From positions 558,001 through 622,000 of the forward strand of contig NZ_CP108462.1 in the NCBI RefSeq assembly GCF_036226365.1: a DNA stretch of 64,000 nt, written 5' to 3'. Source of the DNA: Streptomyces sp. NBC_01262 (GTDB taxonomy: Bacteria; Actinomycetota; Actinomycetes; Streptomycetales; Streptomycetaceae). Shown here in pieces: positions 1 to 64,000 of this stretch. Positions within the stretch are counted from its first letter, which is position 1; the number at the start of each line of letters is the position of its first letter. The position numbers were made by a program, and so were the translations under genes. Below the pieces are notes generated by a model. It did not search any database. It had not been told where the DNA came from and saw only the letters and a list, made by a program, of their open reading frames with translations.

Positions 1-1104
1 GGCTGCCGGCACCCCGCAGTAGATGGCCGACTGGAGCAGGACTTCCTGGATCTCGTCGGGTGTGAGGCCGTTGCGCAGCGCCGCCCGCACATGCATGGCC
101 AGCTCTTCGTGGTGGCCGTGCGCGACCAGCGCGGTGATCGTGATGCAGCTGCGGGTCCTGCGGCTCAGGCCCGGGCGGGTCCAGACCTCGCCCCACGCGT
201 AGCGGGTGATGAAGTCCTGGAAGACGGAGGTGAAGGCGGTGGTGCGGGCGACCGCCCGGTCCACGTGCGCGTCGCCCAGCACGGTCCGGCGGACCGTCAT
301 CCCCGCGCTGTGCCGCGAGCCGTCGTCCGCCGGGCGGGCCGGGGTCTGCGCGAGGTGGCCTAGCAGCGCGGCGAGTACGGGCGCCGGGCGCTCGACGTTC
401 GCCAGGTGGGCGGCGTGCGCGACCTCGGTCAGGCTTGCGCCGGGGATGCCGTCCGCCAGTTCACGGCCGTGCGAGGGCGGCGTCGCCGGGTCCTGGCGGC
501 CGGCGACCACCAGCGTCGGTGCGCTCACCCCCGGCAGCTCGGCGCGCAGGTCGAAGGCGGCGATGGCGTCACAGCACGCCGCGTACGCCTCCGGGTCCGC
601 CGCCCGCATGTCCGCCACCAGCGCCTCGGCCGCCGGCTCGCCCGCGAACCCCTCGGTGAACCAGCGTGTCGCCGCCGAGTCCGCCACCGGGTCCGTGCCC
701 TTCGCGCGGACCAGCGCCGCGCGCTCGTGCCACCCCGCCGGTTCGCCGAAGCGGGCCGAGGTGCAGATCAGCGCGAGCGAGTCGATGCGCTCCGGGTGGT
801 GCACGGCCAGCCAGCTGCCGATGGCTCCGCCGAGCGAGATCCCCGCGTACGCGAACCGGTCGACGCCGAGGCTGGCCGCCAGGGCGAGGACGAGGCGACC
901 GAGGTCGGCAACGGTCGCACCGGACCGGAGGAGCGACGCGGGTGAGCCGCCGTGGCCCGGCAGGTCGTAACGGATGACGTGGTGCGTGCGCGCCAGGGCG
1001 GGGACCTGGGGGTCCCAGACGGCGAGTGACGTGCCGAGGGAGGGGCCGAGGATGAGCGGCGGGGCGGTGGCGGCGCCGTCGGTGCGGTGGTGCAGGGCTG
1101 TCAT
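1..1104 (-). CDS. pcaL: PcaL: 3-oxoadipate enol-lactonase / 4-carboxymuconolactone decarboxylase fusion (partial, C-terminus off window)
   Basis: Fusion enzyme for two consecutive steps of protocatechuate ortho-cleavage: decarboxylation of gamma-carboxymuconolactone and hydrolysis of the enol-lactone to 3-oxoadipate. My reverse-strand translation gives an alpha/beta-hydrolase domain (about residues 1-250) with nucleophile elbow GISLGG (Ser near residue 90) and a late HAAHLANVERP carrying the catalytic His. A carboxymuconolactone decarboxylase (AhpD-like) domain follows from about residue 255, with HGHHEELAMHVRAALRNG and AIYCGVPAA. The frame is open to base 1, so only the last dozen or so residues are missing. 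The ATG at 1104 lies 16 bases after the pcaB stop. Last gene seen of the pca operon. The PcaD-PcaC fusion is typical of actinomycetes. Confidence 0.93.
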   Translation of the reverse strand, partial: MTALHHRTDGAATAPPLILGPSLGTSLAVWDPQVPALARTHHVIRYDLPGHGGSPASLLRSGATVADLGRLVLALAASLGVDRFAYAGISLGGAIGSWLAVHHPERIDSLALICTSARFGEPAGWHERAALVRAKGTDPVADSAATRWFTEGFAGEPAAEALVADMRAADPEAYAACCDAIAAFDLRAELPGVSAPTLVVAGRQDPATPPSHGRELADGIPGASLTEVAHAAHLANVERPAPVLAALLGHLAQTPARPADDGSRHSAGMTVRRTVLGDAHVDRAVARTTAFTSVFQDFITRYAWGEVWTRPGLSRRTRSCITITALVAHGHHEELAMHVRAALRNGLTPDEIQEVLLQSAIYCGVPAA

Positions 1105-1120
1105 GCGGGCTCCAGAGTCC

Positions 1121-2545
1121 TCAGTCGCCGGACGGGCTGAATGGCGTGCCGCGTCGCAGCGCGCGGTCGACCAGCTCGCCGGCCGAGCCGAGGTAGTTCA
1201 CCGGGTCGGTCAGGTCGCGCAGGCGCTCCTTGGGGAGGACGCCGGACAGGGCCGGCTCCTCCAGGAGCGCTTCGTCGAGTTCGAGGCCCTCTTCGACCGC
1301 GCGCCGGGTGGCCCGGGCGAGGGCGGCCTTGGCCTCGCCGCGCCCGATGAGGGCGGTGAAGGCCGCGGCGAGGTGCTCGGAGACGATGAGGCCGTGGGTG
1401 GCGTCGAGGTTGTCGCGCATGCGGTGGGGGTGGACGCGCAGGCCGTCGGCGAGTTCGGCGGCGTCGCGGGCGGCGCCGCCGACGAGTCGCAGCGCTTCGC
1501 GCAGGGGCTGCCATTCGGCGTGCCAGGCGCCGGCGGGGCGTTCGTCCTCGGCGGCGAGGGAGCCGTAGAGGACGGAGGCGAGGGCGGGGACCTGGCGGGC
1601 GGCGGCCGCGATGAGGGTGGCGCGGACGGGGTTGGCCTTGTGGGGCATGGCGGAGGAGCCGCCGCCGGTGCCTTCGCTCAGCTCGCCGATCTCGGTGCGG
1701 GAGAGCAGGAGGACATCCGTCGCGAGCTTGCCCAGCGCGCCGGCCGTGAAGGCCAGCGCGCCCGCGAGGTCGGCGATCGGCGTGCGCAGGGTGTGCCAGG
1801 GCAGCGCGGGCTCGGCGAGGCCGGTCTCGGCGGCGTACGCGGCGAGGAGCCGGATGCCGGGATCGCCCTCCAGGACCGTGCCGTCGGCCTCGGCGAAGGC
1901 CTTGAAGGCGGCCAGGGTGCCGGCCGCGCCGCCGAGCTGGGCGGGGAGCGAGGCGCGGACGGCGGCCAGCCGCTCGCGGGCGTCCAGGACGAGGGAGCGC
2001 CAGCCCGCCGCCTTGAGGCCGAACGTGGTCGGGACGGCGTGTTGCGTCAGGGTGCGGCCGGGCATCGGCGTGTCGCGGTGCTGCCCGGCCAGCAGCGCCA
2101 GGCCGGCGGCGGCCCCGTCGAGGTCGGCGAGCACCGGCTCCAGAGCGCGGGCGGCGACCAGCATCGCGGCGGTGTCCAGGATGTCCTGGCTGGTCGCGCC
2201 CCGGTGGACGTAGGGGCCCGCCTCGGGGTCCCGCTCGGCGACGGCGGCCGTGAGGTCGGCGACGAGCGGGATGACGGGGTTGCCGCCGGAGCGGGCGCGC
2301 AGCGCGAGGTCCCGGACGCCGTACCGGGCGCTGTCCGCGGCTGCCGCCGTCACGGCCGCGGCCGCCGACTCGGGCGCCAGGCCCAGCGCGGCCTGGGCGC
2401 GGGTGAGCGCGGCCTCGGCGTCGAGCATGGCGCGGACGTAGGCCGCGTCGCTGGTCGCCTCCTCGGCGGCCGAGCCGGCCCGGCCGGGCGAGAGCAGCCC
2501 GGCGTCGGCGGACGACGGCTCGGTCGGTGGCTCAGTCGAAGGCAA
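1121..2545 (-). CDS. pcaB: 3-carboxy-cis,cis-muconate cycloisomerase
   Basis: Converts beta-carboxymuconate to gamma-carboxymuconolactone, between the dioxygenase PcaGH and PcaL. It is a 474-residue member of the fumarase/aspartase superfamily; the signature SSAMPHKANPV sits around residue 295, and TSQDILDTA near 155 and TLTQHAVPTTFG near 200 match the family. The only start placing the conserved DAGLLSP...EEATSDAAYVRAMLDAE region inside the protein is a TTG at 2545. It has a GAGGAG about 10 bases upstream and overlaps the end of pcaG by 14 bases, so the two are translationally coupled. The unusual start is my reading; no in-frame ATG lies upstream of residue 40. Confidence 0.92.
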   Translation of the reverse strand: MPSTEPPTEPSSADAGLLSPGRAGSAAEEATSDAAYVRAMLDAEAALTRAQAALGLAPESAAAAVTAAAADSARYGVRDLALRARSGGNPVIPLVADLTAAVAERDPEAGPYVHRGATSQDILDTAAMLVAARALEPVLADLDGAAAGLALLAGQHRDTPMPGRTLTQHAVPTTFGLKAAGWRSLVLDARERLAAVRASLPAQLGGAAGTLAAFKAFAEADGTVLEGDPGIRLLAAYAAETGLAEPALPWHTLRTPIADLAGALAFTAGALGKLATDVLLLSRTEIGELSEGTGGGSSAMPHKANPVRATLIAAAARQVPALASVLYGSLAAEDERPAGAWHAEWQPLREALRLVGGAARDAAELADGLRVHPHRMRDNLDATHGLIVSEHLAAAFTALIGRGEAKAALARATRRAVEEGLELDEALLEEPALSGVLPKERLRDLTDPVNYLGSAGELVDRALRRGTPFSPSGD

Positions 2546-3104
2546 GGAAAACCGTCTCCTCGTCGCCTTGCAGGTGGATGTCGAAGCGGTAGGTGCCGTT
2601 CGGCTCGGGGTCCGCCACCAGCGTGCCGCGCCGCTGGGGAGTCAGCGAGGCGAGCAGCGCGTCCTCGCCGTTCTCCGGGAAGTACACCCGGGTGTACAGG
2701 TGGTGGGTGAGGCCCCGGGCGAACACACACACGCTGATGTACGGCACCTCGGGCGCCCCCGGTGGCAGGGTGCGCAGCGCGTAGTGGCCGTCCTTGTCGG
2801 TCGGCAGCCGGCCGAAGCCGGTGAAGTGCACGCCGTCGCGGCCGACGAAGCCGCCGGTGGACGGGTCGCGCCGCATGGAGCCGGGGACCTGGGGGATGGC
2901 GCCGTCAGGTCCGGCCTGCCAGAACTCGATCAGGGCGTCCGGGATGGGGGCGCCGTCGCCGTCGTAGACGTAGCCGTGGACGTTGATGGCGCCGGGGTGC
3001 CCGGCCGGGGCGACCTGGCCGCCCTCGGGGAAGGGCAGGGCGTGGCCGTAGAAGGGGCCGATGGTGTGCGAGGGGGTGGGGAGCTGGGTGGGGTGCGGGC
3101 TCAT
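2532..3104 (-). CDS. pcaG: Protocatechuate 3,4-dioxygenase alpha subunit
   Basis: Non-catalytic partner of PcaH in the intradiol dioxygenase that opens protocatechuate between the two hydroxyl-bearing carbons. The 190-residue product has the intradiol fold features HTIGPFYGHALPFPEGG near the start, INVHGYVYDGDGAPIPDALI at about 40-60 and EVPYISVCVFARGLTHHLYTRV near 140. It lacks the Tyr/His iron set present in PcaH, as expected of alpha. The ATG at 3104 overlaps the pcaH stop as ATGA. A longer in-frame reading to 3173 would overlap pcaH coding by 70 bases and has no family support, so I reject it. Confidence 0.94.
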   Translation of the reverse strand: MSPHPTQLPTPSHTIGPFYGHALPFPEGGQVAPAGHPGAINVHGYVYDGDGAPIPDALIEFWQAGPDGAIPQVPGSMRRDPSTGGFVGRDGVHFTGFGRLPTDKDGHYALRTLPPGAPEVPYISVCVFARGLTHHLYTRVYFPENGEDALLASLTPQRRGTLVADPEPNGTYRFDIHLQGDEETVFLAFD

Positions 3105-3865
3105 CGGCCTTCCTCGATCCAGGTGGCGGACGGTCCGTCGAGGACGATGTCCCAGCGGTAGCCCATCGACCACTCGGGCTTGGACAGGTCGTGGTCGTAG
3201 GCGGCGATCAGGCGCTCGCGCGCGGCGTGGTCGGTCACCGACTGCAGGATCGGGTCGTACGCGAAGAGCGGGTCGGCGGGGAAGTACATCTGGGTGATCA
3301 GCCGCTGGGTGAAGGCGGTGCCGAAGACCGAGAAGTGGATGTGCGCGGGCCGCCAGGCGTTGGTGTGGTTGCCCCAGGGGTACGCGCCGGGCTTGACGGT
3401 GATGAACTCGTAGCGGCCCTCGTCGTCGGTGAGGGTGCGGCCGACGCCGGTGAAGTTGGGGTCGAGCGGCGCCGGGTGCTGTTCGCGCAGGTGGGCGTAG
3501 CGGCCGGCGGCGTTGGCCTGCCAGACCTCGATGAGCTGGCCGCGCACCGGGCGGCCCTCACGGTCCAGCAGGCGGCCGGTGACGGTTATGCGCTCGCCGA
3601 TGGGCTCGCCGCGGTGCTGGAGGGTGAGGTCGTTGTCGACCTCGGTGATGTCCTGGTGGCCGAAGGCCGGGCTGCGCAGTTCCACGAGTTCGGGGTCGCC
3701 GCCCACCGCGACCAGCGGCTGCTTCGGGGAGCGCAGGATGCTGCTGCGGTACGGCGGGTAGAAGCGGCGCGCGTGGTGCTCGACGGGCGCGCCGTCGGCG
3801 AGCCCCTTCTCGTACTGGCCCCTGATCTCGACGATCTCGGCGGTGATCTCTTCCTGGGTGGTCAT
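3101..3865 (-). CDS. pcaH: Protocatechuate 3,4-dioxygenase beta subunit
   Basis: Catalytic subunit of the non-heme Fe(III) intradiol dioxygenase converting protocatechuate to 3-carboxy-cis,cis-muconate. The 254-residue product shows the ring-cleavage core: GQLIEVWQANAAGRYAHLRE, then GAYPWGNHTNAWRPAHIHFS. These hold the two Tyr and two His that ligate iron in the family (Y of GRYAH, Y of GAYPW, and HIH). The N-terminal HHARRFYPPYRSSILRSP is typical of PcaH. The frame stays open upstream through pcaF, but the ATG at 3865 gives the family length and lies 11 bases after the pcaF stop. The 3' end overlaps pcaG by 4 bases. Confidence 0.95.
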   Translation of the reverse strand: MTTQEEITAEIVEIRGQYEKGLADGAPVEHHARRFYPPYRSSILRSPKQPLVAVGGDPELVELRSPAFGHQDITEVDNDLTLQHRGEPIGERITVTGRLLDREGRPVRGQLIEVWQANAAGRYAHLREQHPAPLDPNFTGVGRTLTDDEGRYEFITVKPGAYPWGNHTNAWRPAHIHFSVFGTAFTQRLITQMYFPADPLFAYDPILQSVTDHAARERLIAAYDHDLSKPEWSMGYRWDIVLDGPSATWIEEGR

Positions 3866-3876
3866 CTGCGCGTCTC

Positions 3877-5070
3877 CTACCTTTCCAGGACGAGGGCGAG
3901 GCCCTGTCCTACGCCGATGCAGAGGGCGGCCAGTCCGGTTCCCGAGCCGGCCGAAGCGAGCTGGTGGGCGACGGCTCCGGTGATCCGGGCCCCGGAGGCG
4001 CCGAGGGGGTGGCCGATGGCGATGGCGCCGCCGCGCGGGTTGACGATGGCGGGGTCGAGCTCGGGCCATTCGGCGAGGCAGCCCAGCGACTGGGCGGCGA
4101 AGGCCTCGTTCAGCTCGAAGGTGTGCAGGTCGCCGAAGCCCTTGCCGGCCTTGGCCAGCGCCTTCCTGACGGCTTCGACCGGGCCCAGCCCGAAGTACTG
4201 CGGCTCGATGCCCGCGGCGGCCGAGGCCCGGACGCGGGCGAGCGGCTCGCGGCCGGTGGCCTTCAGCCCTTCCTCGTCGACGATGAGCAGCGCGGCGGCC
4301 CCGTCGTTGAGCGGGGAGGCGTTGCCGGCGGTGACGGTGCCGCCGTCCGTGCGGAAGACGGTCTTGAGCCGGGCGAGGGACTCCGTCGAGGTGTTGTCGC
4401 GGATGGTCTCGTCGCGGGCCAGGTCCACGCCCTCGACGGGCACCACCTCGCCGGCGTAGAGGCCGTCCTTCCAGGCGCGGGCGGCCTTCTCGTGGCTGGC
4501 CACGGCGAAGGCGTCCTGCTGCTCGCGGGTGAGGCCGTGCTTGTCGGCGATCAGCTCGGCGCCCTCGCCGAGGGCGACGGTCCACTGCGGCTCCATGCGC
4601 CGGTTGACCATGCGCCAGCCCAGCGTCGTGGAGAACAGCTCCTGGTGCCCGGCCGGGAAGGCCCGCTCGGGCTTGGGCAGCACCCAGGGGGCGCGGCTCA
4701 TCGACTCGACGCCGCCGGCCACCGCGATGTGGGCGTCGCCGACGGCGACCGCGCGGGCGGCCTGGATGACGGCCTCCATGCCGGAGCCGCACAGACGGTT
4801 GACGGTGGCGCCGGGTACGGACACGGGCAGCCCGGCGAGCAGCACGGCCATACGGGCGACGTCGCGGTTCTCCTCGCCGGCGCCGTTGGCGTTGCCGTAG
4901 AAGACGTCGTCGATGCGGGCGGGGTCGAGCTGCGGGGTGCGCTCCAGCAGGGCGCGCAGCACGCCGGCGGCGAGGTCGTCGGGGCGTACGGAGGACAGGG
5001 CGCCGCCGTACTTGCCGACGGGGGTGCGGACGGCGTCGACGATGTACACGTCGCGCAGTTGCTGGCTCAT
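3877..5070 (-). CDS. pcaF: 3-oxoadipyl-CoA thiolase
   Basis: Last step of the beta-ketoadipate pathway: thiolytic cleavage of 3-oxoadipyl-CoA to succinyl-CoA and acetyl-CoA. The 397-residue thiolase has the acyl-enzyme Cys in [11 protein letters not shown] (about residue 90), the His of [19 protein letters not shown] (about 350) and the second Cys in ALCIGVGQG near the C-terminus. The [16 protein letters not shown] stretch is characteristic of the adipyl-type subgroup. The ATG at 5070 overlaps the pcaJ stop as ATGA, so translation is coupled to the CoA-transferase genes that make its substrate. Confidence 0.95.
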
Positions 5071-5738
5071 CGCTCGGCTCCTTCGGCGCTTCCGTCGGCA
5101 ATGCCTTCGGCGATCCGGACCTTGGCGGCGGTCTTCTCGGTGATCTCCTGTGCGCTGACTCCGGGCGCGGTCTCCACGAGCACCAGCCCGTCCTCGGTGA
5201 CGTCCAGGACGCCGAGGTCGGTGATGATGCGGTTGACGCAGGTCCGGCCGGTCAGCGGCAGCTCGCACTCCTCCAGGATCTTCGGGCTGCCGTCCTTGGC
5301 GGTGTGGGTCATCGTGACGATCACGCGACGGGCGCCGTGCACCAGGTCCATGGCGCCGCCGATACCGGTGACCATTTTCCCGGGGATGGCCCAGTTGGCG
5401 AGGTCGCCGCGGGCGGACACCTGCATGGCGCCGAGGACGGCGGTGTCGATGTGGCCGCCGCGGATCATCCCGAAGGACAGGGCGGAGTCGAAGAAGGAGG
5501 CGCCGGGCAGGACGGTGACGGTCTCCTTGCCGGCGTTGATCAGATCCGGGTCGACCTCGTCCTCGTACGGGAAGGGGCCGGTGCCCAGGATGCCGTTCTC
5601 GGATTCGAGGATGACCTCGACGCCCTCGGGGAGGTGGTTGGGGATCAGGGTGGGCAGGCCGATGCCGAGGTTGACGTACTCGCCGTCGGACAGCTCCAGG
5701 GCCGCGCGGGCGGCCATCTCGTCTCGCGTCCAGGCCAT
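5067..5738 (-). CDS. pcaJ: 3-oxoadipate CoA-transferase subunit B
   Basis: Beta subunit of the succinyl-CoA:3-oxoadipate CoA-transferase, which activates 3-oxoadipate for PcaF. The 223-residue product has the family signature [15 protein letters not shown] near the N-terminus and the active-site Glu in [12 protein letters not shown] (about residue 46), followed by [18 protein letters not shown]. The ATG at 5738 shares one base with the pcaI stop (TGATG), and the 3' end overlaps pcaF by 4 bases. The C-terminal tail after residue 205 is Ala/Gly/Glu-rich and unconserved. Homologs also serve as 3-oxoacid CoA-transferases; the pca context settles the assignment. Confidence 0.94.
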
Positions 5739-6508
5739 CAGGCCGACACCTCCCGGGCGGTCACGGTGACCTTCTCGATCTTCTTGTCGGCGGCCTGCCC
5801 GGGAGTGAGCGCGACGACACGCTGCACGAAGACGCCGGGCAGGTGGACCTGGTCCGGGTCCAGCTCGCCGGGCTCGACCAGCTCCTCGACCTCGGCGACG
5901 GTGATCCGGCCCGCCATGGCCGCGAGCGGGTTGAAGTTCTGGGCGGACTTGTTGAAGACCAGGTTGCCGTGCCGGTCGCCCTTGGCGGCGCGTACGAGGG
6001 CGAAGTCGGTGGTGATACCGCGCTCCAGGACGTACTCGGTGCCGTCGAACTCGCGGACCTCCTTGGGCGGGGAGGCCAGGGCGACGCCGCCGTTGCCGTC
6101 GTAGCGCCAGGGCAGTCCGCCGTCGGCGACCTGGGTGCCGACGCCGGCCGGGGTGAAGAAGGCCGGAATGCCGCAGCCGCCGGCGCGCAGCCGCTCGGCG
6201 AGGGTGCCCTGCGGGATCAGTTCGAGCTCCAGCTCGCCGCCGAGGTACTGGCGGGCGAATTCCTTGTTTCCGCCGATGTAGCTGCCGGTCACGCGGACGA
6301 TGCGCCCGGCGGACAGCAGCACGGCGAGGCCTGACTCCATGGCGCCGCAGTTGTTGGAGACCACGCTGAGACCGCTGACGCCGGTGTCGTAGACGGCCTG
6401 GATCAGTGTGTTCGGTACGCCGCTGAGACCGAAGCCGCCGACCGCGAACGACGCTCCGTCGCGGACGTCTGCCACGGCCTGTGCGGCTGTGGCGACCACC
6501 TTGTCCAT
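5738..6508 (-). CDS. pcaI: 3-oxoadipate CoA-transferase subunit A
   Basis: Alpha subunit of the CoA-transferase and first gene of the leftward pca operon. The 256-residue product begins [20 protein letters not shown] and has the CoA-transferase I glycine-rich motif [13 protein letters not shown] (about residues 24-36), [28 protein letters not shown] and a long [19 protein letters not shown] loop. The ATG at 6508 is followed upstream by the only sizeable gap in the operon (138 bases, shared with the divergent regulator), so the operon promoter lies there. A minus-strand TTGACA at 6594-6589 is a candidate -35 box, with a weak CAGACT -10 eighteen bases on. Confidence 0.94.
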
Positions 6509-6533
6509 TCGCCCGCCTACCCTTGTTCGTCCA

Positions 6534-6549
6534 GTGAACTTTAGTTCAC
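6534..6549. promoter_or_regulatory. Candidate operator of the pca divergent promoter
   Basis: Perfect inverted repeat GTGAACT-TT-AGTTCAC between pcaI and the divergent IclR-type gene, 26 bases upstream of the pcaI ATG. It lies downstream of the putative minus-strand -35/-10 (TTGACA at 6594-6589), where a bound repressor would block transcription. A palindrome of this size in an otherwise GC-rich spacer is a good candidate IclR site; the link to the adjacent regulator is inferred. Confidence 0.6.
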
Positions 6550-6646
6550 AATTGCTTACGCCAGAGTCTGATCCGCGGGCGTCGGCTCTGTCAACGTTTC
6601 GCGCCAGTAGGGTTTCGACGAGATTTCCGCAGAGTGGAGTGACCTG

Positions 6647-8371
6647 ATGTCATCGCCGTCCCCCACCGCCGGTGCCGCCGGTGCGGCCGGTGCGGCCCCG
6701 CCGCCGGAGGCCGTGGGCCCGCTGATCCGCGGCCTGGCCGTGCTCCGCGAGCTCGCCGCCGCCGACGGGCGGCGCTCGGTGGGCAATCTCGTGCGCGCCA
6801 CCCGCCTGGCCCGCTCCACCGTCGACCGGGTGATCAGCACCCTGAGCCGGACCGGCTATCTGCGGGTGGAGGGCCGGGACGCCGTCCTCACCCCACGGCT
6901 GATGGAACTGGGCAACGCCTACCTCTCGTCCTGCCGGCTGCCCGATCTGCTCGGCCCGCTCGCGGACGCCCTCGCCGACGGTCTCGACGAGTCGGTGTCG
7001 ATCGCGGTGCCCGACCGGGACGGGGTGCGCTTCGTCCACCAGGCCACCCGGCGCCGGGCCATGTCCCTGACCTTCCGCATCGGCGACCTGCTGCCGGCCG
7101 AACGCGGCGCGCCCGGCGCGCTGTTCGCCGCGCAATGGGGCGACGAGGACTGGCGGCGCTGGCGCGAGCGCCACGCCGCGGACCCGCTGGACGCCGGTTT
7201 CCCGGCGGTGCCGCACGGCCGTACGGACGCCGGGGCCTCGTTCGAGGAGCGCGCGGCCGCCGCGCGGGAGCAGGGCTGGTCGGCGGACGACCAGCTGATC
7301 GAGCCGGGGCTGGTCGCGGTGGCGATGGCCGTACGGGACACCGGCGGCGCGCCGGTCTGCGCGGTGAGCGTGGTCAGCCACACCAGCCGGCACAGCGCGC
7401 GGTCGCTGCGCGAGGCTGTGCTCCCCCGGCTGCGGGACGCCGTCGAGGCGATGACGGACGCCCTGAAGCCCGTCGGTCAACGGCGGCCCGCCGCTCCCCC
7501 GGCCGCCGGATCCGCGCCCGCCTCATGGACCCGCGCCTCCAAGCAGGAGCTGGGCCCGGAGTTCGTCGAGTCGCTGGCGCGCGGGCTCACCGTCCTCACC
7601 GCCTTCGACACCGCGGCCGGCACGCAGGGCGGACACGGCGGAAGCGCCGAGCTGCCGCTGACCGAAGTCGCCGAGGCCACCGGCCTGGCCCGCGCCACCG
7701 CCCGCCGCGCCCTGATCACCCTGGAGCACCTCGACTACGTCGAACGGGCTCCCCACGACGCCCGCCTGCACCGCCTCACCCCGCGCGTCCTGGAGCTGGG
7801 CTTCGCCCACCTGTCCGGGCTCACCCTCCTCCAGATCACCCAGCCGCACCTGGTCGAGCTGGTCGGGCGGGTGCACGACTCCGCCTCGATGGCCGTCCTG
7901 TCCGGCGACGACATCCAGTACGTGGCCCGCGTCCCCACCGTCCGCATCATGAGCGTCAACATCACGGTCGGCACCCGCTTCCCCGCGTACGCCACCGCCA
8001 TGGGCCGCGTCCTGCTCGCCGGCCTGCCCGGGCCCGAGCGCGCCGGGATCCTCGCCCGCACCGAGCTCCAGCCGCTCACCCTGCACACCGTCACCTCGGC
8101 CGCCCGCCTCGGCGACATCCTCGACCGGGCCGCGCGCGACGGCTACGTACTCGTCGACGAGGAGCTGGAGGAGGGCCTGCGCTCCATCGCCGTCCCTGTC
8201 CACGACCGCACCGGCCGGGTGGTCGCGGCTGTCAACGTCTCCCTGCACGCAGGCCGCGGCACCCCCGAGCACGCCCGCGAGAACCTGCTGCCGCCACTGC
8301 GGGAGACGGCGGCGCGCATCGAGGCCGACATCCAGGTGGCGGGGCGGTACGGGCGGATCGCGATGGGCTGA
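6647..8371 (+). CDS. Tandem double-domain IclR-family transcriptional regulator, divergent from pca operon
   Basis: A 574-residue protein containing two complete IclR units, where the family is usually about 250-280 residues. Unit 1 (about 20-275) has a winged helix (LVRATRLARSTVDRVISTLS) and effector domain; unit 2 (about 293-570) repeats both, with EATGLARATARRALITLEHL and a better conserved PcaR/PobR-like effector half (GTRFPAYATAMGRVLLAGLP, DEELEEGLRSIAVPV). A GGAGTG lies about 10 bases before the ATG. Being divergent from pcaIJFHGBL it is the likely sensor of protocatechuate or an intermediate. Unit 1 has a more diverged effector domain and may have lost or changed ligand. Whether it represses or activates cannot be told from sequence. 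Confidence 0.85.
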   Translation: MSSPSPTAGAAGAAGAAPPPEAVGPLIRGLAVLRELAAADGRRSVGNLVRATRLARSTVDRVISTLSRTGYLRVEGRDAVLTPRLMELGNAYLSSCRLPDLLGPLADALADGLDESVSIAVPDRDGVRFVHQATRRRAMSLTFRIGDLLPAERGAPGALFAAQWGDEDWRRWRERHAADPLDAGFPAVPHGRTDAGASFEERAAAAREQGWSADDQLIEPGLVAVAMAVRDTGGAPVCAVSVVSHTSRHSARSLREAVLPRLRDAVEAMTDALKPVGQRRPAAPPAAGSAPASWTRASKQELGPEFVESLARGLTVLTAFDTAAGTQGGHGGSAELPLTEVAEATGLARATARRALITLEHLDYVERAPHDARLHRLTPRVLELGFAHLSGLTLLQITQPHLVELVGRVHDSASMAVLSGDDIQYVARVPTVRIMSVNITVGTRFPAYATAMGRVLLAGLPGPERAGILARTELQPLTLHTVTSAARLGDILDRAARDGYVLVDEELEEGLRSIAVPVHDRTGRVVAAVNVSLHAGRGTPEHARENLLPPLRETAARIEADIQVAGRYGRIAMG

Positions 8372-8387
8372 GCCCCGAAGCCGGGGC
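8372..8387 (+). terminator. Hairpin after the IclR-type gene
   Basis: GCCCCG-AAGC-CGGGGC begins one base after the stop codon, a 6-bp perfect stem with a 4-base loop. There is no T-run, as is common in Streptomyces terminators. It separates two convergent genes. Confidence 0.5.
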
Positions 8388-8432
8388 CGCCGCGGGGCGA
8401 TCCGCCGTCCGCGATCCGCTGTCCGCCGTCCG

Positions 8433-9032
8433 TCAGCCGAGGTCCACCGGCGTGCCCCAGCCGCCCGCGAAGAAGGTCTCCGTCAGGGGGCGGCGTACGC
8501 GATCGGCGGTCTCGCGGGCGCGCAGCTTCTCGTCGGGCAGCGCGGTGGCCTCGGCCACCGCGCCGACCGCGATGACGGCGAGCGGACGGAAGCCCTCGGG
8601 AATGCCGAAGGCGGCGGTGATCCGGTCCGGGAGGAAGCCGCCCATCTGGTGGGCGTGCAGGCCCTCGGCGTGGGCCTGGACGGTGAGTTGGGCGACGGCG
8701 AGGCCGGTGTCGTACTGGGCCGTGGCGCTGGGCGTGCCGTCGGGCCGCCGCTCGGCGGCCACGGCGGCGATGAGGACCGACGCGTTGCCGGCCCAGGTCT
8801 GGTTGAAGCCGATCAGCGCGTCGTGGACGGCCTTGTACGTCTCGTCGCCGCGCCGGCCGACGAGGAAGCGCCAGGGCTGGACGTTGTTGGCCGACGCCGA
8901 CCAGCGCGCGGCTTCCAGCAGCGCGGCGAGCTGCCCGTCCGTCACCTCGTACGAGGGGTCGAAGGAGCGCGGGCTCCAGCGCTCGGCGAGCAGCGGGTGC
9001 ACGGGAGTGGAGGTGACTGCGCTACGGGACAT
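8433..9032 (-). CDS. Nitroreductase family protein
   Basis: A 199-residue FMN-dependent NAD(P)H oxidoreductase of the nitroreductase fold. Visible features are the N-terminal RWSPRSFDPSYEVTDGQL, the FMN-binding ARWSASANNVQPWRFLVGRR (about residues 42-61) and the AHQMGGFLPDRITAAFGIP region. The ATG at 9032 has AGGAG about 9 bases upstream; the frame stays open further but has repetitive, unconserved residues there. It stands alone, convergent with the IclR-type gene, with its own leader of about 60 bases containing a direct repeat. The substrate is not predictable; relatives reduce nitro groups, quinones or enones. Confidence 0.85.
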   Translation of the reverse strand: MSRSAVTSTPVHPLLAERWSPRSFDPSYEVTDGQLAALLEAARWSASANNVQPWRFLVGRRGDETYKAVHDALIGFNQTWAGNASVLIAAVAAERRPDGTPSATAQYDTGLAVAQLTVQAHAEGLHAHQMGGFLPDRITAAFGIPEGFRPLAVIAVGAVAEATALPDEKLRARETADRVRRPLTETFFAGGWGTPVDLG

Positions 9033-9067
9033 GCGAATGACTCCTGGGAGTTGCGGGCGTTCGGGTG

Positions 9068-9098
9068 GTTCGTGCAGTTCGGACAGTTCGTGCAGTTC
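9068..9098. repeat. 13-bp direct repeat in the nitroreductase leader
   Basis: GTTCGTGCAGTTC occurs at 9068-9080 and again at 9086-9098, an 18-base period. It sits between the nitroreductase start and a possible minus-strand promoter (TATAGC near 9107-9102). Could be a regulator binding site or a slippage product. Confidence 0.4.
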
Positions 9099-9182
9099 AG
9101 GTGCTATAGACAAGGGCTCTGGTGCGGTCAGCGGCAGCATGCCCGGCGGCTATTCCTGTCGGCGGGGCCGACCACCGGGATT

Positions 9183-10439
9183 TCATACCGCCGCAACAGA
9201 AGGGACGGCGGCCGTGCGGAATTCGCCGTGCCCCTGCCACGGGCGGGCCAGCAGGGTGAGCGCCAGCACGGCGCAGGCGAGGGCGCCCAGCATGATGAGC
9301 GTCATCGGCGTCACGCTGCTCGTGCCGAACAGCCCCACCAGCGGTGAGGCCAGCGCCCCGAGCAGGAACTGCGTGCCGCCGAGCAGCGCCGAGGCCGCGC
9401 CGGGGGCCCTCCGGCCCAGCGTCTGGCCGAGGCTCATGCTGGCCGGGAAGACCATGCCCACCCCGGCCAGGGTGACGAACAGGCAGGCCCATGTGCCGGC
9501 CAGGCTGCCGCCGACGGTGGCGAGCAGCACGACCTGGCCGATCACACCGGCCGCGGCGGTCGTGACACCGGCGGCGAGCAGGGTGTTCATGCGTATGCGC
9601 CGCGCCAGTACGCCGAACAGGGCGCCCGCGAGCAGCATGCCGACCGCGTTCACCGCGAAGACCAGGCTGTACTGGGTCGCCGAGACCCGGTAGATGTTCT
9701 CGAAGACGAAGCTGGAGCCCGCGATGTACGTGAACAGCGCGGCTCCGCTGAAGCCCAGCGTCAGCACGTATCCGGCGAACGTACGCTCTCGGAGCAGGCT
9801 GCCCATCGCCCGGAAGGTGCTGCCGATGCCGCCCTTGTGCCGGCGGTCCGGCGGCAGCGATTCGGGCACCTTGGCCACGACGGCCAGGACCAGCAGTACG
9901 CCGACCACGGCCAGCACGAGGAAGATGGCCCGCCAGGTGGACACCGACAGGATCGCGCCGCCGATCACGGGCGCCGCGATCGGCGCGACGCCCAGGACGA
10001 GGGAGAGCATGGAGAAGAACCGCGGGATGTCCGGGCCGTGGAACCAGTCCGTGATCGCAGCGCGCGCCAGCACCATGCCTGCGGCGCCCGCCACGCCCTC
10101 CAGGAAGCGGGCCCCGATCAGCACCTCGATGTTCGGCGCGAACGCGCAGACCAGGGTCAGCGCGGCGAAGGCCGAGGTGCCGCCGAGCAGGAGACGGCGC
10201 CGGCCCAGTCCGTCGCTGAGCGGGCCGATGAGCATCTGGCCGAGGACCAGACCGGCCAGGAAGGCCGTCATCGAGAGCTGCACGGCGGAGTCGGTCGCGC
10301 GCAGCGAGCTGCCCATTTCCGGGAATCCGGGTACGTACATGTCGGTGGCCAGCGGGGCGACCGCGGTGAGCGCGCCGAGTACGGCGATCAGCGCGGCGAC
10401 TCGTGCGGGCGGGCCTGGATGGGTCTGAGCGGCTACCAT
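9183..10439 (-). CDS. MFS multidrug exporter, Bcr/CflA-like
   Basis: A 418-residue 12-TM major facilitator. TM1 (ALIAVLGALTAVAPLATDMYVPG) carries the A-x-D-M-Y-x-P motif of the Bcr/CflA (DHA1) drug-resistance subfamily; motif A-like GPLSDGLGRRRLLLGG lies near residue 78. The ATG at 10439 overlaps the divergent MarR promoter and has no obvious Shine-Dalgarno, so translation may be leaderless or the start slightly different. Pairing with a divergent MarR gene and the palindrome at 10451-10471 suggests drug- or metabolite-inducible export. The nearby aromatic catabolic genes make an aromatic acid a reasonable but unproven substrate. Confidence 0.85.
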   Translation of the reverse strand: MVAAQTHPGPPARVAALIAVLGALTAVAPLATDMYVPGFPEMGSSLRATDSAVQLSMTAFLAGLVLGQMLIGPLSDGLGRRRLLLGGTSAFAALTLVCAFAPNIEVLIGARFLEGVAGAAGMVLARAAITDWFHGPDIPRFFSMLSLVLGVAPIAAPVIGGAILSVSTWRAIFLVLAVVGVLLVLAVVAKVPESLPPDRRHKGGIGSTFRAMGSLLRERTFAGYVLTLGFSGAALFTYIAGSSFVFENIYRVSATQYSLVFAVNAVGMLLAGALFGVLARRIRMNTLLAAGVTTAAAGVIGQVVLLATVGGSLAGTWACLFVTLAGVGMVFPASMSLGQTLGRRAPGAASALLGGTQFLLGALASPLVGLFGTSSVTPMTLIMLGALACAVLALTLLARPWQGHGEFRTAAVPSVAAV

Positions 10440-10450
10440 GGGCAGAAGAG

Positions 10451-10471
10451 TAACTAATAGTCTACTGGTTA
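10451..10471. promoter_or_regulatory. Candidate MarR operator in divergent promoter
   Basis: An AT-rich imperfect palindrome: outer arms TAAC/GTTA with inner TAG/CTA, 16 of 20 paired positions matching. It lies 12 bases upstream of the exporter ATG and 15 bases before the MarR start. MarR proteins usually bind such sites of 16-20 bp. Confidence 0.55.
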
Positions 10472-10485
10472 ACAATCTCGGAGCG

Positions 10486-10992
10486 ATGAACCGCATGTCC
10501 CGCCTCTCCCACGCCTCCCCCGCCGAGTGGTGGGCTGCCGCCCGTCCCGATCTCGACACCACCCCCATGGAGGTCATCGGCCCGCTCAAGCGCATCCAGG
10601 CGCTCTACGCCGCCGCCCTTGAGCCCCTCTACGAGGCCGCTCCGCTCACCTCGCCCGAGCTGGACGTCCTGGTGCGGCTCCGGCACTCCGAGGAGCCGCT
10701 CATCGCCCGCCGGATCGCCGGCCAACTGCGCTGCTCACGGGCCGCGGTCAGCAAGACCCTGGCCAAGCTGGAGAAGCGGGGCTTCATCGAACGCCGCCCG
10801 AATCCGGCGGACCGGCGGGCGGCGCTGGTGACGATCACCGGGGCGGGTGCGGAGGCGGTCGACGCGATGTTCCCACGGCAGCTGGCGGTGGAGGCCGACC
10901 TGCTGGCGGGGCTCGGGGAGGACCGCGAGCGGGTCGTCGAGGCGCTGGGGCTGCTGGCGGACGTGTTCGAGCGGCGGGTCGCCGAGGGGTAG
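10486..10992 (+). CDS. MarR-family transcriptional regulator
   Basis: A 168-residue winged-helix protein. The helix-turn-helix lies at about 70-105 (IARRIAGQLRCSRAAVSKTL then AKLEKRGFIERR), followed by the wing NPADRRAALVTITGAG typical of MarR. It is divergent from the MFS exporter and probably represses it from the palindrome just upstream. I chose ATG 10486; ATG 10495 has a better spaced GGAG (at 10480-10483) and is equally possible, and an upstream ATG at 10438 would place coding sequence across the operator. No cysteine-rich sensor region is evident. Confidence 0.85.
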   Translation: MNRMSRLSHASPAEWWAAARPDLDTTPMEVIGPLKRIQALYAAALEPLYEAAPLTSPELDVLVRLRHSEEPLIARRIAGQLRCSRAAVSKTLAKLEKRGFIERRPNPADRRAALVTITGAGAEAVDAMFPRQLAVEADLLAGLGEDRERVVEALGLLADVFERRVAEG

Positions 10993-11008
10993 GCCTCCCC
11001 GCGGCCCG

Positions 11009-11785
11009 TCAGGCGGGGGCGATCATGCCGGCCGACAGATCGATGTCGGCGCCGCACAGGCCCGGCATGGCGAGCATCGCCAGCAGCGCCTGGGCGACCT
11101 CGGGTTCCTCCACCAGCCGGCCCAGCGCGGAGCGCGACGCGAAGGCGCGCTCGGCCTCCTGCGGCGTGGAGCCGGTGAGTTCGGCCTCCAGACGGAAGTT
11201 GCGGTCCATGCGGGGGCCGCGTACGGGGCCGGGGGAAAGGGTGTTGACGGACACCCCGAGCGGGCCGACCTCGCCCGCGAGGGTGCGGGTCAGGCCGATC
11301 AGGGCCATCTTGGACGCCGTGTAGGGCGTCCGGTTCAGCAGTGGCCGCTTGCCGCTGACCGAGGCGACGTTGACGACATCGCCCCGCCCGGCGGCGATCA
11401 TGGCGGGCAGGAAGGCCCGGCAGACCAGGTAGACGCCCCGGACGTTGGCCGCGAAGACCTCGTCCCACTCGGCCGGTTCGATGTCGACGAGCTGCTTGAC
11501 AGGCCCGGCGACCCCCGCGTTGTTGACCAGGACCGAGATGTCCTCGTCGGCCAGTTCGGCGGCGAGCGCCGCGACCGAGGCGGGGTCGGCCACGTCGCAG
11601 CGGGCGACCCGCGCCTTGCCCCCGGCCTCCTCGACGGCCGCCGCCCCCGCCGCGAGGGCGTCGGGGTTGCGGCCGACCAGGACGACGCGGGCACCGGCGC
11701 CGGCGAGTGCGACGGAGAAGGCCCGGCCGAGGGGGCCGCCTCCCCCGGTGACCAGCGCGGTGCGGCCCGCGACGACGTGGCTCAC
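11009..11785 (-). CDS. Short-chain dehydrogenase/reductase (catabolic operon)
   Basis: A 258-residue SDR with the cofactor motif TGGGGPLGRAFS (about residues 12-23), NNAG near 90, catalytic Ser in NVASVSGKRP and YTASK (Tyr/Lys) near 158, and SPGPVRGPRM after the active site. The GTG at 11785 overlaps the stop of the HisD-like gene as GTGA, so it is the last gene of the leftward operon and coupled to it. It probably oxidises or reduces an alcohol/ketone intermediate of the aromatic pathway; the substrate is unknown. Confidence 0.85.
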   Translation of the reverse strand: MSHVVAGRTALVTGGGGPLGRAFSVALAGAGARVVLVGRNPDALAAGAAAVEEAGGKARVARCDVADPASVAALAAELADEDISVLVNNAGVAGPVKQLVDIEPAEWDEVFAANVRGVYLVCRAFLPAMIAAGRGDVVNVASVSGKRPLLNRTPYTASKMALIGLTRTLAGEVGPLGVSVNTLSPGPVRGPRMDRNFRLEAELTGSTPQEAERAFASRSALGRLVEEPEVAQALLAMLAMPGLCGADIDLSAGMIAPA

Positions 11786-13110
11786 GCGGAGGTCCCCTCG
11801 AAGCCGGAGCCCTGCGTGGCCCAGGACAGCGGATCGCCGCCGTACTTGGCGGCCCGCAGGTCCCCGGAGCGGGCGTGGCCCTCGAAGAGCTCGACCCGTG
11901 CGGCACGCCCGCACAGCCGGCCGAGTTCCGCGCTGGAGTCCGGGTTCGTGACCTCCTGGTACGTCACCGTCTTGAGGTACTTGCCGACCCACAGCCCGCC
12001 GGTGTAGCGGGCGGCGCCCCGCGTGGGCAGCACATGATTCGTGCCGATGACCTTGTCCCCGTACGAGACACACGTGCCCTCGCCCAGGAACAGCGCCCCG
12101 TACTGGGTCATCCGCTCCAGGGCCAGGCGCGGCTCGGCCGTCAGGACCTGGACGTGCTCGGAGGCGAACTCGTCGGCGAGCGACCAGAGTTCGTCCATCG
12201 TGTCGACGACGATGACCTGGCCGTGGTCGCGCCAGGACGGACCGGCGAAGTCGTTGGTCGGCATGTCGGGCAGGATCGCCTCGATGTGCTCGATGGTCCG
12301 GCGGCCGACCTCCTCGGAGGTGGTGATGAGGACCGCCGGTGAGTCCGGGCCGTGCTCGGCCTGGGAGAGCAGGTCGACGGCGCAGGTGAAGGGGTCTGCC
12401 TGTTCGTCGGCGAGGACCAGGATCTCGGTGGGCCCGGCGAACAGGTCGATGCCGATCTGCCCGAAGAGCTGGCGCTTGGCCTCGGCGACGTACGCGTTGC
12501 CAGGGCCGGCGATGAGGTTGACCGCCGTCATGGTCTCGGTGCCCACGGCCATCGCGGCGACCGCCTGGACCCCGCCGAGCAGCCAGATCTCGTCCGCGCC
12601 CGCGAAGTGCGCGGCGGCGACCGTCGCGGCGGGGATCTCGCCCCGGATCGGCGGGGTGCAGGCCACGACGTGCGGGACGCCGGCGACCTTGGCCGTGATG
12701 ATCGTCATGTGGGCGGAGGCGGTCAGCGGGTAGCGGCCGCCGGGGATGTAGGCGCCGGCCGCGTGGACCGGGACGTGCTTCTGGCCGAGCCGCACTCCGG
12801 GCAGGGTCTCGATCTCGAACTCGCCCATCGAGGCGAGCTGCGCCTCGGCGAAGGTGCGGACGTTGCTCTGCACGGCGTGGATGTCGTCGATGACCTGCTG
12901 CGGGAGCGAGGCGATGATCTCCTCGATCCGGTCCGCGGAGAGCCGGAAGGACTCCGGGCTCCATTTGTCGAACTTCTCGGAGTACTCGCGCACGGCCGCG
13001 TCGCCGCGCTCGCGGATGTCGGCGATGACGCCCGAGACCGTCTCCCGGACGGCGGCGAGGTCGGCGGTGACCTGTTCCTTCGGAACGGCGTTCTTCAGAG
13101 TCGTGCGCAC
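11782..13110 (-). CDS. Histidinol-dehydrogenase-like (HisD/HpsN superfamily) dehydrogenase
   Basis: A 442-residue member of the HisD family, which oxidises an alcohol to a carboxylate in two NAD-dependent steps with a zinc ion. Seen: GGRYPLTASAHMTIITAKVA, PGNAYVAEAKRQLFG, DLLSQAEHGPDSPA with the Gln/His zinc ligands (near residue 250), ASEHVQVLT with the Glu-His catalytic pair (near 320), and NHVLPTRGAARYTGGLWVGK. Biosynthetic HisD usually reads LPTGGTARFSSGL there, and no other his gene is nearby, so this is a catabolic paralog. The GTG at 13110 has GGAAGG about 8 bases upstream. It lies between a cupin and an SDR in the operon. Confidence 0.8.
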   Translation of the reverse strand: MRTTLKNAVPKEQVTADLAAVRETVSGVIADIRERGDAAVREYSEKFDKWSPESFRLSADRIEEIIASLPQQVIDDIHAVQSNVRTFAEAQLASMGEFEIETLPGVRLGQKHVPVHAAGAYIPGGRYPLTASAHMTIITAKVAGVPHVVACTPPIRGEIPAATVAAAHFAGADEIWLLGGVQAVAAMAVGTETMTAVNLIAGPGNAYVAEAKRQLFGQIGIDLFAGPTEILVLADEQADPFTCAVDLLSQAEHGPDSPAVLITTSEEVGRRTIEHIEAILPDMPTNDFAGPSWRDHGQVIVVDTMDELWSLADEFASEHVQVLTAEPRLALERMTQYGALFLGEGTCVSYGDKVIGTNHVLPTRGAARYTGGLWVGKYLKTVTYQEVTNPDSSAELGRLCGRAARVELFEGHARSGDLRAAKYGGDPLSWATQGSGFEGTSA

Positions 13111-13142
13111 AGCGGGGGCCTTCCCTTGAGAGAGGAGATTGG

Positions 13143-13667
13143 TCAGGGGTTCATGGGGTTCATGGGGTCGTGGAGCAGGGAGCCGAGCACGTCCCTGCCC
13201 AGGGTCTTCACCAGGCTCTCGGTGAACTCGCCGTCCACCAGGACGAACACCATCCGGGCGACCGCGCCCGAGCGGTTCTCCCAGCGGTGGTCGGTGCCCC
13301 GCTGCACCACCACGTCGCCCGCGCGCAGCACGGTCTCGGAGTCGTCGAGTACGAGGACGACCTCGCCTTCGAGGACGATGCCGTAGTCCACGGACTGCGT
13401 ACGGTGCGTGGGCGACACGACGCCGGGCGGGAACTCGTTGATCCGGATCTTGGTGCCGTTGGGCTCGGGCGGGACGCTGAGCGACACCCGCGTCGGGTCG
13501 GGCTCGTCGGCGGCGACCGGGGCCGGCATGGCGGCGGTGGACCACATCTCGTAGAAGAGGGCTCCGTCCGGCGCGGTGCGGACGACCGGCGGCGGCCCGT
13601 CCGAGAGGAAGACGGAGACGCCGTCCCCGGTGTGGCCGGTGACGACCCGGCGCGGCTCGAAGGTCAT
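13143..13667 (-). CDS. Cupin-domain protein of aromatic catabolic operon
   Basis: A 174-residue single-cupin protein. The first cupin motif is modified (SPTHRTQSVDYGIVLEGEV: H-R-T...D-Y instead of HxH...E) and the second is GDVVVQRGTDHRWENRSG; this pattern occurs in a common actinobacterial group next to aromatic-degradation genes. Residues 1-60 precede the barrel. The C-terminus ends in a short MNPMNP repeat (bases 13146-13163), probably a slippage duplication. Function unknown: it could be a small dioxygenase, isomerase or sensor. It lies between the dioxygenase and the HisD-like gene, 33 bases from the latter. Confidence 0.7.
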   Translation of the reverse strand: MTFEPRRVVTGHTGDGVSVFLSDGPPPVVRTAPDGALFYEMWSTAAMPAPVAADEPDPTRVSLSVPPEPNGTKIRINEFPPGVVSPTHRTQSVDYGIVLEGEVVLVLDDSETVLRAGDVVVQRGTDHRWENRSGAVARMVFVLVDGEFTESLVKTLGRDVLGSLLHDPMNPMNP

Positions 13668-13680
13668 CGGGCTCCCCCGC

Positions 13681-14619
13681 TCAGACCGGCGGCGCGCTGA
13701 ACAGCACGTCCGGGTCGTTGAACTGCTCCTTGGCGATCAGCTCGCTCATCGGGTCGGCCGTGCCCCACTGGTCCTGGGTCAGCGGGTCGTCCACGTCGTG
13801 CAGACCGGGGTGCCAGGTGTCCTCGTCCAGGACGGCCAGCTCGGTGGTGTACTCCACGGTGTTGCCGTGCGGGTCGTGGAAGTACGAGAAGGTGTTGTCA
13901 CCGGCGGTGTGCCGCCCGGGGCCCCAGGTCAGCCGGGTGCCCGCGCGCAGCGCGCGTCCCGTGCCGCGCATGTACTCCTCGACGCCGCGCATCTCGAACG
14001 AGGCGTGGTGCAGGGAGACATGGGGGCCGCGGGCGATGGCGAAGCTGTGGTGGACGGGGCTGCAGCGCATGAAGTACATCAGCTCGCCCATGTGGTCGCT
14101 GTAGAGCGTGTCGGACAGGCGGAAGCCGAGGTGCTTCTCGTAGAAGGCCCTCAGGGCTTCGGGGTTGCGCGAGTTGACGACGCAGTGCGAGAGGCGGACC
14201 GGGATGGCCTCGCGCTCCTCGATCCTGCGGTGCTTACGGGTCTCGACGTCGCTGGAGACCTCGACGACCCGGCCGTCGGTGTCGAAGAAGCGGAAGCCGT
14301 AGCCGCCTCCGGGGGTGTCCAGCGTGCCCGGCTCGGAGATCACCTGGACGTCCTCGGCCGCGTTGAGGCGGGCGGCGAGCCGGTCCACGTCGGCGGCGCT
14401 GCCGGCGCCGAAGGCGACCAGGTCCATGCGCTTGCGCTCGTCCTTGCGGATGCGGACGACGTACTGCTCGGGGCTGCCCTCGGCCGCGAAGAACGCGATG
14501 CCGCTGTCGTTGGCGACCTCGGTGAGGCCCCAGGTGGTGCCGTAGAAGGCCCGCTGCGTGTCGAAGTCCGGCACCGCCAGGTCGACATGGCGCAGATGGG
14601 TGATCGGCTGGAAGGTCAC
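13681..14619 (-). CDS. Two-domain extradiol (VOC) ring-cleavage dioxygenase
   Basis: A 312-residue vicinal-oxygen-chelate protein with two halves. The N-terminal half (about 5-120) begins THLRHVDLAVPDFDTQRAFY; the C-terminal half (about 140-270) begins VRLSHCVVNSRNPEALRAFY. The expected Fe(II) ligands are visible as His in RLSHCVV, His in PHVSLHHASFEM and Glu in NTVEYTTEL. Such proteins perform meta-cleavage of catechols. Start is the GTG at 14619, 11 bases after the stop of the FAH-family gene; the frame stays open far upstream but without support. With that hydrolase it forms the core of a meta-cleavage pathway. Confidence 0.85.
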   Translation of the reverse strand: MTFQPITHLRHVDLAVPDFDTQRAFYGTTWGLTEVANDSGIAFFAAEGSPEQYVVRIRKDERKRMDLVAFGAGSAADVDRLAARLNAAEDVQVISEPGTLDTPGGGYGFRFFDTDGRVVEVSSDVETRKHRRIEEREAIPVRLSHCVVNSRNPEALRAFYEKHLGFRLSDTLYSDHMGELMYFMRCSPVHHSFAIARGPHVSLHHASFEMRGVEEYMRGTGRALRAGTRLTWGPGRHTAGDNTFSYFHDPHGNTVEYTTELAVLDEDTWHPGLHDVDDPLTQDQWGTADPMSELIAKEQFNDPDVLFSAPPV

Positions 14620-14630
14620 GGTGCTGCTCC

Positions 14631-15632
14631 TCAGCGGGCGTGGGGGTCGGACGCGTCGGGGACGCAGGTGTTGCGCTGGGCGCCGAGGCCGGTGATCTGC
14701 GCCTCCATGACGTCGCCCGGCTTCAGGAAGGTCCCCCAGTGGGCGCCGTTGCCGGCCGGGGAGCCGGTGAGCAGCAGGTCGCCGGGGCGCAGGGTGGTGG
14801 TGGCGGAGGCGTACTCGATGAGCCTGGGGATGTCGAAGATCATGTCCTTGGTGGACTCGTCCTGCCGGACGGTGCCGTTGTGCCGCAGCGTGATCCGCAG
14901 GTCGCCGGGGTCGGGCAGGAAGGCGGCGGGCACCAGGAAAGGGCCGGTCGGCAGGAAGGTGTCGGCGTTCTTGGCGGTGAACCAGTCGGTGCCGATGGCC
15001 TTGAGGTCGGGCCGGTAGAGGCGGTCGCGGGTGGTGAGGTCGTTGGAGATCGTGTAGCCGGCGACGTACGCCATGGCGTCCTCGCGGCGGATGTGCCGGC
15101 CCTCGCGACCGATGACCAGGGCGAGTTCGAGCTCCCAGTCGTGCTGCTCGCCGAGCGCCGGGAGGATCACGTCGTCGTACGGGCCGGTGATGGCGCGCGG
15201 GCTGCCGAGGAAGATGTACGGGACGCCGCCCCGGGCCCGCTCGTCCATCATCTTCTCGGCGTCGGCCCGGGCCTCCTGCGGGGTGGCGCCGTGCACGCTC
15301 TCGCGCTCGGCGGCGACCAGGTCGACCACGTGGCGGCGGTAGTTGGCGCCGCTCTGCAGGATCTGACCGGGCTCCAGGGGCGCGTGGATCCGCAGGCTCC
15401 CCAGGTCGTGCCAGGCGCCGCCCGGGTCCTGCGCGAGCGCGGCGAGCCGGGCCAGCGAGGCGTCCCAGTCCTCGACCAGGGCCCTTACGTGCGGCGCCGT
15501 GTCGGACAGCTCGCGCACCCGATGGCCGGTGACGAGCCCGGCGAAGGGCCGGCCGCCGTCCACCGAGGCAGTCGAGAAGGTGCCGAGGGCGAACGGTCCC
15601 GCGTGGACGGGCAGCGGGTGGGGATCGGACAC
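14631..15632 (-). CDS. Fumarylacetoacetate hydrolase family protein (first of two)
   Basis: A 333-residue FAH-superfamily enzyme, which acts on ring-cleavage products (C-C hydrolysis, decarboxylation or hydration) using a Mg/Ca ion. The core is visible: QSGANYRRHVVDL, then DWELELALVIGREGRHI (acidic metal ligands), YTISNDLTTRDRL, DWFTAKNADTFLPTGPFLV and LRPGDLLLTGSPAGNGA. The GTG at 15632 is the first gene of the leftward operon, and the 248-base spacer to the divergent operon holds the shared palindrome at 15701-15717. Which FAH reaction it performs cannot be read from sequence. Confidence 0.85.
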   Translation of the reverse strand: MSDPHPLPVHAGPFALGTFSTASVDGGRPFAGLVTGHRVRELSDTAPHVRALVEDWDASLARLAALAQDPGGAWHDLGSLRIHAPLEPGQILQSGANYRRHVVDLVAAERESVHGATPQEARADAEKMMDERARGGVPYIFLGSPRAITGPYDDVILPALGEQHDWELELALVIGREGRHIRREDAMAYVAGYTISNDLTTRDRLYRPDLKAIGTDWFTAKNADTFLPTGPFLVPAAFLPDPGDLRITLRHNGTVRQDESTKDMIFDIPRLIEYASATTTLRPGDLLLTGSPAGNGAHWGTFLKPGDVMEAQITGLGAQRNTCVPDASDPHAR

Positions 15633-15700
15633 GAGCGGGCTCCTTTGCAGCGGCTTGCCGCCACGCTAGGCACGCGCGGTGGGGCAGCGGAAATACCCAT

Positions 15701-15717
15701 CCGCGATGCCTGGCATC
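15701..15717. promoter_or_regulatory. Shared palindromic operator, copy 1
   Basis: CCGCGATGCCTGGCATC, containing the palindrome GATGCC-T-GGCATC. The same 17 bases occur at 21514-21530. This copy lies in the 248-base promoter region between two divergent catabolic operons, 69 bases before the FAH start. Its two copies, one beside the LysR gene, make it the best candidate for the binding site of that regulator. Confidence 0.65.
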
Positions 15718-15880
15718 GGGTGCGCGATAGCGGTGCGGGGGCCTTGCGGGAGCGGGGTCCGGCGGCCCATCGCGCTGCGGGATGCATGACGTGTTCCTTG
15801 GCGATGACTGGATCCGTTGACTGTGCATCAACGGGCCAAGCAAGGTCGGGCCAGGCACCGACCAGAACCGAGGAGCACAC

Positions 15881-16186
15881 GTGATCGTCGAGCACGCCGA
15901 GCTGGCCATCGAGGCCGGCCGCGAGGAGGAGTTCGAGGCGGCCTTCGCGCAGGCCCGCAAGGTGATCTCCCAGGCCGGGGGCTTCCAGTGGGTCGAGCTG
16001 CTGCGCGGCGTGGAACGTCCGGCCGTCTACCTGCTGCTGGTCGGCTGGGAGTCCGTCGAGGCGCACAACGTGGGCTTTCGCGGGTCGGCCGCCTTCGCAC
16101 GGTGGCGGGAACTGATCGGGCCGTTCTTCGCCTCGCCGCCGGACGTCGAGCACTTCGGCGTCCTCGGTGAGCGTTTCACCGGCTGA
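15881..16186 (+). CDS. Antibiotic-biosynthesis-monooxygenase (ABM) domain protein
   Basis: A 101-residue ferredoxin-like dimeric alpha-beta barrel protein. It opens VEHAELAIEAGREEEFEAAF and contains GFQWVELLRGVERPAVYLLL, typical of ABM proteins, some of which oxygenate phenolic substrates without cofactor. Starts at a GTG with GAGGAG about 7 bases upstream. It is the first gene of the rightward operon, 34 bases before the FAD monooxygenase. It could be a quinol monooxygenase acting with that enzyme, or an accessory protein. Confidence 0.75.
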   Translation: MIVEHAELAIEAGREEEFEAAFAQARKVISQAGGFQWVELLRGVERPAVYLLLVGWESVEAHNVGFRGSAAFARWRELIGPFFASPPDVEHFGVLGERFTG

Positions 16187-16220
16187 TCTCCCCGTACTTC
16201 TACTTGCTAAGGATCGACCC

Positions 16221-17345
16221 ATGGCTGTCTCGAAGGTGCTCGTCGTCGGCGGCGGCATCACCGGTAGCGTGCTGTCACTCGCCCTCGCCCAGCGCGGCGT
16301 CACCGTCGATCTCGTCGAGATATCGCCGCAGTGGTTCGGCGTCGGCCACGGGATCACCGTGCAGGGCAACGCCCTCAAGGCGCTGCGCAGCGTCGGCGTG
16401 CTCGACCGGGTGCTGGAGAAGGCCGTGCCGTTCAACAACATGCGGCTGCGGCAGGCCGACGGCTCGCTGATCGTCGAGCTGGCCACGCCCCGTACCGGCG
16501 GCGAGGACCTGCCGTCCACGACCGGCGCGATGCGCTCGGACCTGCAGGACGCGCTGTGCGACGCGGTGTACGCGGCCGGGGTCGAAGTGCGGCTGGGGCT
16601 GAGCGTGGCGTCCTTCGAGCAGTCCCCGGACCATGTGGACGTCACCTTCACCGACGGCACGGCCGGCCGCTACGACCTGGTGGTTGGCGCCGACGGGCTG
16701 AAGTCGCAGATCCGTTCGCTGATCGGCATCGAGACGGTGCCGGAGCCGGTCGGCATGAGCATCTTCCGGGTGGTCGCGGACCGGCCGGCCGAGATGGACT
16801 GCGCGGAGGTCTACTACGGCGGGCCGCGCTACAAGGCCGGCTACAGCCCGATCTCCGACACCAAGTGCTACGCCTACCTGCTGGACGAGAACCTCGACGC
16901 CTCCCTGGTCGGCTCCCGCGCCCCGCTGTCGCTGCTGCGCGAGCGCGGCCAGGGCTACGGCGGCACCTGGGGCCGGATCCTGGAGTCCCTGCCGGACGAC
17001 ACGGCCGTGGACTACCGCTGGATCGAGGCCGTCCTGGTGGAGAGCCCGTGGAACCGCGGCCGGGTGATGATCATCGGGGACGCGGCGCACGCCTGTCCCC
17101 CGCTGATCGCCCAGGGCGCCGCGATGTGCGCCGAGGACGCGGTCGTGCTGGCCGAACTGGTCACCGGCCAGGGCCCGTTGGAGACCGCGCTCAAGGACTT
17201 CATGGCCCGCCGGATGCCGCGTGTGCGCAAGGTCCTGGAGAACTCGCTCAAGCTCGCCGAGTGGGAGATCCACCCGGATACGCCGGGCGCCGACCCGGGC
17301 GGCATCATGCAGGAGACCCTCGCCTACCTCCAGGCGGAGGCGTGA
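16221..17345 (+). CDS. FAD-dependent aromatic hydroxylase (PHBH/salicylate-hydroxylase-like)
   Basis: A 374-residue class A flavoprotein monooxygenase. Three hallmarks are seen: the Rossmann motif VVGGGITGSVLSLALAQRG at the N-terminus, the DG motif DLVVGADGLKSQIR (about 155) and the GD motif GRVMIIGDAAHACPP (about 285). It probably hydroxylates an aromatic acid or phenol with NAD(P)H to give the catechol for the extradiol dioxygenase. ATG 16221 was chosen because it has AAGGA 9 bases upstream and starts right before the Rossmann strand. The next gene starts within its stop codon (GTGA). Confidence 0.88.
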   Translation: MAVSKVLVVGGGITGSVLSLALAQRGVTVDLVEISPQWFGVGHGITVQGNALKALRSVGVLDRVLEKAVPFNNMRLRQADGSLIVELATPRTGGEDLPSTTGAMRSDLQDALCDAVYAAGVEVRLGLSVASFEQSPDHVDVTFTDGTAGRYDLVVGADGLKSQIRSLIGIETVPEPVGMSIFRVVADRPAEMDCAEVYYGGPRYKAGYSPISDTKCYAYLLDENLDASLVGSRAPLSLLRERGQGYGGTWGRILESLPDDTAVDYRWIEAVLVESPWNRGRVMIIGDAAHACPPLIAQGAAMCAEDAVVLAELVTGQGPLETALKDFMARRMPRVRKVLENSLKLAEWEIHPDTPGADPGGIMQETLAYLQAEA

Positions 17346-18379
17346 GAAGCGCTCCGGTCGTCGCCAGCCCGGTCGTTGACTTCCACGGCCACCTGGCGGC
17401 CCCCGCCGCCGACGCCCTGGTGGCGGGCACCCCCGGCTTCGCCGCGGAGCTGGCCGCCGAGCAGCACGCGCACTCCCCGGAGAGCCTGGCCGCCAACCGG
17501 GCCCAGCTGGGCCGGCTCGGCCCGCAGCTCACCGATGTGGCCGTCCGGCTCGCGGCGATGGACGCGATGGGCGTGGACGTCCAGGTCGTCGGGCCGATGC
17601 CGATGCACCACTACTGGGCGGACCGGGCGCTGGCCGCCCGGCTGTCCCGCGCCACGAACGAGGCGGTGGCCGACCACTGCGCGCAGGCCCCGGACCGGCT
17701 GGTGGGCCTGGGCACGGTGCCGCTGCAGCACCCGCATCTGGCGGTCGCGGAGCTGTCCCGGGCGGTGGCCGAGTACGGGCTGCGCGGCATCAGCGTCTCC
17801 ACGACGGTGGACGGCCGCGAGCTGGCCGACAGCCGCCACGACCCGGTGTGGGCGTGCGCGCAGGAGCTGGGGGTGCTGGTCTTCATCCACCCGTGGGGCT
17901 GCTCGCTGGGCGAGCGGCTGGCCACCCAGTACCTGGGCAACACAGTCGGGCAGCCGGTGGAGACGACGGTGGCGCTGTCCCACCTGATCTTCACCGGGGT
18001 GCTGGACCGCTTCCCCGGCCTGAAGCTGGTCGTGGCGCACGGGGGCGGCTATCTGCCGACGTACATCGGCCGCTCCGACCACGCCTGGCATGCCCGGCAG
18101 GACGCGCGCGGCTGCCGGGAGACACCCAGCAGCTATCTGCGGCGCATGTGGTTCGACTCCCTGGTCTACACCCCGCAGGGCCTGCGGTATCTGGTCGACC
18201 AGGTCGGCGGCGACCGGGTGGTGCTGGGCACGGACCACCCCTTCGACATGGGGGTGGACGACCCGGTGAAGCGGCTGGACGCCGCCGGGTTCGCCCCCGC
18301 CGAGCGGGACGCGATCGCCGGCGGGAACGCCGCCCGGCTGCTGGGGATCCCGTACTGCGGGACAGAGCGGAAGGGCTGA
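17342..18379 (+). CDS. Amidohydrolase-family (ACMSD / gamma-resorcylate decarboxylase-like) enzyme
   Basis: A 345-residue TIM-barrel amidohydrolase of the amidohydrolase_2 group, whose members mostly decarboxylate aromatic or muconate acids using a metal. Metal-site motifs visible: VDFHGHLAAP (HxH near residue 14), VFIHPWGCS (His near 180), VVAHGGGYLPTYIGR (near 230) and VLGTDHPFDMG (Asp near 298). Starts at GTG 17342, overlapping the hydroxylase stop by 4 bases. In this operon it probably removes CO2 from a carboxylated substrate or ring-cleavage product. A plain hydrolase role is also possible. Confidence 0.83.
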   Translation: MRSAPVVASPVVDFHGHLAAPAADALVAGTPGFAAELAAEQHAHSPESLAANRAQLGRLGPQLTDVAVRLAAMDAMGVDVQVVGPMPMHHYWADRALAARLSRATNEAVADHCAQAPDRLVGLGTVPLQHPHLAVAELSRAVAEYGLRGISVSTTVDGRELADSRHDPVWACAQELGVLVFIHPWGCSLGERLATQYLGNTVGQPVETTVALSHLIFTGVLDRFPGLKLVVAHGGGYLPTYIGRSDHAWHARQDARGCRETPSSYLRRMWFDSLVYTPQGLRYLVDQVGGDRVVLGTDHPFDMGVDDPVKRLDAAGFAPAERDAIAGGNAARLLGIPYCGTERKG

Positions 18380-18383
18380 GCCG

Positions 18384-19127
18384 ATGGACACGGCGGCCAC
18401 GGCGGAAGAAGAGCTGGCCCGGGCCCGCTCCACGTTCCGCAACCAGGGGCGGTGGGGCGCGGACGACGCGCTCGGCACGCTCAACTTCCTCGACAACGGC
18501 AAGCGCGCCCATGCCGCGAGCCTGGTCCGCCGCGGCAGACCGCTCTCGCTGGCGGGCGTCGGCGCCCGCTGGCACCTGGACCGGCACCGGCCGGAGGCGT
18601 TCAGCGGCCGCGGGGTGCTGCTGGACGTGGCGCGCGCCGTCGCCGGTCCGGGCGGGGAGCTGGCGGACGGCTTCCCCATCCGCGAGGAGCATCTGCGCAT
18701 GGCCGTGGAGGCGCAGGGGGCCACCTCCACCGTGCGCCGTGGCGACATCGTGCTGGTGCGCACCGGGCAGCTGGCCCGCTGCCGCCGTCTGGGCGACTGG
18801 ACGGGATACGCCTCCGGGCCCGCGCCCGGCCTGTCGATCAGCACGCTGGGCTGGCTGCACGGCACCGACATCGCCGCCGCGGCCACCGACACCGCGGGCT
18901 TCGAGGTCCGCCCGCACGAGATCGCGTCCGCCGCGACCGCCGCGACCGCCCCGCTCCGCGAGATCGCCCTCCCCGGCCTCGGGCTGCCGCTCGGCGCGAA
19001 GTTCGACCTGGAGGAGCTGGCCGAGGACTGCGCCGCCGACGGCGTGTACGAGTTCCTGCTGGTCGCGGCCCCGCTGCCGGTGTCCGGCGGCGATCACGCC
19101 CCCGTCAACCCGATTGCCATCAAATGA
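18384..19127 (+). CDS. Cyclase-family (kynurenine-formamidase-like) protein lacking its metal-binding segment
   Basis: A 247-residue protein of the cyclase / KynB-like fold. The N-terminus (NQGRWGADDALGTLNFLDNG) and the C-terminal part (GRGVLLDVAR, RRGDIVLVRTGQLARCR, ATDTAGFEVRPHE, HAPVNPIAIK) align well with members that are about 310-330 residues long. Between residues 55 and 75 the sequence jumps from PLSLAGVGARWHLDRHRPEA to FSGRGVLLD; the central 70 or so residues with the metal-ligand motif (H-x-G-T-H/Q-x-D) are absent. The frame is intact and coupled to the next gene (ATGA), so this is an in-frame deletion rather than a frameshift. It may be inactive or have a new role. Confidence 0.75.
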   Translation: MDTAATAEEELARARSTFRNQGRWGADDALGTLNFLDNGKRAHAASLVRRGRPLSLAGVGARWHLDRHRPEAFSGRGVLLDVARAVAGPGGELADGFPIREEHLRMAVEAQGATSTVRRGDIVLVRTGQLARCRRLGDWTGYASGPAPGLSISTLGWLHGTDIAAAATDTAGFEVRPHEIASAATAATAPLREIALPGLGLPLGAKFDLEELAEDCAADGVYEFLLVAAPLPVSGGDHAPVNPIAIK

Positions 19128-20500
19128 GTGCCATGAACTCTCGATTCACAGGCCGTCTGCACCTGCCCGGCGAGGACGGATACGAACAAGCCCGCATCGG
19201 CCGGGTGTTCAACGCCCGCCGCCCCGGCCGCCGTCCGGCCGCCGTCCTGGAGGCGGTCTGCGAGCAGGACGTCGTCGAGGGCGTAAGGCTGGCGGCCGAG
19301 CGCGGCTGGCAGGTCGCGGTGCGCTCCGGCGGCCACAGCTGGGCGGCCTGGAGCGTGCGCGACGAGGCGCTGCTGATCGACCTCGCCGGCCTCCATGAAC
19401 TCTCTTACGACCCGGAGACCGAGATCGTCACCGCGACCCCGTCGGTCAAGGGCGGCGACGAGCTCAACCCGTACCTGGGGCGGTTCGGGCGGTTCTTCAA
19501 CGGCGGCCACTGCCCCTCGGTCGGCATCGGCGGCTTTCTGCTCCAGGGCGGCCAGGGCTGGAACGCCCGGGGCTGGGGCTGGGCGGCGGAGAACATCACC
19601 GCCATCGACGTCGTGACCGCCGACGGCGAGCTGGTCCGCGCCGACGCCGATACCAACAGCGACCTGTTCTGGGCCGCGCGCGGCGCCGGCCCCGGCTTCT
19701 TCGGCATCGTCACCCGCTTCCACCTGCGCACCCGGCCGCTGCCGAAGCACCTGGCGCACACCGTGCACGCGTATCCCCTGGACCTGTTCGACGAGGTCAT
19801 GACGTGGCTGCACGGCATCCACCACACGGTCTCGGACCTGGTGGAGATCGTCGCCGTCACCCAGACCCCGCCGGGCGAGCGCGAAGCGGTCCTCCTGGTC
19901 ACCGGCGTCTCGATGACCGACACCCCCGAGCAGGCCGCCCAGGCCCTGGCCCCGCTGCACGCGAACCCGTACGCCGACCGGGCACTGTTCCGCATCGAGG
20001 CGCAGCCCACCACCCTGGCCGAGCAGCTGCACAACCAGCGCACGGCCAACCCCGAGGGCCACCGCTACCTGGTCGACAACGCCTGGCTGACCGGCACCGC
20101 GCAGGACGTGGTCCCCGCGATGCGCAAGGCCTTCACCGACCATCCGACGCCGCAGACCTTCACCATCTGGTTCAGCATGGCGCCACTGCGCGAGCTGCCC
20201 GACATGGCCTTCTCGATGCAGAGCGAGATCTACTCGGCCACGTACGTGGTCTACGGCGACGAGTCCAAGGACGCCGAGTACCGCGCCTGGCTCGACGAGG
20301 CCATGGCCGACCTCCAGCCGGTGACCGCCGGGCAGTATCTGGGCGACTCCGACTTCACCAACCGCCAGCTGCGCTTCATGGGCGACGAGCAGTGGGCCCG
20401 CCTGCGCGCGATCCGGGCCGAGCGCGACCCGAAGGGCCTGTTCGCCGGATATCTCACGGCGGACGAGCCGCCCACGAACACCAACCACTGGGAGCGATAG
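19124..20500 (+). CDS. Berberine-bridge-enzyme-like FAD-linked oxidase, probably bicovalent flavin
   Basis: A 458-residue FAD-binding PCMH/BBE-type oxidase. The two residues that covalently hold FAD in this family are both visible: His in VRSGGHSWAAWSV (about residue 68) and Cys in NGGHCPSVGIGGFLLQGGQG (about 130). The C-terminal BBE segment includes FAGYLTADEPPTNTNHWER, with the usual N-x-x-H-W ending. The ATG at 19124 overlaps the cyclase stop as ATGA; ATG 19133 is an alternative. Such enzymes oxidise alcohols, sugars or benzylic carbons with O2. In this operon it may prepare the aromatic substrate or oxidise a side chain. Confidence 0.85.
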   Translation: MSAMNSRFTGRLHLPGEDGYEQARIGRVFNARRPGRRPAAVLEAVCEQDVVEGVRLAAERGWQVAVRSGGHSWAAWSVRDEALLIDLAGLHELSYDPETEIVTATPSVKGGDELNPYLGRFGRFFNGGHCPSVGIGGFLLQGGQGWNARGWGWAAENITAIDVVTADGELVRADADTNSDLFWAARGAGPGFFGIVTRFHLRTRPLPKHLAHTVHAYPLDLFDEVMTWLHGIHHTVSDLVEIVAVTQTPPGEREAVLLVTGVSMTDTPEQAAQALAPLHANPYADRALFRIEAQPTTLAEQLHNQRTANPEGHRYLVDNAWLTGTAQDVVPAMRKAFTDHPTPQTFTIWFSMAPLRELPDMAFSMQSEIYSATYVVYGDESKDAEYRAWLDEAMADLQPVTAGQYLGDSDFTNRQLRFMGDEQWARLRAIRAERDPKGLFAGYLTADEPPTNTNHWER

Positions 20501-20503
20501 AGC

Positions 20504-21469
20504 ATGCGTTTCGCCACGTACGAGTTCCAGGGCGCCGAGCGGGCCGGTGTGGTCCTGGAAGACCGCATCCACCCGATGCCCGCCGGCGTCACCCTGCTGT
20601 CGCTGATCCAGGAGGGCGGCGACGCGCTGCGCGAGGAGGGCGTACGCGCCCTCGCGGGCAGCGACACCGTCGCGGTGGCGGACGTACGGCTGCTGCCGCC
20701 GCTGCCGACCCCGCCGAGCATCCGCGACTTCGTGGGCTTCGAGGCGCACATCGAGGGCGTCAGCAAGAGCCTGGACGGCCTGGAGCACGTCCCGGAGGTC
20801 TGGTACCGGGCGCCGGCCTTCTACTTCACCAATCCGCACGCCTGCCACGGCGCGTACGACGATGTCGCGGTGCCGGAGAACTGCCAGGTGCTGGACTTCG
20901 AGATCGAGGTCGCCGCGGTGATCGGCCGCTCCGGCCGGGACCTCACATCGGAGCAGGCCCGCGAGCACATCATCGGCTACACGGTCTTCAACGACTGGTC
21001 GGCCCGCGACCTGCAAAAACCCGAGCGCGAGCTGGGCCTGGGCTTCTCCAAGGGCAAGGACTTCGCCAACACCCTCGGCCCCTGGCTGGTCACCGCCGAC
21101 GAGCTGGAGCACCGCCGGGACGCCGACGGCTACCTCGACCTGGAGATGACGGTGACCCTCAACGGCACCCTCATCGGCCGCGACACCCTCGCCAACGCCT
21201 CCTGGACCTTCGACGAGATGGTCGCCTACGCCTCCCGGGGCACCTGGGTCCGCCCCGGCGACCTGCTGGGCTCGGGCACCTGCGGCTGGGGCGCCCTGGC
21301 CGAGCACTGGGGCCGCAACGGCGAGCGCACTCCCCCGCCGCTGAAGCCCGGCGACCAGGTCACGCTGTCCGTCGAGGGCATCGGCACGATCAGCAACCGC
21401 ATCGTCCCCGGCAGCGGCCCCCACCCCCTGCCCCGCGCCCGCAAGCGGGGGCGCACCCCGCGCCCCTGA
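20504..21469 (+). CDS. Fumarylacetoacetate hydrolase family protein (second of two)
   Basis: A 321-residue FAH-superfamily enzyme, last gene of the rightward catabolic operon, 3 bases after the oxidase stop. Core features: PSIRDFVGFEAHIEGV, YFTNPHACHG, LDFEIEVAAVIGRSGRD (acidic metal ligands), YTVFNDWSARDLQ, GKDFANTLGPWLV and VRPGDLLGSGTCGWGAL. It differs clearly from the other FAH protein at 14631, so the two probably act at different steps (for example hydrolysis or decarboxylation and hydration of the opened ring). The C-terminal PRARKRGRTPRP tail is basic and unconserved. Confidence 0.85.
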   Translation: MRFATYEFQGAERAGVVLEDRIHPMPAGVTLLSLIQEGGDALREEGVRALAGSDTVAVADVRLLPPLPTPPSIRDFVGFEAHIEGVSKSLDGLEHVPEVWYRAPAFYFTNPHACHGAYDDVAVPENCQVLDFEIEVAAVIGRSGRDLTSEQAREHIIGYTVFNDWSARDLQKPERELGLGFSKGKDFANTLGPWLVTADELEHRRDADGYLDLEMTVTLNGTLIGRDTLANASWTFDEMVAYASRGTWVRPGDLLGSGTCGWGALAEHWGRNGERTPPPLKPGDQVTLSVEGIGTISNRIVPGSGPHPLPRARKRGRTPRP

Positions 21470-21487
21470 GGCCTGAAATCGCGGCGG

Positions 21488-21522
21488 GCATCGCGGCGGC
21501 GCACGATTGGCCGCCGCGATGC
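21488..21522 (+). terminator. 13-bp inverted repeat after the catabolic operon
   Basis: GCATCGCGGCGGC at 21488-21500 is perfectly complementary to GCCGCCGCGATGC at 21510-21522, with a 9-base loop. It starts 18 bases after the FAH stop, so it probably ends the rightward operon. Its right arm shares bases with the regulator palindrome at 21518-21530. Confidence 0.6.
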
Positions 21523-21530
21523 CTGGCATC
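21514..21530. promoter_or_regulatory. Shared palindromic operator, copy 2
   Basis: CCGCGATGCCTGGCATC, identical over 17 bases to 15701-15717. It lies 116 bases before the LysR start and overlaps the terminator-like repeat. This fits autoregulation by the LysR protein, in addition to control of the two catabolic operons. Confidence 0.65.
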
Positions 21531-21645
21531 ATTTCTTCGCCGTGATTCTGAGATTTTCCCGATCGCTCTTCTCCATCCCGTAATCCCTCATTACGCTCAC
21601 GTTTCATCGCAATGAAGCGGGCCGAATAGGAGCGGAGAGCATCCC

Positions 21646-22635
21646 ATGGGTCTCGGAGCCATCGACCTCAATCTGCTGGTTGCCCTGGAGGCCCTGCTCG
21701 AGGACCGGAATGTCACGCACGCGGGCGTACGGCTGTCCACCAGCCAGTCCGCGATGAGCGGCTCCCTGGCCCGGCTGCGCCGGCACTTCAACGACGAGCT
21801 GCTCGTGCGCGTGGGCCGCAACTACGAGCTCACCCCGCTCGCCGAGCGCCTCCTCCCGGTGGTCCAGGACACCCTGCGCAAGGCCGAGGAAGCCCTCTCC
21901 CTGACCCGGCAGTTCGATCCCGCCCAGAGCCGTCAGCGGTTCTCCGTGGTGATGTCGGACTACGCGATGACGGTGTTCGTCGAGCCGCTCCTGCGCGTGC
22001 TGGCCGAGGAGGCGCCGGGGGTGCGGATCGACTTCCACCCGCTGGTGTCCGGCGAGCCGGAGAACGAGACCCACTTGCGCTGCCACGACGTGATGGTGGT
22101 GCCGCTGGGCTACGGCCTGCCCGGCATCAGCGAGACCGTCATGCACGACCGCTTCGTGTGCATCGTCGACCGCAACAACCCCCGGGTGCGCGACGGACGC
22201 CGGCTCACCCTGCGCGACCTCGCCGAGATGCCGCACGCCGTGGCCGGGTTCGGCAAGAGCCCCACCCCGGCCGACCGGCAGCTGGAGACCCTGGGCATCA
22301 CCCCGCAGGTGCAGGTCAGCACGCCCGGCTTCAGCGTCCTGCCGTTCCTGGTCGCGGGCACCGACCTGGTCGCCCTGGTGCCCGAGCGCCTCGCCACCCG
22401 CTACGAGCCGTTCGTCGGCTGTCTCGCCGTGCCGACCCCGTTCCCCGACGTACCGCTCATCGAGGCGCTGTACTGGCACCACAACCGGCACACCGACCCG
22501 GGCCACCGCTGGCTGCGCGAGACGATCCGCCAGGTCGGCGCGGCGCTGGACGACGGAGCGAGTGCCACCCCTGCCGCGACCAGCGACGACTCCCCGGTCG
22601 TGCTGCCCTTCGCGCGCTCCGCCGCGGCCGGCTGA
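21646..22635 (+). CDS. LysR-family transcriptional regulator (NodD/NahR-like)
   Basis: A 329-residue LysR-type regulator. The N-terminal winged helix is IDLNLLVALEALLEDRNVTH followed by LSTSQSAMSGSLARLRRHFN; the DELLVRVGRNYELTPLAE stretch and the effector domain starting FSVVMSDYAMTVFVEPLL resemble the NodD/NahR/DntR branch, which senses aromatic compounds. ATG 21646 has GGAGCGGAGAG upstream. It is next to the second FAH gene and downstream of the palindrome copy at 21514, so it is the likely activator of both divergent catabolic operons. Residues beyond 300 are an unconserved Ala/Ser/Asp tail. Confidence 0.87.
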   Translation: MGLGAIDLNLLVALEALLEDRNVTHAGVRLSTSQSAMSGSLARLRRHFNDELLVRVGRNYELTPLAERLLPVVQDTLRKAEEALSLTRQFDPAQSRQRFSVVMSDYAMTVFVEPLLRVLAEEAPGVRIDFHPLVSGEPENETHLRCHDVMVVPLGYGLPGISETVMHDRFVCIVDRNNPRVRDGRRLTLRDLAEMPHAVAGFGKSPTPADRQLETLGITPQVQVSTPGFSVLPFLVAGTDLVALVPERLATRYEPFVGCLAVPTPFPDVPLIEALYWHHNRHTDPGHRWLRETIRQVGAALDDGASATPAATSDDSPVVLPFARSAAAG

Positions 22636-22720
22636 TAGCAGGCATACGTACCGCGCGTTTCCCCCGAGCCCTGCGGCTACGTAGCGTGAGCTGCGAAAAC
22701 GCCGAACGCCGGAGGTCACA

Positions 22721-23509
22721 GTGAGCCGCAATCGCCTGCAGGGCAGGACCGTCGTCATCACCGGAGCCGCGCAGGGCCAGGGAGCCGCGGAGGTGGAGGC
22801 CGCAGCCCGCGAGGGCGCCACGGTCATCGCGACCGATCTGCTCGACGAGGCCGGGGACAAGCTCGCGCAGGGGCTCCGGGCCGAGGGCCTGGACGTGCAC
22901 TTCCGCCACCTCGACGTCGCCCGCGAGGACCAGTGGCAGGACCTGGCCGCCTGGCTCGCCGAGCACCACGCCCCGCTGCACGGCTTGGTCAACAACGCGG
23001 GCATCCCCATGCGGGCCCGCCTCGGCTCGGTGGGCCTCGACGACTGGAACCGTGCCTTCGCTGTCAACACCACCGGCCCGATGCTCGGCATGCAGGCCCT
23101 GGTCCCCCTGATGACGGCGCCGGAGGGCGGCTCCGTGGTCAACATCGGCTCCGTGGCCGGTCTCACAGCGCACCACGCGGTCGCGTACACCGCCAGCAAG
23201 TGGGCCCTGCGCGGCCTGTCCAAGGTCGCCTCACTGGAACTGGGCGCCAAGGGCGTCCGGGTGAACCTCATCCACCCCGGCTTCATCGAGACCCCTCTGA
23301 TGGCCACCGCCAATCCGGTGTTCCAGCGGGCGCACCTGGAGATGACCCCGCAGGGCCGGGCCGGCACCCCGGACGAGGTCGCGCCGCTGGTGGTCTATCT
23401 GCTCTCCGACGAGTCGGGTTACGTCAACGGCGCCGAGATCACCGTGGACGGCGGCTACTCGGCGCACGGCGGCGTCAAGCACATCACGAACGCGCTGGAC
23501 GCCCAATAA
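22721..23509 (+). CDS. Short-chain dehydrogenase/reductase (classical)
   Basis: A 262-residue classical SDR: TGAAQGQGAAEVEAAAREGA as cofactor loop (about 14-33), LVNNAGIP near 89, NIGSVAGLTAHHAVAYTASK with the catalytic Ser, Tyr and Lys (about 142-161) and DGGYSAHGG near the C-terminus. Starts at GTG 22721 with GGAGG 6 bases upstream, 85 bases after the LysR stop. It probably serves the neighbouring catabolic locus, but the substrate is not evident. A strong terminator follows it. Confidence 0.85.
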   Translation: MSRNRLQGRTVVITGAAQGQGAAEVEAAAREGATVIATDLLDEAGDKLAQGLRAEGLDVHFRHLDVAREDQWQDLAAWLAEHHAPLHGLVNNAGIPMRARLGSVGLDDWNRAFAVNTTGPMLGMQALVPLMTAPEGGSVVNIGSVAGLTAHHAVAYTASKWALRGLSKVASLELGAKGVRVNLIHPGFIETPLMATANPVFQRAHLEMTPQGRAGTPDEVAPLVVYLLSDESGYVNGAEITVDGGYSAHGGVKHITNALDAQ

Positions 23510-23510
23510 G

Positions 23511-23546
23511 CAAAGGGGCCCGGTCCGCGCGGACCGGGCCCCTTTG
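23511..23546. terminator. Bidirectional terminator, 18-bp perfect arms
   Basis: A fully self-complementary 36-base sequence beginning CAAAGGGGCCCGGTCCGC and reading the same on both strands. It starts 2 bases after the SDR stop and ends 4 bases before the stop of the convergent VOC gene. CTTTG at each end gives a short T-run for both directions. Confidence 0.88.
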
Positions 23547-23549
23547 CCG

Positions 23550-23981
23550 CTATTGGGCCTCGGTGTTCTCGATGAGCTCGATCAGATTGCCCTCCGGGTC
23601 GCTCACCCAGGCGAAGCGGTAGCCCGGCTGCGGCGACGGGCCCGGCTTCATCACCTCGCCCGCCCCGTGCGCGAGCAGCGCCTCGTAGACCGGGTCCAGC
23701 TCGGGGACGTTGACCGCGAAGTGCCCGTATCCCTCGGTGAGGGCGGCCTCCAGCGGGTTGGCCGCGCGCAGTCCGGCCGCCGAGCCGGTGCGGGCCAGCA
23801 GCTCGATGCGCCAGCCGTGCTCGATGTTCTCCAGGACCACGGCCGACAGCCCCGGGCCCGCCAGCGTGAACTCGAAGTACGTACGCAGCCCGAAGGCCTC
23901 GCTGTACCAGGCGGTGGCGGCCGCCAGGTCGCGTACGTTGACGCCGACGTGGTCGAAGCGGGCGTGGTGTGCGCCGGTCAT
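23550..23981 (-). CDS. VOC-family (glyoxalase/dioxygenase-like) protein
   Basis: A 143-residue vicinal-oxygen-chelate protein with two beta-alpha-beta-beta-beta modules. Metal-ligand candidates are His in ARFDHVGVNVRDL (residue 11), Glu in WRIELLART, His in GYGHFAVNVPEL (near residue 87) and Glu in NLIELIENTE. Pattern and length resemble lactoylglutathione lyase / methylmalonyl-CoA epimerase relatives; the activity is unassigned. It lies 4 bases downstream of the SDR on the same strand, so both are one operon, and is convergent with the SDR at 22721 across a terminator. Confidence 0.75.
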   Translation of the reverse strand: MTGAHHARFDHVGVNVRDLAAATAWYSEAFGLRTYFEFTLAGPGLSAVVLENIEHGWRIELLARTGSAAGLRAANPLEAALTEGYGHFAVNVPELDPVYEALLAHGAGEVMKPGPSPQPGYRFAWVSDPEGNLIELIENTEAQ

Positions 23982-23985
23982 CCGC

Positions 23986-24756
23986 TCAGCCCGCCATCGC
24001 GCTGTCGCCGCCGTCGACCATGAGGTTCGCGCCGTTGACGAAGGCCGCCTCGTCCGAGCAGAGGAAGGCCGCCACCCGCGCGATGTCCTCCGGCCGGCCG
24101 ATCCGGCCCACCGGGATCCGGGCCTCCAGGGCCGCCCTGGGCCCGTCGGGGTCGTCCAGGAAGGGCGCGGTGGCCGAGGTATGGATCATTCCGGGGGCGA
24201 CGGTGTTGACGCGGATGCCGTGCTCGGCGCCCGCGGCGCACATGTGCATGCTCATCGCGAGGACACCGCCCTTGGCGGCGCCGTGCGGCACCATCGGCAT
24301 GAAGGGGGCCCCGCGGACGGCGGCGACGGACGCGACGTTGAGAACGGCGCCGCCGCCGCGGGTGATCAGGTGCGGCCAGGCGGCCTGCGTACAGAAGTAG
24401 GGGATGTCCAGCTCGTTCTTGATCGTGAAGTACCAGTCCTCGGCGGGCATGGTCGCGAACGGGCCGTTGCGCAGGGCGGAGGCGTTGTTGTACAGGATGT
24501 CGATGCCGCCGAACGCCTCCACACCCGCCTCGATCCACTCCTTGGCGCCCTCGGGGGTGGACAGGTCGACCGGCGCGAGGGACCGCATGACTCCGCCGGC
24601 CTTCTCCACCAGCGCCACCGTCTCGGCGTCGGCCCCGGGATTGATGTCGCAGCCGAATACGGTGGCGCCCTCCGCGGCGAACACCTGTGCGGCGGCTCTG
24701 CCGATTCCCGCCCCGGTACCGCTGATGAAGGCGATTTTCCCGGTCAGCCGTCCCAT
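23986..24756 (-). CDS. SDR-fold protein with His in place of the catalytic Tyr
   Basis: A 256-residue SDR. The cofactor loop SGTGAGIGRAAAQVFAAEGA, DIN after beta-2 and YNNASALRNG (NNAS rather than NNAG) are present. At the active site the sequence reads ASVAAVRGAPFMPMVPHGAA followed by Lys: the position of the YxxxK Tyr is His (bases near 24289), while the Ser and Lys are kept. The codon reading is clear in the sequence. It may have altered catalysis, as SDR activity normally depends on that Tyr. ATG 24756 preceded by GAAGGG is preferred to a longer frame to 24819. It follows the aromatic locus and may belong to it. Confidence 0.78.
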   Translation of the reverse strand: MGRLTGKIAFISGTGAGIGRAAAQVFAAEGATVFGCDINPGADAETVALVEKAGGVMRSLAPVDLSTPEGAKEWIEAGVEAFGGIDILYNNASALRNGPFATMPAEDWYFTIKNELDIPYFCTQAAWPHLITRGGGAVLNVASVAAVRGAPFMPMVPHGAAKGGVLAMSMHMCAAGAEHGIRVNTVAPGMIHTSATAPFLDDPDGPRAALEARIPVGRIGRPEDIARVAAFLCSDEAAFVNGANLMVDGGDSAMAG

Positions 24757-24838
24757 GCCGTGCCCTTCGTCCGTCAACCACCGAGGTTCGGCGGGCTTGC
24801 AGCGTAATTTCGCCGTCATTTGCCGGACAAGGCATCAC

Positions 24839-24859
24839 GGGCCGAAACGCCATCGGCCC
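24839..24859 (-). terminator. Hairpin downstream of the C39-like peptidase gene
   Basis: GGGCCG and CGGCCC arms separated by 9 bases, 31 bases beyond the peptidase stop and 83 bases upstream of the SDR start. Candidate terminator or attenuator. A GGCATC half-site of the catabolic operator lies next to it at 24831-24836. Confidence 0.4.
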
Positions 24860-24890
24860 TTGGCATGACAGGTATAGGGCCTCAAGGGCC

Positions 24891-26279
24891 TCAGCGGATG
24901 CCGAGTTCGCCGAGCACCCGCGTCTGCGCCGGGGACGGCCGCAGCGGCCAGTACAGGTAGCAGACGCCGCCGGTGCCGCCGCGGATCTGGCCATCGGCGT
25001 TGTAGCGCTTGCTCCTGAGCCAGATCGTCTCGAACTGCGACCGCTTGTACACATGCCGGACGGCCGCGTCGTCGGCGCTGGCCGGGTCGTTGGCGATGAC
25101 ATCGCCGTCCTCGGTGAAGCCGACGACGCACATCAGATGGCCGGAGGTGCCGTAGCCGGCGCCGTCGAGCTCGTCGGCGAGGAAGGACTGGGACGTTATC
25201 ACCGGGATGCCGGCGCGGATCAGCCGTTCGACGTCGTTGAGGCTGTGCAGCCGGGTGATGACGGCGTTCAGGTCGCGGTAGGTGGCCGCGTAGGCGGCGT
25301 TGAAGGTCCAGTTCCCGCAGCCCTGGTACTGGTAGTCGTAGGTGTGGCGGGCGGCGTGGTCGACCTGGGGGGCGACGTAGGAGGGGTCGACCCAGGCGAG
25401 CTGCTGCGCGGTGGGCCGGCGGCCCCAGTACTCGATGACCATCTCGGAGGAGGTGGGGCTGCACCAGGCCTCGCCGCCGTTGTCGTACTCGGGGTACTGG
25501 CCCTTGTGGATCTCCTGGGAGTAGCGCGGCACCGGCAGCTCGCAGCCGCGGCCCTCGCCGGGGACGGAGGCGGGCACGGTGAAGCGGTCGGGGATGTCGG
25601 AGGCCATCGCGCCGATCCGCCAGACGGTGGGGGTCAGCTGGGTGCCGGGTCTGCGGTGGAGGGTCAGGCGCAGCCGGTAGGAGGCGAGCCGCAGGCCGGT
25701 GGCGGTGTCGTCGATGGAGAAGGTGTCGGTCCAGACGCTGCTCCTGCCGTCGCTCTGGTCGTCCACCGAGGTGCGCCTGATGTCGCCGTCGCCGGCCGCC
25801 CAGCGGCCGAGCACGTACCAGGGGGTGGCGGTGCCGTCGGTGTAGGTGCCGCCCAGCTCGGTCTGGATCCAGGTCCCGGCGGGGGTGTCGGCGTTCCAGG
25901 ACGCCACCAGTTCGCTCGCCGGGTGCGGCGGGGTGTGCGGGGGTGAGGTCCAGGTGGCGGTCTCCCAGGTGGCGGTCGCCCGGGTGTGGGGGTCGGTGTA
26001 GTCCGTGCTGCCGGTGGCCCGGCCGATCACGATGCCGGGGCGGGGGTCCGCCACGGCCCGGGTGCCCTGGGCCTCGCCGGTGAGCCAGTCCGGGTACCCG
26101 GTCCAGGAGCGGTAGTCCACGGGGGCCTCCTCGGTGGCTTCGTCGGTGGCCGCTGAGCTGTCGTCAGCGGGGCTGTCCCCGGCGGGGCGTGCCGCGGCGA
26201 GGGCGGGCGGGGCCGCTGCGGTCACCCCGGCGGCGATCGCGGCGGCCAGAACGGTGCGGCGTGATGTCGGTCCTGTCAT
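24891..26279 (-). CDS. Secreted C39-like cysteine peptidase (Tat-type signal)
   Basis: A 462-residue exported protein. The N-terminus MTGPTSRRTVLAAAIAAG has a twin-arginine motif and hydrophobic core, then an acidic Asp/Glu/Ala linker to about residue 60. Residues 60-250 form a beta-rich domain of unknown role. The C39-like papain-fold domain (about 255-440) has Cys in GGEAWCSPTSSEMV, His in TSGHLMCVVGF and Asn/Asp in VIANDPAS. Start ATG 26279 has GGGGA 7 bases upstream; an in-frame extension to 26375 lacks a signal-like start. It is divergent from a secreted sialidase, sharing a 170-base promoter region, so both may act outside the cell on glycoproteins or walls. Confidence 0.83.
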   Translation of the reverse strand: MTGPTSRRTVLAAAIAAGVTAAAPPALAAARPAGDSPADDSSAATDEATEEAPVDYRSWTGYPDWLTGEAQGTRAVADPRPGIVIGRATGSTDYTDPHTRATATWETATWTSPPHTPPHPASELVASWNADTPAGTWIQTELGGTYTDGTATPWYVLGRWAAGDGDIRRTSVDDQSDGRSSVWTDTFSIDDTATGLRLASYRLRLTLHRRPGTQLTPTVWRIGAMASDIPDRFTVPASVPGEGRGCELPVPRYSQEIHKGQYPEYDNGGEAWCSPTSSEMVIEYWGRRPTAQQLAWVDPSYVAPQVDHAARHTYDYQYQGCGNWTFNAAYAATYRDLNAVITRLHSLNDVERLIRAGIPVITSQSFLADELDGAGYGTSGHLMCVVGFTEDGDVIANDPASADDAAVRHVYKRSQFETIWLRSKRYNADGQIRGGTGGVCYLYWPLRPSPAQTRVLGELGIR

Positions 26280-26319
26280 GGCAGTTCCCCGGGTCCGGTT
26301 CGGCTGAACACCCAGCGAA

Positions 26320-26382
26320 TTGACAGCGGCCTCTTTTGTCAAGGACATTTGAGCCGTTTGGATGAGATTTGTCATATTGACA
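26320..26382. promoter_or_regulatory. TTGACA/TGTCAA inverted elements in divergent peptidase/sialidase promoter
   Basis: TTGACA (26320-26325) and TGTCAA (26337-26342) form one inverted pair; TGTCA-TAT-TGACA (26370-26382) forms a second. The elements double as -35 boxes for both directions. Repeated inverted half-sites in a shared promoter suggest one regulator for both genes. Confidence 0.45.
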
Positions 26383-26449
26383 TACAGAATGCCCGGATTG
26401 ACGGAGTGTCACCCCTCTCCCCCGCCGGACGGATGAGAGAAACAACCGC

Positions 26450-27583
26450 ATGAGACACGGTCCCCTCAATGCCAAGCGGACAGCGGCCATCGCCGGGCTG
26501 GCGATACTGCTCGCCGGCCCGGCCGGCTGGGAAGTCCCGGCCCGGGCGGCAGCGGCGGCGGCCGTTCCCGACCCCGGCTGTTCCAGCTCGGTTCCCTTCC
26601 GTTCCGGGACGCACGGCTATCACACCTTCCGTATTCCGGCCGCCCTGCGCATCGGAAAGCGCACGGTGCTCGCCTTCGCCGAAGGCCGCAGGAGATCCGC
26701 CGCCGACGACGGCGACATCGACACCGTGCTGAAACGGTCCTCCGACGGCGGCTGCACCTGGGGACGGCTCCAGGTCGTCGCCGCCGGACACGGGAAGACC
26801 TTCGGCAACCCCACCCCGGTGGCCGACCCGCGCACCGGCCGCGTCGTCCTGCTGCTCTGCCGCGGCGCCGGCGACACCCGGCAGGTCTACGTCGCCACCA
26901 GCGGCAACGGCGGCGCCTCCTGGTCGCGCCCGCGCGACATCACCGCCGCGGTCAAGCCCGCCAACTGGCGCTGGTACGCCACCGGGCCCGGGCACGCCAT
27001 CGCCCTGCGGCACGGCCGCTACGCCGGACGGCTGCTGGTCCCGGCCAACCACACCGCCGCCGTGGGTGGCGAACAGCTGTACGGCGCCCACTCGCTGTAC
27101 AGCGACAACGGCGGCACGACCTGGCACATCGGCTACGTCCAGCAGATCCCCGGCGACTGGATCAACCTCAACGAGAACTCCATGGCCGAACTCCCGGACG
27201 GCCGGGTCTACATCAACGCCCGCGACGAGGGCGGCTTCTCCGAGGCGACCCGCGCGGACGCGTACAGCTTCGACGGGGGACGCACGGTCCGCGGCACCTT
27301 CCAGCCCCAGGAGGACATCGAGGGCCCGGTCGTCCAGGGCAGCGTGCTCCAGGTCAACGGCGGCTCGCTGCTCTACTCGGGCCCCGCCGACCCGGCCCGG
27401 CGGGCCCTGATGACGGTGCGGGCCAGCGAGGACGGCGGCTCCACCTGGCGCCCGGTATGGACGGTCTCCCGGCGCCCGGCCGGCTACTCCGATCTGGTGG
27501 AACTGGAAGGGGGGCTGGTCGGGCTGCTCTACGAGACGGGCGCCTCCTCCCCGTACGAGTCCATTGTCTTCGCCCGTCACTGA
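26450..27583 (+). CDS. Secreted exo-alpha-sialidase (GH33-like)
   Basis: A 377-residue protein with an N-terminal signal (AAIAGLAILLAGPAGWEVPA, cleavage near residue 35) and a six-bladed sialidase domain. Hallmarks: HTFRIPAALR (the R-I-P arginine), VLAFAEGRRRSAADDGDIDT with the Asp region, three Asp-boxes (SSDGGCTWG, SDNGGTTWH, SEDGGSTWR), NENSMAELPDGRVYINARDE, and LVGLLYETGASSPYE with the Tyr/Glu pair. It should release terminal sialic acids from glycoconjugates outside the cell. Divergent from the C39-like peptidase. No sialic-acid uptake genes are in the window. Confidence 0.88.
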   Translation: MRHGPLNAKRTAAIAGLAILLAGPAGWEVPARAAAAAAVPDPGCSSSVPFRSGTHGYHTFRIPAALRIGKRTVLAFAEGRRRSAADDGDIDTVLKRSSDGGCTWGRLQVVAAGHGKTFGNPTPVADPRTGRVVLLLCRGAGDTRQVYVATSGNGGASWSRPRDITAAVKPANWRWYATGPGHAIALRHGRYAGRLLVPANHTAAVGGEQLYGAHSLYSDNGGTTWHIGYVQQIPGDWINLNENSMAELPDGRVYINARDEGGFSEATRADAYSFDGGRTVRGTFQPQEDIEGPVVQGSVLQVNGGSLLYSGPADPARRALMTVRASEDGGSTWRPVWTVSRRPAGYSDLVELEGGLVGLLYETGASSPYESIVFARH

Positions 27584-27705
27584 GGGACCGCGGGTGCTGC
27601 CGAAGCCGCCCCGGAGGGTGTGCGGCCGAACGGGTGTCCCCGCATTTCCGCCGGTGACCCCGGTCGTTGAACAGGTCCCTCTCGCGATCTTCGAAGGAGA
27701 ACGCC

Positions 27706-27963
27706 ATGTACCGCATTGCGAAGGCAGCGGCCATCACCGCCATCGCCGGTGTCGCTGTCCTGGGCACCGCCGGCGGCGCCCTCGCCCACGACGGCCACCG
27801 TCACGGCGCCTCGGCCGAGGCCGTGGCCGTCGGCTCCCCGGGTGTCCTGAGCGGCAACGTCGTCCAGGTCCCGATCCACATCCCGATCAACGTCTGCGGC
27901 AACAGCATCAACGTCATCGCGCTGCTCAACCCGGCGATCGGCAACACCTGCATCAACAAGTGA
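27706..27963 (+). CDS. Short chaplin
   Basis: An 85-residue secreted protein: signal peptide over residues 1-27 (AAAITAIAGVAVLGTAGGAL) then a single chaplin domain with SPGVLSGNVVQVPIHIPIN and the two conserved Cys in NVCGNS and NTCIN. Chaplins assemble into amyloid-like surface films on aerial hyphae and spores. There is no sortase motif or TM, so it is of the short class. ATG 27706 is preceded by GAAGGAGA. The HDGHRHG segment after cleavage is His-rich and unusual among chaplins. It stands alone, followed by two hairpins. Confidence 0.92.
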   Translation: MYRIAKAAAITAIAGVAVLGTAGGALAHDGHRHGASAEAVAVGSPGVLSGNVVQVPIHIPINVCGNSINVIALLNPAIGNTCINK

Positions 27964-27967
27964 CCCT

Positions 27968-27991
27968 GCGCCCCCGGGAGAACGGGGGCGC
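27968..27991 (+). terminator. Hairpin after the chaplin gene
   Basis: GCGCCCCCG and CGGGGGCGC arms with a 6-base loop, starting 5 bases after the chaplin stop. Confidence 0.65.
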
Positions 27992-28004
27992 GGTGCAGCC
28001 GTAA

Positions 28005-28050
28005 ATGCCCGAGGGGCGTCCGGGAATTCATTCGGGCGCCCCTCGGGCAT
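28005..28050. terminator. Long hairpin between chaplin and ACP genes
   Basis: ATGCCCGAGGGGCG (28005-28018) pairs perfectly with CGCCCCTCGGGCAT (28037-28050). The pairing can continue a few positions into the 18-base loop with wobbles. It may insulate the ACP operon from the chaplin transcript. Confidence 0.65.
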
Positions 28051-28194
28051 TGGAGGCCTTTTACGGTATGCGGGTGATGCGATTGTCGCGCGGCCGCGTG
28101 TCGAGGGGATTCGTGTGATGACCGCGCCATCCTTGCCGGGGACTTCGGTCCGGGGATCACCGTCCCAACCACGCCTCCCGAGCGAAGGAGAACG

Positions 28195-28461
28195 ATGGAA
28201 TCCGTCTACGACGTGATGGCCCGTCAGCTCACCGAACACTTCGGCGTCCCTCAGGAACTGATCGGCCCGGACGCGACCTTCGAGGACATGGAATTCGACT
28301 CCCTCGCACAGGTCGAACTCGCCACGATGCTCGAGGACAGCCTGGGTGTGACCCTGCCCGAGGAGCGCAAGGACTTCACCCTCGGAGAGGCGGCGGCGTA
28401 TCTGGAGCGCGCGGCCGGCTGTGCGGGCGCCCGCGCGGCGCTCGTGGAGGCCGCCCAGTGA
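28195..28461 (+). CDS. Acyl carrier protein
   Basis: An 88-residue ACP with the phosphopantetheine attachment motif EFDSLAQVEL (Ser at residue 36) and a four-helix pattern: VMARQLTEHFGVP, then LATMLEDSLGVTLPEE. The last 18 residues (ERAAGCAGARAALVEAAQ) extend beyond the usual length. ATG 28195 has AAGGAG 8 bases upstream. The stop overlaps the ketosynthase GTG (GTGA), so the pair is coupled. It differs from a housekeeping AcpP in lacking fab neighbours, so it probably serves a dedicated pathway. Confidence 0.92.
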   Translation: MESVYDVMARQLTEHFGVPQELIGPDATFEDMEFDSLAQVELATMLEDSLGVTLPEERKDFTLGEAAAYLERAAGCAGARAALVEAAQ

Positions 28462-29690
28462 GGCAGCGCGCCTTCGACGCGGCGGTCACCGGAATCGGTC
28501 TGGTCACCCCCGCCGGAATCGGCCTGGAGCCGTCCTGGGACGGGCTGTGCGCGGGCGTCGGTCTCGCCGCCACGGACCCGGTGCTGGCCGGACTGCCGGT
28601 CGACTTCTCCTGCGCCGTCCCCGGATTCGACGGCGGGGCGCTGCTCGGCCGCCGGCTGACCTGGCGGATCGACAAGTTCATCCAGCTCGCCATGGTCGCC
28701 GCCCGCGAGGCGGTCGCCGACGCGCGGCTGGACACCGCCACGTGGGACGGGCCCCGGGTGGCCGTCGTCCTCGGCGTCGCCAGCAACGGCGGCGACCGCT
28801 GGCCCGTCGAGTACGGAAACCTCGCGGGCGGCCGCGTGGAGTCCATCTCCCCCGCCACCCTGCCGCGCTCGCTGCCCAACATGGTGGCCGGCGAGGTCTC
28901 CGCCGACCTCCAGGCCGTCGGGCCCTGCCTGACCACCTCCACGGCATGCGCGTCGGGCGCCACCGCCATCGGCACCGCGCGCGACCTGCTGCGGGCCGGG
29001 GCCTGCGACATCGCCATCACCGGCGGCACCGACTGCGCCCGGGTGGAAATGGGATCGGCGGCCTTCTACCGCATGCGCGCGCTGTCGATGCGCGGACAGG
29101 ACCCGGCAGGCGCGTCACGGCCTTTCGACGCCGACCGCGACGGCTTCGTGCTGAGCGAGGGCGCCGGCATCGTCGTCCTGGAGCGGCCCGAGTACGCCCG
29201 GGCCCGCGGCGCCCGGATCCGCGGCTACCTGTCCGGTTACGGCGCCTCCAGCGACGGCTACCACCACACCCGCCCGGACCCCACCGGTGACGGTGCCCGG
29301 CGCGCGACCCTGGCGGCGCTGGCCGACGCGGGCGCCGACCTGTCCGAGGTGGACCATGTCAACGCGCACGGCACCTCGACACCGCTCAACGACCGCAGCG
29401 AGGCCGCCATGCTCTCCTCGGTGTTCGGCCGTACGCCGCCGCCCGTGACCTCCCTCAAGGGAGCCATCGGGCACACCCTCGGAGCGGCCGGGGCCATCGA
29501 CGCGGCGGTCACCGTGCTGTCCCTGGAGCGGCAGCTGATCCCGCCCACCGCCAACCTCGACCGTCTGGACGACGGCATGGACCTGGACGTGGTCACCAAG
29601 AAGCCCCGCGCGCACCGAATGGGGGGAGCGCTGACCAACTCCTTCGGCTTCGGCGGCCAGAACGCGGTGCTGTTCTTCCGCGCCGCGTGA
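28458..29690 (+). CDS. Beta-ketoacyl-ACP synthase (KAS II type)
   Basis: A 410-residue condensing enzyme with the full catalytic set: Cys in TSTACASGATAIG (about residue 170), His in VNAHGTSTPLND (about 307) and Lys/His in SLKGAIGHTLGAAGAID (about 340). NSFGFGGQNAVLFF is the C-terminal signature. It is encoded within the ACP stop codon (GTGA) and followed 13 bases later by an MMPL transporter. No chain-length factor, ketoreductase or dehydratase accompanies it, so it either borrows fatty-acid synthase partners or performs one condensation or transfer. Confidence 0.92.
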   Translation: MRQRAFDAAVTGIGLVTPAGIGLEPSWDGLCAGVGLAATDPVLAGLPVDFSCAVPGFDGGALLGRRLTWRIDKFIQLAMVAAREAVADARLDTATWDGPRVAVVLGVASNGGDRWPVEYGNLAGGRVESISPATLPRSLPNMVAGEVSADLQAVGPCLTTSTACASGATAIGTARDLLRAGACDIAITGGTDCARVEMGSAAFYRMRALSMRGQDPAGASRPFDADRDGFVLSEGAGIVVLERPEYARARGARIRGYLSGYGASSDGYHHTRPDPTGDGARRATLAALADAGADLSEVDHVNAHGTSTPLNDRSEAAMLSSVFGRTPPPVTSLKGAIGHTLGAAGAIDAAVTVLSLERQLIPPTANLDRLDDGMDLDVVTKKPRAHRMGGALTNSFGFGGQNAVLFFRAA

Positions 29691-29703
29691 CCGGCGTACG
29701 CCA

Positions 29704-32025
29704 GTGAGCCGCCTCAAGCGCGATCCCCGGCTCGTGCTGCTGTTCGCCGCCGTGCTGACCGCCCTCCTCGGGGCGGTCGGCACGGGCGGCTCCGGCCGGC
29801 TCACCAACGGCGGCTACACCGCCGCCGGCACCGAGTCCGCGCGCGCCAACCGGCTGCTGGAGCAGCGCTTCGGTGCCGGCAATCCCGATCTGGTCCTCCT
29901 CGTCCGGGCCGCGCACGGCGGCGTCGACTCGGCGGCGGCTCGCGAGCAGGGCCTACGGCTCGCCGCCCGGCTGGCGGCCGCCGACGGCGTCGGGGCGGTG
30001 CGCTCCTACTGGACGGCGAAAGACTCCGCCCTGCGCTCGAAGGACGGCGCCGAGGCCCTGATCACGGCCGACCTGGCCGGTGCGGACCGGGACGCGGCGC
30101 GCACCGCCAAGTCCCTGGTCCCGCGCCTGACCGGACGCCACGGCGCGCTCGCCGTGTCCGCGACCGGGCCCGCCTGGGTGAGCGTCGAGGCCGGCCGGAT
30201 CAGCGAACACGACCTGGTGACGGCCGAGCTGTTCGCCGCGCCCGTCACCCTGCTCATTCTCATGCTCGCCCTGCGCTCGCCGCTGGCCGCCCTGTTCCCG
30301 GTGGTGATCGGGGCCGTCTCCGTCGTCGGCACCCTCGCTCTGCTGCGGCTGCTGACGTACGCCATGCCGGTCTCGGTGTTCGCGATGAACCTCACCAGCG
30401 CGCTGGGCTTCGGGCTCGCCGTCGACTACGGCCTGTTCCTGGTGACGCGGTTCCGCGAGGAACTGCGCACCGGTTCCAGCGTCGAGGAGGCCGTCGCCCG
30501 CACCGCGCGCACGGCGGGGCGCACGGTCGCCGTCTCCGCGTGCACGGTGGCGCTGTCGATGTCGGCGCTGCTGGTGCTGCCGCTGCCCTTCCTGCGGTCC
30601 ATGGCCTGCGCGGGCATCGCGGTGGCGCTGCTCTCGGCCGCCGCCGCGACCGTGCTCATGCCGCCGCTGCTGACGTTGGCGGGGCGTCGGCTGGCCCGCC
30701 CCGCACGCCTGGGAGCGGTGGTCAGGACACCGCGCCGGGCCCCCCGCACCGCGGCGCCCGGCAGGGCAGCCCGCGGCAAGCGCACCGCATGGCACGGGCC
30801 CGCCCCGGAGCCGGTGTGGCAGCGGGCGGCCGACGCGGTGACCCGCAAGCCGCTGTTCTACGGCGCCGGGTGCGCGGTCGCGCTGGTGATGCTCGCGACG
30901 CCCTTCGCGCATGCGCGGTTCGGGCTGTCCGACGAGCGGGTCCTGCCCGTGCGGAACGCGGCGCTGCGCACGTCGGCCGACATCCGCGCGCACTTCGCCA
31001 CGCCCGCGGAGCGCGTGCTGACCGTCGTGCTCCCGGACGCCCATCCGGTACTCGACCGGGCCGCCCTGGACGCGTACGAGAGCCAGGTGCGGCGGCTGGA
31101 CTCGGTCGCCGCCGCTCGAATCCTCCCTGCGCATGACGCCGTGGCGCCGCCCGCCGTGGGAGCCGCCGCTCCCGGCGCGGTGCTCAGCGTCACCGGGCCG
31201 GCGGACCCGCAGTCCGCCGCCGCGCGGAAGCTGGTCGCGCGGCTGCGGGCGCTGCCCGCGCCGGGCGGGCACCTGGTGACCGGCCGCGCGGCGCTGCTGG
31301 TGGACACCGCGAAGGCGGTGCGCGACCGGCTGCCGCTCGCGGCGGGCATCCTGGTCCTGGCCACGTGGGCGATGCTGTTCCTGCTGACCGGCAGTGTGCT
31401 GCTGCCGTTCAAGGCGCTGGTGGTCGGGGCGCTCAGCCTGACCGCGAGCTTCGGGCTGATGGTGCATGTGTTCCAGGACGGCCATCTGCGGCGCGTGGTG
31501 GGCGACTTCGCGGTGACCGGGACGCTGGACATGTCGATGCCGCTGCTGATGTTCGCGATCGCGTTCGGCCTGGCGATCGACTACGAGATCTTCCTGCTCT
31601 CCCGCGTCAAGGAGCGCTACGCCCTGACCGGCGACAACCGCTTGGCCGTCGTCGAGGGCGTGGCCCGCACCGGGCCGCTGGTCACCACGGCCGCGCTGGC
31701 CGTGGCCGTGGTGACGGGCGCCCTGGCCACCTCGGGGATCACGGTGCTCAAGCTGCTGGGCACCGGGCTCGCGGTGGCGGTCCTGGTGGACGCCACGCTG
31801 GTGCGCGGCATCCTGGTGCCGGCCTTCATGACGGTCGCGGGCCGGGCCAACTGGTGGGCGCCCGCACCCCTGGCCCGGCTCCACTCACGGCTCCACGCAC
31901 CGCCGCGTCCTCAGCGTGAGGACATCTCCTCGGCGATCGCCGCCGCGAAGCCGTCGATGTCGGCCTCCGTGGTGTCGAAGGAGCACATCCAGCGGACCTC
32001 ACCGCTGGCCTCGTCCCAGAAGTAG
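29704..32025 (+). CDS. MMPL/RND-superfamily lipid transporter
   Basis: A 773-residue membrane protein with two RND halves. TM1 is near residues 10-28; extracytoplasmic domain 1 follows to about 165; a TM bundle covers about 175-350 with GFGLAVDYGLFLVTRFREEL. A basic loop (335-375) links to the second half, with a TM bundle from about 545 containing AFGLAIDYEIFLLSRVKERY. The Asp-Tyr pairs are the proton-relay type residues of MMPL proteins. GTG 29704 lies 13 bases after the ketosynthase stop. It probably exports the acyl product of the ACP/ketosynthase pair. Its last 115 bases overlap the threonine-aldolase gene on the other strand. Confidence 0.87.
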   Translation: MSRLKRDPRLVLLFAAVLTALLGAVGTGGSGRLTNGGYTAAGTESARANRLLEQRFGAGNPDLVLLVRAAHGGVDSAAAREQGLRLAARLAAADGVGAVRSYWTAKDSALRSKDGAEALITADLAGADRDAARTAKSLVPRLTGRHGALAVSATGPAWVSVEAGRISEHDLVTAELFAAPVTLLILMLALRSPLAALFPVVIGAVSVVGTLALLRLLTYAMPVSVFAMNLTSALGFGLAVDYGLFLVTRFREELRTGSSVEEAVARTARTAGRTVAVSACTVALSMSALLVLPLPFLRSMACAGIAVALLSAAAATVLMPPLLTLAGRRLARPARLGAVVRTPRRAPRTAAPGRAARGKRTAWHGPAPEPVWQRAADAVTRKPLFYGAGCAVALVMLATPFAHARFGLSDERVLPVRNAALRTSADIRAHFATPAERVLTVVLPDAHPVLDRAALDAYESQVRRLDSVAAARILPAHDAVAPPAVGAAAPGAVLSVTGPADPQSAAARKLVARLRALPAPGGHLVTGRAALLVDTAKAVRDRLPLAAGILVLATWAMLFLLTGSVLLPFKALVVGALSLTASFGLMVHVFQDGHLRRVVGDFAVTGTLDMSMPLLMFAIAFGLAIDYEIFLLSRVKERYALTGDNRLAVVEGVARTGPLVTTAALAVAVVTGALATSGITVLKLLGTGLAVAVLVDATLVRGILVPAFMTVAGRANWWAPAPLARLHSRLHAPPRPQREDISSAIAAAKPSMSASVVSKEHIQRTSPLASSQK

Positions 32026-33011
32026 AAGCGGTAGCGCTTCTGCAGCCGCTCGCTCACCTCGCGCGGCAGGATCGCGAAGACGGCGTTGGCCTGGACGGGA
32101 CGGACGACCGTGACGCCCTCGACCGTCCGTACGGCCGCCTCCAGCCGCCGGGCCATGGCGTTGGCGTGCGAGGCGCTGCGCAGCCACAGGTCGCCGGCGA
32201 GCAGCGCCTCGAACTGCACCGAGACGAAGCGCATCTTGGAGGCGAGCTGCATGGACAGCTTGCGCAGGTGCTTCATGGCCCGCACCCGCTCGGGGCTGAG
32301 CACGACGACGCACTCACCGAACAGCAGGCCGTTCTTGGTGCCGCCGAAGGACAGGATGTCGACGCCCGCGTCGGTGGTGAAGGCGGCCAGCGGCACACCG
32401 AGGGTGGCGGCGGCGTTGGCGATCCGGGAGCCGTCGAGATGGACGGCCAGGCCCAGCTGGTGGGCGTGGTCGCACAGGGCGCGGATCTCGTCGGGGGTGT
32501 AGCAGGTGCCGAGTTCGGTGGTCTGGGTGATGGAGACGACCTGCGGCTGGGCGCGGTGCTCGTCGTCGAAGCCCCAGGCCTCCCGGTCGATCAGCTCGGG
32601 GGTGAGCTTGCCGTCCGGGGTGGGGACGGTGAGCAGCTTGAGGCCGCCGACGCGCTCGGGCGCGCCGCCCTCGTCGACGTTGATGTGGGCGGAGGCGGCG
32701 CAGATCACCGCACCCCAGCGCTGGGCGAGCGACTGCAGGGCCACGACGTTGGCCCCGGTGCCGTTGAAGACCGGGAAGGCCTCGGCCCGGGGGCCGAAGT
32801 GCCGGCGGAAGACCTCCTGGAGGTGTGCGGTGTACTCGTCCTCGCCGTAGGCGACCTGGTGGCCGCCGTTGGCCAGGGCGAGCGCCGCCAGGACCTCGGG
32901 GTGGACGCCCGCGTAGTTGTCGCTGGCGAAGCCGCGTACGTCCGGGTCGTGGTGGCGTACGGCGTCGGTCGGGGCGTCGCCCGCCGGGCCTACGGGTGCG
33001 GGGTGAGCCAC
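31911..33011 (-). CDS. Low-specificity L-threonine aldolase family (PLP)
   Basis: A 366-residue fold-type I PLP enzyme cleaving threonine-like beta-hydroxy amino acids to glycine and aldehyde, or a related beta-eliminating lyase. Seen: RGFASDNYAGVHPEV, the NGTGANVVAL loop, HLDGSRIANAAATLG (Asp to PLP) and SFGGTKNGLLFGECVV with the Schiff-base Lys. I prefer GTG 33011, with GGAAAG 6 bases upstream and a 22-base overlap with the SDR; ATG 33050 adds 13 residues but has no ribosome site. It is the last gene of the DUF6421/SDR/aldolase operon, and convergent and overlapping with the MMPL gene. Confidence 0.85.
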   Translation of the reverse strand: MAHPAPVGPAGDAPTDAVRHHDPDVRGFASDNYAGVHPEVLAALALANGGHQVAYGEDEYTAHLQEVFRRHFGPRAEAFPVFNGTGANVVALQSLAQRWGAVICAASAHINVDEGGAPERVGGLKLLTVPTPDGKLTPELIDREAWGFDDEHRAQPQVVSITQTTELGTCYTPDEIRALCDHAHQLGLAVHLDGSRIANAAATLGVPLAAFTTDAGVDILSFGGTKNGLLFGECVVVLSPERVRAMKHLRKLSMQLASKMRFVSVQFEALLAGDLWLRSASHANAMARRLEAAVRTVEGVTVVRPVQANAVFAILPREVSERLQKRYRFYFWDEASGEVRWMCSFDTTEADIDGFAAAIAEEMSSR

Positions 33012-33757
33012 AGGCGCTTTCCGTTCACTGCTGGGGCCGGACGCGTCCATACGTCGGCGATGGCTTCGGCCAGGTCGGCCACGTCGGTGAATCCGGCGAA
33101 CTTGGCGTTGGGGCGTTCCTTGCGCATCTGCTCGTGCACCAGCGCCTTGATGACCAGGACGGCGGCCGCGGCGGTCGGGTGCTCGGGATCGCCGAGCTTG
33201 CGGAAGGAGTCACCCATGGCCAGCGTCCAGGCCTCGGCGGCGGCCTTGGCGGCGGCGTACGCGGCGTTTCCGGCGGTCGGCTGGGAGGCGCCGGACGCGC
33301 TGATGAGGACGTACCGCCCGTAGGGGCTGCGCAGCAGCGGGTCGTGGAAGGCGAGCGAGGTGTGCTGGACGGTGCGGATGAGGAGCTTCTCCAGGAAGTC
33401 CCAGTCCGCGAGGTCGGTCTCCGGGAAGGAGGCGGAGCCGCGCCAGCCGCCGACGAGGTGGACCATGCCGTCGACGCGGCCGAGGTCCTTCTCGATGCGG
33501 GCCGCCCAGTCGCGGGAGGCGTCCAGGTCGAGCAGGTCGACGATGTCGCCGGTGATGGCGGCGCCGCCGGCGTCGTAGCGGGCCAGGTCCACGGCCTCGG
33601 CGAGGCGGTCGGGGCTGGCGTCGCCGGCCACGACGTGGGCGCCGGCCTTGGCGAGCCGCTGCAGTGTGGCGCGTCCGGCGGGGCCACCGGCTCCGGCCAC
33701 GGCGATCACGGCGCCGTCGAGCGGGCGGGGGCCGCCCGGTTCGGTCTCGGTCGTCAT
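32990..33757 (-). CDS. SDR-family oxidoreductase
   Basis: A 255-residue Rossmann protein: VIAVAGAGGPAGRATLQRLA (glycine motif), DASPDRLAEAVDL, GWRGSASFPETDLADW, then SASGASQPTAGNAAYAAAK with Ser, Tyr and Lys of the SDR active site (about 160-178). The NNAG position is VHLVGG, an atypical variant. ATG 33757 follows GGAGAGGGCGGAGAAG and is preferred; a GTG at 33778 overlapping the DUF6421 stop (GTGA) is possible. Middle gene of a three-gene operon. Confidence 0.82.
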   Translation of the reverse strand: MTTETEPGGPRPLDGAVIAVAGAGGPAGRATLQRLAKAGAHVVAGDASPDRLAEAVDLARYDAGGAAITGDIVDLLDLDASRDWAARIEKDLGRVDGMVHLVGGWRGSASFPETDLADWDFLEKLLIRTVQHTSLAFHDPLLRSPYGRYVLISASGASQPTAGNAAYAAAKAAAEAWTLAMGDSFRKLGDPEHPTAAAAVLVIKALVHEQMRKERPNAKFAGFTDVADLAEAIADVWTRPAPAVNGKRLWLTPHP

Positions 33758-33774
33758 CTTCTCCGCCCTCTCCT

Positions 33775-35139
33775 TCACGCCGCCGCCCGGGTCTCGGTGC
33801 CGGCGGTGATGCCCTTGGTCGAGGCGATCACATCACGCAGCTTCTTGGCCAGGGCCTCGTAGAACATGCTCAGCGGGAACTCGTCCGGCATCACGTCGTC
33901 CACGAGCTTGCGCGGCGGCTGGGTCAGGTCCAGGGCGTCGGGGCCCTTGGCCCATACGGAGCCGGGGTGCGGGGAGAGATAGCTCGCGACGAGGCCGTAG
34001 GCGGCGAACCAGTGCACCAGCTTGGGGCGGTCGATTCCGTCCCGGTACAGGGTCTCGATCTCGGCGCAGAGCTGGTTGGTCACCTGCGGGGCGCGCTGCC
34101 AGTCGATGTGCAGCTTGTTGTCCGTCCAGCGTACGGCGTCGTGCTTGTGCAGGTACGCGAAGAGCAGCTGGCCGCCGAGGCCGTCGTAGTTGCGGACCCG
34201 GTCGCCGGTCAGGGGAAACCTGAAGAGCCGGTCGAAGAGGATCGCGTACTGGACGTTGCGGCCCATGCCATGGCCCTCGGACTCCAGGCGCACGGCCTCC
34301 TTGAAGGTGGTGAGGTCGCAGCGCAGCTCCTCCAGGCCGTACATCCAGAACGGCTGGCGCTGCTTGATCATGAAGGGGTCGAAGGGCAGGTCGCCGTGGC
34401 TGTGGGTGCGGTCGTGGATCATGTCCCACAGCACGAAGGTCTGCTGGGTGAGCTCCTGGTCGGCCAGCAGGGCCGCGGCGTCCTCGGGAAGGGCGAGGCC
34501 GAGGGTGTCCACGGCCGCCTCGGTGACCCGGCGGAAGCGGGCGGCCTCGCGGTCGCAGAAGATGCCGCCCCAGGTGAAGCGCTCGGGGGCCTCGCGGACG
34601 GCGACGGTCTCGGGGAACAGGACGGCGGAGTTGGTGTCGTAGCCCGGGGTGAAGTCCTGGAAGGTGATCGGGACGAAGAGCGGGTTGTCGTACCGGGTCC
34701 GCTCCAGCTCGGCCAGCCAGTCCGGCCACACGACGCTCAGCGCGACCGCTTCGAGGTTGCGGTCGGGGTTGCCGTTCTGGGTGTACATCGGGAACAGCAC
34801 GAGGTGCTGCAGCCCGTCGCGGCGGTCGACCGCGGGCTGGAAGGCCAGCAGCGAGTCCAGGAAGTCCGGCACCCCGAAGCCGCCGTCGGCCCACTTGCGC
34901 AGATCCTTGACCAGGGCCTGGTGGTAGTCCGCGTCGTGCGGGAGCAGCGGGGCCAGGTCCTCCACCGCACCGGTCACCCGGGCCAGGACGGCTTCGACAT
35001 CACTGCGGGAGGGGGCGGCCTCGTCGGTCAGATCGATCGAGCCGTCCTTGCCCTGCCAGGGGCGGATGGCCTCCACGGCCTGCTTCAGGACAGCCCACGC
35101 GGGGTGGCTGACAATCGGCGACGACAGGATTTCCGTCAC
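33775..35139 (-). CDS. DUF6421-family protein
   Basis: A 454-residue cytoplasmic protein resembling the actinobacterial DUF6421 family; function unknown. Notable segments are TYD-rich substrate-like YDNPLFVPITFQDFTPGYDT, then WDMIHDRTHSHGDLPFDPF (about residue 227), where three closely spaced His and flanking Asp look like a metal site, and MGRNVQYAILFDRLFRFPLT. No signal peptide or TM is seen. It is the first gene of an operon with an SDR and a threonine-aldolase homolog, which suggests an enzyme of amino-acid or hydroxy-acid metabolism. Start ATG 35139. The promoter carries an inverted repeat. Confidence 0.75.
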   Translation of the reverse strand: MTEILSSPIVSHPAWAVLKQAVEAIRPWQGKDGSIDLTDEAAPSRSDVEAVLARVTGAVEDLAPLLPHDADYHQALVKDLRKWADGGFGVPDFLDSLLAFQPAVDRRDGLQHLVLFPMYTQNGNPDRNLEAVALSVVWPDWLAELERTRYDNPLFVPITFQDFTPGYDTNSAVLFPETVAVREAPERFTWGGIFCDREAARFRRVTEAAVDTLGLALPEDAAALLADQELTQQTFVLWDMIHDRTHSHGDLPFDPFMIKQRQPFWMYGLEELRCDLTTFKEAVRLESEGHGMGRNVQYAILFDRLFRFPLTGDRVRNYDGLGGQLLFAYLHKHDAVRWTDNKLHIDWQRAPQVTNQLCAEIETLYRDGIDRPKLVHWFAAYGLVASYLSPHPGSVWAKGPDALDLTQPPRKLVDDVMPDEFPLSMFYEALAKKLRDVIASTKGITAGTETRAAA

Positions 35140-35192
35140 TTCCCCTCCTCAACAGAAGAAATTATTGCGAGACCACCGTATCTTCGGCTGCT

Positions 35193-35212
35193 TCTCCCGT
35201 TCAAGTGGGAGA
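35193..35212. promoter_or_regulatory. Inverted repeat over the DUF6421 promoter
   Basis: TCTCCC-N8-GGGAGA, overlapping a minus-strand TTGAAC (-35 candidate) with TACGGT 18 bases further on. It lies 54 bases upstream of the DUF6421 start in a locally AT-richer stretch. Confidence 0.4.
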
Positions 35213-35300
35213 TCTACGTTTAACGTGCCGTTGGGCTGTCCGTCGCCTTGCCGCACTAGGCTTACGGCGTTGATCAGGTCGCACAGGAGGCAGCGGCACC

Positions 35301-35987
35301 TTGAGGTTTCTCACAGTCGGTCATCGCGGTGTCATGGGTGTCGAGCCCGAGAACACGCTTCGCTCCTTCACCCGCGCGCAGCGCGAGGGACTGGACCAGA
35401 TCGAGCTCGACCTGCACCTGAGCAAGGACGGCGCGCTGATCGTCATGCACGACGACAAGGTCGACCGGACCACCGACGGCAGCGGCGCCGTCGCCGACCT
35501 CACCCTCGACGAGCTGCGCGGCCTGGACGCCGGTCTCGGCGAGCGGGTGCCGGTCTTCGAGGAGGTTCTGGACGCGGTGGACAAGCCGATCCAGGCCGAG
35601 ATCAAGGACATCGCCGCCGCCCGTGTCCTGGCCGAGGTGCTGCGCGAGCGCGACGCGCTGGACCGGGTGGACGTGCTGTCCTTCCACGACGAGGCGCTGC
35701 GCGAGGTGCGCGCGCTGCTGCCGGACGCGCGGACCGTGCTGGTCGCCGAGGGCCCGCTGGGCCCGGAACTCGTCCCGCGCGCCCAGGCGGTGGGCGCCTG
35801 CCTGGTGAGCCTGGAGCTGCGCCGGATCAGCCGGGCCCTGGTGCAGGAATGCCACGGGGCGGGCATCCCGGTCATCGCGTGGACCGTCAACACCCCCGCT
35901 GACCTCGCGCTGGTCCGCGCGCTCGGACTCGACGGCGCGGTCACCGACCTGCCGGAGATCCGGCACGCGGTGGCGGCCGGCGGCTGA
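35301..35987 (+). CDS. Glycerophosphodiester phosphodiesterase
   Basis: A 228-residue GDPD TIM-barrel enzyme hydrolysing glycerophosphodiesters to glycerol-3-phosphate. Motifs: VGHRGVMGVEPENTLRSF (catalytic His, Glu-Asn), DQIELDLHLSKDGALIVMHD (Glu/Asp metal ligands and second His), QAEIKD near residue 98 and IAWTVNTPADL near 195. The start is a TTG at 35301, with AGGAGG 11 bases upstream; no ATG or GTG precedes the conserved HRG. A possible -10 (TAGGCT) lies near 35256. No signal peptide, so cytoplasmic. Confidence 0.88.
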   Translation: MRFLTVGHRGVMGVEPENTLRSFTRAQREGLDQIELDLHLSKDGALIVMHDDKVDRTTDGSGAVADLTLDELRGLDAGLGERVPVFEEVLDAVDKPIQAEIKDIAAARVLAEVLRERDALDRVDVLSFHDEALREVRALLPDARTVLVAEGPLGPELVPRAQAVGACLVSLELRRISRALVQECHGAGIPVIAWTVNTPADLALVRALGLDGAVTDLPEIRHAVAAGG

Positions 35988-36083
35988 AAGACGGGGGCAA
36001 CACGCCCGACACAGATGTCCGGCATGTGGAATCACAGGCCGATGACCTGGACATTTACCCACAGGCGATGTCAATCTCGCGCC

Positions 36084-36956
36084 ATGCGCACTGCCTTCGC
36101 CGCCGCTGCCGCGGCCTCCGTTCTCGTCCTCACGGCCGCCGCGTGCGCCCCGCAGGACGACACCAGCACGTCCTCGGCCAGCGGGTCCGCGTCCGCGTCC
36201 GCCTCGTGCTCCACGTCGTCGCTGGCCACCAAGACCGGCGGCAAGCTGACGGTCGGCACGGACAACCCGGCGTACGACCCGTGGTTCTCCGACGACAACC
36301 CGTCGAACGGCAAGGGCTTCGAGTCGGCTGTCGCGTACGCCGTCGCCAAGCAGCTCGGCTTCGACAAGAGCGATGTGGTCTGGCAGAAGGTGGCCTTCAA
36401 CAACGCCTTCGCGGCGGGCACCAAGAGCTTCGACTTCGACATCAACCAGGTCTCCATCAACGCCGACCGCAAGAAGGCCGTGGACTTCTCCTCGGGCTAC
36501 TACACCGTGCGGCAGGCGGTGATCGCACTCAAGGGCTCCACGGCCGCGAAGGCCACCAGCATCGCCGACCTCAAGAAGGTGAAGCTGGGCGCCCAGGTGG
36601 GCACGACGAGCCTGGACTACATCAACGACGTCATCAAGCCGACGCAGGACGTGGCGGTCTACCAGAAGAACGACCTCGCCACCGCCGCGCTGAAGAACGG
36701 TCAGGTCGACGCGATCGTCTACGACCTGCCGACCGCCTTCTACATCACCTCCGCCGAACTGACCGACGCCAAGATCGTCGGCCAGTTCGAGAACACCGGC
36801 GGCGGGCAGGAGCAGTTCGGCCTCGTCCTGGACAAGGGCAGCAAGCTCACCTCCTGCGTCAGCAAGGCGGTCGACGCGCTGCGGGCGGACGGCACGCTGG
36901 CCGCCATCGAGAAGACGTGGCTGTCCGACGCGGTCGACGCCCCGGTGCTGAAGTGA
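36084..36956 (+). CDS. Amino-acid ABC transporter substrate-binding lipoprotein
   Basis: A 290-residue family-3 solute-binding protein. A hydrophobic signal (AAAAAASVLVLTAAACAP) ends in a lipobox-like AAAC with Cys near residue 20, followed by a Ser/Ala linker. The periplasmic-binding fold starts GGKLTVGTDNPAYDPWF and includes GFESAVAYAVAKQLGF, DFDINQVSINADRKKAVDFS and KVKLGAQVGTTSLDY. ATG 36084 has no Shine-Dalgarno; in-frame ATGs at 36045 and 36015 would give a more basic N-region and are possible. Its stop overlaps the permease GTG (GTGA). Confidence 0.87.
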   Translation: MRTAFAAAAAASVLVLTAAACAPQDDTSTSSASGSASASASCSTSSLATKTGGKLTVGTDNPAYDPWFSDDNPSNGKGFESAVAYAVAKQLGFDKSDVVWQKVAFNNAFAAGTKSFDFDINQVSINADRKKAVDFSSGYYTVRQAVIALKGSTAAKATSIADLKKVKLGAQVGTTSLDYINDVIKPTQDVAVYQKNDLATAALKNGQVDAIVYDLPTAFYITSAELTDAKIVGQFENTGGGQEQFGLVLDKGSKLTSCVSKAVDALRADGTLAAIEKTWLSDAVDAPVLK

Positions 36957-37813
36957 CCCTGGAGGACATGTACAAGCCGTCCGCCCGGCGGGTCGAGCGC
37001 GAGCGCCACAAGCGCGCCCGCTCCCGCCGGGCGGCGGCCATCGCCGCGGTGAGCACCCTGGTCACGGCCGCGGTGCTCTACTTCGTCATCACCGGCTCCC
37101 CCGGCTGGCCGCGCACCCGCGAGACGTTCTTCAGCGCCCACTACGCGCGCCAGGCCCTGCCGCAGGTCCTTGAGGGCCTGTGGCTCAACATCCGGCTCAT
37201 GGTGATCTGCGGGGCCATCGCCCTGCTCCTCGGACTGCTCCTCGCGATCGCGCGCACCCTGCGCGGCCCGGTCTACTTCCCGCTGCGCGCCCTGGCCACC
37301 GCCTACGTGGACTTCTTCCGGGGCCTGCCGCTGATCATCTGCCTGCTCGCCGTGATCTACGGCGTGCCCGCGCTGCGGCTCCAGGGCGTGACCACCGATC
37401 CGGTGATACTCGGCGGGACCGCGCTGGTGCTGACCTACTCCGCCTACGTCGGCGAGGTCTTCCGGGCCGGCATCGAGAGCGTCCACCCCAGCCAGCGGGC
37501 CGCCGCCCGCTCGCTCGGCCTGAGCGGCGTGCAGGCGATGCGGTACGTGGTGCTGCCGCAGGCCGTACGGCGCGTGGTGCCGCCGCTGCTGAACGACCTG
37601 GTGTCGCTGCAGAAGGACACCGGGCTGGTGTCGATCGCGGGCGTGGTCGACGCGGTGTACGCGGCGCAGATCCTCGCGAGCAAGAGCTTCAACTACACGC
37701 CCTATGTGGTCGCGGGCCTGATCTTCGTCGCGCTGACGATCCCCATGACCCGGTTCACCGACTGGATCACCGCGCGGATGAACCGCCGCCAGTCGCAGGG
37801 AGGCACCGTATGA
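36953..37813 (+). CDS. Amino-acid ABC transporter permease
   Basis: A 286-residue His/Glu/Gln-type permease. A basic N-terminal stretch (RRVERERHKRARSRR) precedes TM1, then about five TM segments in all. The inner-membrane coupling (EAA) motif is EVFRAGIESVHPSQRAAARSLGLSG in pieces around residue 165-190, and DFFRGLPLIICLL is the typical loop. GTG 36953 is coupled to the binding-protein stop; ATG 36968 is an alternative. It overlaps the ATPase gene (ATGA) downstream. Confidence 0.88.
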   Translation: MTLEDMYKPSARRVERERHKRARSRRAAAIAAVSTLVTAAVLYFVITGSPGWPRTRETFFSAHYARQALPQVLEGLWLNIRLMVICGAIALLLGLLLAIARTLRGPVYFPLRALATAYVDFFRGLPLIICLLAVIYGVPALRLQGVTTDPVILGGTALVLTYSAYVGEVFRAGIESVHPSQRAAARSLGLSGVQAMRYVVLPQAVRRVVPPLLNDLVSLQKDTGLVSIAGVVDAVYAAQILASKSFNYTPYVVAGLIFVALTIPMTRFTDWITARMNRRQSQGGTV

Positions 37814-38556
37814 CCGACGTCCTGAGGCTCGAATCGGTGCGCAAGACCTTCGGCGAGTCGGTGGTCCTGCGGGACGTCGATCTCGCCGTCCCGCAGCACA
37901 CCGTGACCGTGCTGATCGGCGCGTCCGGCTCGGGCAAGTCGACGCTGCTGCGCTGCGCCAACCTGCTGGAGGAGATCGACGACGGCGCGATCTTCCTCGA
38001 CGGGGACGAGATCACCCACCCCCGGGCGGACCAGGACGCGGTGCGGCGGCGGATCGGCGTGGTCTTCCAGGCGTACAACCTCTTCCCGCACATGACCGTG
38101 CTCGACAACATCACGCTCGCCCCGCGCCGGGTGCACGGCACACCGCGCAAGGAGGCCGAGGAGCGGGCGCGCGAGCTGCTGACCCGGCTGGGGCTGGCGG
38201 AGAAGGCGGGCGAGTACCCGGACCGCCTCAGCGGCGGCCAGCAGCAGCGGGTGGCGATCGTACGGGCGCTGGCCGGGCAGCCCAGGCTGCTGCTGCTCGA
38301 CGAGATCACGGCGGCGCTCGACCCGGAGCTGGTGGGTGAGGTGCTCAATGTGGTGCGGGACCTCAAGGAGCAGGGGATGACGATGGTCATCGCCACCCAT
38401 GAGATGGGCTTCGCGCGCGAGGTGGCGGACCAGGTGTGCTTCCTGGACGGCGGCGTGGTGCTGGAGCGCGGCACCGCGAAGCAGGTGTTCGGCGCGCCGG
38501 CGCAGGAGCGCACGCAGCAGTTCCTGCGCCGGATCGTGGAGGCGGGACGGCTCTAG
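37810..38556 (+). CDS. Polar amino-acid ABC transporter ATPase
   Basis: A 248-residue ATPase with Walker A GASGSGKST (about 39-47), Q-loop VVFQAYNLFPHM, signature LSGGQQQRV (about 145), Walker B LLLLDEITAALDP and H-loop ATHEMGFAREVAD. It resembles GlnQ/HisP, but LDEITAALDP replaces the more common LDEPTSALDP. ATG 37810 overlaps the permease stop. Its TAG stop is shared with the stop of the convergent GNAT gene in a CTAG at 38553-38556. Confidence 0.92.
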   Translation: MTDVLRLESVRKTFGESVVLRDVDLAVPQHTVTVLIGASGSGKSTLLRCANLLEEIDDGAIFLDGDEITHPRADQDAVRRRIGVVFQAYNLFPHMTVLDNITLAPRRVHGTPRKEAEERARELLTRLGLAEKAGEYPDRLSGGQQQRVAIVRALAGQPRLLLLDEITAALDPELVGEVLNVVRDLKEQGMTMVIATHEMGFAREVADQVCFLDGGVVLERGTAKQVFGAPAQERTQQFLRRIVEAGRL

Positions 38557-39113
38557 ACCCCCTCGGGCTGGCCCAGCTTCTTGACGAGCAGTTCGAACTG
38601 GAGGTCGTCGCGGGTGGGCCGGCCGAACCGCTCGTCGCCGTAGGGGAAGGGGCTCATCTCGCCGGTGCGGGCGTAGCCGCGGCGTACGTACCAGGCGATG
38701 AGGTCCTCGCGGGCGGAGATCACCGTCATGTGCATCTCGTCAGCGCCCCACTCCTGGTGCGCGAAGCGCTCGGCCTCGGCGAGGACGGCCTTGCCGAGGC
38801 CGCCGCCCTGAAGGACCGGGCTGACGGCGAACATGCCGAAGTAGGCGTGCCCGTCGCGGTTCTCCAGCTGGCAGCAGGCGACCAGCGCCCCGCCGGATTC
38901 GGCCACCACCATCCGGCCGGCGGATCCGCCGACGACGGCCGCCACTCCTTCGGGGTCGGTGCGCTGCCCCTCCAGGAGATCCGCCTCGGTGGTCCACCCG
39001 GCCCGGCTGGCCTCGCCCCGGTAGGCCGACTCGACGAGCGCGACCAGGGCGGGTACGTCGGCCTCGGTGGCGGTCCGGAAGGTGGGCTGCGCGGCGCGCT
39101 CGGCGGTGGCCAT
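38553..39113 (-). CDS. GNAT-family N-acetyltransferase
   Basis: A 186-residue GNAT protein. The acetyl-CoA motif A is FAVSPVLQGGGLGKAVLAEA (Q-x-x-G-x-G, about residue 98-115), and AYFGMFAV is the preceding beta-4 strand. RRGYARTGEMSPFPYGDERF near the C-terminus is typical of a subgroup with unknown small-molecule acceptors. Start ATG 39113. It is convergent with the ABC ATPase and divergent from a VOC gene. Confidence 0.85.
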   Translation of the reverse strand: MATAERAAQPTFRTATEADVPALVALVESAYRGEASRAGWTTEADLLEGQRTDPEGVAAVVGGSAGRMVVAESGGALVACCQLENRDGHAYFGMFAVSPVLQGGGLGKAVLAEAERFAHQEWGADEMHMTVISAREDLIAWYVRRGYARTGEMSPFPYGDERFGRPTRDDLQFELLVKKLGQPEGV

Positions 39114-39202
39114 GTGGGCGGTGTCCTTCGGTCACGGTTGCGGGTCGGTCCGAGGCTAACCGGTACCGGGTTTCAGGAGCACCCGCCGGTACGGTCGGAC
39201 CC

Positions 39203-39589
39203 ATGGTCAACGTACTGAGCAGCCGGATCCTGCTGCGGCCGGCCGATCTGGAGCGGTCGCGGGCTTTCTACCGGGACGACATCGGCCTGGCGATCTACCG
39301 GGAGTTCGGGGAGTGGCAGGAGCGCGGGACGGTCTTCTTCCTGGGCGGCGGCTTTCTGGAGGTGTCGGGGCACGGCGGGCAGCCGCCGGGGCCGGGACTG
39401 CGGCTGTGGCTGCAGGTGGACGACGTGGAGGCCTTCCATCAGCGGCTGCTCGGGCGCGGGGTGGCGGTGGTGCGCGAGCCCCGGCGGGAGTCCTGGGGGC
39501 TCGTCGAGATGTGGGTCGAGGATCCGGACGGCGTAGGGATCTGTGTGGTGGAGGTGCCCGAGGACCATCCGATGAGATACCGGCCGTGA
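39203..39589 (+). CDS. VOC-family (glyoxalase/bleomycin-resistance-like) protein
   Basis: A 128-residue VOC protein: NVLSSRILLRPADLERSRAFY starts the first module (the usual metal His is Arg/Ile here), GGFLEVSG holds a Glu, and the second module ends VEDPDGVGICVVEVPED. Without the first His a metal site is incomplete, so a binding or resistance role is as likely as catalysis. ATG 39203. Confidence 0.75.
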   Translation: MVNVLSSRILLRPADLERSRAFYRDDIGLAIYREFGEWQERGTVFFLGGGFLEVSGHGGQPPGPGLRLWLQVDDVEAFHQRLLGRGVAVVREPRRESWGLVEMWVEDPDGVGICVVEVPEDHPMRYRP

Positions 39590-39691
39590 TCCCGCCCGCG
39601 CGCCCCGGATACGTCTGTGCGCTCGGGTGTGCGCCGCCGGGCGGGGGCATGGTCCGTACGGCAGCTCAGGGACCCTTGGGGGAGGCCGGTC

Positions 39692-40219
39692 ATGCACGGA
39701 CCCGTGGTCGTTGGGTGGCTGCTCGTCGCGCTGGGCGCCGGCACCGGGCTGTACTGCCTGACGGCGCGTCCGGCGGGGCGGGACGAGGCGGTGATGGGGC
39801 TCGGGATGGCGGCGATGGCGGTGCCGGTGTCCGTGCTGGACCCGGCGCCGTGGGGACCGCCGCTGTTCGCGGTGCTCTTCGGGGCGATGGCGGTGCGGGC
39901 GCTGCTGATGGCGCGGGGGCAGCGCCGGGGGCCGGGGCATCACGCGCATCACGCGGTGGGCGCGGGGGCGATGGCGTACATGGCGGTGGCGATGGTGCCC
40001 GGCGGGCACGCGCATGCGCACACCATGGGCGGGGTGCCGCTGCTGACGGGGATGCTGCTGCTGTACTTCACGGCGTACGTGCTGGCGGCCGGGGTGCGGC
40101 TGGCGGCGGTGCCGGTGGCGGCGGGTCCCGCGACGACGGTGCTGCGGGCGCCGGAGCTGGCGGCGGCGTGCCGGGTGTCGATGGCGCTGGGGATGTGCGC
40201 CATGCTGCTGACCCTGTGA
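39692..40219 (+). CDS. DUF5134 membrane protein
   Basis: A 175-residue membrane protein with about five to six TM helices and two His clusters, GPGHHAHHAVGAG (near residue 92) and GGHAHAHTMGG (near 115), on loops. It resembles the DUF5134 family; function unknown, a metal-related role is suggested by the His. ATG 39692 is preceded by GGAGG at 7 bases. It precedes an M56 peptidase gene on the same strand by 93 bases. Confidence 0.75.
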   Translation: MHGPVVVGWLLVALGAGTGLYCLTARPAGRDEAVMGLGMAAMAVPVSVLDPAPWGPPLFAVLFGAMAVRALLMARGQRRGPGHHAHHAVGAGAMAYMAVAMVPGGHAHAHTMGGVPLLTGMLLLYFTAYVLAAGVRLAAVPVAAGPATTVLRAPELAAACRVSMALGMCAMLLTL

Positions 40220-40312
40220 CCGCGACGGCAGGCGCGACATCTGTGAGGCGTGCGTCACTATTGAGCGGGACTGCGTACCCGGGAGTAGTCGCTTGCTCCT
40301 AGTGTGTGCGGC

Positions 40313-41269
40313 ATGACGGTCCCGTTCGTGCTGCTCGTGCTGGGCGCGGTGGCCGCGGCGACGGCGCCGCGACTGCTGGCGCGCGCCGACTGGCCGGACC
40401 GTGAGCCCGTGCTGGCCCTGTGGGTCTGGCAGTGCGTGGTCGCCGCCGTCCTGCTGTGCTGCGTCCTGGCCATGGCGCTGAGCGCCGCCGCCGCGTGGGC
40501 GGCCGTGCGCGGGAACCTCTTCGCCTTCGCTCCCAGGGGTGTGGCGGACGCGTACGGTCTTCCCGGCGCCGGGCCGTGGGCCGGGGCGCTGGCCGTCCTG
40601 CTCGCGTGCGGCGGCGCCTGGACCGCGGCGATGCTCACCCGTGAGGTGCGGGCCGCCCGGGCCCGGCAGCGCAAGCGCCGTACCGACCTGCTGGTACGGG
40701 CGCCTCGGCTGCCCGGCGAGGGCCTGGAACTGGCGCCGGACGAGCGGCTGGTCGTCCTGGAGGGCGACCGGCCCGACGCGTGGTGGCTGGCCGGGCCCCG
40801 GCCGAGGCTGGTCATCACGACGGGCGCGCTGCGGCGGCTGAAGGGCCGTCAGCTCGACGCCGTGCTCGCCCATGAGCTGGGGCACGCCAGGGCCCGGCAT
40901 GACGTCCTGCTGCACTGCGCGGGAGCGCTGGCCGCGGGTTTTCCGCAGGTGCCGGTCTTCGCCGGGTTCCGCGACCAGGTGCACCGGCTGATCGAGCTGG
41001 CCGCCGACGACATCGCCTCGCGTCGCTTCGGGCGGCTGACGACCGCTCTCGCCCTGGTCGAACTCAACGAGGACCGCGGCGTGTTCGGCCCCTGTGCCAC
41101 CCCGCTCGATGACGACTCCGGCCATGTCTCCGGCCGCGTCAACCGGCTGCTCGACCCGGCACCGCGGCTCAGCCGCGTACGCCGGGTCCGCCTCACCGCG
41201 CTGTCCCTGCTGGTGCCGGCGATCCCCCTGCTCGTGGCCTTCGGACCGGGTCTGACCGCCCTGGCATGA
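40313..41269 (+). CDS. M56-family (BlaR1/MecR1-like) membrane zinc metallopeptidase
   Basis: A 318-residue membrane protein: TM helices in the first 110 residues and near the C-terminus, enclosing a cytosolic gluzincin domain with VLAHELGHARARHD (HExxH, about residue 182) and the downstream Glu ligand in RLIELAADDIASRR (about 228). Related proteins cleave BlaI/MecI repressors on sensing beta-lactams, but this one has no C-terminal penicillin-binding sensor, and no BlaI/MecI gene is next to it. ATG 40313 is used; a GTG at 40304 is an alternative. Confidence 0.84.
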   Translation: MTVPFVLLVLGAVAAATAPRLLARADWPDREPVLALWVWQCVVAAVLLCCVLAMALSAAAAWAAVRGNLFAFAPRGVADAYGLPGAGPWAGALAVLLACGGAWTAAMLTREVRAARARQRKRRTDLLVRAPRLPGEGLELAPDERLVVLEGDRPDAWWLAGPRPRLVITTGALRRLKGRQLDAVLAHELGHARARHDVLLHCAGALAAGFPQVPVFAGFRDQVHRLIELAADDIASRRFGRLTTALALVELNEDRGVFGPCATPLDDDSGHVSGRVNRLLDPAPRLSRVRRVRLTALSLLVPAIPLLVAFGPGLTALA

Positions 41270-41276
41270 TCGGCCC

Positions 41277-41960
41277 ATGCACGACGCGCCACTGACCGAA
41301 ACCCCGGCCGCCTCCCCACGCGGCGCCTGGCTGCGGTGGCTGGCGCTGCTCACCGTGCTCTTCGCCGTGCTGCTCGCCCTGGTGGCCGTCCGGTGGGGAC
41401 CCCTGATGTCCCTGGACCGGCGGATCGCGCGCGGCCTGCACACCGTCGCCGTCGGCCATCCGGCGCTGACGCACGTCAACCGGGTGCTCACCGACTGGGT
41501 CTGGGATCCACTGACCATGCGCGGGCTGCTGCTGGTGGCGACACTGTGGATGCTCTGGCGCCGGGCGTGGCGCGCCGCGCTGTGGCTGGCGGTGTGCGGC
41601 GTGGTGGGCAATCTGGCGTCGCAGGGCATGAAGGCGGCGGTCGGCCGGGCGCGGCCGCACTGGCCGGACCCGGTGGACAGCGCGGGCTACGCGGCGTTCC
41701 CGTCGGGGCACGCGATGACGGCGGCCATCGTGTGCGGGGCCCTGCTGTGGCTGTTCCTGCACCGCACGACGGCCGGGCCGGCCTGGCGGGCCGCGGCCTG
41801 GACGGTGGCCCTGGTGTCGGTCGTCGGGGTGGGCTTCACCCGGGTCTATCTGGGCGTGCACTGGGCGTCGGACGTGGTGGGCGGCTGGCTGCTGGGCGGG
41901 GTGGTCCTGGCGGGGTCGGCCGCGCTGTGCGCGCCGTGGCAGGCAGGATGGCGTACATGA
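41277..41960 (+). CDS. PAP2-family membrane phosphatase
   Basis: A 227-residue integral membrane phosphatase of the PAP2 superfamily with six predicted TM. The three phosphatase motifs are KAAVGRARP (K-x6-RP, about residue 120), FPSGHAMT (about 144) and TRVYLGVHWASDV (here Thr-Arg in place of Ser-Arg, with catalytic His). Substrates are probably lipid or polyprenyl phosphates. It starts 7 bases after the M56 stop and overlaps the HAD gene, so they are probably co-transcribed. Confidence 0.88.
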   Translation: MHDAPLTETPAASPRGAWLRWLALLTVLFAVLLALVAVRWGPLMSLDRRIARGLHTVAVGHPALTHVNRVLTDWVWDPLTMRGLLLVATLWMLWRRAWRAALWLAVCGVVGNLASQGMKAAVGRARPHWPDPVDSAGYAAFPSGHAMTAAIVCGALLWLFLHRTTAGPAWRAAAWTVALVSVVGVGFTRVYLGVHWASDVVGGWLLGGVVLAGSAALCAPWQAGWRT

Positions 41961-42697
41961 CGATGATGACGACGGGGCTCGGCCTCCAGGGCTGCATGTT
42001 CGACTTCTCCGGGACGCTTCTGCGCAGCGAGCCGCCCGAGAGCTGGCTGCGGGCGGTCCTCGCCAAGGCCGCGATCGCGCTGCCGGAGGAGCGTTCGGCG
42101 GCGTACGCGCAGCGGCTGAGCCGGGCCGGAGGCCAGCCCGGCGGGGCGTCGCCCGAGTCCGTACCGCCGGCCCTGGAGCCGCTGTGGCGGGAGCGGGACC
42201 TGAGCGCGGAGCACCACCGGGCGGCGTACACCGGGCTGGCGCGGGAGGCCGGGCTGGAACGGGAGACGGACCTGCCGTGGGAGGACCTGTACGACGCGCT
42301 GTACGACCGGCACATGGAACCGGCCGCCTGGGCTCCTTATCCGGACACCGCCGAGGTGCTCGGGGAGCTGCACCAGCGCGGCATACCGGTGGCGGTGGTG
42401 AGCAACATCGCCTGGGACCTGCGGCCGGTCTTCCGTGAGCACGGCCTGGACCGCTTCGTGGACGTCTTCGTCCTGAGCTATGAGCACGGCGTCCAGAAAC
42501 CGGATCCCCGGCTCTTCCGGATCGCCTGCGAAGGGCTCGGCCTGGCGCCGGAAACGGTGGCGATGGTGGGCGACGACCGGCACGCCGACGCGGGCGCGGC
42601 GGCCCTGGGCTGCGCGGTGCACTTCGTCGACCCTCTTCCGGTCGACCGGCGGCCGGACGGCCTGCGGCCGGTCCTCGGCGCCTTCGGCGCCGCCTGA
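41957..42697 (+). CDS. HAD-superfamily hydrolase
   Basis: A 246-residue HAD phosphatase-like protein. Motif I is MFDFSGTLLRS (nucleophile Asp; the usual second Asp is Ser), motif II VAVVSNIAWD, motif III Lys in HGVQKPDPRLF and motif IV AMVGDDRHADAGAA. A helical cap covers about residues 25-110. Replacement of the second Asp is also seen in HAD phosphonatases and dehalogenases, so phosphomonoesterase activity is uncertain. ATG 41957 overlaps the PAP2 stop (ATGA); ATGs at 41948 and 41963 are alternatives. Confidence 0.85.
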   Translation: MTMMTTGLGLQGCMFDFSGTLLRSEPPESWLRAVLAKAAIALPEERSAAYAQRLSRAGGQPGGASPESVPPALEPLWRERDLSAEHHRAAYTGLAREAGLERETDLPWEDLYDALYDRHMEPAAWAPYPDTAEVLGELHQRGIPVAVVSNIAWDLRPVFREHGLDRFVDVFVLSYEHGVQKPDPRLFRIACEGLGLAPETVAMVGDDRHADAGAAALGCAVHFVDPLPVDRRPDGLRPVLGAFGAA

Positions 42698-42720
42698 GGC
42701 CGGATGCGCTGTTCTTGGGC

Positions 42721-42747
42721 ACCCGGCGGTCCCCCGCGCCGCCGGGT
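42721..42747 (+). terminator. Hairpin after the HAD gene
   Basis: ACCCGGCGG and CCGCCGGGT arms with a 9-base loop, 23 bases after the stop. Probably ends the M56/PAP2/HAD transcript. Confidence 0.65.
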
Positions 42748-42765
42748 ACACGCTTCTGAGTATAT

Positions 42766-42778
42766 TGGCTGTGAGCCA
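42766..42778. promoter_or_regulatory. Candidate TetR operator
   Basis: TGGCT-GTG-AGCCA, 19 bases before the TetR start and next to an AT-rich TATAT. Fits autoregulation. Confidence 0.45.
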
Positions 42779-42797
42779 GTCAACGCAGGAGTCAAGC

Positions 42798-43436
42798 ATG
42801 TCCCCCCGGCGTCCATCGGTCAATGAAGAGATGCGGCGGCGCTCCCGGGAGCGGCTGCTGCAGGCGACGGTCGAGCTGGTGGAGGAGCGCGGTTACGAGG
42901 CCACGACGCTCGGCGACATAGCGGACCGGGCGGGCGCGGCTCGCGGCCTGGTCTCGTACTACTTCCCCGGCAAGCGGCAGTTGCTGCAGTCCGCGACGCA
43001 CCGGCTGATGCACCGCGAGCTGTCCGCCGCGCTGGAGCACGAGCCGCCCGCGCGGGACGGGTGCGAGCTGCTGGCGCGTGCCGTGGACTGCGTCCTCGGG
43101 ATGCCGGTCAGGCATCCGGTGCTGATGCGCGCGCACATGGCCGGAATTCTGCAGGCGGAGGGTTTCGTCGAGTGCGCCGAACAGCAGCGGCTGGCCGGTC
43201 TGCTGCGCGATTCCATCACTGCCTGGGGCTCCCCGGATCCCGAGCAGGACTACCGGATGCTGCGCGCGCAGCTCATGGGCGCGGTGTTCGCGCAGCTCAT
43301 CCCGGGTGCGCCGATGCCGGTGTCCCGCCTGCGGGCGGAGCTGTTCCAGCGCTACGGGCTGGACCGGCAGCACGGTGCCCCGCCGGAGGGGACTCCTCCC
43401 GGCGGGACACCGGCCGACGGTGGCGGTCAGCGGTAG
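42798..43436 (+). CDS. TetR-family transcriptional regulator
   Basis: A 212-residue TetR protein. The N-terminal HTH (about 12-58) reads RLLQATVELVEERGYEATTL, then GDIADRAGAARGLVSYYFPG and KRQLLQ. The ligand domain is unremarkable; the last 20 residues (GAPPEGTPPGGTPADGGGQR) are a Gly/Pro tail. ATG 42798 has AGGAG about 8 bases upstream. Its target may be itself via the palindrome at 42766. It ends 10 bases into the convergent LVIVD gene. Confidence 0.86.
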   Translation: MSPRRPSVNEEMRRRSRERLLQATVELVEERGYEATTLGDIADRAGAARGLVSYYFPGKRQLLQSATHRLMHRELSAALEHEPPARDGCELLARAVDCVLGMPVRHPVLMRAHMAGILQAEGFVECAEQQRLAGLLRDSITAWGSPDPEQDYRMLRAQLMGAVFAQLIPGAPMPVSRLRAELFQRYGLDRQHGAPPEGTPPGGTPADGGGQR

Positions 43437-44836
43437 TAGTCGGGCTGGGTCTGGACGTTGAGCTCGCCCAGCCTGACCTTCCTGGCGCTGTCGGTGCGCC
43501 GGTCGCTGATCTTCAGGACGTCGAAGCCCTTGGCGATGTCGTTGGAGTAGATGTAGCCGTTGTAGTAGTACGCGCTCCACGATCCGCCGATGGACAGGGC
43601 ACCGGTGGATACCGGGCCGCGTTCGAAGAAGCCGATCTCCTTCGGGTTGGCCGAGTCGGTGAAGTCCCAGACGGAGACGCCGCCCTGGTACCAGGCCTGG
43701 ACCATGATGTCGCGCCCGGCGGCGGGGATCAGGGAGCCGTTGTGGGCCACGCAGTTCTCGGTGTCCGCCTGGGCGCGCGGGATCTTGTAGTAGGCGCGGA
43801 AGACGAGTTTGCGGTGGTCGCCCTTGCCGGTGATGTCGTAGATCCCGTCCGCGCCGCGGTCGGGCCCGACCGCGGCGTTGCACTCGGCGCCGCCGCCACC
43901 GCCGAGCTCGTCGGTGAAGACCACCTTCGTGCCGCGTGCGTTGAAGGTCGCGGAGTGCCAGAACGAGAAGTTGACGTTGTCCTGCACCCGGTCGATGACC
44001 TTGGGGTTCACCGGGTCGGAGATGTCGAGCAGGATGCCGTCACCCATGCAGGCGCCGGCCGCCAGCTTGAGCGCGGGGTACGCGGTGATGTCGTGGCAGC
44101 CCGTGGTCTCGGCCACCCTGGCGTGGGTGTCGGTGGCCGGGATGCCGGGGTTGCCGCCGTCAGGGAAGAGCACGGGGAAGCCCACGACGGCCGCGTCCTC
44201 GGGGTGGCTGCGCGGGACCTTCACCACGGAAATGCCGTCGTGCGGCGGCTGGCAGTCCGGGAAGGCGGCGCTGGGCGAGTACGAGGACACGTACACGTAC
44301 ACATCGCGCTTGCTCGGGACCAGGCTGTGGGTGTGCGAGCCGCAACTGGTCTCCACGGCGGCGACGTAGACCGGGTTGGCCTTGTCGCTGATGTCGAAGA
44401 CCTTGATGCCCTCCCAGGAGGACTTCTCGGTGGCCGGCTGGCTGGTGCTCGCGCAGGAGTTGTCGGTCCGTGAGGAGTCGGTGGACAGGAACAGCAGGTT
44501 TCCGGAGACGGAGATGTCGTTCTGCGAGCCGGGGCAGAGCACCTGGCTGACGATCTCCGGTGACTTCGGGTGACTGATGTCGTAGATGACGAATCCGTCG
44601 TAGTTGCCCGCGAAGGCGTACTTCCCCTGGAAGGCCAGATCAGAGTTGTAGCTGGCCAGTGCCTGTTTCGGGGTGTTGGAAAGGTGCTCGACGTTGTCGC
44701 TCGTGACGATCTCGTCGACACCGGGGATGTCACCCTCCGCGGTGGCGGGGGCTGCGGACGCCATGCCGAGGAGCATGGCCGCCGCCGCCGCGAGCAGCGC
44801 GAGCCGTCCGGGGCGCGCGCGGGGTAATGACGTCAC
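43427..44836 (-). CDS. Secreted LVIVD-repeat beta-propeller protein
   Basis: A 469-residue exported protein. Signal peptide: basic start then LALLAAAAAMLLGMASAAPA, cleaved near residue 34. Repeats with I/V-D-I-S are visible: FVIYDISHPKSPEIV, IKVFDISDKANPVYV, ILLDISDPVNPKVID and VSVWDFTDSANPKEIG, as in LVIVD proteins forming a propeller. Several Cys may form disulfides. GTG 44836 follows GGGAGG at 5 bases; an ATG at 44881 lacks a ribosome site. It is divergent from a DUF305 lipoprotein gene, a pairing suggesting a shared cell-surface role. Function unknown. Confidence 0.83.
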   Translation of the reverse strand: MTSLPRARPGRLALLAAAAAMLLGMASAAPATAEGDIPGVDEIVTSDNVEHLSNTPKQALASYNSDLAFQGKYAFAGNYDGFVIYDISHPKSPEIVSQVLCPGSQNDISVSGNLLFLSTDSSRTDNSCASTSQPATEKSSWEGIKVFDISDKANPVYVAAVETSCGSHTHSLVPSKRDVYVYVSSYSPSAAFPDCQPPHDGISVVKVPRSHPEDAAVVGFPVLFPDGGNPGIPATDTHARVAETTGCHDITAYPALKLAAGACMGDGILLDISDPVNPKVIDRVQDNVNFSFWHSATFNARGTKVVFTDELGGGGGAECNAAVGPDRGADGIYDITGKGDHRKLVFRAYYKIPRAQADTENCVAHNGSLIPAAGRDIMVQAWYQGGVSVWDFTDSANPKEIGFFERGPVSTGALSIGGSWSAYYYNGYIYSNDIAKGFDVLKISDRRTDSARKVRLGELNVQTQPDYYR

Positions 44837-44909
44837 TGCGTCCTCCCTTGTAGTGGACCACGGAAGTATCGCTCTTTCCATGTACTCGTCAAAAGATGAC
44901 AATGAAGCA

Positions 44910-45563
44910 ATGACCGAACCTCGTCGCTCGCTCATCTCCCCCGCCCCGGCACTGGCGCTGGCGCTGGCCCTTGCGGCGCCGCTGGCCCTGACCGGATGCG
45001 ACCCGGGCGGCGGCGCGAAGGCGGGCGGCGGCGCCTCGGTGATCGCTCCGGGCAAACCGGGCGAGGCCGCGTCCACGCTCTCCGCCGAGGAGGCCGCGCG
45101 GGCCCGGCCCGACGACACGCCCAACGAGGCCGACCTCAGCTACGTGACACGGATGATCGAGCACCACCGGCAGGCCCTGGTCATGGCGGCACTGGCCGCC
45201 GGTCACGCCGGGGCGGCGAAGGTGAAGAGCCTCGCGGGCCGCATCGAAGCGGCCCAGGGACCCGAGATCGCCACGATGCAGGCGTGGCTGGACACCAACG
45301 GCGGATCGGGCCACAGCGCGCACCACAGCCATGGCGCGATGCCGGGCATGGCCACCGACGAGCAGCTCGCCGCCCTGCGAAAGGCCGACGGCGCCGCCTT
45401 CGACCGGCTCTTTCTCACGCTGATGATCACCCACCACCAGGGGGCCGTGACCATGGCCACCGAGGTGCTCTCCGGTGGGCGGAACGTCCAGGTCGAGGAG
45501 TGGGCGAACGAGGTGATCGCGCAGCAGACCAGCGAGATCCGCAGAATGCGCGCCCTGCGCTGA
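44910..45563 (+). CDS. DUF305 lipoprotein
   Basis: A 217-residue protein with a signal peptide ending in lipobox LTGC (Cys near residue 30), then a Gly/Ala linker and a ferritin-like four-helix DUF305 domain. Paired His motifs IEHHRQALVMA and ITHHQGAVTMA are the family signature; a loop GHSAHHSHGAMPGM adds more His/Met, suggesting metal binding such as copper. ATG 44910 is 73 bases from the divergent LVIVD gene start. Confidence 0.86.
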   Translation: MTEPRRSLISPAPALALALALAAPLALTGCDPGGGAKAGGGASVIAPGKPGEAASTLSAEEAARARPDDTPNEADLSYVTRMIEHHRQALVMAALAAGHAGAAKVKSLAGRIEAAQGPEIATMQAWLDTNGGSGHSAHHSHGAMPGMATDEQLAALRKADGAAFDRLFLTLMITHHQGAVTMATEVLSGGRNVQVEEWANEVIAQQTSEIRRMRALR

Positions 45564-45633
45564 CCTCCCGGGGACCGGGTACCGGTGCCATGCTGGAGGT
45601 GCCCGCACACCCCCCGCGGGAAGGAGCCCGCCC

Positions 45634-46989
45634 GTGCTTCGTATCGCAGTCGTCGGTTCAGGTCCCAGCGGTGTCTACACGGCGGAGGCCCTGGCCCACC
45701 AGGACGCCGTCCCGGATGTGGCGGTCGATGTGCTGGACCGGCTGCCGTGCCCGTACGGGCTGGTGAGGTACGGGGTGGCGCCGGACCACGAGAAGATCAA
45801 GTCGCTGCAGGGCAATCTGCGGCGGGTGCTGGAGGATCCCCGGATCCGCTTCCTGGGCAATGTGGCGGTCGGCGGGGCCCTGGGCCCGGACGCGCTGCGC
45901 TCGCTCTACCACGCGGTGGTCTACTGCGTCGGCGCGGCGACCGACCGCAGGCTGGGCGTGCCGGGCGAGGATCTGCCGGGCAGCGACTCCGCGACCCGGT
46001 TCGTGTCCTGGTACAGCGCGCATCCGGACGAGCCGCCGGACGAGTTCGCGCTGCGGGCCCGTTCGGCGGTGGTGATCGGGGTGGGCAATGTCGCGGTGGA
46101 CGTGGCCCGGATCCTGGCCAGGGGCGGGGAGGAGCTGCGGCGCACCGATGTGCCCGACGCGGCGCTGCGGGCGCTGCGGGAGAGCCGGGTGACGGACGTG
46201 CACATGGTGGGAAGGCGCGGTCCGTCACAGGCGAAGTTCACGACGAAGGAGTTGCGCGAGCTCGGCGCGCTGCCCGATGCCGAGGTGCTCGTACGGCCCG
46301 ATGAGCTGGCCCTGGACCCCGCGTACGCGGACCCGAGTGGCCTGCCGGCGGTGGCGCGGCGCAATGTGGCGGTGCTGCGCGACTGGGCGCAGCGCGGCGC
46401 GTCGGGGCGGGAGCGCCGGATCCACCTGCGGTTCTTCCTGCGGCCTGTGGAGGTGCTGGGCGGCGGGGAGCCGGGGCGGCCGGGCGTGACCGCGGTGCGC
46501 TTCGAGCGGACGGAGCCCGACGGGCAGGGCGGGGTCGCCGGCACCGGCCGGTTCGAGGACATCGAGGCGCAGCTGGTGCTGCGCAGCGTCGGCTATCGCG
46601 GGGTGCCGCTGCCCGGGCTGCCCTTCGACACCCGGCGCGGGATCGTGCCCAATGACGAGGGCCGGGTGCTGCGGGACGGGCGGCCGTCGCCGGGCGAGTA
46701 CGTGGCCGGGTGGATCAAGCGCGGCCCGACCGGGGTGATCGGCACCAACCGGCCGTGCGCCAAGCAGACCGCCGCCGCGCTCGTCGCCGACACCGCGCTG
46801 CTGCGCGCCCGTGACCTGCCGGGGGATCCGCTGGACGGGCTGCGCGTGCTGGGCGCGGAGCCGGTGGAGTGGTCGGGCTGGGAGGCGATCGAGGCGGCGG
46901 AGGCGGAACTGGGCCGGTCGCTGGACCGTACGACTGTGAAGATCGCGGACTGGGCAGGACTGCTGACGGCAGCCCGTCCCGGGCCGTGA
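45634..46989 (+). CDS. fprA: FprA-like ferredoxin/adrenodoxin-type NADPH reductase
   Basis: A 451-residue FAD/NADPH reductase that passes electrons to ferredoxins, for example for cytochromes P450. Features: FAD motif RIAVVGSGPSGVYTAEALA, RLPCPYGLVRYGVAPDHEKI (typical of FprA), NADP motif VVIGVGNVAVDVARILA (about 150), VGRRGPSQAKFTTKELREL and the C-terminal GYVAGWIKRG-like EYVAGWIKRGPTGVIGTN. GTG 45634 has AAGGAG upstream. Unlike some homologs it has no ferredoxin domain. Stands alone. Confidence 0.92.
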   Translation: MLRIAVVGSGPSGVYTAEALAHQDAVPDVAVDVLDRLPCPYGLVRYGVAPDHEKIKSLQGNLRRVLEDPRIRFLGNVAVGGALGPDALRSLYHAVVYCVGAATDRRLGVPGEDLPGSDSATRFVSWYSAHPDEPPDEFALRARSAVVIGVGNVAVDVARILARGGEELRRTDVPDAALRALRESRVTDVHMVGRRGPSQAKFTTKELRELGALPDAEVLVRPDELALDPAYADPSGLPAVARRNVAVLRDWAQRGASGRERRIHLRFFLRPVEVLGGGEPGRPGVTAVRFERTEPDGQGGVAGTGRFEDIEAQLVLRSVGYRGVPLPGLPFDTRRGIVPNDEGRVLRDGRPSPGEYVAGWIKRGPTGVIGTNRPCAKQTAAALVADTALLRARDLPGDPLDGLRVLGAEPVEWSGWEAIEAAEAELGRSLDRTTVKIADWAGLLTAARPGP

Positions 46990-46996
46990 CCAGCAT

Positions 46997-47032
46997 CTGT
47001 CGTGTCTGTCGTGTCTGTCGTGTCTGTCGTGT
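46997..47032. repeat. Four perfect 9-bp tandem repeats
   Basis: CTGTCGTGT occurs four times head-to-tail between fprA and the NCS2 permease gene. It ends 15 bases before the permease GTG and directly abuts the CGAGGAG ribosome-site region. Copy number may vary. Confidence 0.85.
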
Positions 47033-47047
47033 CGAGGAGTTGCGCCT

Positions 47048-48406
47048 GTGCCCAGGGCGAGCGTGACCGGGGAAGCGTTCGTCGATCCGGTCGATGAGGT
47101 GCTGCCCGCCGGGCGGCTGGGGGCCTATGGCCTGCAGCATGTGCTGGCGATGTACGCGGGCGCGGTGGCGGTGCCGCTGATCGTCGGCGGCTCGCTGGGG
47201 CTCGCGCCCGCCGAGCTGGCGTATCTGATCACCGCCGACCTGCTGGTGTGCGGGATCGCGACGCTGCTGCAGTGCGTGGGGTGGTGGCGGTTCGGCGCCC
47301 GGCTGCCGATCATGCAGGGCTGTGCGTTCGCGGCGGTGCCGCCCATGGTGCTGATCGGCCAGGACGGCGGCCTGCCCGCGATCTACGGCTCGGTCATCAT
47401 GGCGGGGCTGGCGATGGTCCTGCTGGCGCCGGTGTTCGGGCGGCTGCTGAGGTTCTTCCCGCCGCTGGTGACCGGCACCGTGATCCTGATCATCGGGCTG
47501 AGCCTGCTGCCGGTGGCCGCCCACTGGGCGGCGGGCGGCGACGGGGCGAAGCGCGGCGGCGGGGCGGCGGACCTCGGCGAGCCCAGGAACCTCGCACTGG
47601 CGGCCGGGGTGCTGGTGGCGGTGGTGCTGATCCAGCGCTTCGCGCCGCCCTTCCTGAGCCGGATCGCCGTGCTGGCCGCCATCGTGCTCGGCACCGTCGT
47701 GGCAGTGCCCCTGGGCTTCACCGACTTCCACGGGGTCGGGGAGACCGACTGGGTCGGCGTCAGCACGCCCTTCCACTTCGGCACCCCATCCTTCCAGGCG
47801 TCCGCCGTCGCTTCGATGCTGGTGGTGGCGCTGGTGACGATGACCGAGACGACGGGTGTCCTCATCGCGGTCGGCGAGCTGACCGGCCGCGCCGTCGGCC
47901 CCGGGCGGCTCGGTGACGGCCTGCGCGCGGACGGCGTGTCGACGGTCCTGGGCGGCGTCTTCAACACCTTCCCGTACACCGCCTACGCCCAGAACGCCGG
48001 CCTGGTCGGCATGACGCGCGTGCGCAGCCGCTGGGTGGTCGCGGCGGCCGGCGCCATCCTGGTCCTGCTCGGTCTGCTGCCGAAGCTGGGCGCGGTGGTC
48101 GCCGCCGTACCGCCCCCGGTGCTGGGCGGCGCGGGCCTGGTGATGTTCGGCTCGGTCGCCGCGAGCGGCGTGCGCACGCTGGCCACGGTCGGGTTCGACG
48201 ACAACCACAACCTCACGGTCGTCGCGGTCTCGCTGGCGGTCGGGCTGCTGCCGGTGGGCATGCCGCTGATCTACGCCGGGTTCCCCGAGTGGTTCCGGAC
48301 GGTGATGGACAGCGGGATCAGCGCGGGCTGCGTCACCGCGATCGCGCTGAACCTGCTGTTCAACCACCTGCCGGGCAGGGCTGCCGCCGGGAAGAGCGGG
48401 GCGTAG
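47048..48406 (+). CDS. NCS2-family xanthine/uracil permease
   Basis: A 452-residue NCS2 (nucleobase-ascorbate) transporter with about 12-14 TM. Conserved residues: LQHVLAMYAGAVAVPLIVGG (QH in TM1), VTMTETTGVLIAVGEL (Glu of TM8) and the signature QNAGLVGMTRVRSR (QN-x-G-x4-T-R, near residue 315). The residues favour a purine (xanthine/urate) rather than a uracil carrier, but specificity is inferred. GTG 47048, with GAGGAG about 9 bases upstream. Confidence 0.88.
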   Translation: MPRASVTGEAFVDPVDEVLPAGRLGAYGLQHVLAMYAGAVAVPLIVGGSLGLAPAELAYLITADLLVCGIATLLQCVGWWRFGARLPIMQGCAFAAVPPMVLIGQDGGLPAIYGSVIMAGLAMVLLAPVFGRLLRFFPPLVTGTVILIIGLSLLPVAAHWAAGGDGAKRGGGAADLGEPRNLALAAGVLVAVVLIQRFAPPFLSRIAVLAAIVLGTVVAVPLGFTDFHGVGETDWVGVSTPFHFGTPSFQASAVASMLVVALVTMTETTGVLIAVGELTGRAVGPGRLGDGLRADGVSTVLGGVFNTFPYTAYAQNAGLVGMTRVRSRWVVAAAGAILVLLGLLPKLGAVVAAVPPPVLGGAGLVMFGSVAASGVRTLATVGFDDNHNLTVVAVSLAVGLLPVGMPLIYAGFPEWFRTVMDSGISAGCVTAIALNLLFNHLPGRAAAGKSGA

Positions 48407-48518
48407 ACAGGCCACTGGCCGAGAAAAACGCTTGGACTGCGCGAGCGCCGTAGCGGAACACTTCGACTCCTGGCCTGCCCGTATTCGCACATCGGGCCAC
48501 ACGACCATGAGGGTTGGG

Positions 48519-50333
48519 ATGGGAACGCCACAATCGCGCAGGGTTCGGCCGGGCGGTGGCTCGGTGCTCCTCGCACTTCGTTATTACGGACGGGAGTTGG
48601 CCCGCCTCCGGCGGCTGACGGTGCCCGCGATGCTGCTGCCGGCGCTGGGCAACATCGGCATCAACTACATCGCGCCGCTGATCGTCGCCAAGCTCGTCGG
48701 CCGCATCGCCGGCGACACCGGCATCGCCCTCGGCTCGACGCTGCCGTACGTCCTCGGCTTCGCCGGCGCCCTGCTGCTGTCGGAGGCGTTGTGGCGCATC
48801 GGCCTGCACTTCCTGAACCGCCTTGACGCCCTGGGCATCGAGCAGTTGTACGTGATCGGCATGGACGAGCTGTTCGCCAAGGACGCCGCGTTCTTCCATG
48901 AGAACTTCGCCGGGTCGCTGACCAAGCGGGTGCTCAGCTTCGCCTCCCGCTTCGAGGAGTTCGTCGACACGCTGACGTTCAGCGTCGTGGGCAGCCTCGT
49001 GCCCCTGGTGTTCGGCGCCGTGGTGCTGTGGCGCTACGAACCGCTGCTCGTCGTCGGGCTGCTGGCGATGATCGCGCTCACCGCGCTGTGCGTGGCACCC
49101 CTGGTCCGTCGCCGCCAGGCACTCGTCGACCAGCGGGAGGAGGCGATCGCCCGGGTGTCGGGGCACGTCGCCGACAGCCTGATGAACATGGACACGGTCC
49201 AGGCGTTCGCCGCCGAGAAACGCGAGGCCGCCGAACACCGGTCCCGCGTCGCGGAGTCGCGGCGGCTCAGCCTGCGGTCGTGGGACTACGGCAACCTGCG
49301 CATCGACACACTGGTCGCGCCGATGTCCGTACTGACCAACGCGCTGGGCCTGCTGCTGGCGATCGCGCTCGGCGGGGGCGAACACGGCGTCGAGGCGGTC
49401 GTGGTCGCCTTCACGTACTACACCAACGCCACGCGGATCATGTTCGAGTTCAACCAGATCTACCGCCGCCTGGAGAGCTCGATGACGGAGGCGGCGCAGT
49501 TCACCGAACTGCTGCTGAAGCCGCCGACCGTGCTGGACCCGGCATCGCCGGAGCCGCTGCGGTCCCGGGCCGCCGACGTCCGCTTCGAGCACGTTACCTT
49601 CGCACACGCGGGTGCCGAGCCGCTCTTCGAGGGGCTCGACCTGGCTGTGCCCAGCGGGTCGAAGATCGGTCTCGTCGGCCGGTCCGGCGGCGGGAAGACC
49701 ACGCTCACCCGGCTGCTGTTGCGGATGACGGACATCAACGCCGGCCGGATCCTGATCGGGGGCCAGGACATCAGCAGGCTGCGCCAGGCCGACCTGCGCA
49801 GCCTGATCGCCTACGTGCCGCAGGACCCGGCGATGTTCCACCGCTCGCTGCGGGACAACATCGCCTTCGCCCGGCCGGACGCCACCGACGCCGAGATCCG
49901 CCGCGCGGCCGAGGCCGCGCACGTCACGGAGTTCGCGGACGCGCTGCCGGACGGCTTCGACACCATGGTGGGCGAGCGCGGCGTCAAGCTGTCCGGCGGA
50001 CAGCGCCAGCGGGTCGCCCTCGCCAGGGCGATTCTTCGGGACGCGCCGATCCTGCTGCTCGACGAGGCGACCAGCGCCCTGGACTCCGAGAGCGAGATCC
50101 TCGTCCAGGAGGCGCTGTGGCGGCTCATGGAAGGGCGCACCGCCCTGGTGGTGGCGCACCGGCTGAGCACGGTCGCAGGCATGGACCAGCTCGTCGTCCT
50201 GGACCGCGGACGGATCGTCGAGCAGGGCACGCACCAGGAACTGCTCGGATCGGACGGCACCTACGCGAACCTGTGGCAGCACCAGTCGGGCGGCTTCCTC
50301 GACGACAGCCCCGCGCAGGCCGACCTGCGCTGA
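48519..50333 (+). CDS. ABC exporter (fused membrane and ATPase domains)
   Basis: A 604-residue half-transporter with six TM in the first 320 residues, then an ATPase with Walker A VGRSGGGKTTLTRLL (about 385), signature LSGGQRQRVALARA (about 490), Walker B ILLLDEATSALDSE and H-loop VVAHRLSTVAGMD. It acts as a homodimer or with an unlinked partner; the substrate is unknown. ATG 48519 with GAGGG upstream was chosen over ATG 48507 and non-ATG starts further up. It has no close partner gene. Confidence 0.88.
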   Translation: MGTPQSRRVRPGGGSVLLALRYYGRELARLRRLTVPAMLLPALGNIGINYIAPLIVAKLVGRIAGDTGIALGSTLPYVLGFAGALLLSEALWRIGLHFLNRLDALGIEQLYVIGMDELFAKDAAFFHENFAGSLTKRVLSFASRFEEFVDTLTFSVVGSLVPLVFGAVVLWRYEPLLVVGLLAMIALTALCVAPLVRRRQALVDQREEAIARVSGHVADSLMNMDTVQAFAAEKREAAEHRSRVAESRRLSLRSWDYGNLRIDTLVAPMSVLTNALGLLLAIALGGGEHGVEAVVVAFTYYTNATRIMFEFNQIYRRLESSMTEAAQFTELLLKPPTVLDPASPEPLRSRAADVRFEHVTFAHAGAEPLFEGLDLAVPSGSKIGLVGRSGGGKTTLTRLLLRMTDINAGRILIGGQDISRLRQADLRSLIAYVPQDPAMFHRSLRDNIAFARPDATDAEIRRAAEAAHVTEFADALPDGFDTMVGERGVKLSGGQRQRVALARAILRDAPILLLDEATSALDSESEILVQEALWRLMEGRTALVVAHRLSTVAGMDQLVVLDRGRIVEQGTHQELLGSDGTYANLWQHQSGGFLDDSPAQADLR

Positions 50334-50374
50334 ACGCGCGGCGGGCGGGCCGTTGTCAGTGGCAGGGTGCAGAC

Positions 50375-50399
50375 TCTGTGATACCGGACACATCACAGA
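50375..50399. promoter_or_regulatory. 8-bp-arm inverted repeat before the Asp-box protein gene
   Basis: TCTGTGAT-N9-ATCACAGA, 26 bases before the next gene's start. Either an operator or a hairpin ending the ABC exporter transcript; AT content and position favour an operator. Confidence 0.45.
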
Positions 50400-50424
50400 T
50401 TCCGCTTGGCGGAGGAGACGCACC

Positions 50425-51516
50425 ATGAACGACGTTCTGCTCGCGGTCGGCACACGCAAGGGCCTGTTCCTCGGACGCCGGGGCGGCCGGGGCAGCGGGG
50501 ACTGGGAGCTCACCGGGCCGCACTTCCCGATGCAGGCGGTCTACTCGGTGGGCATCGACACCCGCCGCGCCGTGCCCCGGATCCTGGCGGGCGCCGACAG
50601 CTCGCACTGGGGCCCGTCGGTGTTCCGCTCCGACGACCTCGGGGCGAGCTGGCACGAGCCGGCCCGGCCCGCGGTGCGCTTCCCCGAGGACACCGGCACC
50701 TCACTGGAGCGCGTGTGGCAGCTCCAGCCCGCCGGGCCCGGCGCGCCCGAGGTGGTGTGGGCGGGCACCGAGCCGGGCGCGCTGTTCCGCTCCGACGACG
50801 GCGGGGAGACCTTCGCGTTCGTACGCAGCCTGTGGGAGCACCCGCAGCGCGAGCAGTGGGGCGCGGGCTTCGGCGGCCAGGCCGTGCACACCGTGGTCAC
50901 CGACCCCCGGGACGCGGACGCGGTGACGGTGGCGGTGTCCTCGGGCGGGGTGTACCGGTCCAAGGACGGCGGCGCGAGCTGGGCCTGTTCCAACACCGGG
51001 CTCAAGGCTGAGTTCCTGCCCGACCAGTACCCGGAGTTCGGGCAGTGCGTGCACAAGATCGCGCCGGATCCGGTGGACCCCGACCGGCTGTACCTGCAGA
51101 ACCACGGCGGGGTCTACCGCAGCGACGACGCGGGAGCGAGCTGGTCCGAGATCGGCAAGGGCCTGCCCGCCGACTTCGGCTTCGCCGTGACGACCCATCC
51201 CCGGCGCGGCGGTGTGGCCTATGTCTTCCCGGTCAGCGACGGCAGCGACCGCTATCCCCCGGGCTACCGCTGCCGGGTCTACCGCACCGAGGACGCGGGA
51301 GCCTCCTGGCAGCCGCTCAACACCGGCCTGCCGGACGGCGACCACTACGGCGTGGTGCTCCGCGACGCCCTGCGCACCGACGACGCCGACCCCGCCGGGG
51401 TGTACTTCGGCAACCGCAACGGGGAGGTCTACGCGAGCGCGGACGAGGGCGACAGCTGGCAGCTGGTGACCGAGCACCTGCCCGATGTGCTGTGCGTACG
51501 GGCGGCGGTGATCTGA
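50425..51516 (+). CDS. Asp-box (BNR-repeat) beta-propeller protein
   Basis: A 363-residue cytoplasmic propeller. Six Asp-boxes are visible: SDDLGASW, SDDGGETF, SKDGGASW, SDDAGASW, TEDAGASW and SADEGDSW. It lacks the sialidase Arg/Tyr/Glu set and a signal peptide, so it is not a sialidase despite the repeats. The opening VLLAVGTRKGLFLGRR is typical of a widespread actinobacterial group of unknown function. ATG 50425 is preceded by GGAGGAG. Confidence 0.8.
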   Translation: MNDVLLAVGTRKGLFLGRRGGRGSGDWELTGPHFPMQAVYSVGIDTRRAVPRILAGADSSHWGPSVFRSDDLGASWHEPARPAVRFPEDTGTSLERVWQLQPAGPGAPEVVWAGTEPGALFRSDDGGETFAFVRSLWEHPQREQWGAGFGGQAVHTVVTDPRDADAVTVAVSSGGVYRSKDGGASWACSNTGLKAEFLPDQYPEFGQCVHKIAPDPVDPDRLYLQNHGGVYRSDDAGASWSEIGKGLPADFGFAVTTHPRRGGVAYVFPVSDGSDRYPPGYRCRVYRTEDAGASWQPLNTGLPDGDHYGVVLRDALRTDDADPAGVYFGNRNGEVYASADEGDSWQLVTEHLPDVLCVRAAVI

Positions 51517-51546
51517 GTACTCGTTGAGCCGCTAGAGTGACTGACC

Positions 51547-52224
51547 GTGGCAGCACGACCGTTGAACGAGATCGTAGAGGCGGGCTGGGCGAAGGCCCTT
51601 GAGCCCGTGGCGGAGCGGATCGCCGCGATGGGCGACTTCCTGCGGGCGGAGGTGGCCGCGGGGCGTACGTACCTCCCTTCGGGGGCCAACGTGCTGCGGG
51701 CCTTCCAGCAGCCGTTCGACGAGGTGCGGGTGCTCATCGTCGGCCAGGATCCGTATCCCACCCCCGGGCACGCGGTGGGGCTGAGCTTCTCCGTCGCGCC
51801 GGAGGTGCGCCCGCTGCCGGGCAGCCTGGAGAACATCTACCGCGAGCTGGGCGGCGATCTCGGTCTGCCCCGGCCGTCCGACGGCGACCTCACCCCGTGG
51901 ACCCGGCAGGGCGTGCTGCTGCTCAACAGGGCGCTGACCACCGCTCCGCGCCAGCCCGCCGCGCACCGCGGCAAGGGCTGGGAGGAGGTCACCGAGCAGG
52001 CGATACGGGCGCTGGCCGGGCGCGGCAGGCCGCTGGTGTCGATCCTGTGGGGCCGCGACGCGCGCAATCTTCGGCCGCTGCTGGGCGAGTTGCCCGCCAT
52101 CGAGTCCTCGCACCCCTCCCCCATGTCGGCGGACCGCGGCTTCTTCGGCTCCCGGCCGTTCAGCCGCGCCAACGACCTGCTGGCACGGCAGGGAGCACAG
52201 CCGGTCGACTGGCGGCTGCCCTGA
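51547..52224 (+). CDS. ung: Uracil-DNA glycosylase (family 1)
   Basis: A 225-residue base-excision-repair enzyme removing uracil from DNA. Motifs: [20 protein letters not shown] with the catalytic Asp (near residue 64), [19 protein letters not shown] and the C-terminal [16 protein letters not shown] with the catalytic His (near 188). It starts at GTG 51547, and TAGAGT lies 14 bases upstream as a -10 candidate, so the mRNA has a very short leader. Family 1 fits well. Confidence 0.95.
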
Positions 52225-52252
52225 TCATATGAGAAACAGTTAGTCTGCCCGG

Positions 52253-53161
52253 GTGACCACGCATTCGAACACCCCGGCGGGCTGGTACGCGGACCCGCAC
52301 GGCACTCCGAACCTGCTCCGCTACTGGGACGGCTCCCAGTGGACCGAGCACACCAATCCAGGCCAGCCGCAGGCATCGGTCCCCCCGCAGGGACAGTTCC
52401 AGAAGCAGGCACCCCCGCAGCAGATCCCGCAGCAGCCCTACGGCCAGCCGCCGCAGCAGGACAACCCCTGGGAGCTCGGGGTCGACGGCGGCCAGGACCC
52501 GGCGCGCGTGCAGCGGCAGGTGCAGCAGCAGGCGGGCGTCGCCCCGACCGGCCCGGGCGGCGGCACGATGTTCAGCGAGCCGATCCTGGTGGTGAACCAG
52601 AAGGCCAAGCTCATCGAGCTGAACAACGAGTACAGCGTCATGGACCAGAGCGGCCGCCAGTTGGGCTCGGTGGTCCAGGTCGGGCAGTCCACCGCCCGCA
52701 AGGTGCTGCGCTTCGTGTCCAGTATCGACCAGTACCTGCCGGTACGGCTGGAGGTGCGCGACGCTTACGGCCAGCCGCAGTTGCTGCTGACCCGGCCCGC
52801 GAAGTTCATCAAGTCCAAGGTGATCGTGCAGCGTCCGGACGGCGTGACGCTCGGCGAGATCATCCAGCAGAACGCGATCGGGAAGATCAACTTCTCCTTC
52901 GAGGTCAACGGCCAGAAGATCGGCGCCATCAAGGCCGAGAACTGGCGGGCCTGGAACTTCGCGATCGTGGACCACACCGAGACCGAGGTCGGCCGGATCA
53001 CCAAGACGTGGGAGGGCCTGGCCAAGACCATGTTCACCACGGCGGACAACTACGTCCTGCAGATCCACCGTCCGCTGACCGACCCGCTGCTGAGCATGGT
53101 GGTGGCCTCCGCCCTCACCGTCGACACCGCTCTCAAGCAGGACGCCCGCGGCTTCGGCTGA
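52253..53161 (+). CDS. Phospholipid-scramblase-related / DUF2510 protein
   Basis: A 302-residue protein. Residues 8-35 are a DUF2510 motif (AGWYADPHGTPNLLRYWDG), followed by a Gln/Pro-rich linker (40-90) and a beta-rich LURP1/scramblase-like domain from about 105 (EPILVVNQKAKLIELNNEY to the end, with KVLRFVSSIDQYLPVRLEV and ALTVDTALKQD). Function in bacteria is unknown; a membrane-associated role is inferred from the family. GTG 52253 is 10-15 bases after a TTAGTCT that may be a -10 box, so it may be nearly leaderless. Confidence 0.78.
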   Translation: MTTHSNTPAGWYADPHGTPNLLRYWDGSQWTEHTNPGQPQASVPPQGQFQKQAPPQQIPQQPYGQPPQQDNPWELGVDGGQDPARVQRQVQQQAGVAPTGPGGGTMFSEPILVVNQKAKLIELNNEYSVMDQSGRQLGSVVQVGQSTARKVLRFVSSIDQYLPVRLEVRDAYGQPQLLLTRPAKFIKSKVIVQRPDGVTLGEIIQQNAIGKINFSFEVNGQKIGAIKAENWRAWNFAIVDHTETEVGRITKTWEGLAKTMFTTADNYVLQIHRPLTDPLLSMVVASALTVDTALKQDARGFG

Positions 53162-53198
53162 GCCGGACAGCCGGACAGGCTTTACCTCTTTTCGGTTC

Positions 53199-53245
53199 GA
53201 TACGGTGCCGGAAACAGGCCAGACCGGCCTGTCCGGCACCGTATC
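53199..53245. terminator. Large two-stem hairpin after the scramblase-like gene
   Basis: GATACGGTGCCGG (53199-53211) pairs perfectly with CCGGCACCGTATC (53233-53245); inside, ACAGGCC pairs with GGCCTGT around a 5-base loop, with two unpaired A between. Total about 20 paired positions. Located 38 bases after the stop. Confidence 0.7.
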
Positions 53246-53303
53246 GGGACGGAACCGGACAGGTACCCCCTGCGTAGGACCCTCCCGAACATGAGAGCCC
53301 TCC

Positions 53304-53321
53304 GAGGCACTAGCATGCCTC
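53304..53321. promoter_or_regulatory. Inverted repeat over the start region of the CbiX-like gene
   Basis: GAGGCACTAGCATGCCTC: 6-bp arms around a TAGCAT that could serve as the -10 box of a near-leaderless transcript starting just before ATG 53325. Confidence 0.35.
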
Positions 53322-53324
53322 GCC

Positions 53325-54203
53325 ATGAGCACTGCCGAAGGCCCCGCATCCGGGCTGCCCGTTCGTATGCCTCGCCCGCGCCAGCCCGGTCGGCACCGGC
53401 GACCGGAACAGCTGACCACGCCCGAGGGCGCCCCCGCGCTCGTCCTCGCCGTGCCCGGCACCCCGTCCTCCGCGACCCGGAGTCTGGCGGAGGAAGTCAT
53501 CAGCATCGCCCGTTCCGAGCTGTCCGGCCTCGACCCCCGCATCGGCTGGGTGGACGGCGACGACGGCGAGTACCCGACTCTGGAGTCCGTGCTGGCCCGG
53601 GCGGCCGCCGAGCGTACCGAGGACGGCCCCGCGGCCGTCGTCGTGCCGCTGCTCGCCGGTCCCGAGGCCTCGGTCATGCGCCGGGTCCGCCAGGCCGTCA
53701 TGGACAGCCGCAGCGCCGCCGAGGTGACCGATGTCCTCGGCCCGCACCCGCTGCTCGCCGAGGCGCTGCACGTGCGCCTGTCCGAGGCCGGTCTCGCCCG
53801 CGCCGACCGCGCCCGGCTGTTCACCGTGGCGACCGCGGCCGACGGCATCATCCTGGCCACCGTCGGCGGCGAAGAGGCCGTCCAGGCCGCCGGGGTGACG
53901 GGCCTGCTGCTCGCCGCCCGCCTCGCGGTGCCGGTGCTCGCCGCCGCGCTGGACGTCGAGGGCTCCATCGCCCAGGCCGCCGACCAGCTGCGTTCCTCCG
54001 GCTCGCACACGCTGGCCCTGGCGCCCTGCCTGATCGGCCCGGAGATCGCCCCTGAGCTGCTGCACGACGCCTCCAAGGAGGCCGGCTGCATGGGCGCCGA
54101 CGCGCTCGGCCCCTACGCGGCGGTCGGCAAGCTGGTCATCGCCAAGTACACGACGGCGCTGGGTATCGCCCAGCAGCCCTCGCAGGGCGCTCCGGCCCAC
54201 TGA
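53325..54203 (+). CDS. CbiX/sirohydrochlorin-chelatase-like protein
   Basis: A 292-residue protein with a chelatase-superfamily pattern: ALVLAVPGTPSSATRSLAEE, then AAVVVPLLAGPEASVMRRVR, GPHPLLAEALHVRLSEAG and a repeat of the fold in the second half. The catalytic His set of true CbiX/CobA chelatases is only partly present (His in GPHPLL), and no cobalamin or siroheme genes are near, so the activity is uncertain. Residues 1-30 are a basic, Pro-rich extension. ATG 53325. Confidence 0.68.
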   Translation: MSTAEGPASGLPVRMPRPRQPGRHRRPEQLTTPEGAPALVLAVPGTPSSATRSLAEEVISIARSELSGLDPRIGWVDGDDGEYPTLESVLARAAAERTEDGPAAVVVPLLAGPEASVMRRVRQAVMDSRSAAEVTDVLGPHPLLAEALHVRLSEAGLARADRARLFTVATAADGIILATVGGEEAVQAAGVTGLLLAARLAVPVLAAALDVEGSIAQAADQLRSSGSHTLALAPCLIGPEIAPELLHDASKEAGCMGADALGPYAAVGKLVIAKYTTALGIAQQPSQGAPAH

Positions 54204-54220
54204 CTCTTCCGGACGTACGT

Positions 54221-54253
54221 AAGGGCGCGGGCGGCACAGCCGTCCGCGCCCTT
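54221..54253. terminator. Bidirectional terminator
   Basis: AAGGGCGCGGGCGG pairs with CCGTCCGCGCCCTT with one mismatch and a 5-base loop, between two convergent genes. AA/TT ends give a short tail on both strands. Confidence 0.75.
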
Positions 54254-54276
54254 CGCTCTGCCGGCTTACCGGCGGT

Positions 54277-55314
54277 TCAGCGGAACACGACGCAGGACGC
54301 CGCCGGGACGGCGACCGAGCCGCCCTGTACGGGCCTGCCGGTCTCCGCGTCGATGTCGAACCACACGACGTTCCCGGAGCGCTCGTTGGCGGCGTACAGG
54401 CGGTTTCCCGACGGGCCGAGGGTGAGGTGGCGCGGCCAGTCGCCGCCACAGCCGACGGTCTCCAGCAGTTCCATCCGGTCGCCGGACTCGTCGAGGGAGA
54501 GCACGGCGATGCTGTTGTGGCCGCGGTTGGCGGCCCAGGCGAAGCGGCCGTCGGCCGAGAGCACAAGCTCCGAGGGGTAGTTGGGCCCCGGGAAGTCCGC
54601 CGGCAGCACGGAGACCTCGGCCAGCGGGCGCAGCCGCCCGATGCCGGCGTCCCAGTGGCAGACCGTGACGGCCGAGTCCAGCTCGCTGATGACGTAGGCG
54701 CGGTCCCCGCGCGGATGGAACGCCAGGTGGCGCGGCCCGATCCCGGAGCGCAGCCCCAGCTCCCGCTCTATCTCCAGCTCGCCGGTGGCCTCGTCGAGCT
54801 CGCACACCCGCACCGAGTCCGTGCCCAGGTCCACGGTCAGCGCCCAGCGGCCCGAGGGGTCGGGCAGCACCATGTGGGCGTGCGGCCCCTCCTGGCGCTG
54901 CGGGTCCGGGCCGTCGCCCTCGTGCGCCATGACGGAGACGGGCCCGCCGAGGCCGCCGTCCACGGCGACCGGGAGCACGCTGACGGTGCCGGTGGCGTAG
55001 TTGGCGGTCAGCAGGTGGCCCTGGTGCAGCGCCAGATGGGTGGGCGCGCCGCCGCCGACGGGCACGGTCTTGCCGAACTGCCTGGGCTCGCCCGGGTCGC
55101 TGAGCGAGAAGACGGCCGCGCCGCCCTGCTCCGGGTTCTCACTGACCGCGTACAGCAGTTCGCCGTCGGCCGACAGCGTGAGGAAGGACGGGTTCGCCAC
55201 CGCGTCCGTGGAACTCAGCACGGTCAGCGCCCCCGTGCCGGGGTCGACGGAGGCGGCGGTCAGTCCCGGCCCGCCCGCCGATGTGAACGACCCGATGTAC
55301 GCATGCCCGGCCAC
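54277..55314 (-). CDS. Lactonase-family (YVTN-like) seven-bladed propeller
   Basis: A 345-residue cytoplasmic protein of the 6-phosphogluconolactonase (PGL, propeller type) family. Visible: YIGSFTSAGGPGLTAASVD at the start, APTHLALHQGHLLTANYATG, GPRHLAFHPRGDRAYVISEL, YPSELVLSADGRFAWAANRG and WPRHLTLGPSGNRLYAANER, repeating once per blade. Substrate could be 6-phosphogluconolactone or another sugar lactone. GTG 55314 has GGAAGAGG about 8 bases upstream. Confidence 0.84.
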   Translation of the reverse strand: MAGHAYIGSFTSAGGPGLTAASVDPGTGALTVLSSTDAVANPSFLTLSADGELLYAVSENPEQGGAAVFSLSDPGEPRQFGKTVPVGGGAPTHLALHQGHLLTANYATGTVSVLPVAVDGGLGGPVSVMAHEGDGPDPQRQEGPHAHMVLPDPSGRWALTVDLGTDSVRVCELDEATGELEIERELGLRSGIGPRHLAFHPRGDRAYVISELDSAVTVCHWDAGIGRLRPLAEVSVLPADFPGPNYPSELVLSADGRFAWAANRGHNSIAVLSLDESGDRMELLETVGCGGDWPRHLTLGPSGNRLYAANERSGNVVWFDIDAETGRPVQGGSVAVPAASCVVFR

Positions 55315-55442
55315 TGCCGTACCTCTTCCGCCTGTTGTCTGTACGGCGGCTGAGAGTAGTCCCTCCGTTGTCCGGTCCGTGCGTGGGGGCCGTCACACGG
55401 CCCGCCCCGCCACGACGCCGCGCGCCCCGTGGTTGCGGCCTG

Positions 55443-56966
55443 TTACGCGGCGAGTTCGGTCCGCGAAGCCCGCCGCAGGGGCACCGCGAGATGCGTGAGC
55501 GCCGTCTCCAGTCCGTGCAGCTGTGCGAGCGCGCGGTCCGCGTGCGAGTGGGTGCCGTTGTCCGTGGCGGGCCCGCCGGCTGCCGGCTGCGGGCCCGGGG
55601 CGGCCGTCGCCGTTCCCGGTGTCACCAGCCGGGCCACGGCGGCCTCCACGCGGGCGCAGGCGGCGAGCAGCCGGGCGTCGCGGCCCGCGTGCGGGTCGGC
55701 GACGGCCTCGGCGAGCGCGCGGACCCGGTCGGCGCAGTCGTCCAGGAGTGCCAGCACCGCGCGGGCCCGGGCCTTGCGGTGCCGCATGGGGCTGAGCGGA
55801 TGGACCAGGGGCGCCACGGATGTCCGTACCCGGCCCAGCAGATGGTCGAGTTCGCCGACGTGACGGGGCAGGCCGTCGCCGGGTCCGCCGTCCAGGTGGC
55901 GGGCCGCCTCGGCGGTGAAGTCCCGTACGGCGTGCAGCGAGCGCCGGATCAGGGCGTCGGTGGCGGCGTGCGTGGTGACGGGCAGCACGACGAGGACGGC
56001 GGCAGCGGCGCCGAGCGCGCCCACCGCGGTCTCCTCCAGGCGCAGCAGGAGCAGTTCCGGACGCAGGATGCCCAGCAGCCCGTAGAGCAGCCCGGCCATG
56101 ACGGTCACGAAGAACATCATCCAGCTGTACGAGACCGGGGCCGTGTAGAAGATCCCGAAGACGCAAGCCGCCACCAGGACGGCGGTCGGGACGGGGGCGC
56201 CGTGCAGGGGCAGCGCGACGACCGGTCCGGCAGCGATGCCGGCCACCGTGCCGAGGACCCGGCGGAAGCCGCGCACCAGCGCCTCGCCACGCGAGGTCGT
56301 GTTGACGAAGATCCACCAGGCGGTGCCCACCGCCCAGTACCAGCGGTCCTGCGAGAGCGCCTGGCCGACCGCGACCGCCACGCCCGCCGCGAGCGTGGCC
56401 TGGACGGCCTGCCGGGTGGTCGGCCTGCGCATGCCGCGCGGCTGCGGCAGAACGACGGCATGCGCAGGCGGCGTACCGCGCTCGTGGCACCACAGCCCGA
56501 AGCGGACGAGCGCGGCGGCGGCCAGGCCGAGCCCGACGGCGGCGTACAACTCGGGCAGCAGCGCCGGGACCGCGCGCAGGAACTGTGCGACGAAGAACAT
56601 CATGAACGCGAACACGCCCAGCGCGTGGCCGCGCGGCCCCCAGCGACGGGCGTAGACCCCGGCGAAGACCACCGCGAGAAACGCGGCGTCGCGCGCCGCC
56701 GGATACGGGTGCAGCCAGGCGGCGAACGCCAGTACGGGCAGCCCGGCGACGGGCAGCAGCGCGGTGGTCGCGGCCTGTGCGCGGACCCCCGGGTCGGTCA
56801 CGGTGAACAGCGCCAGCAGCGCGGCGAGCCCGCCCGCGACGACGGCCGGCAGCGGCAGGCCCGCGGCGAGCGTCAGCGCGACGCCCAGGCCGATGCCGAG
56901 GACGGCCCGGGTGGCGTTGCGCAGGCGCGCGTGCCCCGGGTCCGGGCTCATGAACATCCGCCGCAT
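55443..56966 (-). CDS. FUSC-family (aromatic acid exporter-like) membrane protein
   Basis: A 507-residue membrane protein with two hydrophobic blocks of about five TM each (residues 15-150 and 185-320) and a cytosolic C-terminal helical region to the end, as in the FUSC/AaeB family that exports aromatic acids or fusaric acid. DRWYWAVGTAWWIFVNTTSR GEALVRGFRR (split) is the family's second-block motif. The start is uncertain among ATGs at 56975, 56966, 56957 and 56951. It is divergent from an Lrp/AsnC regulator with a palindrome between, so it is probably controlled by it. Confidence 0.8.
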   Translation of the reverse strand: MRRMFMSPDPGHARLRNATRAVLGIGLGVALTLAAGLPLPAVVAGGLAALLALFTVTDPGVRAQAATTALLPVAGLPVLAFAAWLHPYPAARDAAFLAVVFAGVYARRWGPRGHALGVFAFMMFFVAQFLRAVPALLPELYAAVGLGLAAAALVRFGLWCHERGTPPAHAVVLPQPRGMRRPTTRQAVQATLAAGVAVAVGQALSQDRWYWAVGTAWWIFVNTTSRGEALVRGFRRVLGTVAGIAAGPVVALPLHGAPVPTAVLVAACVFGIFYTAPVSYSWMMFFVTVMAGLLYGLLGILRPELLLLRLEETAVGALGAAAAVLVVLPVTTHAATDALIRRSLHAVRDFTAEAARHLDGGPGDGLPRHVGELDHLLGRVRTSVAPLVHPLSPMRHRKARARAVLALLDDCADRVRALAEAVADPHAGRDARLLAACARVEAAVARLVTPGTATAAPGPQPAAGGPATDNGTHSHADRALAQLHGLETALTHLAVPLRRASRTELAA

Positions 56967-57106
56967 CGCCCACATCCCCCTTGAGCCCTTGAGCCCTTGC
57001 GGGCATGAAAAAGGACGTTGCGCGGACCTCGGGGGCCTCGCGCAACGCCGTCGTCGCGCCCAGGAAAGCACGGCCGGGGTCAGTGGCTCAAGGCAGCACG
57101 ATTCAG

Positions 57107-57123
57107 CTGTGCCATTGGTACAG
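57107..57123. promoter_or_regulatory. Candidate Lrp/AsnC operator
   Basis: CTGTGCCATTGGTACAG, an imperfect palindrome with 14 of 16 positions matching, in the divergent region between the FUSC-type gene and the Lrp gene, 41 bases before the latter. Confidence 0.55.
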
Positions 57124-57164
57124 TCATATGCCTGCGATGCCGACCATGAGGAGGCCAGTGGCCC

Positions 57165-57704
57165 ATGGCCGTGGACAGACTGGACGCGCGGATCCTGACG
57201 CTGCTGCTGGAGCAGCCGCGCACCAGCGTGCGCGAGTACGCCCGCCTCCTGGGCGTGGCCCGGGGGACGCTCCAGGCCCGCCTGGACCGGCTGGAACGCG
57301 ACGGAGTGATCACGGGGTACGGGCCTGAGCTGTCGCCCGCCGCCCTCGGTCATCCCGTGCTGGCCTTTGTGCACATCGAGGTCACCCAGGGCGACCTGGA
57401 CGATGCCGGTGACGCGCTGGCGGCCGTGCCGGAGATCATCGAGGCGTTCTCCATCACCGGCGGCGGCGACCTGCTCGCGCGGGTGGTCGCCCGGGACAAC
57501 GCGCACCTGGAGGATGTGATCCAGCGCCTCATCCAGGTGCCCGGTGTCGTGCGGACCCGTACCGAGATGGCGCTGCGGGAGCGGGTGCCGCACCGCGTCG
57601 CCCCGCTGGTCGCGTCGATGGGCGGCGGCCCGGCGGACCGGCGCGAGGAGGTCAGGGCTTCGGTGTCTCCCGCTGCCCGCGCCAGGCCAGGTAGTGGTCG
57701 ATGA
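57165..57704 (+). CDS. Lrp/AsnC-family transcriptional regulator
   Basis: A 179-residue Lrp-type protein: HTH at residues 4-55 (LDARILTLLLEQPRTSVREY then ARLLGVARGTLQARLDRL) and a RAM effector domain (AFVHIEVTQGDLDDAGDALA, SITGGGDLLARVVARDNAHL, VVRTRTEMAL). The RAM domain has the usual G-x-x-D-L motif. Target is probably the divergent FUSC exporter and itself. ATG 57165, with GAGGAGG further upstream than usual. The last 53 bases overlap the convergent epimerase gene. Confidence 0.87.
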   Translation: MAVDRLDARILTLLLEQPRTSVREYARLLGVARGTLQARLDRLERDGVITGYGPELSPAALGHPVLAFVHIEVTQGDLDDAGDALAAVPEIIEAFSITGGGDLLARVVARDNAHLEDVIQRLIQVPGVVRTRTEMALRERVPHRVAPLVASMGGGPADRREEVRASVSPAARARPGSGR

Positions 57705-58713
57705 CCGTCTCCTCGGCAGGCCGGTAGACGACGCCCAGTTCCCGCACGCTCCGGCCGTTGTCGACGGTGAACCTGATCCCGAGGTGTTTGCGGATGTAGT
57801 CCTGCGTCAGGCCGAACGCCGGGCCCAGGATCCTGACCGGCCAGTGCGGGAGGCCGTGCCGGGGCAGCCGGAGGCTGCGGGGGAACCGCTTCAGGACGGC
57901 TTTGGACATGTCCAGGAAGGACACCATCTCCGGCGCGGCGACGATGTAGCGTCCGTGCGCGCCCGGGGTCTCCGCCGCCGCGATGTGGGCGCTCGCCACA
58001 TCCCTGACGTCCGCGAGGGTGAAGCTGAAGTCGGGCGCCCCGTAGAAGAAGTACCCCTTGAACAGCTCGTCGACGAGGAACAGGCTGCCGGAGTCCGAGG
58101 CGGGGGTCAGTGAGGGACCGAGCACGAGACCGGGGTTGACGGCGATCATGCGCCAGCGGTCCTGGGCGCGTTCCGCGTCCCAGGCCTCGCGCTCCGCGAC
58201 CGTCTTGCCGTAGTGGTAGGGGTTGTTCTCCACCGTGCTGGTGGTGTTGAAGCAGCTTTCCGAGAGGACCTGGCCGGGCATGCCCAGGACGTCGGAGTAG
58301 TCGCCGAAGATCGCGCCGACGGTCGAGGTGAGGACGAGTTTTTCGACCGTGGGCGTCCGCTCTATCGCGGCCAGCACATTGCGGGTGCCGGCCAGCGCCG
58401 GTTCGACGACGTCCCTGTGACCGTCCTTGATCTTCTCGGGCATCAGGAACGGCGAGGCTACGTGGAAGACGACACGGCAGCCGTCCATCGCCCGGTCGAA
58501 GGAGCCCTCCGCCAGCAGGTCGGCCTCGAACAGCTCCAGCGAACCGGGGAAACGCTCCTGCATGCCCCGCAGGGGCGCCACCTTCGCGGTGTTGGACACG
58601 GCCCGGACCGTGGTGTGCACCCGGTAGCCGCGCTCCAGCAGCTGCTGGACCAGATGACTGCCGACGAACCCGCTGCCGCCGGTCACCAGAACCGGCGCGT
58701 CACCGCCGTTCAC
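57652..58713 (-). CDS. NAD-dependent epimerase/dehydratase family (dihydroflavonol-reductase-like)
   Basis: A 353-residue extended SDR. Motifs: VTGGSGFVGSHLVQQLLERG at the N-terminus, VFHVASPF near 83, and NNPYHYGKTVAEREAWDAER with Tyr and Lys of the active site (near 167-171). ADVRDVASAHIAAAETPGAH is typical of 4-reductases acting on flavonoid- or steroid-like ketones. Substrate unknown. GTG 58713 overlaps the MarR stop (GTGA), so it is the second gene of a MarR/epimerase operon divergent from an MFS exporter. Confidence 0.83.
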   Translation of the reverse strand: MNGGDAPVLVTGGSGFVGSHLVQQLLERGYRVHTTVRAVSNTAKVAPLRGMQERFPGSLELFEADLLAEGSFDRAMDGCRVVFHVASPFLMPEKIKDGHRDVVEPALAGTRNVLAAIERTPTVEKLVLTSTVGAIFGDYSDVLGMPGQVLSESCFNTTSTVENNPYHYGKTVAEREAWDAERAQDRWRMIAVNPGLVLGPSLTPASDSGSLFLVDELFKGYFFYGAPDFSFTLADVRDVASAHIAAAETPGAHGRYIVAAPEMVSFLDMSKAVLKRFPRSLRLPRHGLPHWPVRILGPAFGLTQDYIRKHLGIRFTVDNGRSVRELGVVYRPAEETVIDHYLAWRGQRETPKP

Positions 58714-59186
58714 CGGTGCTCCGGCCGCGGCCAGGGGTTGCCGTGGAGGCGTTCGATGTCGGCGTTGAAGCGCTTGACGCAGTCGGCGAACACCGCGATG
58801 TCCTCGGGTGACCAGTCGGCCATGATCTCGTCGAGGGCCCGGACGTTGCCGTCGCGCTCCTCGTCGAGGCGGCGTTCGCCCTCCTTGGTGAGGCGGAACT
58901 TACGGGCGATGCCGCCGTCCGGGTCGGGGATCCGCTCGACCAGGCCGGAGCGCAGGGCGGCGGCGGTCTGCCGGTTGAGGGTGGAGGAGTCCAGTCCGAA
59001 GGCCTCGCTCAGCTCACCGATGGACATCGGCCCCTCCACCCGGATGCGGCTGAGCAGGATGTACGCGCTGCGCTCCAGAGTGCCGTCCTTGCGCCGCCCG
59101 TTGGCCTTGCTCAGGTGAAGGTGCCGGCTGAGCAGCATCTGCTCGTACTCGAGCCGGCGCGTCGGCTTCGGCGCGGGCGTGTGCAT
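58710..59186 (-). CDS. MarR-family transcriptional regulator
   Basis: A 158-residue MarR protein: HTH at about 52-90 (PMSIGELSEAFGLDSSTLNR) and wing with PDPDGGIARKFRLTKEGERR. Start ATG 59186 has AGGAGA 8 bases upstream, and an in-frame extension is unconserved. It is divergent from the MFS exporter and coupled to the epimerase. The palindrome at 59285-59303 is its probable operator. Confidence 0.86.
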   Translation of the reverse strand: MHTPAPKPTRRLEYEQMLLSRHLHLSKANGRRKDGTLERSAYILLSRIRVEGPMSIGELSEAFGLDSSTLNRQTAAALRSGLVERIPDPDGGIARKFRLTKEGERRLDEERDGNVRALDEIMADWSPEDIAVFADCVKRFNADIERLHGNPWPRPEHR

Positions 59187-59284
59187 CGTCGTTCTCCTCT
59201 TGCTTGTGCGGGCGGGTGCCGCCGAGACCCAAGGATGCCGTCTCCTGCCTCCGCCCGGGAATGCCCCGCACACATAACATGCAC

Positions 59285-59303
59285 GATACATTCCGTATGT
59301 ATC
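59285..59303. promoter_or_regulatory. Candidate MarR operator between MarR and MFS genes
   Basis: GATACAT-TCCGT-ATGTATC, perfect 7-bp arms, flanked by CATGCAC on both sides in direct orientation. Located 45 bases before the MFS start, in an AT-richer stretch. Confidence 0.65.
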
Positions 59304-59347
59304 ATGCACATCGATTCACCTGTTCACAGCACAGAGGAGTACTTCAT

Positions 59348-60808
59348 ATGGACGGCCCCCAGCCGACCACCCGCACCGGCGCCGTCGTCGCGACGCTGGC
59401 GTTCGCCGGCACCGTCGCCGCGATCATGCAGACCCTGGTGACGCCACTGATCTCCGAGCTGCCCACGATCCTGGGCACCAGCTCGTCGAACGCCGCCTGG
59501 GTGATCACCGCGACGCTGCTGTCGGCAGCCGTCTTCGTGCCGGTCAGCGGCCGTCTGGGCGACCTCTACGGCAAGAAGCGCATGCTGCTCGTCTCCGCCG
59601 CACCGCTGGTCATCGGCTCGGTCGTGTGCGCCCTGGCCTCGTCCGTCGTACCCATGATCGTGGGCCGCGGGCTGCAGGGCATGGGCATGGGCATGGTGCC
59701 GATCGGCATCAGCCTGCTGCGTGACGTGCTGCCGGCGGAGAAGCTGAGCGGCTCCATCGCCCTGGTCAGCGCCTCCATGGGCATCGGCGGCGGCCTCGGC
59801 CTGCCGATCGCCGCCGGGGTCGCTGAGTACGCGAGCTGGCGCGCGCTGTTCTGGGGTGCGGCCGTGCTCGCGAGCGTCATCGCCGCCCTCATCTGGTTCC
59901 TGGTGCCCAGCACCGAGCCGGGCGCGGCGGGCCAGCGCTTCGACTTCGTCGGCGCCGTCGGACTCGGCGCCGGCCTGGTGTCCTTGCTGCTCGCGGTCTC
60001 CAAGGGCGCGGACTGGGGCTGGGCTTCGGGCACCACGCTCGGCCTGTTCGCCACCGCCGTGCTGTCCTTCGGCGCCTGGGGATTCTGGGAGCTGCGCGTC
60101 ACCGACCCGCTGGTGGACCTGCGCACCACGCGCAAGCCGCGCGTCCTGACCACCAACCTCGCCTCGGTCCTGGTCGGCTTCGGCATGTACGCCTCGATGC
60201 TGATCGTGCCGCAGCTCCTGGTGCTGCCCAAGGCCACCGGCTACGGCCTCGGCCAGTCGATGCTGGCCATGGGCCTGTGGATGGCCCCCGGCGGTCTGAT
60301 GATGATGTTCGTCTCGCCGTTCGGCGGCAAGATCAGCACCGCCCGCGGCCCCAAGTTCACCCTGATCCTGGGCACGTTGGTGATCGCGGCCGGTTACGGC
60401 CTGTCGATGGTGCTGATGGGGTCCGCGGCCGGGCTGCTGGTCGTCAGCATGGTGTGCAACTCCGGCGTCGGCCTGGCCTACGGCGCGATGCCCGCGCTGA
60501 TCCTCAGCTCGGTGCCGCAGTCCGAGTCCGCTTCCGCCAACAGCTTCAACACGCTGATGCGCTCGCTGGGCACGTCCTTCGCCGCCGCCGTGATCGGTGT
60601 GGTGCTCTCGCAGATGACCACCACCATGGGCGGCTACACCCTCGCCTCGGAGAACGGCTTCCGCGTCGGCCTGCTGATCGGCTGCGGCGTGGCGCTGGTC
60701 GCCGCGGCGGCCGCCGCCTTCATCCCGGCCGCCGCCGTGGACCGCCCCGCCCCCGAGGCCGACGCGGTCGGGCACGAGGCCCGCGCCGAGGCCTCCGCGT
60801 CCGCCTGA
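59348..60808 (+). CDS. MFS multidrug exporter (DHA2, 14 TM)
   Basis: A 486-residue exporter with about 14 TM. Motif A is SGRLGDLYGKKRMLLV (near 63-78), ending the second TM. WVITATLLSAAVFVPVSG (TM2) and the central GLGAGLVSLLLAVSKGADWG with extra TMs are typical of DHA2 proteins (QacA-like). ATG 59348 has GAGGAG 8 bases upstream. Controlled by the divergent MarR, probably in response to a toxic or signal compound related to the epimerase product. Confidence 0.88.
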   Translation: MDGPQPTTRTGAVVATLAFAGTVAAIMQTLVTPLISELPTILGTSSSNAAWVITATLLSAAVFVPVSGRLGDLYGKKRMLLVSAAPLVIGSVVCALASSVVPMIVGRGLQGMGMGMVPIGISLLRDVLPAEKLSGSIALVSASMGIGGGLGLPIAAGVAEYASWRALFWGAAVLASVIAALIWFLVPSTEPGAAGQRFDFVGAVGLGAGLVSLLLAVSKGADWGWASGTTLGLFATAVLSFGAWGFWELRVTDPLVDLRTTRKPRVLTTNLASVLVGFGMYASMLIVPQLLVLPKATGYGLGQSMLAMGLWMAPGGLMMMFVSPFGGKISTARGPKFTLILGTLVIAAGYGLSMVLMGSAAGLLVVSMVCNSGVGLAYGAMPALILSSVPQSESASANSFNTLMRSLGTSFAAAVIGVVLSQMTTTMGGYTLASENGFRVGLLIGCGVALVAAAAAAFIPAAAVDRPAPEADAVGHEARAEASASA

Positions 60809-60812
60809 CGCA

Positions 60813-60852
60813 CCGGTGGGTTCCCGGGTGTCGGGGCCCGGGAAACCACCGG
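60813..60852. terminator. Bidirectional terminator, 16-bp arms
   Basis: CCGGTGGGTTCCCGGG pairs with CCCGGGAAACCACCGG with one mismatch and an 8-base loop. It lies 4 bases after the MFS stop and 1 base before the stop of the convergent dehydrogenase. Confidence 0.8.
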
Positions 60853-60853
60853 C

Positions 60854-62032
60854 TCAGGACGTGGGCCGCGCTCTGAGGGCGCCCTGGTCGTCCTCCCTGA
60901 GGGCACGGCCGATGATCAGACGCTGGATCTGGTTGGTGCCTTCGAAGATCTGCATGACCTTGGCCTCGCGCATGTAGCGCTCGACCGGGAAGTCACGGGT
61001 GTAGCCGTAGCCGCCCAGCACCTGGACGGCGTCGGTGGTGACCTTCATGGCGTTGTCGGTGGCGACCAGCTTGGCGATGGAGGCCTCGCAGCTGAACGGC
61101 AGTCCCTGGTCCTTGAGCCGGGCGGCGGCCAGCGTGGTGGCACGGGCGGTCTGGACGGCGGCGGCCATGTCGGCGAGCACGAAGGCCAGGCCCTGGTGCT
61201 CGATGATGGGCCGGCCGAAGGTCTCCCGGTCCCGCGCGTAGCGCAGGGCGTGGTCCAGCGCGCCCTGCGCGAGGCCGGTGGCCACTGCCGCGATGCCGAG
61301 CCGCCCGCTGTCCAGCCCGGCGAAGGCGATCTCAAGTCCCTGGCCCTCCTCGCCGATCCGGCGATGCGCGGGGATGCGTACGTCCTCCAGGCGCATGGTC
61401 GCGGTGACCGACCCGGTCAGGCCCATCTTCCGCTCGGGCGGATCGGCGACCACTCCGGGGGTGCCGGCCGGGACGAGGAAGCAGGAGATGCCGCCCGAGC
61501 GCTCGTCGGAGGTACGCGCCATGATCGTGTAGAAGTCCGCGTGCCCGCCGTGCGTGATCCACGCCTTGGCGCCGTTGAGCACATAGTCGTCGCCGTCCCT
61601 GACCGCTCGCGTACGCATCGCTCCGGGGTCGGATCCGGCGTGCGCCTCGGACAGGCAGTAGGCGCCGAGCAGTTCGCCGCCGAGCATGCCGGGGAGCCAC
61701 TCGTCCTTCTGCTCCTCGGTGCCGAATACCGCCAGGCCGAAACAGGACAGGGCGTGCACCGAGACGCCGACCGCGACGCTGGACCACACGGCGGCGAGCT
61801 CTTCGAGGACCTGCAGATAGACCTCGTAGGGCTGGCCACCGCCGCCGTACTCCTCGGGGTAGGGCAGGCTCAGCAGCCCGGACCGGCCCAGCGTTCGGAA
61901 GACCTCTCGGGGGAACCGCTCCTCGGCCTCCGCCTCGCAGACGCGGGGCGCGAGTTCCTTCGCCGCGAGCTCGCGGGTCAGGCCGATCAGGTCTACGGCT
62001 TCCGGGGCGGGGAGCGTTCGGGTAGCGGGCAT
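60854..62032 (-). CDS. Acyl-CoA dehydrogenase
   Basis: A 392-residue flavoenzyme introducing a double bond at alpha-beta of acyl-CoA. Features: LLSLPYPEEYGGGGQPYEVY, AYCLSEAHAGSDPGAMRTRA (FAD/substrate signature 1, about 130), WITHGGHADFYTIMART, QVLGGYGYTRDFPVERYMRE (signature 2) and catalytic Glu in MQIFEGTNQIQR near residue 374. ATG 62032 fits family length. It is divergent from a racemase-like CoA-transferase sharing a 79-base promoter, which suggests breakdown of a branched or aromatic acyl-CoA. Confidence 0.9.
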   Translation of the reverse strand: MPATRTLPAPEAVDLIGLTRELAAKELAPRVCEAEAEERFPREVFRTLGRSGLLSLPYPEEYGGGGQPYEVYLQVLEELAAVWSSVAVGVSVHALSCFGLAVFGTEEQKDEWLPGMLGGELLGAYCLSEAHAGSDPGAMRTRAVRDGDDYVLNGAKAWITHGGHADFYTIMARTSDERSGGISCFLVPAGTPGVVADPPERKMGLTGSVTATMRLEDVRIPAHRRIGEEGQGLEIAFAGLDSGRLGIAAVATGLAQGALDHALRYARDRETFGRPIIEHQGLAFVLADMAAAVQTARATTLAAARLKDQGLPFSCEASIAKLVATDNAMKVTTDAVQVLGGYGYTRDFPVERYMREAKVMQIFEGTNQIQRLIIGRALREDDQGALRARPTS

Positions 62033-62076
62033 GAGACGTCCTCGGTCGGAGCACTGGGAATTATTGATACGCAACG

Positions 62077-62092
62077 CGATACAACAGTATCG
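62077..62092. promoter_or_regulatory. Candidate TetR operator in divergent promoter
   Basis: CGATAC-AACA-GTATCG, perfect 6-bp arms, plus another GATAC at 62065-62069. It sits between the acyl-CoA dehydrogenase and racemase starts. The TetR gene at the end of the same locus is the likely binder. Confidence 0.55.
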
Positions 62093-62111
62093 TCCGTAGT
62101 ACGGTAAGGCC

Positions 62112-63257
62112 ATGATGCCTCGCGGCGGATCCACCGGCCCACTGGCCGGCCTGCGCGTCCTCGAACTCGCCGGGCTCGGACCGGCTCCGCACGCCGCCAT
62201 GCTGCTGGCCGATCTCGGCGCCGACGTGGTGCGCGTGGAGAGGCCTTCCGGCCGGGCGCTCCGACTCGGCCCCGCCGGCGCGGCCGACATCGTGCTGCGC
62301 GGCCGCCGGTCGGTCCGCGCGGATCTCAAGCAGCCCGAAGGGCGCGCGCTCGTACGGCAGTTGGCCGACCGGGCCGATGTCCTCATCGAGGGCCTGCGGC
62401 CCGGCGTCGCCGAACGGCTCGGGGTCGGCCCCGAGACCTTCGAGGAACGCAATCCGGGGCTCGTCTACGGACGGGTCACCGGCTGGGGGCAGACCGGGCC
62501 ACTCTCGCAGACCCCCGGACACGACCTGAACTACATCGGTCTCACCGGCGTGCTCCACGCGATGGGCCGCGGCGACGGGCCGCCGCCCCCGCCCCTCAAC
62601 CTGGTCGGAGACTTCGGCGGCGGGTCGATGCTCCTGGTCGTCGGCGTCCTGGCCGCACTCTGGGAACGCTCGCGCTCCGGCGCCGGACAGGTCGTCGACG
62701 CCGCCATGATCGACGGGACCGCCCTGCTGAGCCAGATGACGCTCGCGCTGCGCGGCATGGGCGAGTGGTCCGACGAGCGAAGCTCCAACCTCCTGGACGG
62801 CGCCGCCCCGTTCTACGACACCTACGCGTGCGCCGACGGATCGTACGTCGCCGTCGGCGCGCTCGAACCGCACTTCTTCGCCGCCCTGCTCGACGGACTG
62901 GGCCTCGACCCCGGCCGGCTGCCCGCCCAGCACGACCGCGACGGCTGGCCGGTGCTGCGGGCGCGCTTCACCGAGCTGTTCGCCTCCCGCACCCGCGACG
63001 AATGGGCCGCGCACTTCGCAGGTACGGACGCGTGCGTGACCCCGGTCCTCACCTTCGCCGAGGCGGGCGCCCACCCGCATGTGACGGCCCGCCGCACCCT
63101 GACCGAGGTCGACGGCATCCTCCAGGCCTCACCCGCCCCGCGCTTCTCCCGCACGCCCGGCGGCCGGCCCTCGGCGCCGGGCGCGCCGGGCGCGGACACC
63201 GAGTCGGTGCTTCGGGACTGGGGCGCCAGGGTCAGGGAGACACCGCGTGCACGATGA
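62112..63257 (+). CDS. CaiB/BaiF CoA-transferase family, alpha-methylacyl-CoA racemase-like
   Basis: A 381-residue family III CoA-transferase fold protein. [20 protein letters not shown] and [20 protein letters not shown] open the domain. Active-site pattern [18 protein letters not shown] (Asp near residue 138) and a conserved-type [20 protein letters not shown] favour racemases (AMACR/Mcr) over true transferases; [20 protein letters not shown] matches too. ATG 62112 with a second ATG three bases on. Acting on 2-methylacyl-CoA before the dehydrogenase is plausible. Overlaps the convergent TetR gene by 26 bases. Confidence 0.85.
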
Positions 63258-63804
63258 GCGACACCAGCTCGGCGTACGCCTGCGCGTCCGTCAGCCCGGT
63301 GCGCGCGGCCACCTCGCCGCGCTGGATCGCCTGCATGGTGGCGGCGACGACCTCGCCCACGAACGCGGCGTTGACGTCCCGGAAGGCACCGGCGGCGACC
63401 CCTTCCGCGATCAGCTGCCTCATCCGGTCGACGGCGAGGCGCGTGTTGGCCTCGTACACCTCGCGCGCCGGTTCGAAGCCGGCCATGTCGTCCAGGAACC
63501 GCCGTGACAGCGGCCTCAGCTGCCGGGCCACCGCGTTCAGGTAGACCACCACCCGGTCCGCGGGCGCGGAGGTGTCCGCCACCTCCTTCTCGATGGCCTG
63601 GGTCGCCTCCCGGAAGTAGTGCTTCACCGCCTCCCGGACCAGCTCCTGTTTGCTGCCCGCCAGCTGGTACAGCGTCGTCTTCGAGCAGCGCAGCCGCTCG
63701 GTCAGCTCGTCGAGCGTGAAGGACGCGAAACCCTCGGCCGCCAGCAGGGCGACCAGCCGCTGGAGCAGATCGCTCTGGCGCGCTGTACGACGTGGGGACG
63801 GCAT
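63232..63804 (-). CDS. TetR-family transcriptional regulator
   Basis: A 190-residue TetR protein. [23 protein letters not shown] then [20 protein letters not shown] (residues about 12-50), with [14 protein letters not shown] after. Probably controls the acyl-CoA dehydrogenase/racemase pair through the palindrome at 62077. ATG 63804 lies 6 bases after GCTACCCT, a possible -10, so it may be leaderless; ATG 63825 would add 7 residues without support. Confidence 0.85.
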
Positions 63805-63905
63805 GATCACAGGGTAGCCGCCCATGCGAGCCGTCAGGGCAAGGGCCTGTCCGGCGGATCAGGGTCGGATAGGACGCGGCGTCTGGTGCGGTGCATCGCA
63901 AGGCG

Positions 63906-63945
63906 CCGGAGTGCCCGCAGACTGGTTTGTCTGTGGGCATTCCGG
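63906..63945. repeat. Structured imperfect inverted repeat at the window edge
   Basis: CCGGAGTGCCCGCAGAC pairs with GTCTGTGGGCATTCCGG at 15 of 17 positions around a 6-base loop. Weaker pairing continues outward (GCGG..TCGC near 63888 with CGCGAGGTGCCGC near 63951). No coding frame in 63826-64000 is supported. Looks like a dispersed structured element (REP/MITE-like) or RNA hairpin; identity unknown. Confidence 0.5.
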
Positions 63946-64000
63946 CAACGCCGCGAGGTGCCGCCCGCCGCGCCAGCGGCTGATGTCACTGTGGCGTCGC

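What the first reader, a model, noticed from the sequence alone, without database searches (positions are those of the whole stretch)
11009..24756. Uncharacterised meta-cleavage catabolic regulon next to the pca operon
Two divergent operons encode a hydroxylase, ABM protein, ACMSD-like decarboxylase, BBE-like oxidase, extradiol dioxygenase, two distinct FAH enzymes, cupin, HisD-like dehydrogenase and SDRs. I know of no described pathway with this combination. Logic: oxidation of a side chain (oxidase, HisD-like), decarboxylation or hydroxylation to a catechol, meta-cleavage, FAH steps. The substrate may be a plant-derived or multi-ring aromatic.
Basis: inference. Interest (0 to 1): 0.72.

Follow-up and report, generated by a model that had tools for sequence, protein, structure and literature searches.

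The report
Streptomycete aromatic ring-cleavage regulon
This actinomycete carries thirteen neighbouring genes, twelve of them kept in the same order in thirty related genomes, that are predicted to be controlled together by one LysR-type regulator and would likely hydroxylate, split and break down an aromatic ring from a still unknown compound.

Summary
It is a conserved unit: of 39 relatives with a close homologue of the decarboxylase, 30 keep twelve genes in the same order and strands. A 13-bp palindrome sits in the divergent promoter and before the LysR gene, and nowhere else exactly in the 9.74-Mb genome; it recurs in that promoter in 33 of 33 relatives tested. The cluster looks modular: a core (FMO, extradiol dioxygenase, two FAH proteins, ACMSD-like decarboxylase, cyclase, LysR) plus a peripheral set (BBE oxidase, HisD-like dehydrogenase, SDR, ABM). 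The same genome has a second core copy about 120 kb away. The decarboxylase keeps both carboxylate-binding arginines of ACMSD, so it likely acts after ring cleavage, not on a benzoate. Best reading: meta-cleavage of a resorcinol-type ring to an acylpyruvate, then hydrolysis to pyruvate and a 3-oxoacid. Support for the 3-oxoacid end is thin (CoA-transferase genes in 2 of 10 core loci). Substrate unknown. The window's own cyclase lacks its metal-site stretch. New variant of a known kind.

The parts
11009..11785 (-). A: short-chain dehydrogenase, last gene of the minus operon
   Evidence: Pfam PF00106; present in 35 of 39 close relatives
11782..13110 (-). B: HisD-like dehydrogenase, not the biosynthetic one
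   Evidence: TIGR00069 447 bits; the genome holds a second PF00815 gene at 7.69 Mb with a higher family score; aligned metal-site and Glu-His positions kept (their roles recalled)
13143..13667 (-). C: cupin
   Evidence: PF07883; only 3 of 39 close relatives have it within the stretch held
13681..14619 (-). D: two-domain VOC (type I) extradiol dioxygenase
   Evidence: 254 bits to PDB 3b59; TIGR02295 HpaD 110 bits, below its cut-off; His, His, Glu positions aligned with catechol 2,3-dioxygenase
14631..15632 (-). E: FAH-family protein 1, predicted acylpyruvate hydrolase
   Evidence: PF01557 217 bits; best NCBIfam hits 2,4-didehydro-3-deoxy-L-rhamnonate hydrolase and HpaG C-terminal, both below cut-off; PDB hits
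15705..15717 (.). Palindrome GATGCCTGGCATC in the E/F divergent promoter, predicted LysR operator
   Evidence: at the same place in 33 of 33 relatives tested
15881..16186 (+). F: ABM-domain protein
   Evidence: PF03992
16221..17345 (+). G: group A FAD-dependent hydroxylase (PRK06847 subfamily)
   Evidence: NF005313 406 bits, over its cut-off of 372
17342..18379 (+). H: ACMSD-like decarboxylase
   Evidence: PF04909; human ACMSD 192 bits; Arg, Trp, His, Asp, Arg positions kept
18384..19127 (+). I: cyclase-family hydrolase with an internal in-frame shortening (247 aa), likely inactive
   Evidence: PF04199; alignment lacks the stretch around the conserved W-D-x-x-x-H; nine relatives called have 284-326 aa
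19124..20500 (+). J: BBE-like FAD oxidase with both His and Cys flavin-linkage positions
   Evidence: PF01565; aligned with PDB 9p1o and 9p1p, where both residues are present; EncM lacks the Cys (role of the residues recalled)
20504..21469 (+). K: FAH-family protein 2, of fumarylacetoacetase type
   Evidence: PF01557; PDB hits include fumarylacetoacetases over the catalytic stretch
21518..21530 (.). Second copy of the palindrome, before the LysR gene
   Evidence: a site (up to 1 mismatch) at this place in 21 of 33 relatives
21646..22635 (+). L: LysR-type regulator
   Evidence: PF03466 and PF00126
22721..23509 (+). M: short-chain dehydrogenase
   Evidence: PF13561; 37 of 39 relatives
23550..23981 (-). 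N: small VOC protein, possible member of the peripheral module
   Evidence: PF00903; next to BBE in L043 and L044; no operator copy found before it in the window
23986..24756 (-). O: short-chain dehydrogenase, travels with N
   Evidence: PF13561; N and O adjacent in relatives
5067..6508 (-). pcaJ and pcaI of the neighbouring pca operon, possible CoA-transferase for the pathway's 3-oxoacid
   Evidence: TIGR02428/TIGR02429; the pcaI is the only match (73 percent) in the genome at E <= 1e-30 to the scoA behind a congener's core cluster

Best explanation
It is a predicted LysR-controlled catabolic regulon whose products would likely hydroxylate a resorcinol-type (1,3-dihydroxylated) aromatic ring, cleave it in the extradiol (meta) manner and hydrolyse the open chain to pyruvate and probably a 3-oxoacid such as acetoacetate. 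Inferred scheme: the BBE oxidase, HisD-like dehydrogenase and SDRs oxidise an alcohol-bearing side chain; FMO G adds a hydroxyl; dioxygenase D opens the ring; because the ring carries a meta hydroxyl, the product is an acylpyruvate rather than a semialdehyde, so FAH protein E can cut off pyruvate and no aldehyde dehydrogenase, hydratase or aldolase is needed; H decarboxylates a dicarboxylate intermediate; K cuts the remaining diketone. Shown: gene content, synteny, palindrome, residue conservation and the second core copy. Not shown: substrate, order of reactions, any enzyme activity, and binding of L to the palindrome.
For: Domain calls. D keeps the ligand positions of working extradiol enzymes. 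H is nearest to ACMSD and keeps its Arg/Arg/Trp/His set (residues named in passages of PMC11650718). E's best relatives include an acylpyruvate-type C-C hydrolase, K's include fumarylacetoacetase. No aldehyde dehydrogenase, MhpD-type hydratase or aldolase was called among A-O. Synteny of twelve genes in 30 of 39 relatives. Palindrome at two promoters and nowhere else exactly in the genome (0.56-0.97 plus-strand matches expected), and in 33 of 33 relatives at the divergent promoter. A second core copy in the same genome. scoAB next to the core in a congener (L105) and scoAB plus an acetyl-CoA acetyltransferase in Cellulomonas L050. Precedent for the chemistry: Hcd pathway (passages of PMC6222606).
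Against: Intact scoAB is beside the core in only 2 of 10 core-type loci seen (L050, L105), so the acetoacetate end is weak. The window's cyclase is truncated inside, so either its step is dispensable, is done by the second copy, or the pathway is decaying. The cupin is in 3 of 39 relatives. E also resembles the HpaG decarboxylase/isomerase, so it need not be a hydrolase. In L051, L058 and L060 an H homologue sits with an aldehyde dehydrogenase (family checked for L051), which fits a semialdehyde pathway for that branch. No sequence of a characterised resorcinol-pathway enzyme was compared directly.
Confidence: 0.45

Rival explanations
1. The substrate is a flavonoid or isoflavonoid: G hydroxylates the A ring next to an existing hydroxyl and D opens it, as in the fde and ifc pathways, with the cupin and cyclase opening the lactone or pyranone left over.
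For: The published fde/ifc logic is FMO, VOC dioxygenase, cupin, and the A ring of flavonoids is resorcinol-type (passages). Window has FMO, VOC, cupin and LysR.
Against: The ifc paper reports IfcA homologues in Proteobacteria only. The cupin is in 3 of 39 relatives. BBE and HisD-like genes have no stated counterpart in the passages seen. FdeC, FdeE, IfcA and IfcB sequences were not at hand, so no direct comparison was made.
Confidence: 0.2
2. One reading: H is an aromatic-acid decarboxylase that makes a phenol or catechol, and the rest is an ordinary catechol meta pathway.
For: The amidohydrolase family holds gamma-resorcylate, 2,3-dihydroxybenzoate and 5-carboxyvanillate decarboxylases, which also match H.
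Against: ACMSD matches score 148-192 bits against 103 or less for benzoate-type enzymes; both ACMSD arginines are kept in 10 of 10 homologues aligned, though I did not test whether benzoate-type enzymes lack them. No aldehyde dehydrogenase, hydratase or aldolase called in A-O.
Confidence: 0.2
3. The cluster modifies or destroys an aromatic natural product or antibiotic (tailoring or resistance) instead of feeding growth.
For: EncM-like BBE, ABM, cyclase and SDR genes are common in polyketide clusters; one D homologue (L099) sits beside a type I polyketide synthase; J scores to BagK/FevA1 below cut-off.
Against: No synthase gene was seen in the gene calls around eleven window-type relatives, which were read by eye only. 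Two FAH proteins, an ACMSD-like enzyme and a second core copy point to degradation.
Confidence: 0.1
4. It belongs to lumichrome (riboflavin) catabolism, whose extradiol product also ends as pyruvate and acetoacetate.
For: LumE extradiol, LumY cupin hydratase and LumV FAH protein (outline and passages).
Against: The published cluster uses a P450, a thiamin enzyme, a xanthine-oxidase-like enzyme, a Rieske dioxygenase and an aldolase; none was called in A-O.
Confidence: 0.02

Closest known systems
hcdABC, 7-hydroxycoumarin / 3-(2,4-dihydroxyphenyl)propionate pathway, Pseudomonas mandelii 7HK4 (PMC6222606, passages)
   Same: Group A FMO on a resorcinol-type ring, type I extradiol dioxygenase, then hydrolysis of a 2,4-dihydroxy-6-oxo dienoate proposed to give acetylpyruvate and succinate
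   Different: Three genes; HcdC is not stated to be an FAH protein; no ACMSD-like, BBE, HisD-like, ABM or cyclase gene mentioned in the passages seen
fde (naringenin, Herbaspirillum seropedicae) and ifc (daidzein, Variovorax) clusters (PMC11303751, PMC11069340, passages)
   Same: FMO adds a hydroxyl beside an existing one, VOC dioxygenase opens the ring, cupin later; fde is under the LysR-type FdeR (FdeR's naringenin dependence from the abstract listing; its family recalled)
   Different: IfcA reported in Proteobacteria only; BBE, HisD-like and ACMSD-like genes not mentioned in the passages seen
Homoprotocatechuate (HpaD/HpaG) meta pathway
   Same: D matches HpaD and E matches HpaG at family level
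   Different: Below the curated cut-offs; no HpaE-type aldehyde dehydrogenase, hydratase or aldolase called
Lumichrome catabolism, lum cluster, Nocardioides simplex (PMC12746152, outline and passages)
   Same: Extradiol enzyme, cupin and FAH protein; ends in pyruvate and acetoacetate
   Different: P450, thiamin enzyme, Rieske dioxygenase and aldolase are absent here
ACMSD of the kynurenine pathway
   Same: H: nearest solved structures and kept active-site residues
   Different: No 3-hydroxyanthranilate dioxygenase or kynurenine genes called in the cluster

Membership tests
Type I (VOC) extradiol dioxygenase, for D | Two VOC modules with 2-His-1-Glu metal ligands in the second | tested here: met
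   Alignment to 3b59 and to catechol 2,3-dioxygenase keeps the His, His and Glu positions; ligand roles recalled
ACMSD, for H | Closest sequence match is ACMSD; Arg51, Trp194, His228 and Arg239 (Pseudomonas numbering) present | tested here: met
   residue roles from passages of PMC11650718
ACMSD, for H | Decarboxylates 2-amino-3-carboxymuconate semialdehyde | not testable with these tools
   needs enzyme assay; no kynurenine-type genes in the cluster
fde / ifc flavonoid A-ring pathway | Orthologues of FdeE/IfcA hydroxylase and FdeC/IfcB dioxygenase | not tested
   their sequences were not at hand; paper says IfcA homologues were found in Proteobacteria only
fde / ifc flavonoid A-ring pathway | Acts on flavonoids | not testable with these tools
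   needs growth or enzyme assay
Homoprotocatechuate meta pathway | HpaD and HpaG over their curated cut-offs | tested here: not met
   D 110 of 321 bits, E 151 of 276 bits
Homoprotocatechuate meta pathway | Semialdehyde dehydrogenase, hydratase and aldolase | tested here: not met
   none among the 15 genes A-O in Pfam scans
Hcd/orcinol-type resorcinol meta pathway | FMO, extradiol enzyme and C-C hydrolase of a beta-diketone/acylpyruvate | tested here: inconclusive
   family-level parts present; substrate class untested
Lumichrome (lum) pathway | P450, thiamin-dependent decarboxylase, xanthine-oxidase-like and Rieske enzymes | tested here: not met
   none among A-O
Histidinol dehydrogenase (biosynthetic), for B | Sole HisD of the genome | tested here: not met
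   two PF00815 genes; the other scores higher, 498.6 against 458.1 bits
LysR autoregulated divergent regulon | Shared operator at target and own promoter | tested here: met
   binding itself untested

The most novel reading that the evidence does not exclude
This is a new catabolic route of actinomycetes in which a resorcinol-type aromatic with an alcohol side chain is dismantled without any semialdehyde dehydrogenase, hydratase or aldolase: a BBE oxidase and a HisD-like four-electron dehydrogenase trim the side chain, and after meta-cleavage an acylpyruvase, an ACMSD-type decarboxylase working on an acyclic dicarboxylate, and a fumarylacetoacetase-type hydrolase finish it to pyruvate and acetoacetate. 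The core is a reusable cassette, kept in two diverged copies in one genome for two related substrates.
Probability: 0.3. Interest if true: 0.62.

Novelty: new variant of a known kind. Interest (0 to 1): 0.5.

Why it matters
A homologue of its decarboxylase at 75 percent identity or more is in 14 of 394 Streptomycetaceae genomes searched and a 50-59 percent homologue in 72 of 394, so an abundant soil family seems to carry an unassigned aromatic pathway. The 13-bp palindrome gives an immediate reporter for finding the inducer, and the ACMSD-like and HisD-like enzymes offer new members of families best known from other pathways. The correction that decarboxylation follows ring cleavage changes which substrates should be tried.

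Tried and rejected
Considered and set aside: (1) lumichrome pathway, signature enzymes absent. (2) Ordinary catechol/homoprotocatechuate meta pathway, no semialdehyde dehydrogenase, hydratase or aldolase called and HpaD/HpaG cut-offs not met. (3) H as a benzoate decarboxylase, weaker match and ACMSD arginines kept; not excluded. (4) Kpi 4-hydroxypyridine pathway (passages of PMC7356986): its dioxygenase is an amidohydrolase-1 protein, a different family from H or D.

Led nowhere: finding FdeC/IfcB-type sequences. One search (class of a betaproteobacterial MAG) gave 0 of 369 genomes at E <= 1e-40; (its order) gave 13 of 300 at E <= 1e-20. Eight regions taken from those hits (L129-L136) had at most three genes like the cluster's. 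One search (three MAGs named only by loci) gave weak matches in 2 of 3. The search for homologous proteins for D and G list only the best 120 and named no characterised protein. One search (PMC4440368) held one short mention of naringenin degradation and no fde gene. Literature searches found 0 papers. Rfam found nothing in the window at gathering scores.

Results against my reading: intact scoAB in only 2 of 10 core-type loci; L104 has only a short scoA-like piece; the window's cyclase is shortened; cupin in 3 of 39; the operator pattern with one mismatch has 49 strand hits in the genome against 18 for the reversed control, so only the exact sites are used as evidence; N and O have no operator copy before them; H paralogues of 50-59 percent identity are not all in core clusters (L051, L058, L060 pair H with an aldehyde dehydrogenase), so the 72 genomes are not 72 core clusters.

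Filters: one search tested the 33 of 46 loci (L009-L054) that had matches to E, F and L with E over 300 bits; one search aligned 16 of the 35 promoter stretches it extracted; one search used 79 loci, which are the best 80 of 122 related stretches. Loci reach only 10 kb from H, so counts for N, O and the MFS are lower bounds.
Full report
WHAT IS THERE. The interval 11009-24756 holds 15 genes. I call them A to O in map order. Minus strand, read from right to left: E FAH1 (14631-15632), D two-domain VOC extradiol dioxygenase (13681-14619), C cupin (13143-13667), B HisD-like dehydrogenase (11782-13110), A SDR (11009-11785). Plus strand: F ABM protein (15881-16186), G FAD hydroxylase (16221-17345), H ACMSD-like (17342-18379), I cyclase family (18384-19127), J BBE-like oxidase (19124-20500), K FAH2 (20504-21469), L LysR (21646-22635), M SDR (22721-23509). 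Minus again: N small VOC (23550-23981), O SDR (23986-24756). Basis: ORFs and start-site check, codon-position GC, Pfam, NCBIfam. Genes abut or overlap by a few bases within each row, as operons do.

IT IS A CONSERVED UNIT. A scan of named genomes with H kept 79 loci (best 80 of 122 related stretches). In 39 of 79, H is at least 70 percent identical. Of these 39: D 38, E 38, G 38, L 38, M 37, I 36, J 36, K 36, A 35, B 35, F 34, C 3. In 30 of 39 all twelve genes other than the cupin are present, and in all 30 they have the window's order and strands. They are mostly Streptomyces, with Saccharothrix, Actinomadura, Streptacidiphilus and Actinacidiphila. The unnamed congener G381 carries a contig of the same length and gene layout as Actinacidiphila oryziradicis (L023 and L106), so the window is probably from that genus. 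Within the genus, H is found at E <= 1e-100 in 4 of 35 genomes, two of them of the window type.

ONE REGULON. Aligned promoters between E and F in 16 loci show conserved blocks. One contains the perfect palindrome GATGCCTGGCATC at 15705-15717. The same 13 bases occur at 21518-21530, before the LysR gene. In the whole genome the exact pattern GATGCCWGSCATC is found at these two places only; 0.56 to 0.97 plus-strand matches are expected from composition. Allowing one mismatch gives many more hits than the reversed control (49 against 18 strand hits), so I rest on the exact sites. In relatives, GATGNCWGSCATC with up to one mismatch is in the E/F promoter of 33 of 33 loci tested (32 exact) and in the K/L gap of 21 of 33 (5 exact). 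In 20 of the 33 a further site lies shortly before M, as I read the list; the window has none there. L binding this site is inferred, not shown.

CORE AND PERIPHERY. The same genome carries a second set about 120 kb away, at roughly 441.4-448.6 kb of the contig: LysR, then E, I, G, H, D and K homologues (D 69, H 56, G 46 percent identical by search). This copy has a full-length cyclase match and lacks A, B, C, F, J. Two congeners have the core too (L104, L105). Among the other 40 loci, seven have at least four of six core proteins (L044, L050, L052, L055, L057, L061, L074); L052 and L074 have a metallo-beta-lactamase-fold protein where others have the cyclase. Conversely, Actinospica L043 and MAG L044 carry a sugar-type ABC transporter, an N-like VOC, a BBE, G and H, with B and A in L043 and E and D in L044 (transporter type read by eye from the translations). 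A Massilia plasmid has G-like (41 percent), HisD-like (56 percent) and ABM (42 percent) genes with another VOC and FAH, and a Novosphingobium plasmid has D, G, E and H homologues at 44, 37, 45 and 48 percent. I read this as a ring-cleavage cassette (D, E, G, H, I, K, L) joined here to a side-chain cassette (A, B, J, perhaps F, N, O).

HOW IT LIKELY WORKS. D matches 3b59 (254 bits) and keeps the His, His and Glu positions of catechol 2,3-dioxygenase, so ring opening by D is well supported at family level. G is in NCBIfam's PRK06847 subfamily, over cut-off, with no function named. H is nearest to human and bacterial ACMSD (192 to 148 bits; best benzoate-type enzyme 103). ACMSD binds the two carboxylates of its open-chain substrate with Arg51 and Arg239, beside Trp194 and His228 (passages of PMC11650718). 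H keeps the matching residues; both arginines are kept in all ten homologues aligned, while the tryptophan is not in L050, the Novosphingobium, Massilia and Rhizobium proteins. So H likely acts on a ring-cleaved dicarboxylate. I did not test whether benzoate-type enzymes lack these arginines. In L051, L058 and L060 an H homologue is paired with an aldehyde dehydrogenase-like gene, which again fits work after ring cleavage, though on a semialdehyde.

E matches 2,4-didehydro-3-deoxy-L-rhamnonate hydrolase and the HpaG C-terminal half best, both below cut-off; K matches fumarylacetoacetases among others and carries an N-D-W-S-A-R-D stretch that I recall from that enzyme. With two such proteins and no aldehyde dehydrogenase, MhpD-type hydratase or aldolase among A-O, the simplest logic is a ring with a meta hydroxyl: its extradiol product is an acylpyruvate, which FAH-type hydrolases cut. 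This chemistry has a precedent in the Hcd pathway, where 3-(2,3,5-trihydroxyphenyl)propionate is opened to a 2,4-dihydroxy-6-oxo dienedioate and a hydrolysis to a 2-hydroxy-4-oxopentenoate and succinate is proposed (passages of PMC6222606). An acetoacetate end is suggested by scoAB beside the core in L105 and by scoAB with an acetyl-CoA acetyltransferase (401 bits, against 292 or less for the 3-oxoadipyl-CoA thiolase models) in L050, but only in 2 of 10 core-type loci. The own genome's only homologue of that scoA is the pcaI of the pca operon at 5738-6508 (73 percent), a possible working link to the neighbouring pca genes; this is inference.

B is a second HisD-family gene of the genome; aligned with the other copy it keeps the positions I recall as zinc ligands and the catalytic Glu-His pair while its end diverges. 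J keeps both flavin-linkage residues of bicovalent BBE enzymes, unlike EncM (role recalled). Both fit oxidation of an alcohol; the substrate is unknown.

A SHORTENED GENE. I is 247 aa; the nine relatives called that have it are 284 to 326 aa, and Pfam scores fall from 63-70 bits to 47. The alignment shows the missing part includes the stretch around a conserved W-D-x-x-x-H. It is in frame. L020 and L037 lack I altogether. So this step may be dispensable, supplied by the second copy, or the pathway may be decaying here.

NOVELTY. I found no paper on this gene set in nine searches of open-licence PMC papers; subscription papers are mostly missing from that library. The parts and the style are known; the combination, with BBE, HisD-like and ACMSD-like enzymes under one operator, is a new variant.

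Noticed in passing
G000:C1 441.4-448.6 kb (L103): A second, diverged copy of the core cluster (LysR, E, I, G, H, D, K homologues) lies about 120 kb from the window's cluster, without the side-chain genes.
   Followed up: partly
window 18384-19127: The cyclase-family gene is shorter inside than its relatives and lacks the conserved metal-site stretch.
   Followed up: yes
window 6647-8371: A 574-aa ORF matches the PcaR/PcaU family in two stretches, with two IclR C-terminal and two HTH matches: it looks like two IclR regulators in tandem in one frame.
   Followed up: no
window 1121-2545: The pcaB-position gene scores higher to nitrosuccinate lyase (600 bits, cut-off 650) than to PcaB (403 bits, cut-off 356).
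   Followed up: no
L021:2211-4112 and 30 of 39 relatives: A TAT-signal-like secreted protein of about 630 aa with no Pfam match sits beside gene A in most Streptomyces copies; the window's genome has three homologues elsewhere.
   Followed up: partly
L021:16286-17803 and 26 of 39 relatives: An MFS transporter lies between M and N in most relatives but is missing from the window.
   Followed up: partly
L051, L058, L060 around 10-13 kb: H homologue, aldehyde dehydrogenase, LysR and a second amidohydrolase form another conserved small cluster in Amycolatopsis, Nocardia and Sciscionella.
   Followed up: no
L102 (Massilia putida plasmid) 12.5-20.7 kb: HisD-like, ABM and G-like genes lie in a cluster with DUF1302, DUF1329, YCF48 and MMPL genes, a set I recall from hydrophobic-substrate catabolism.
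   Followed up: no
window 24891-27583: A secreted C39-like peptidase and a BNR-repeat protein follow the cluster; no link to it seen.
   Followed up: no
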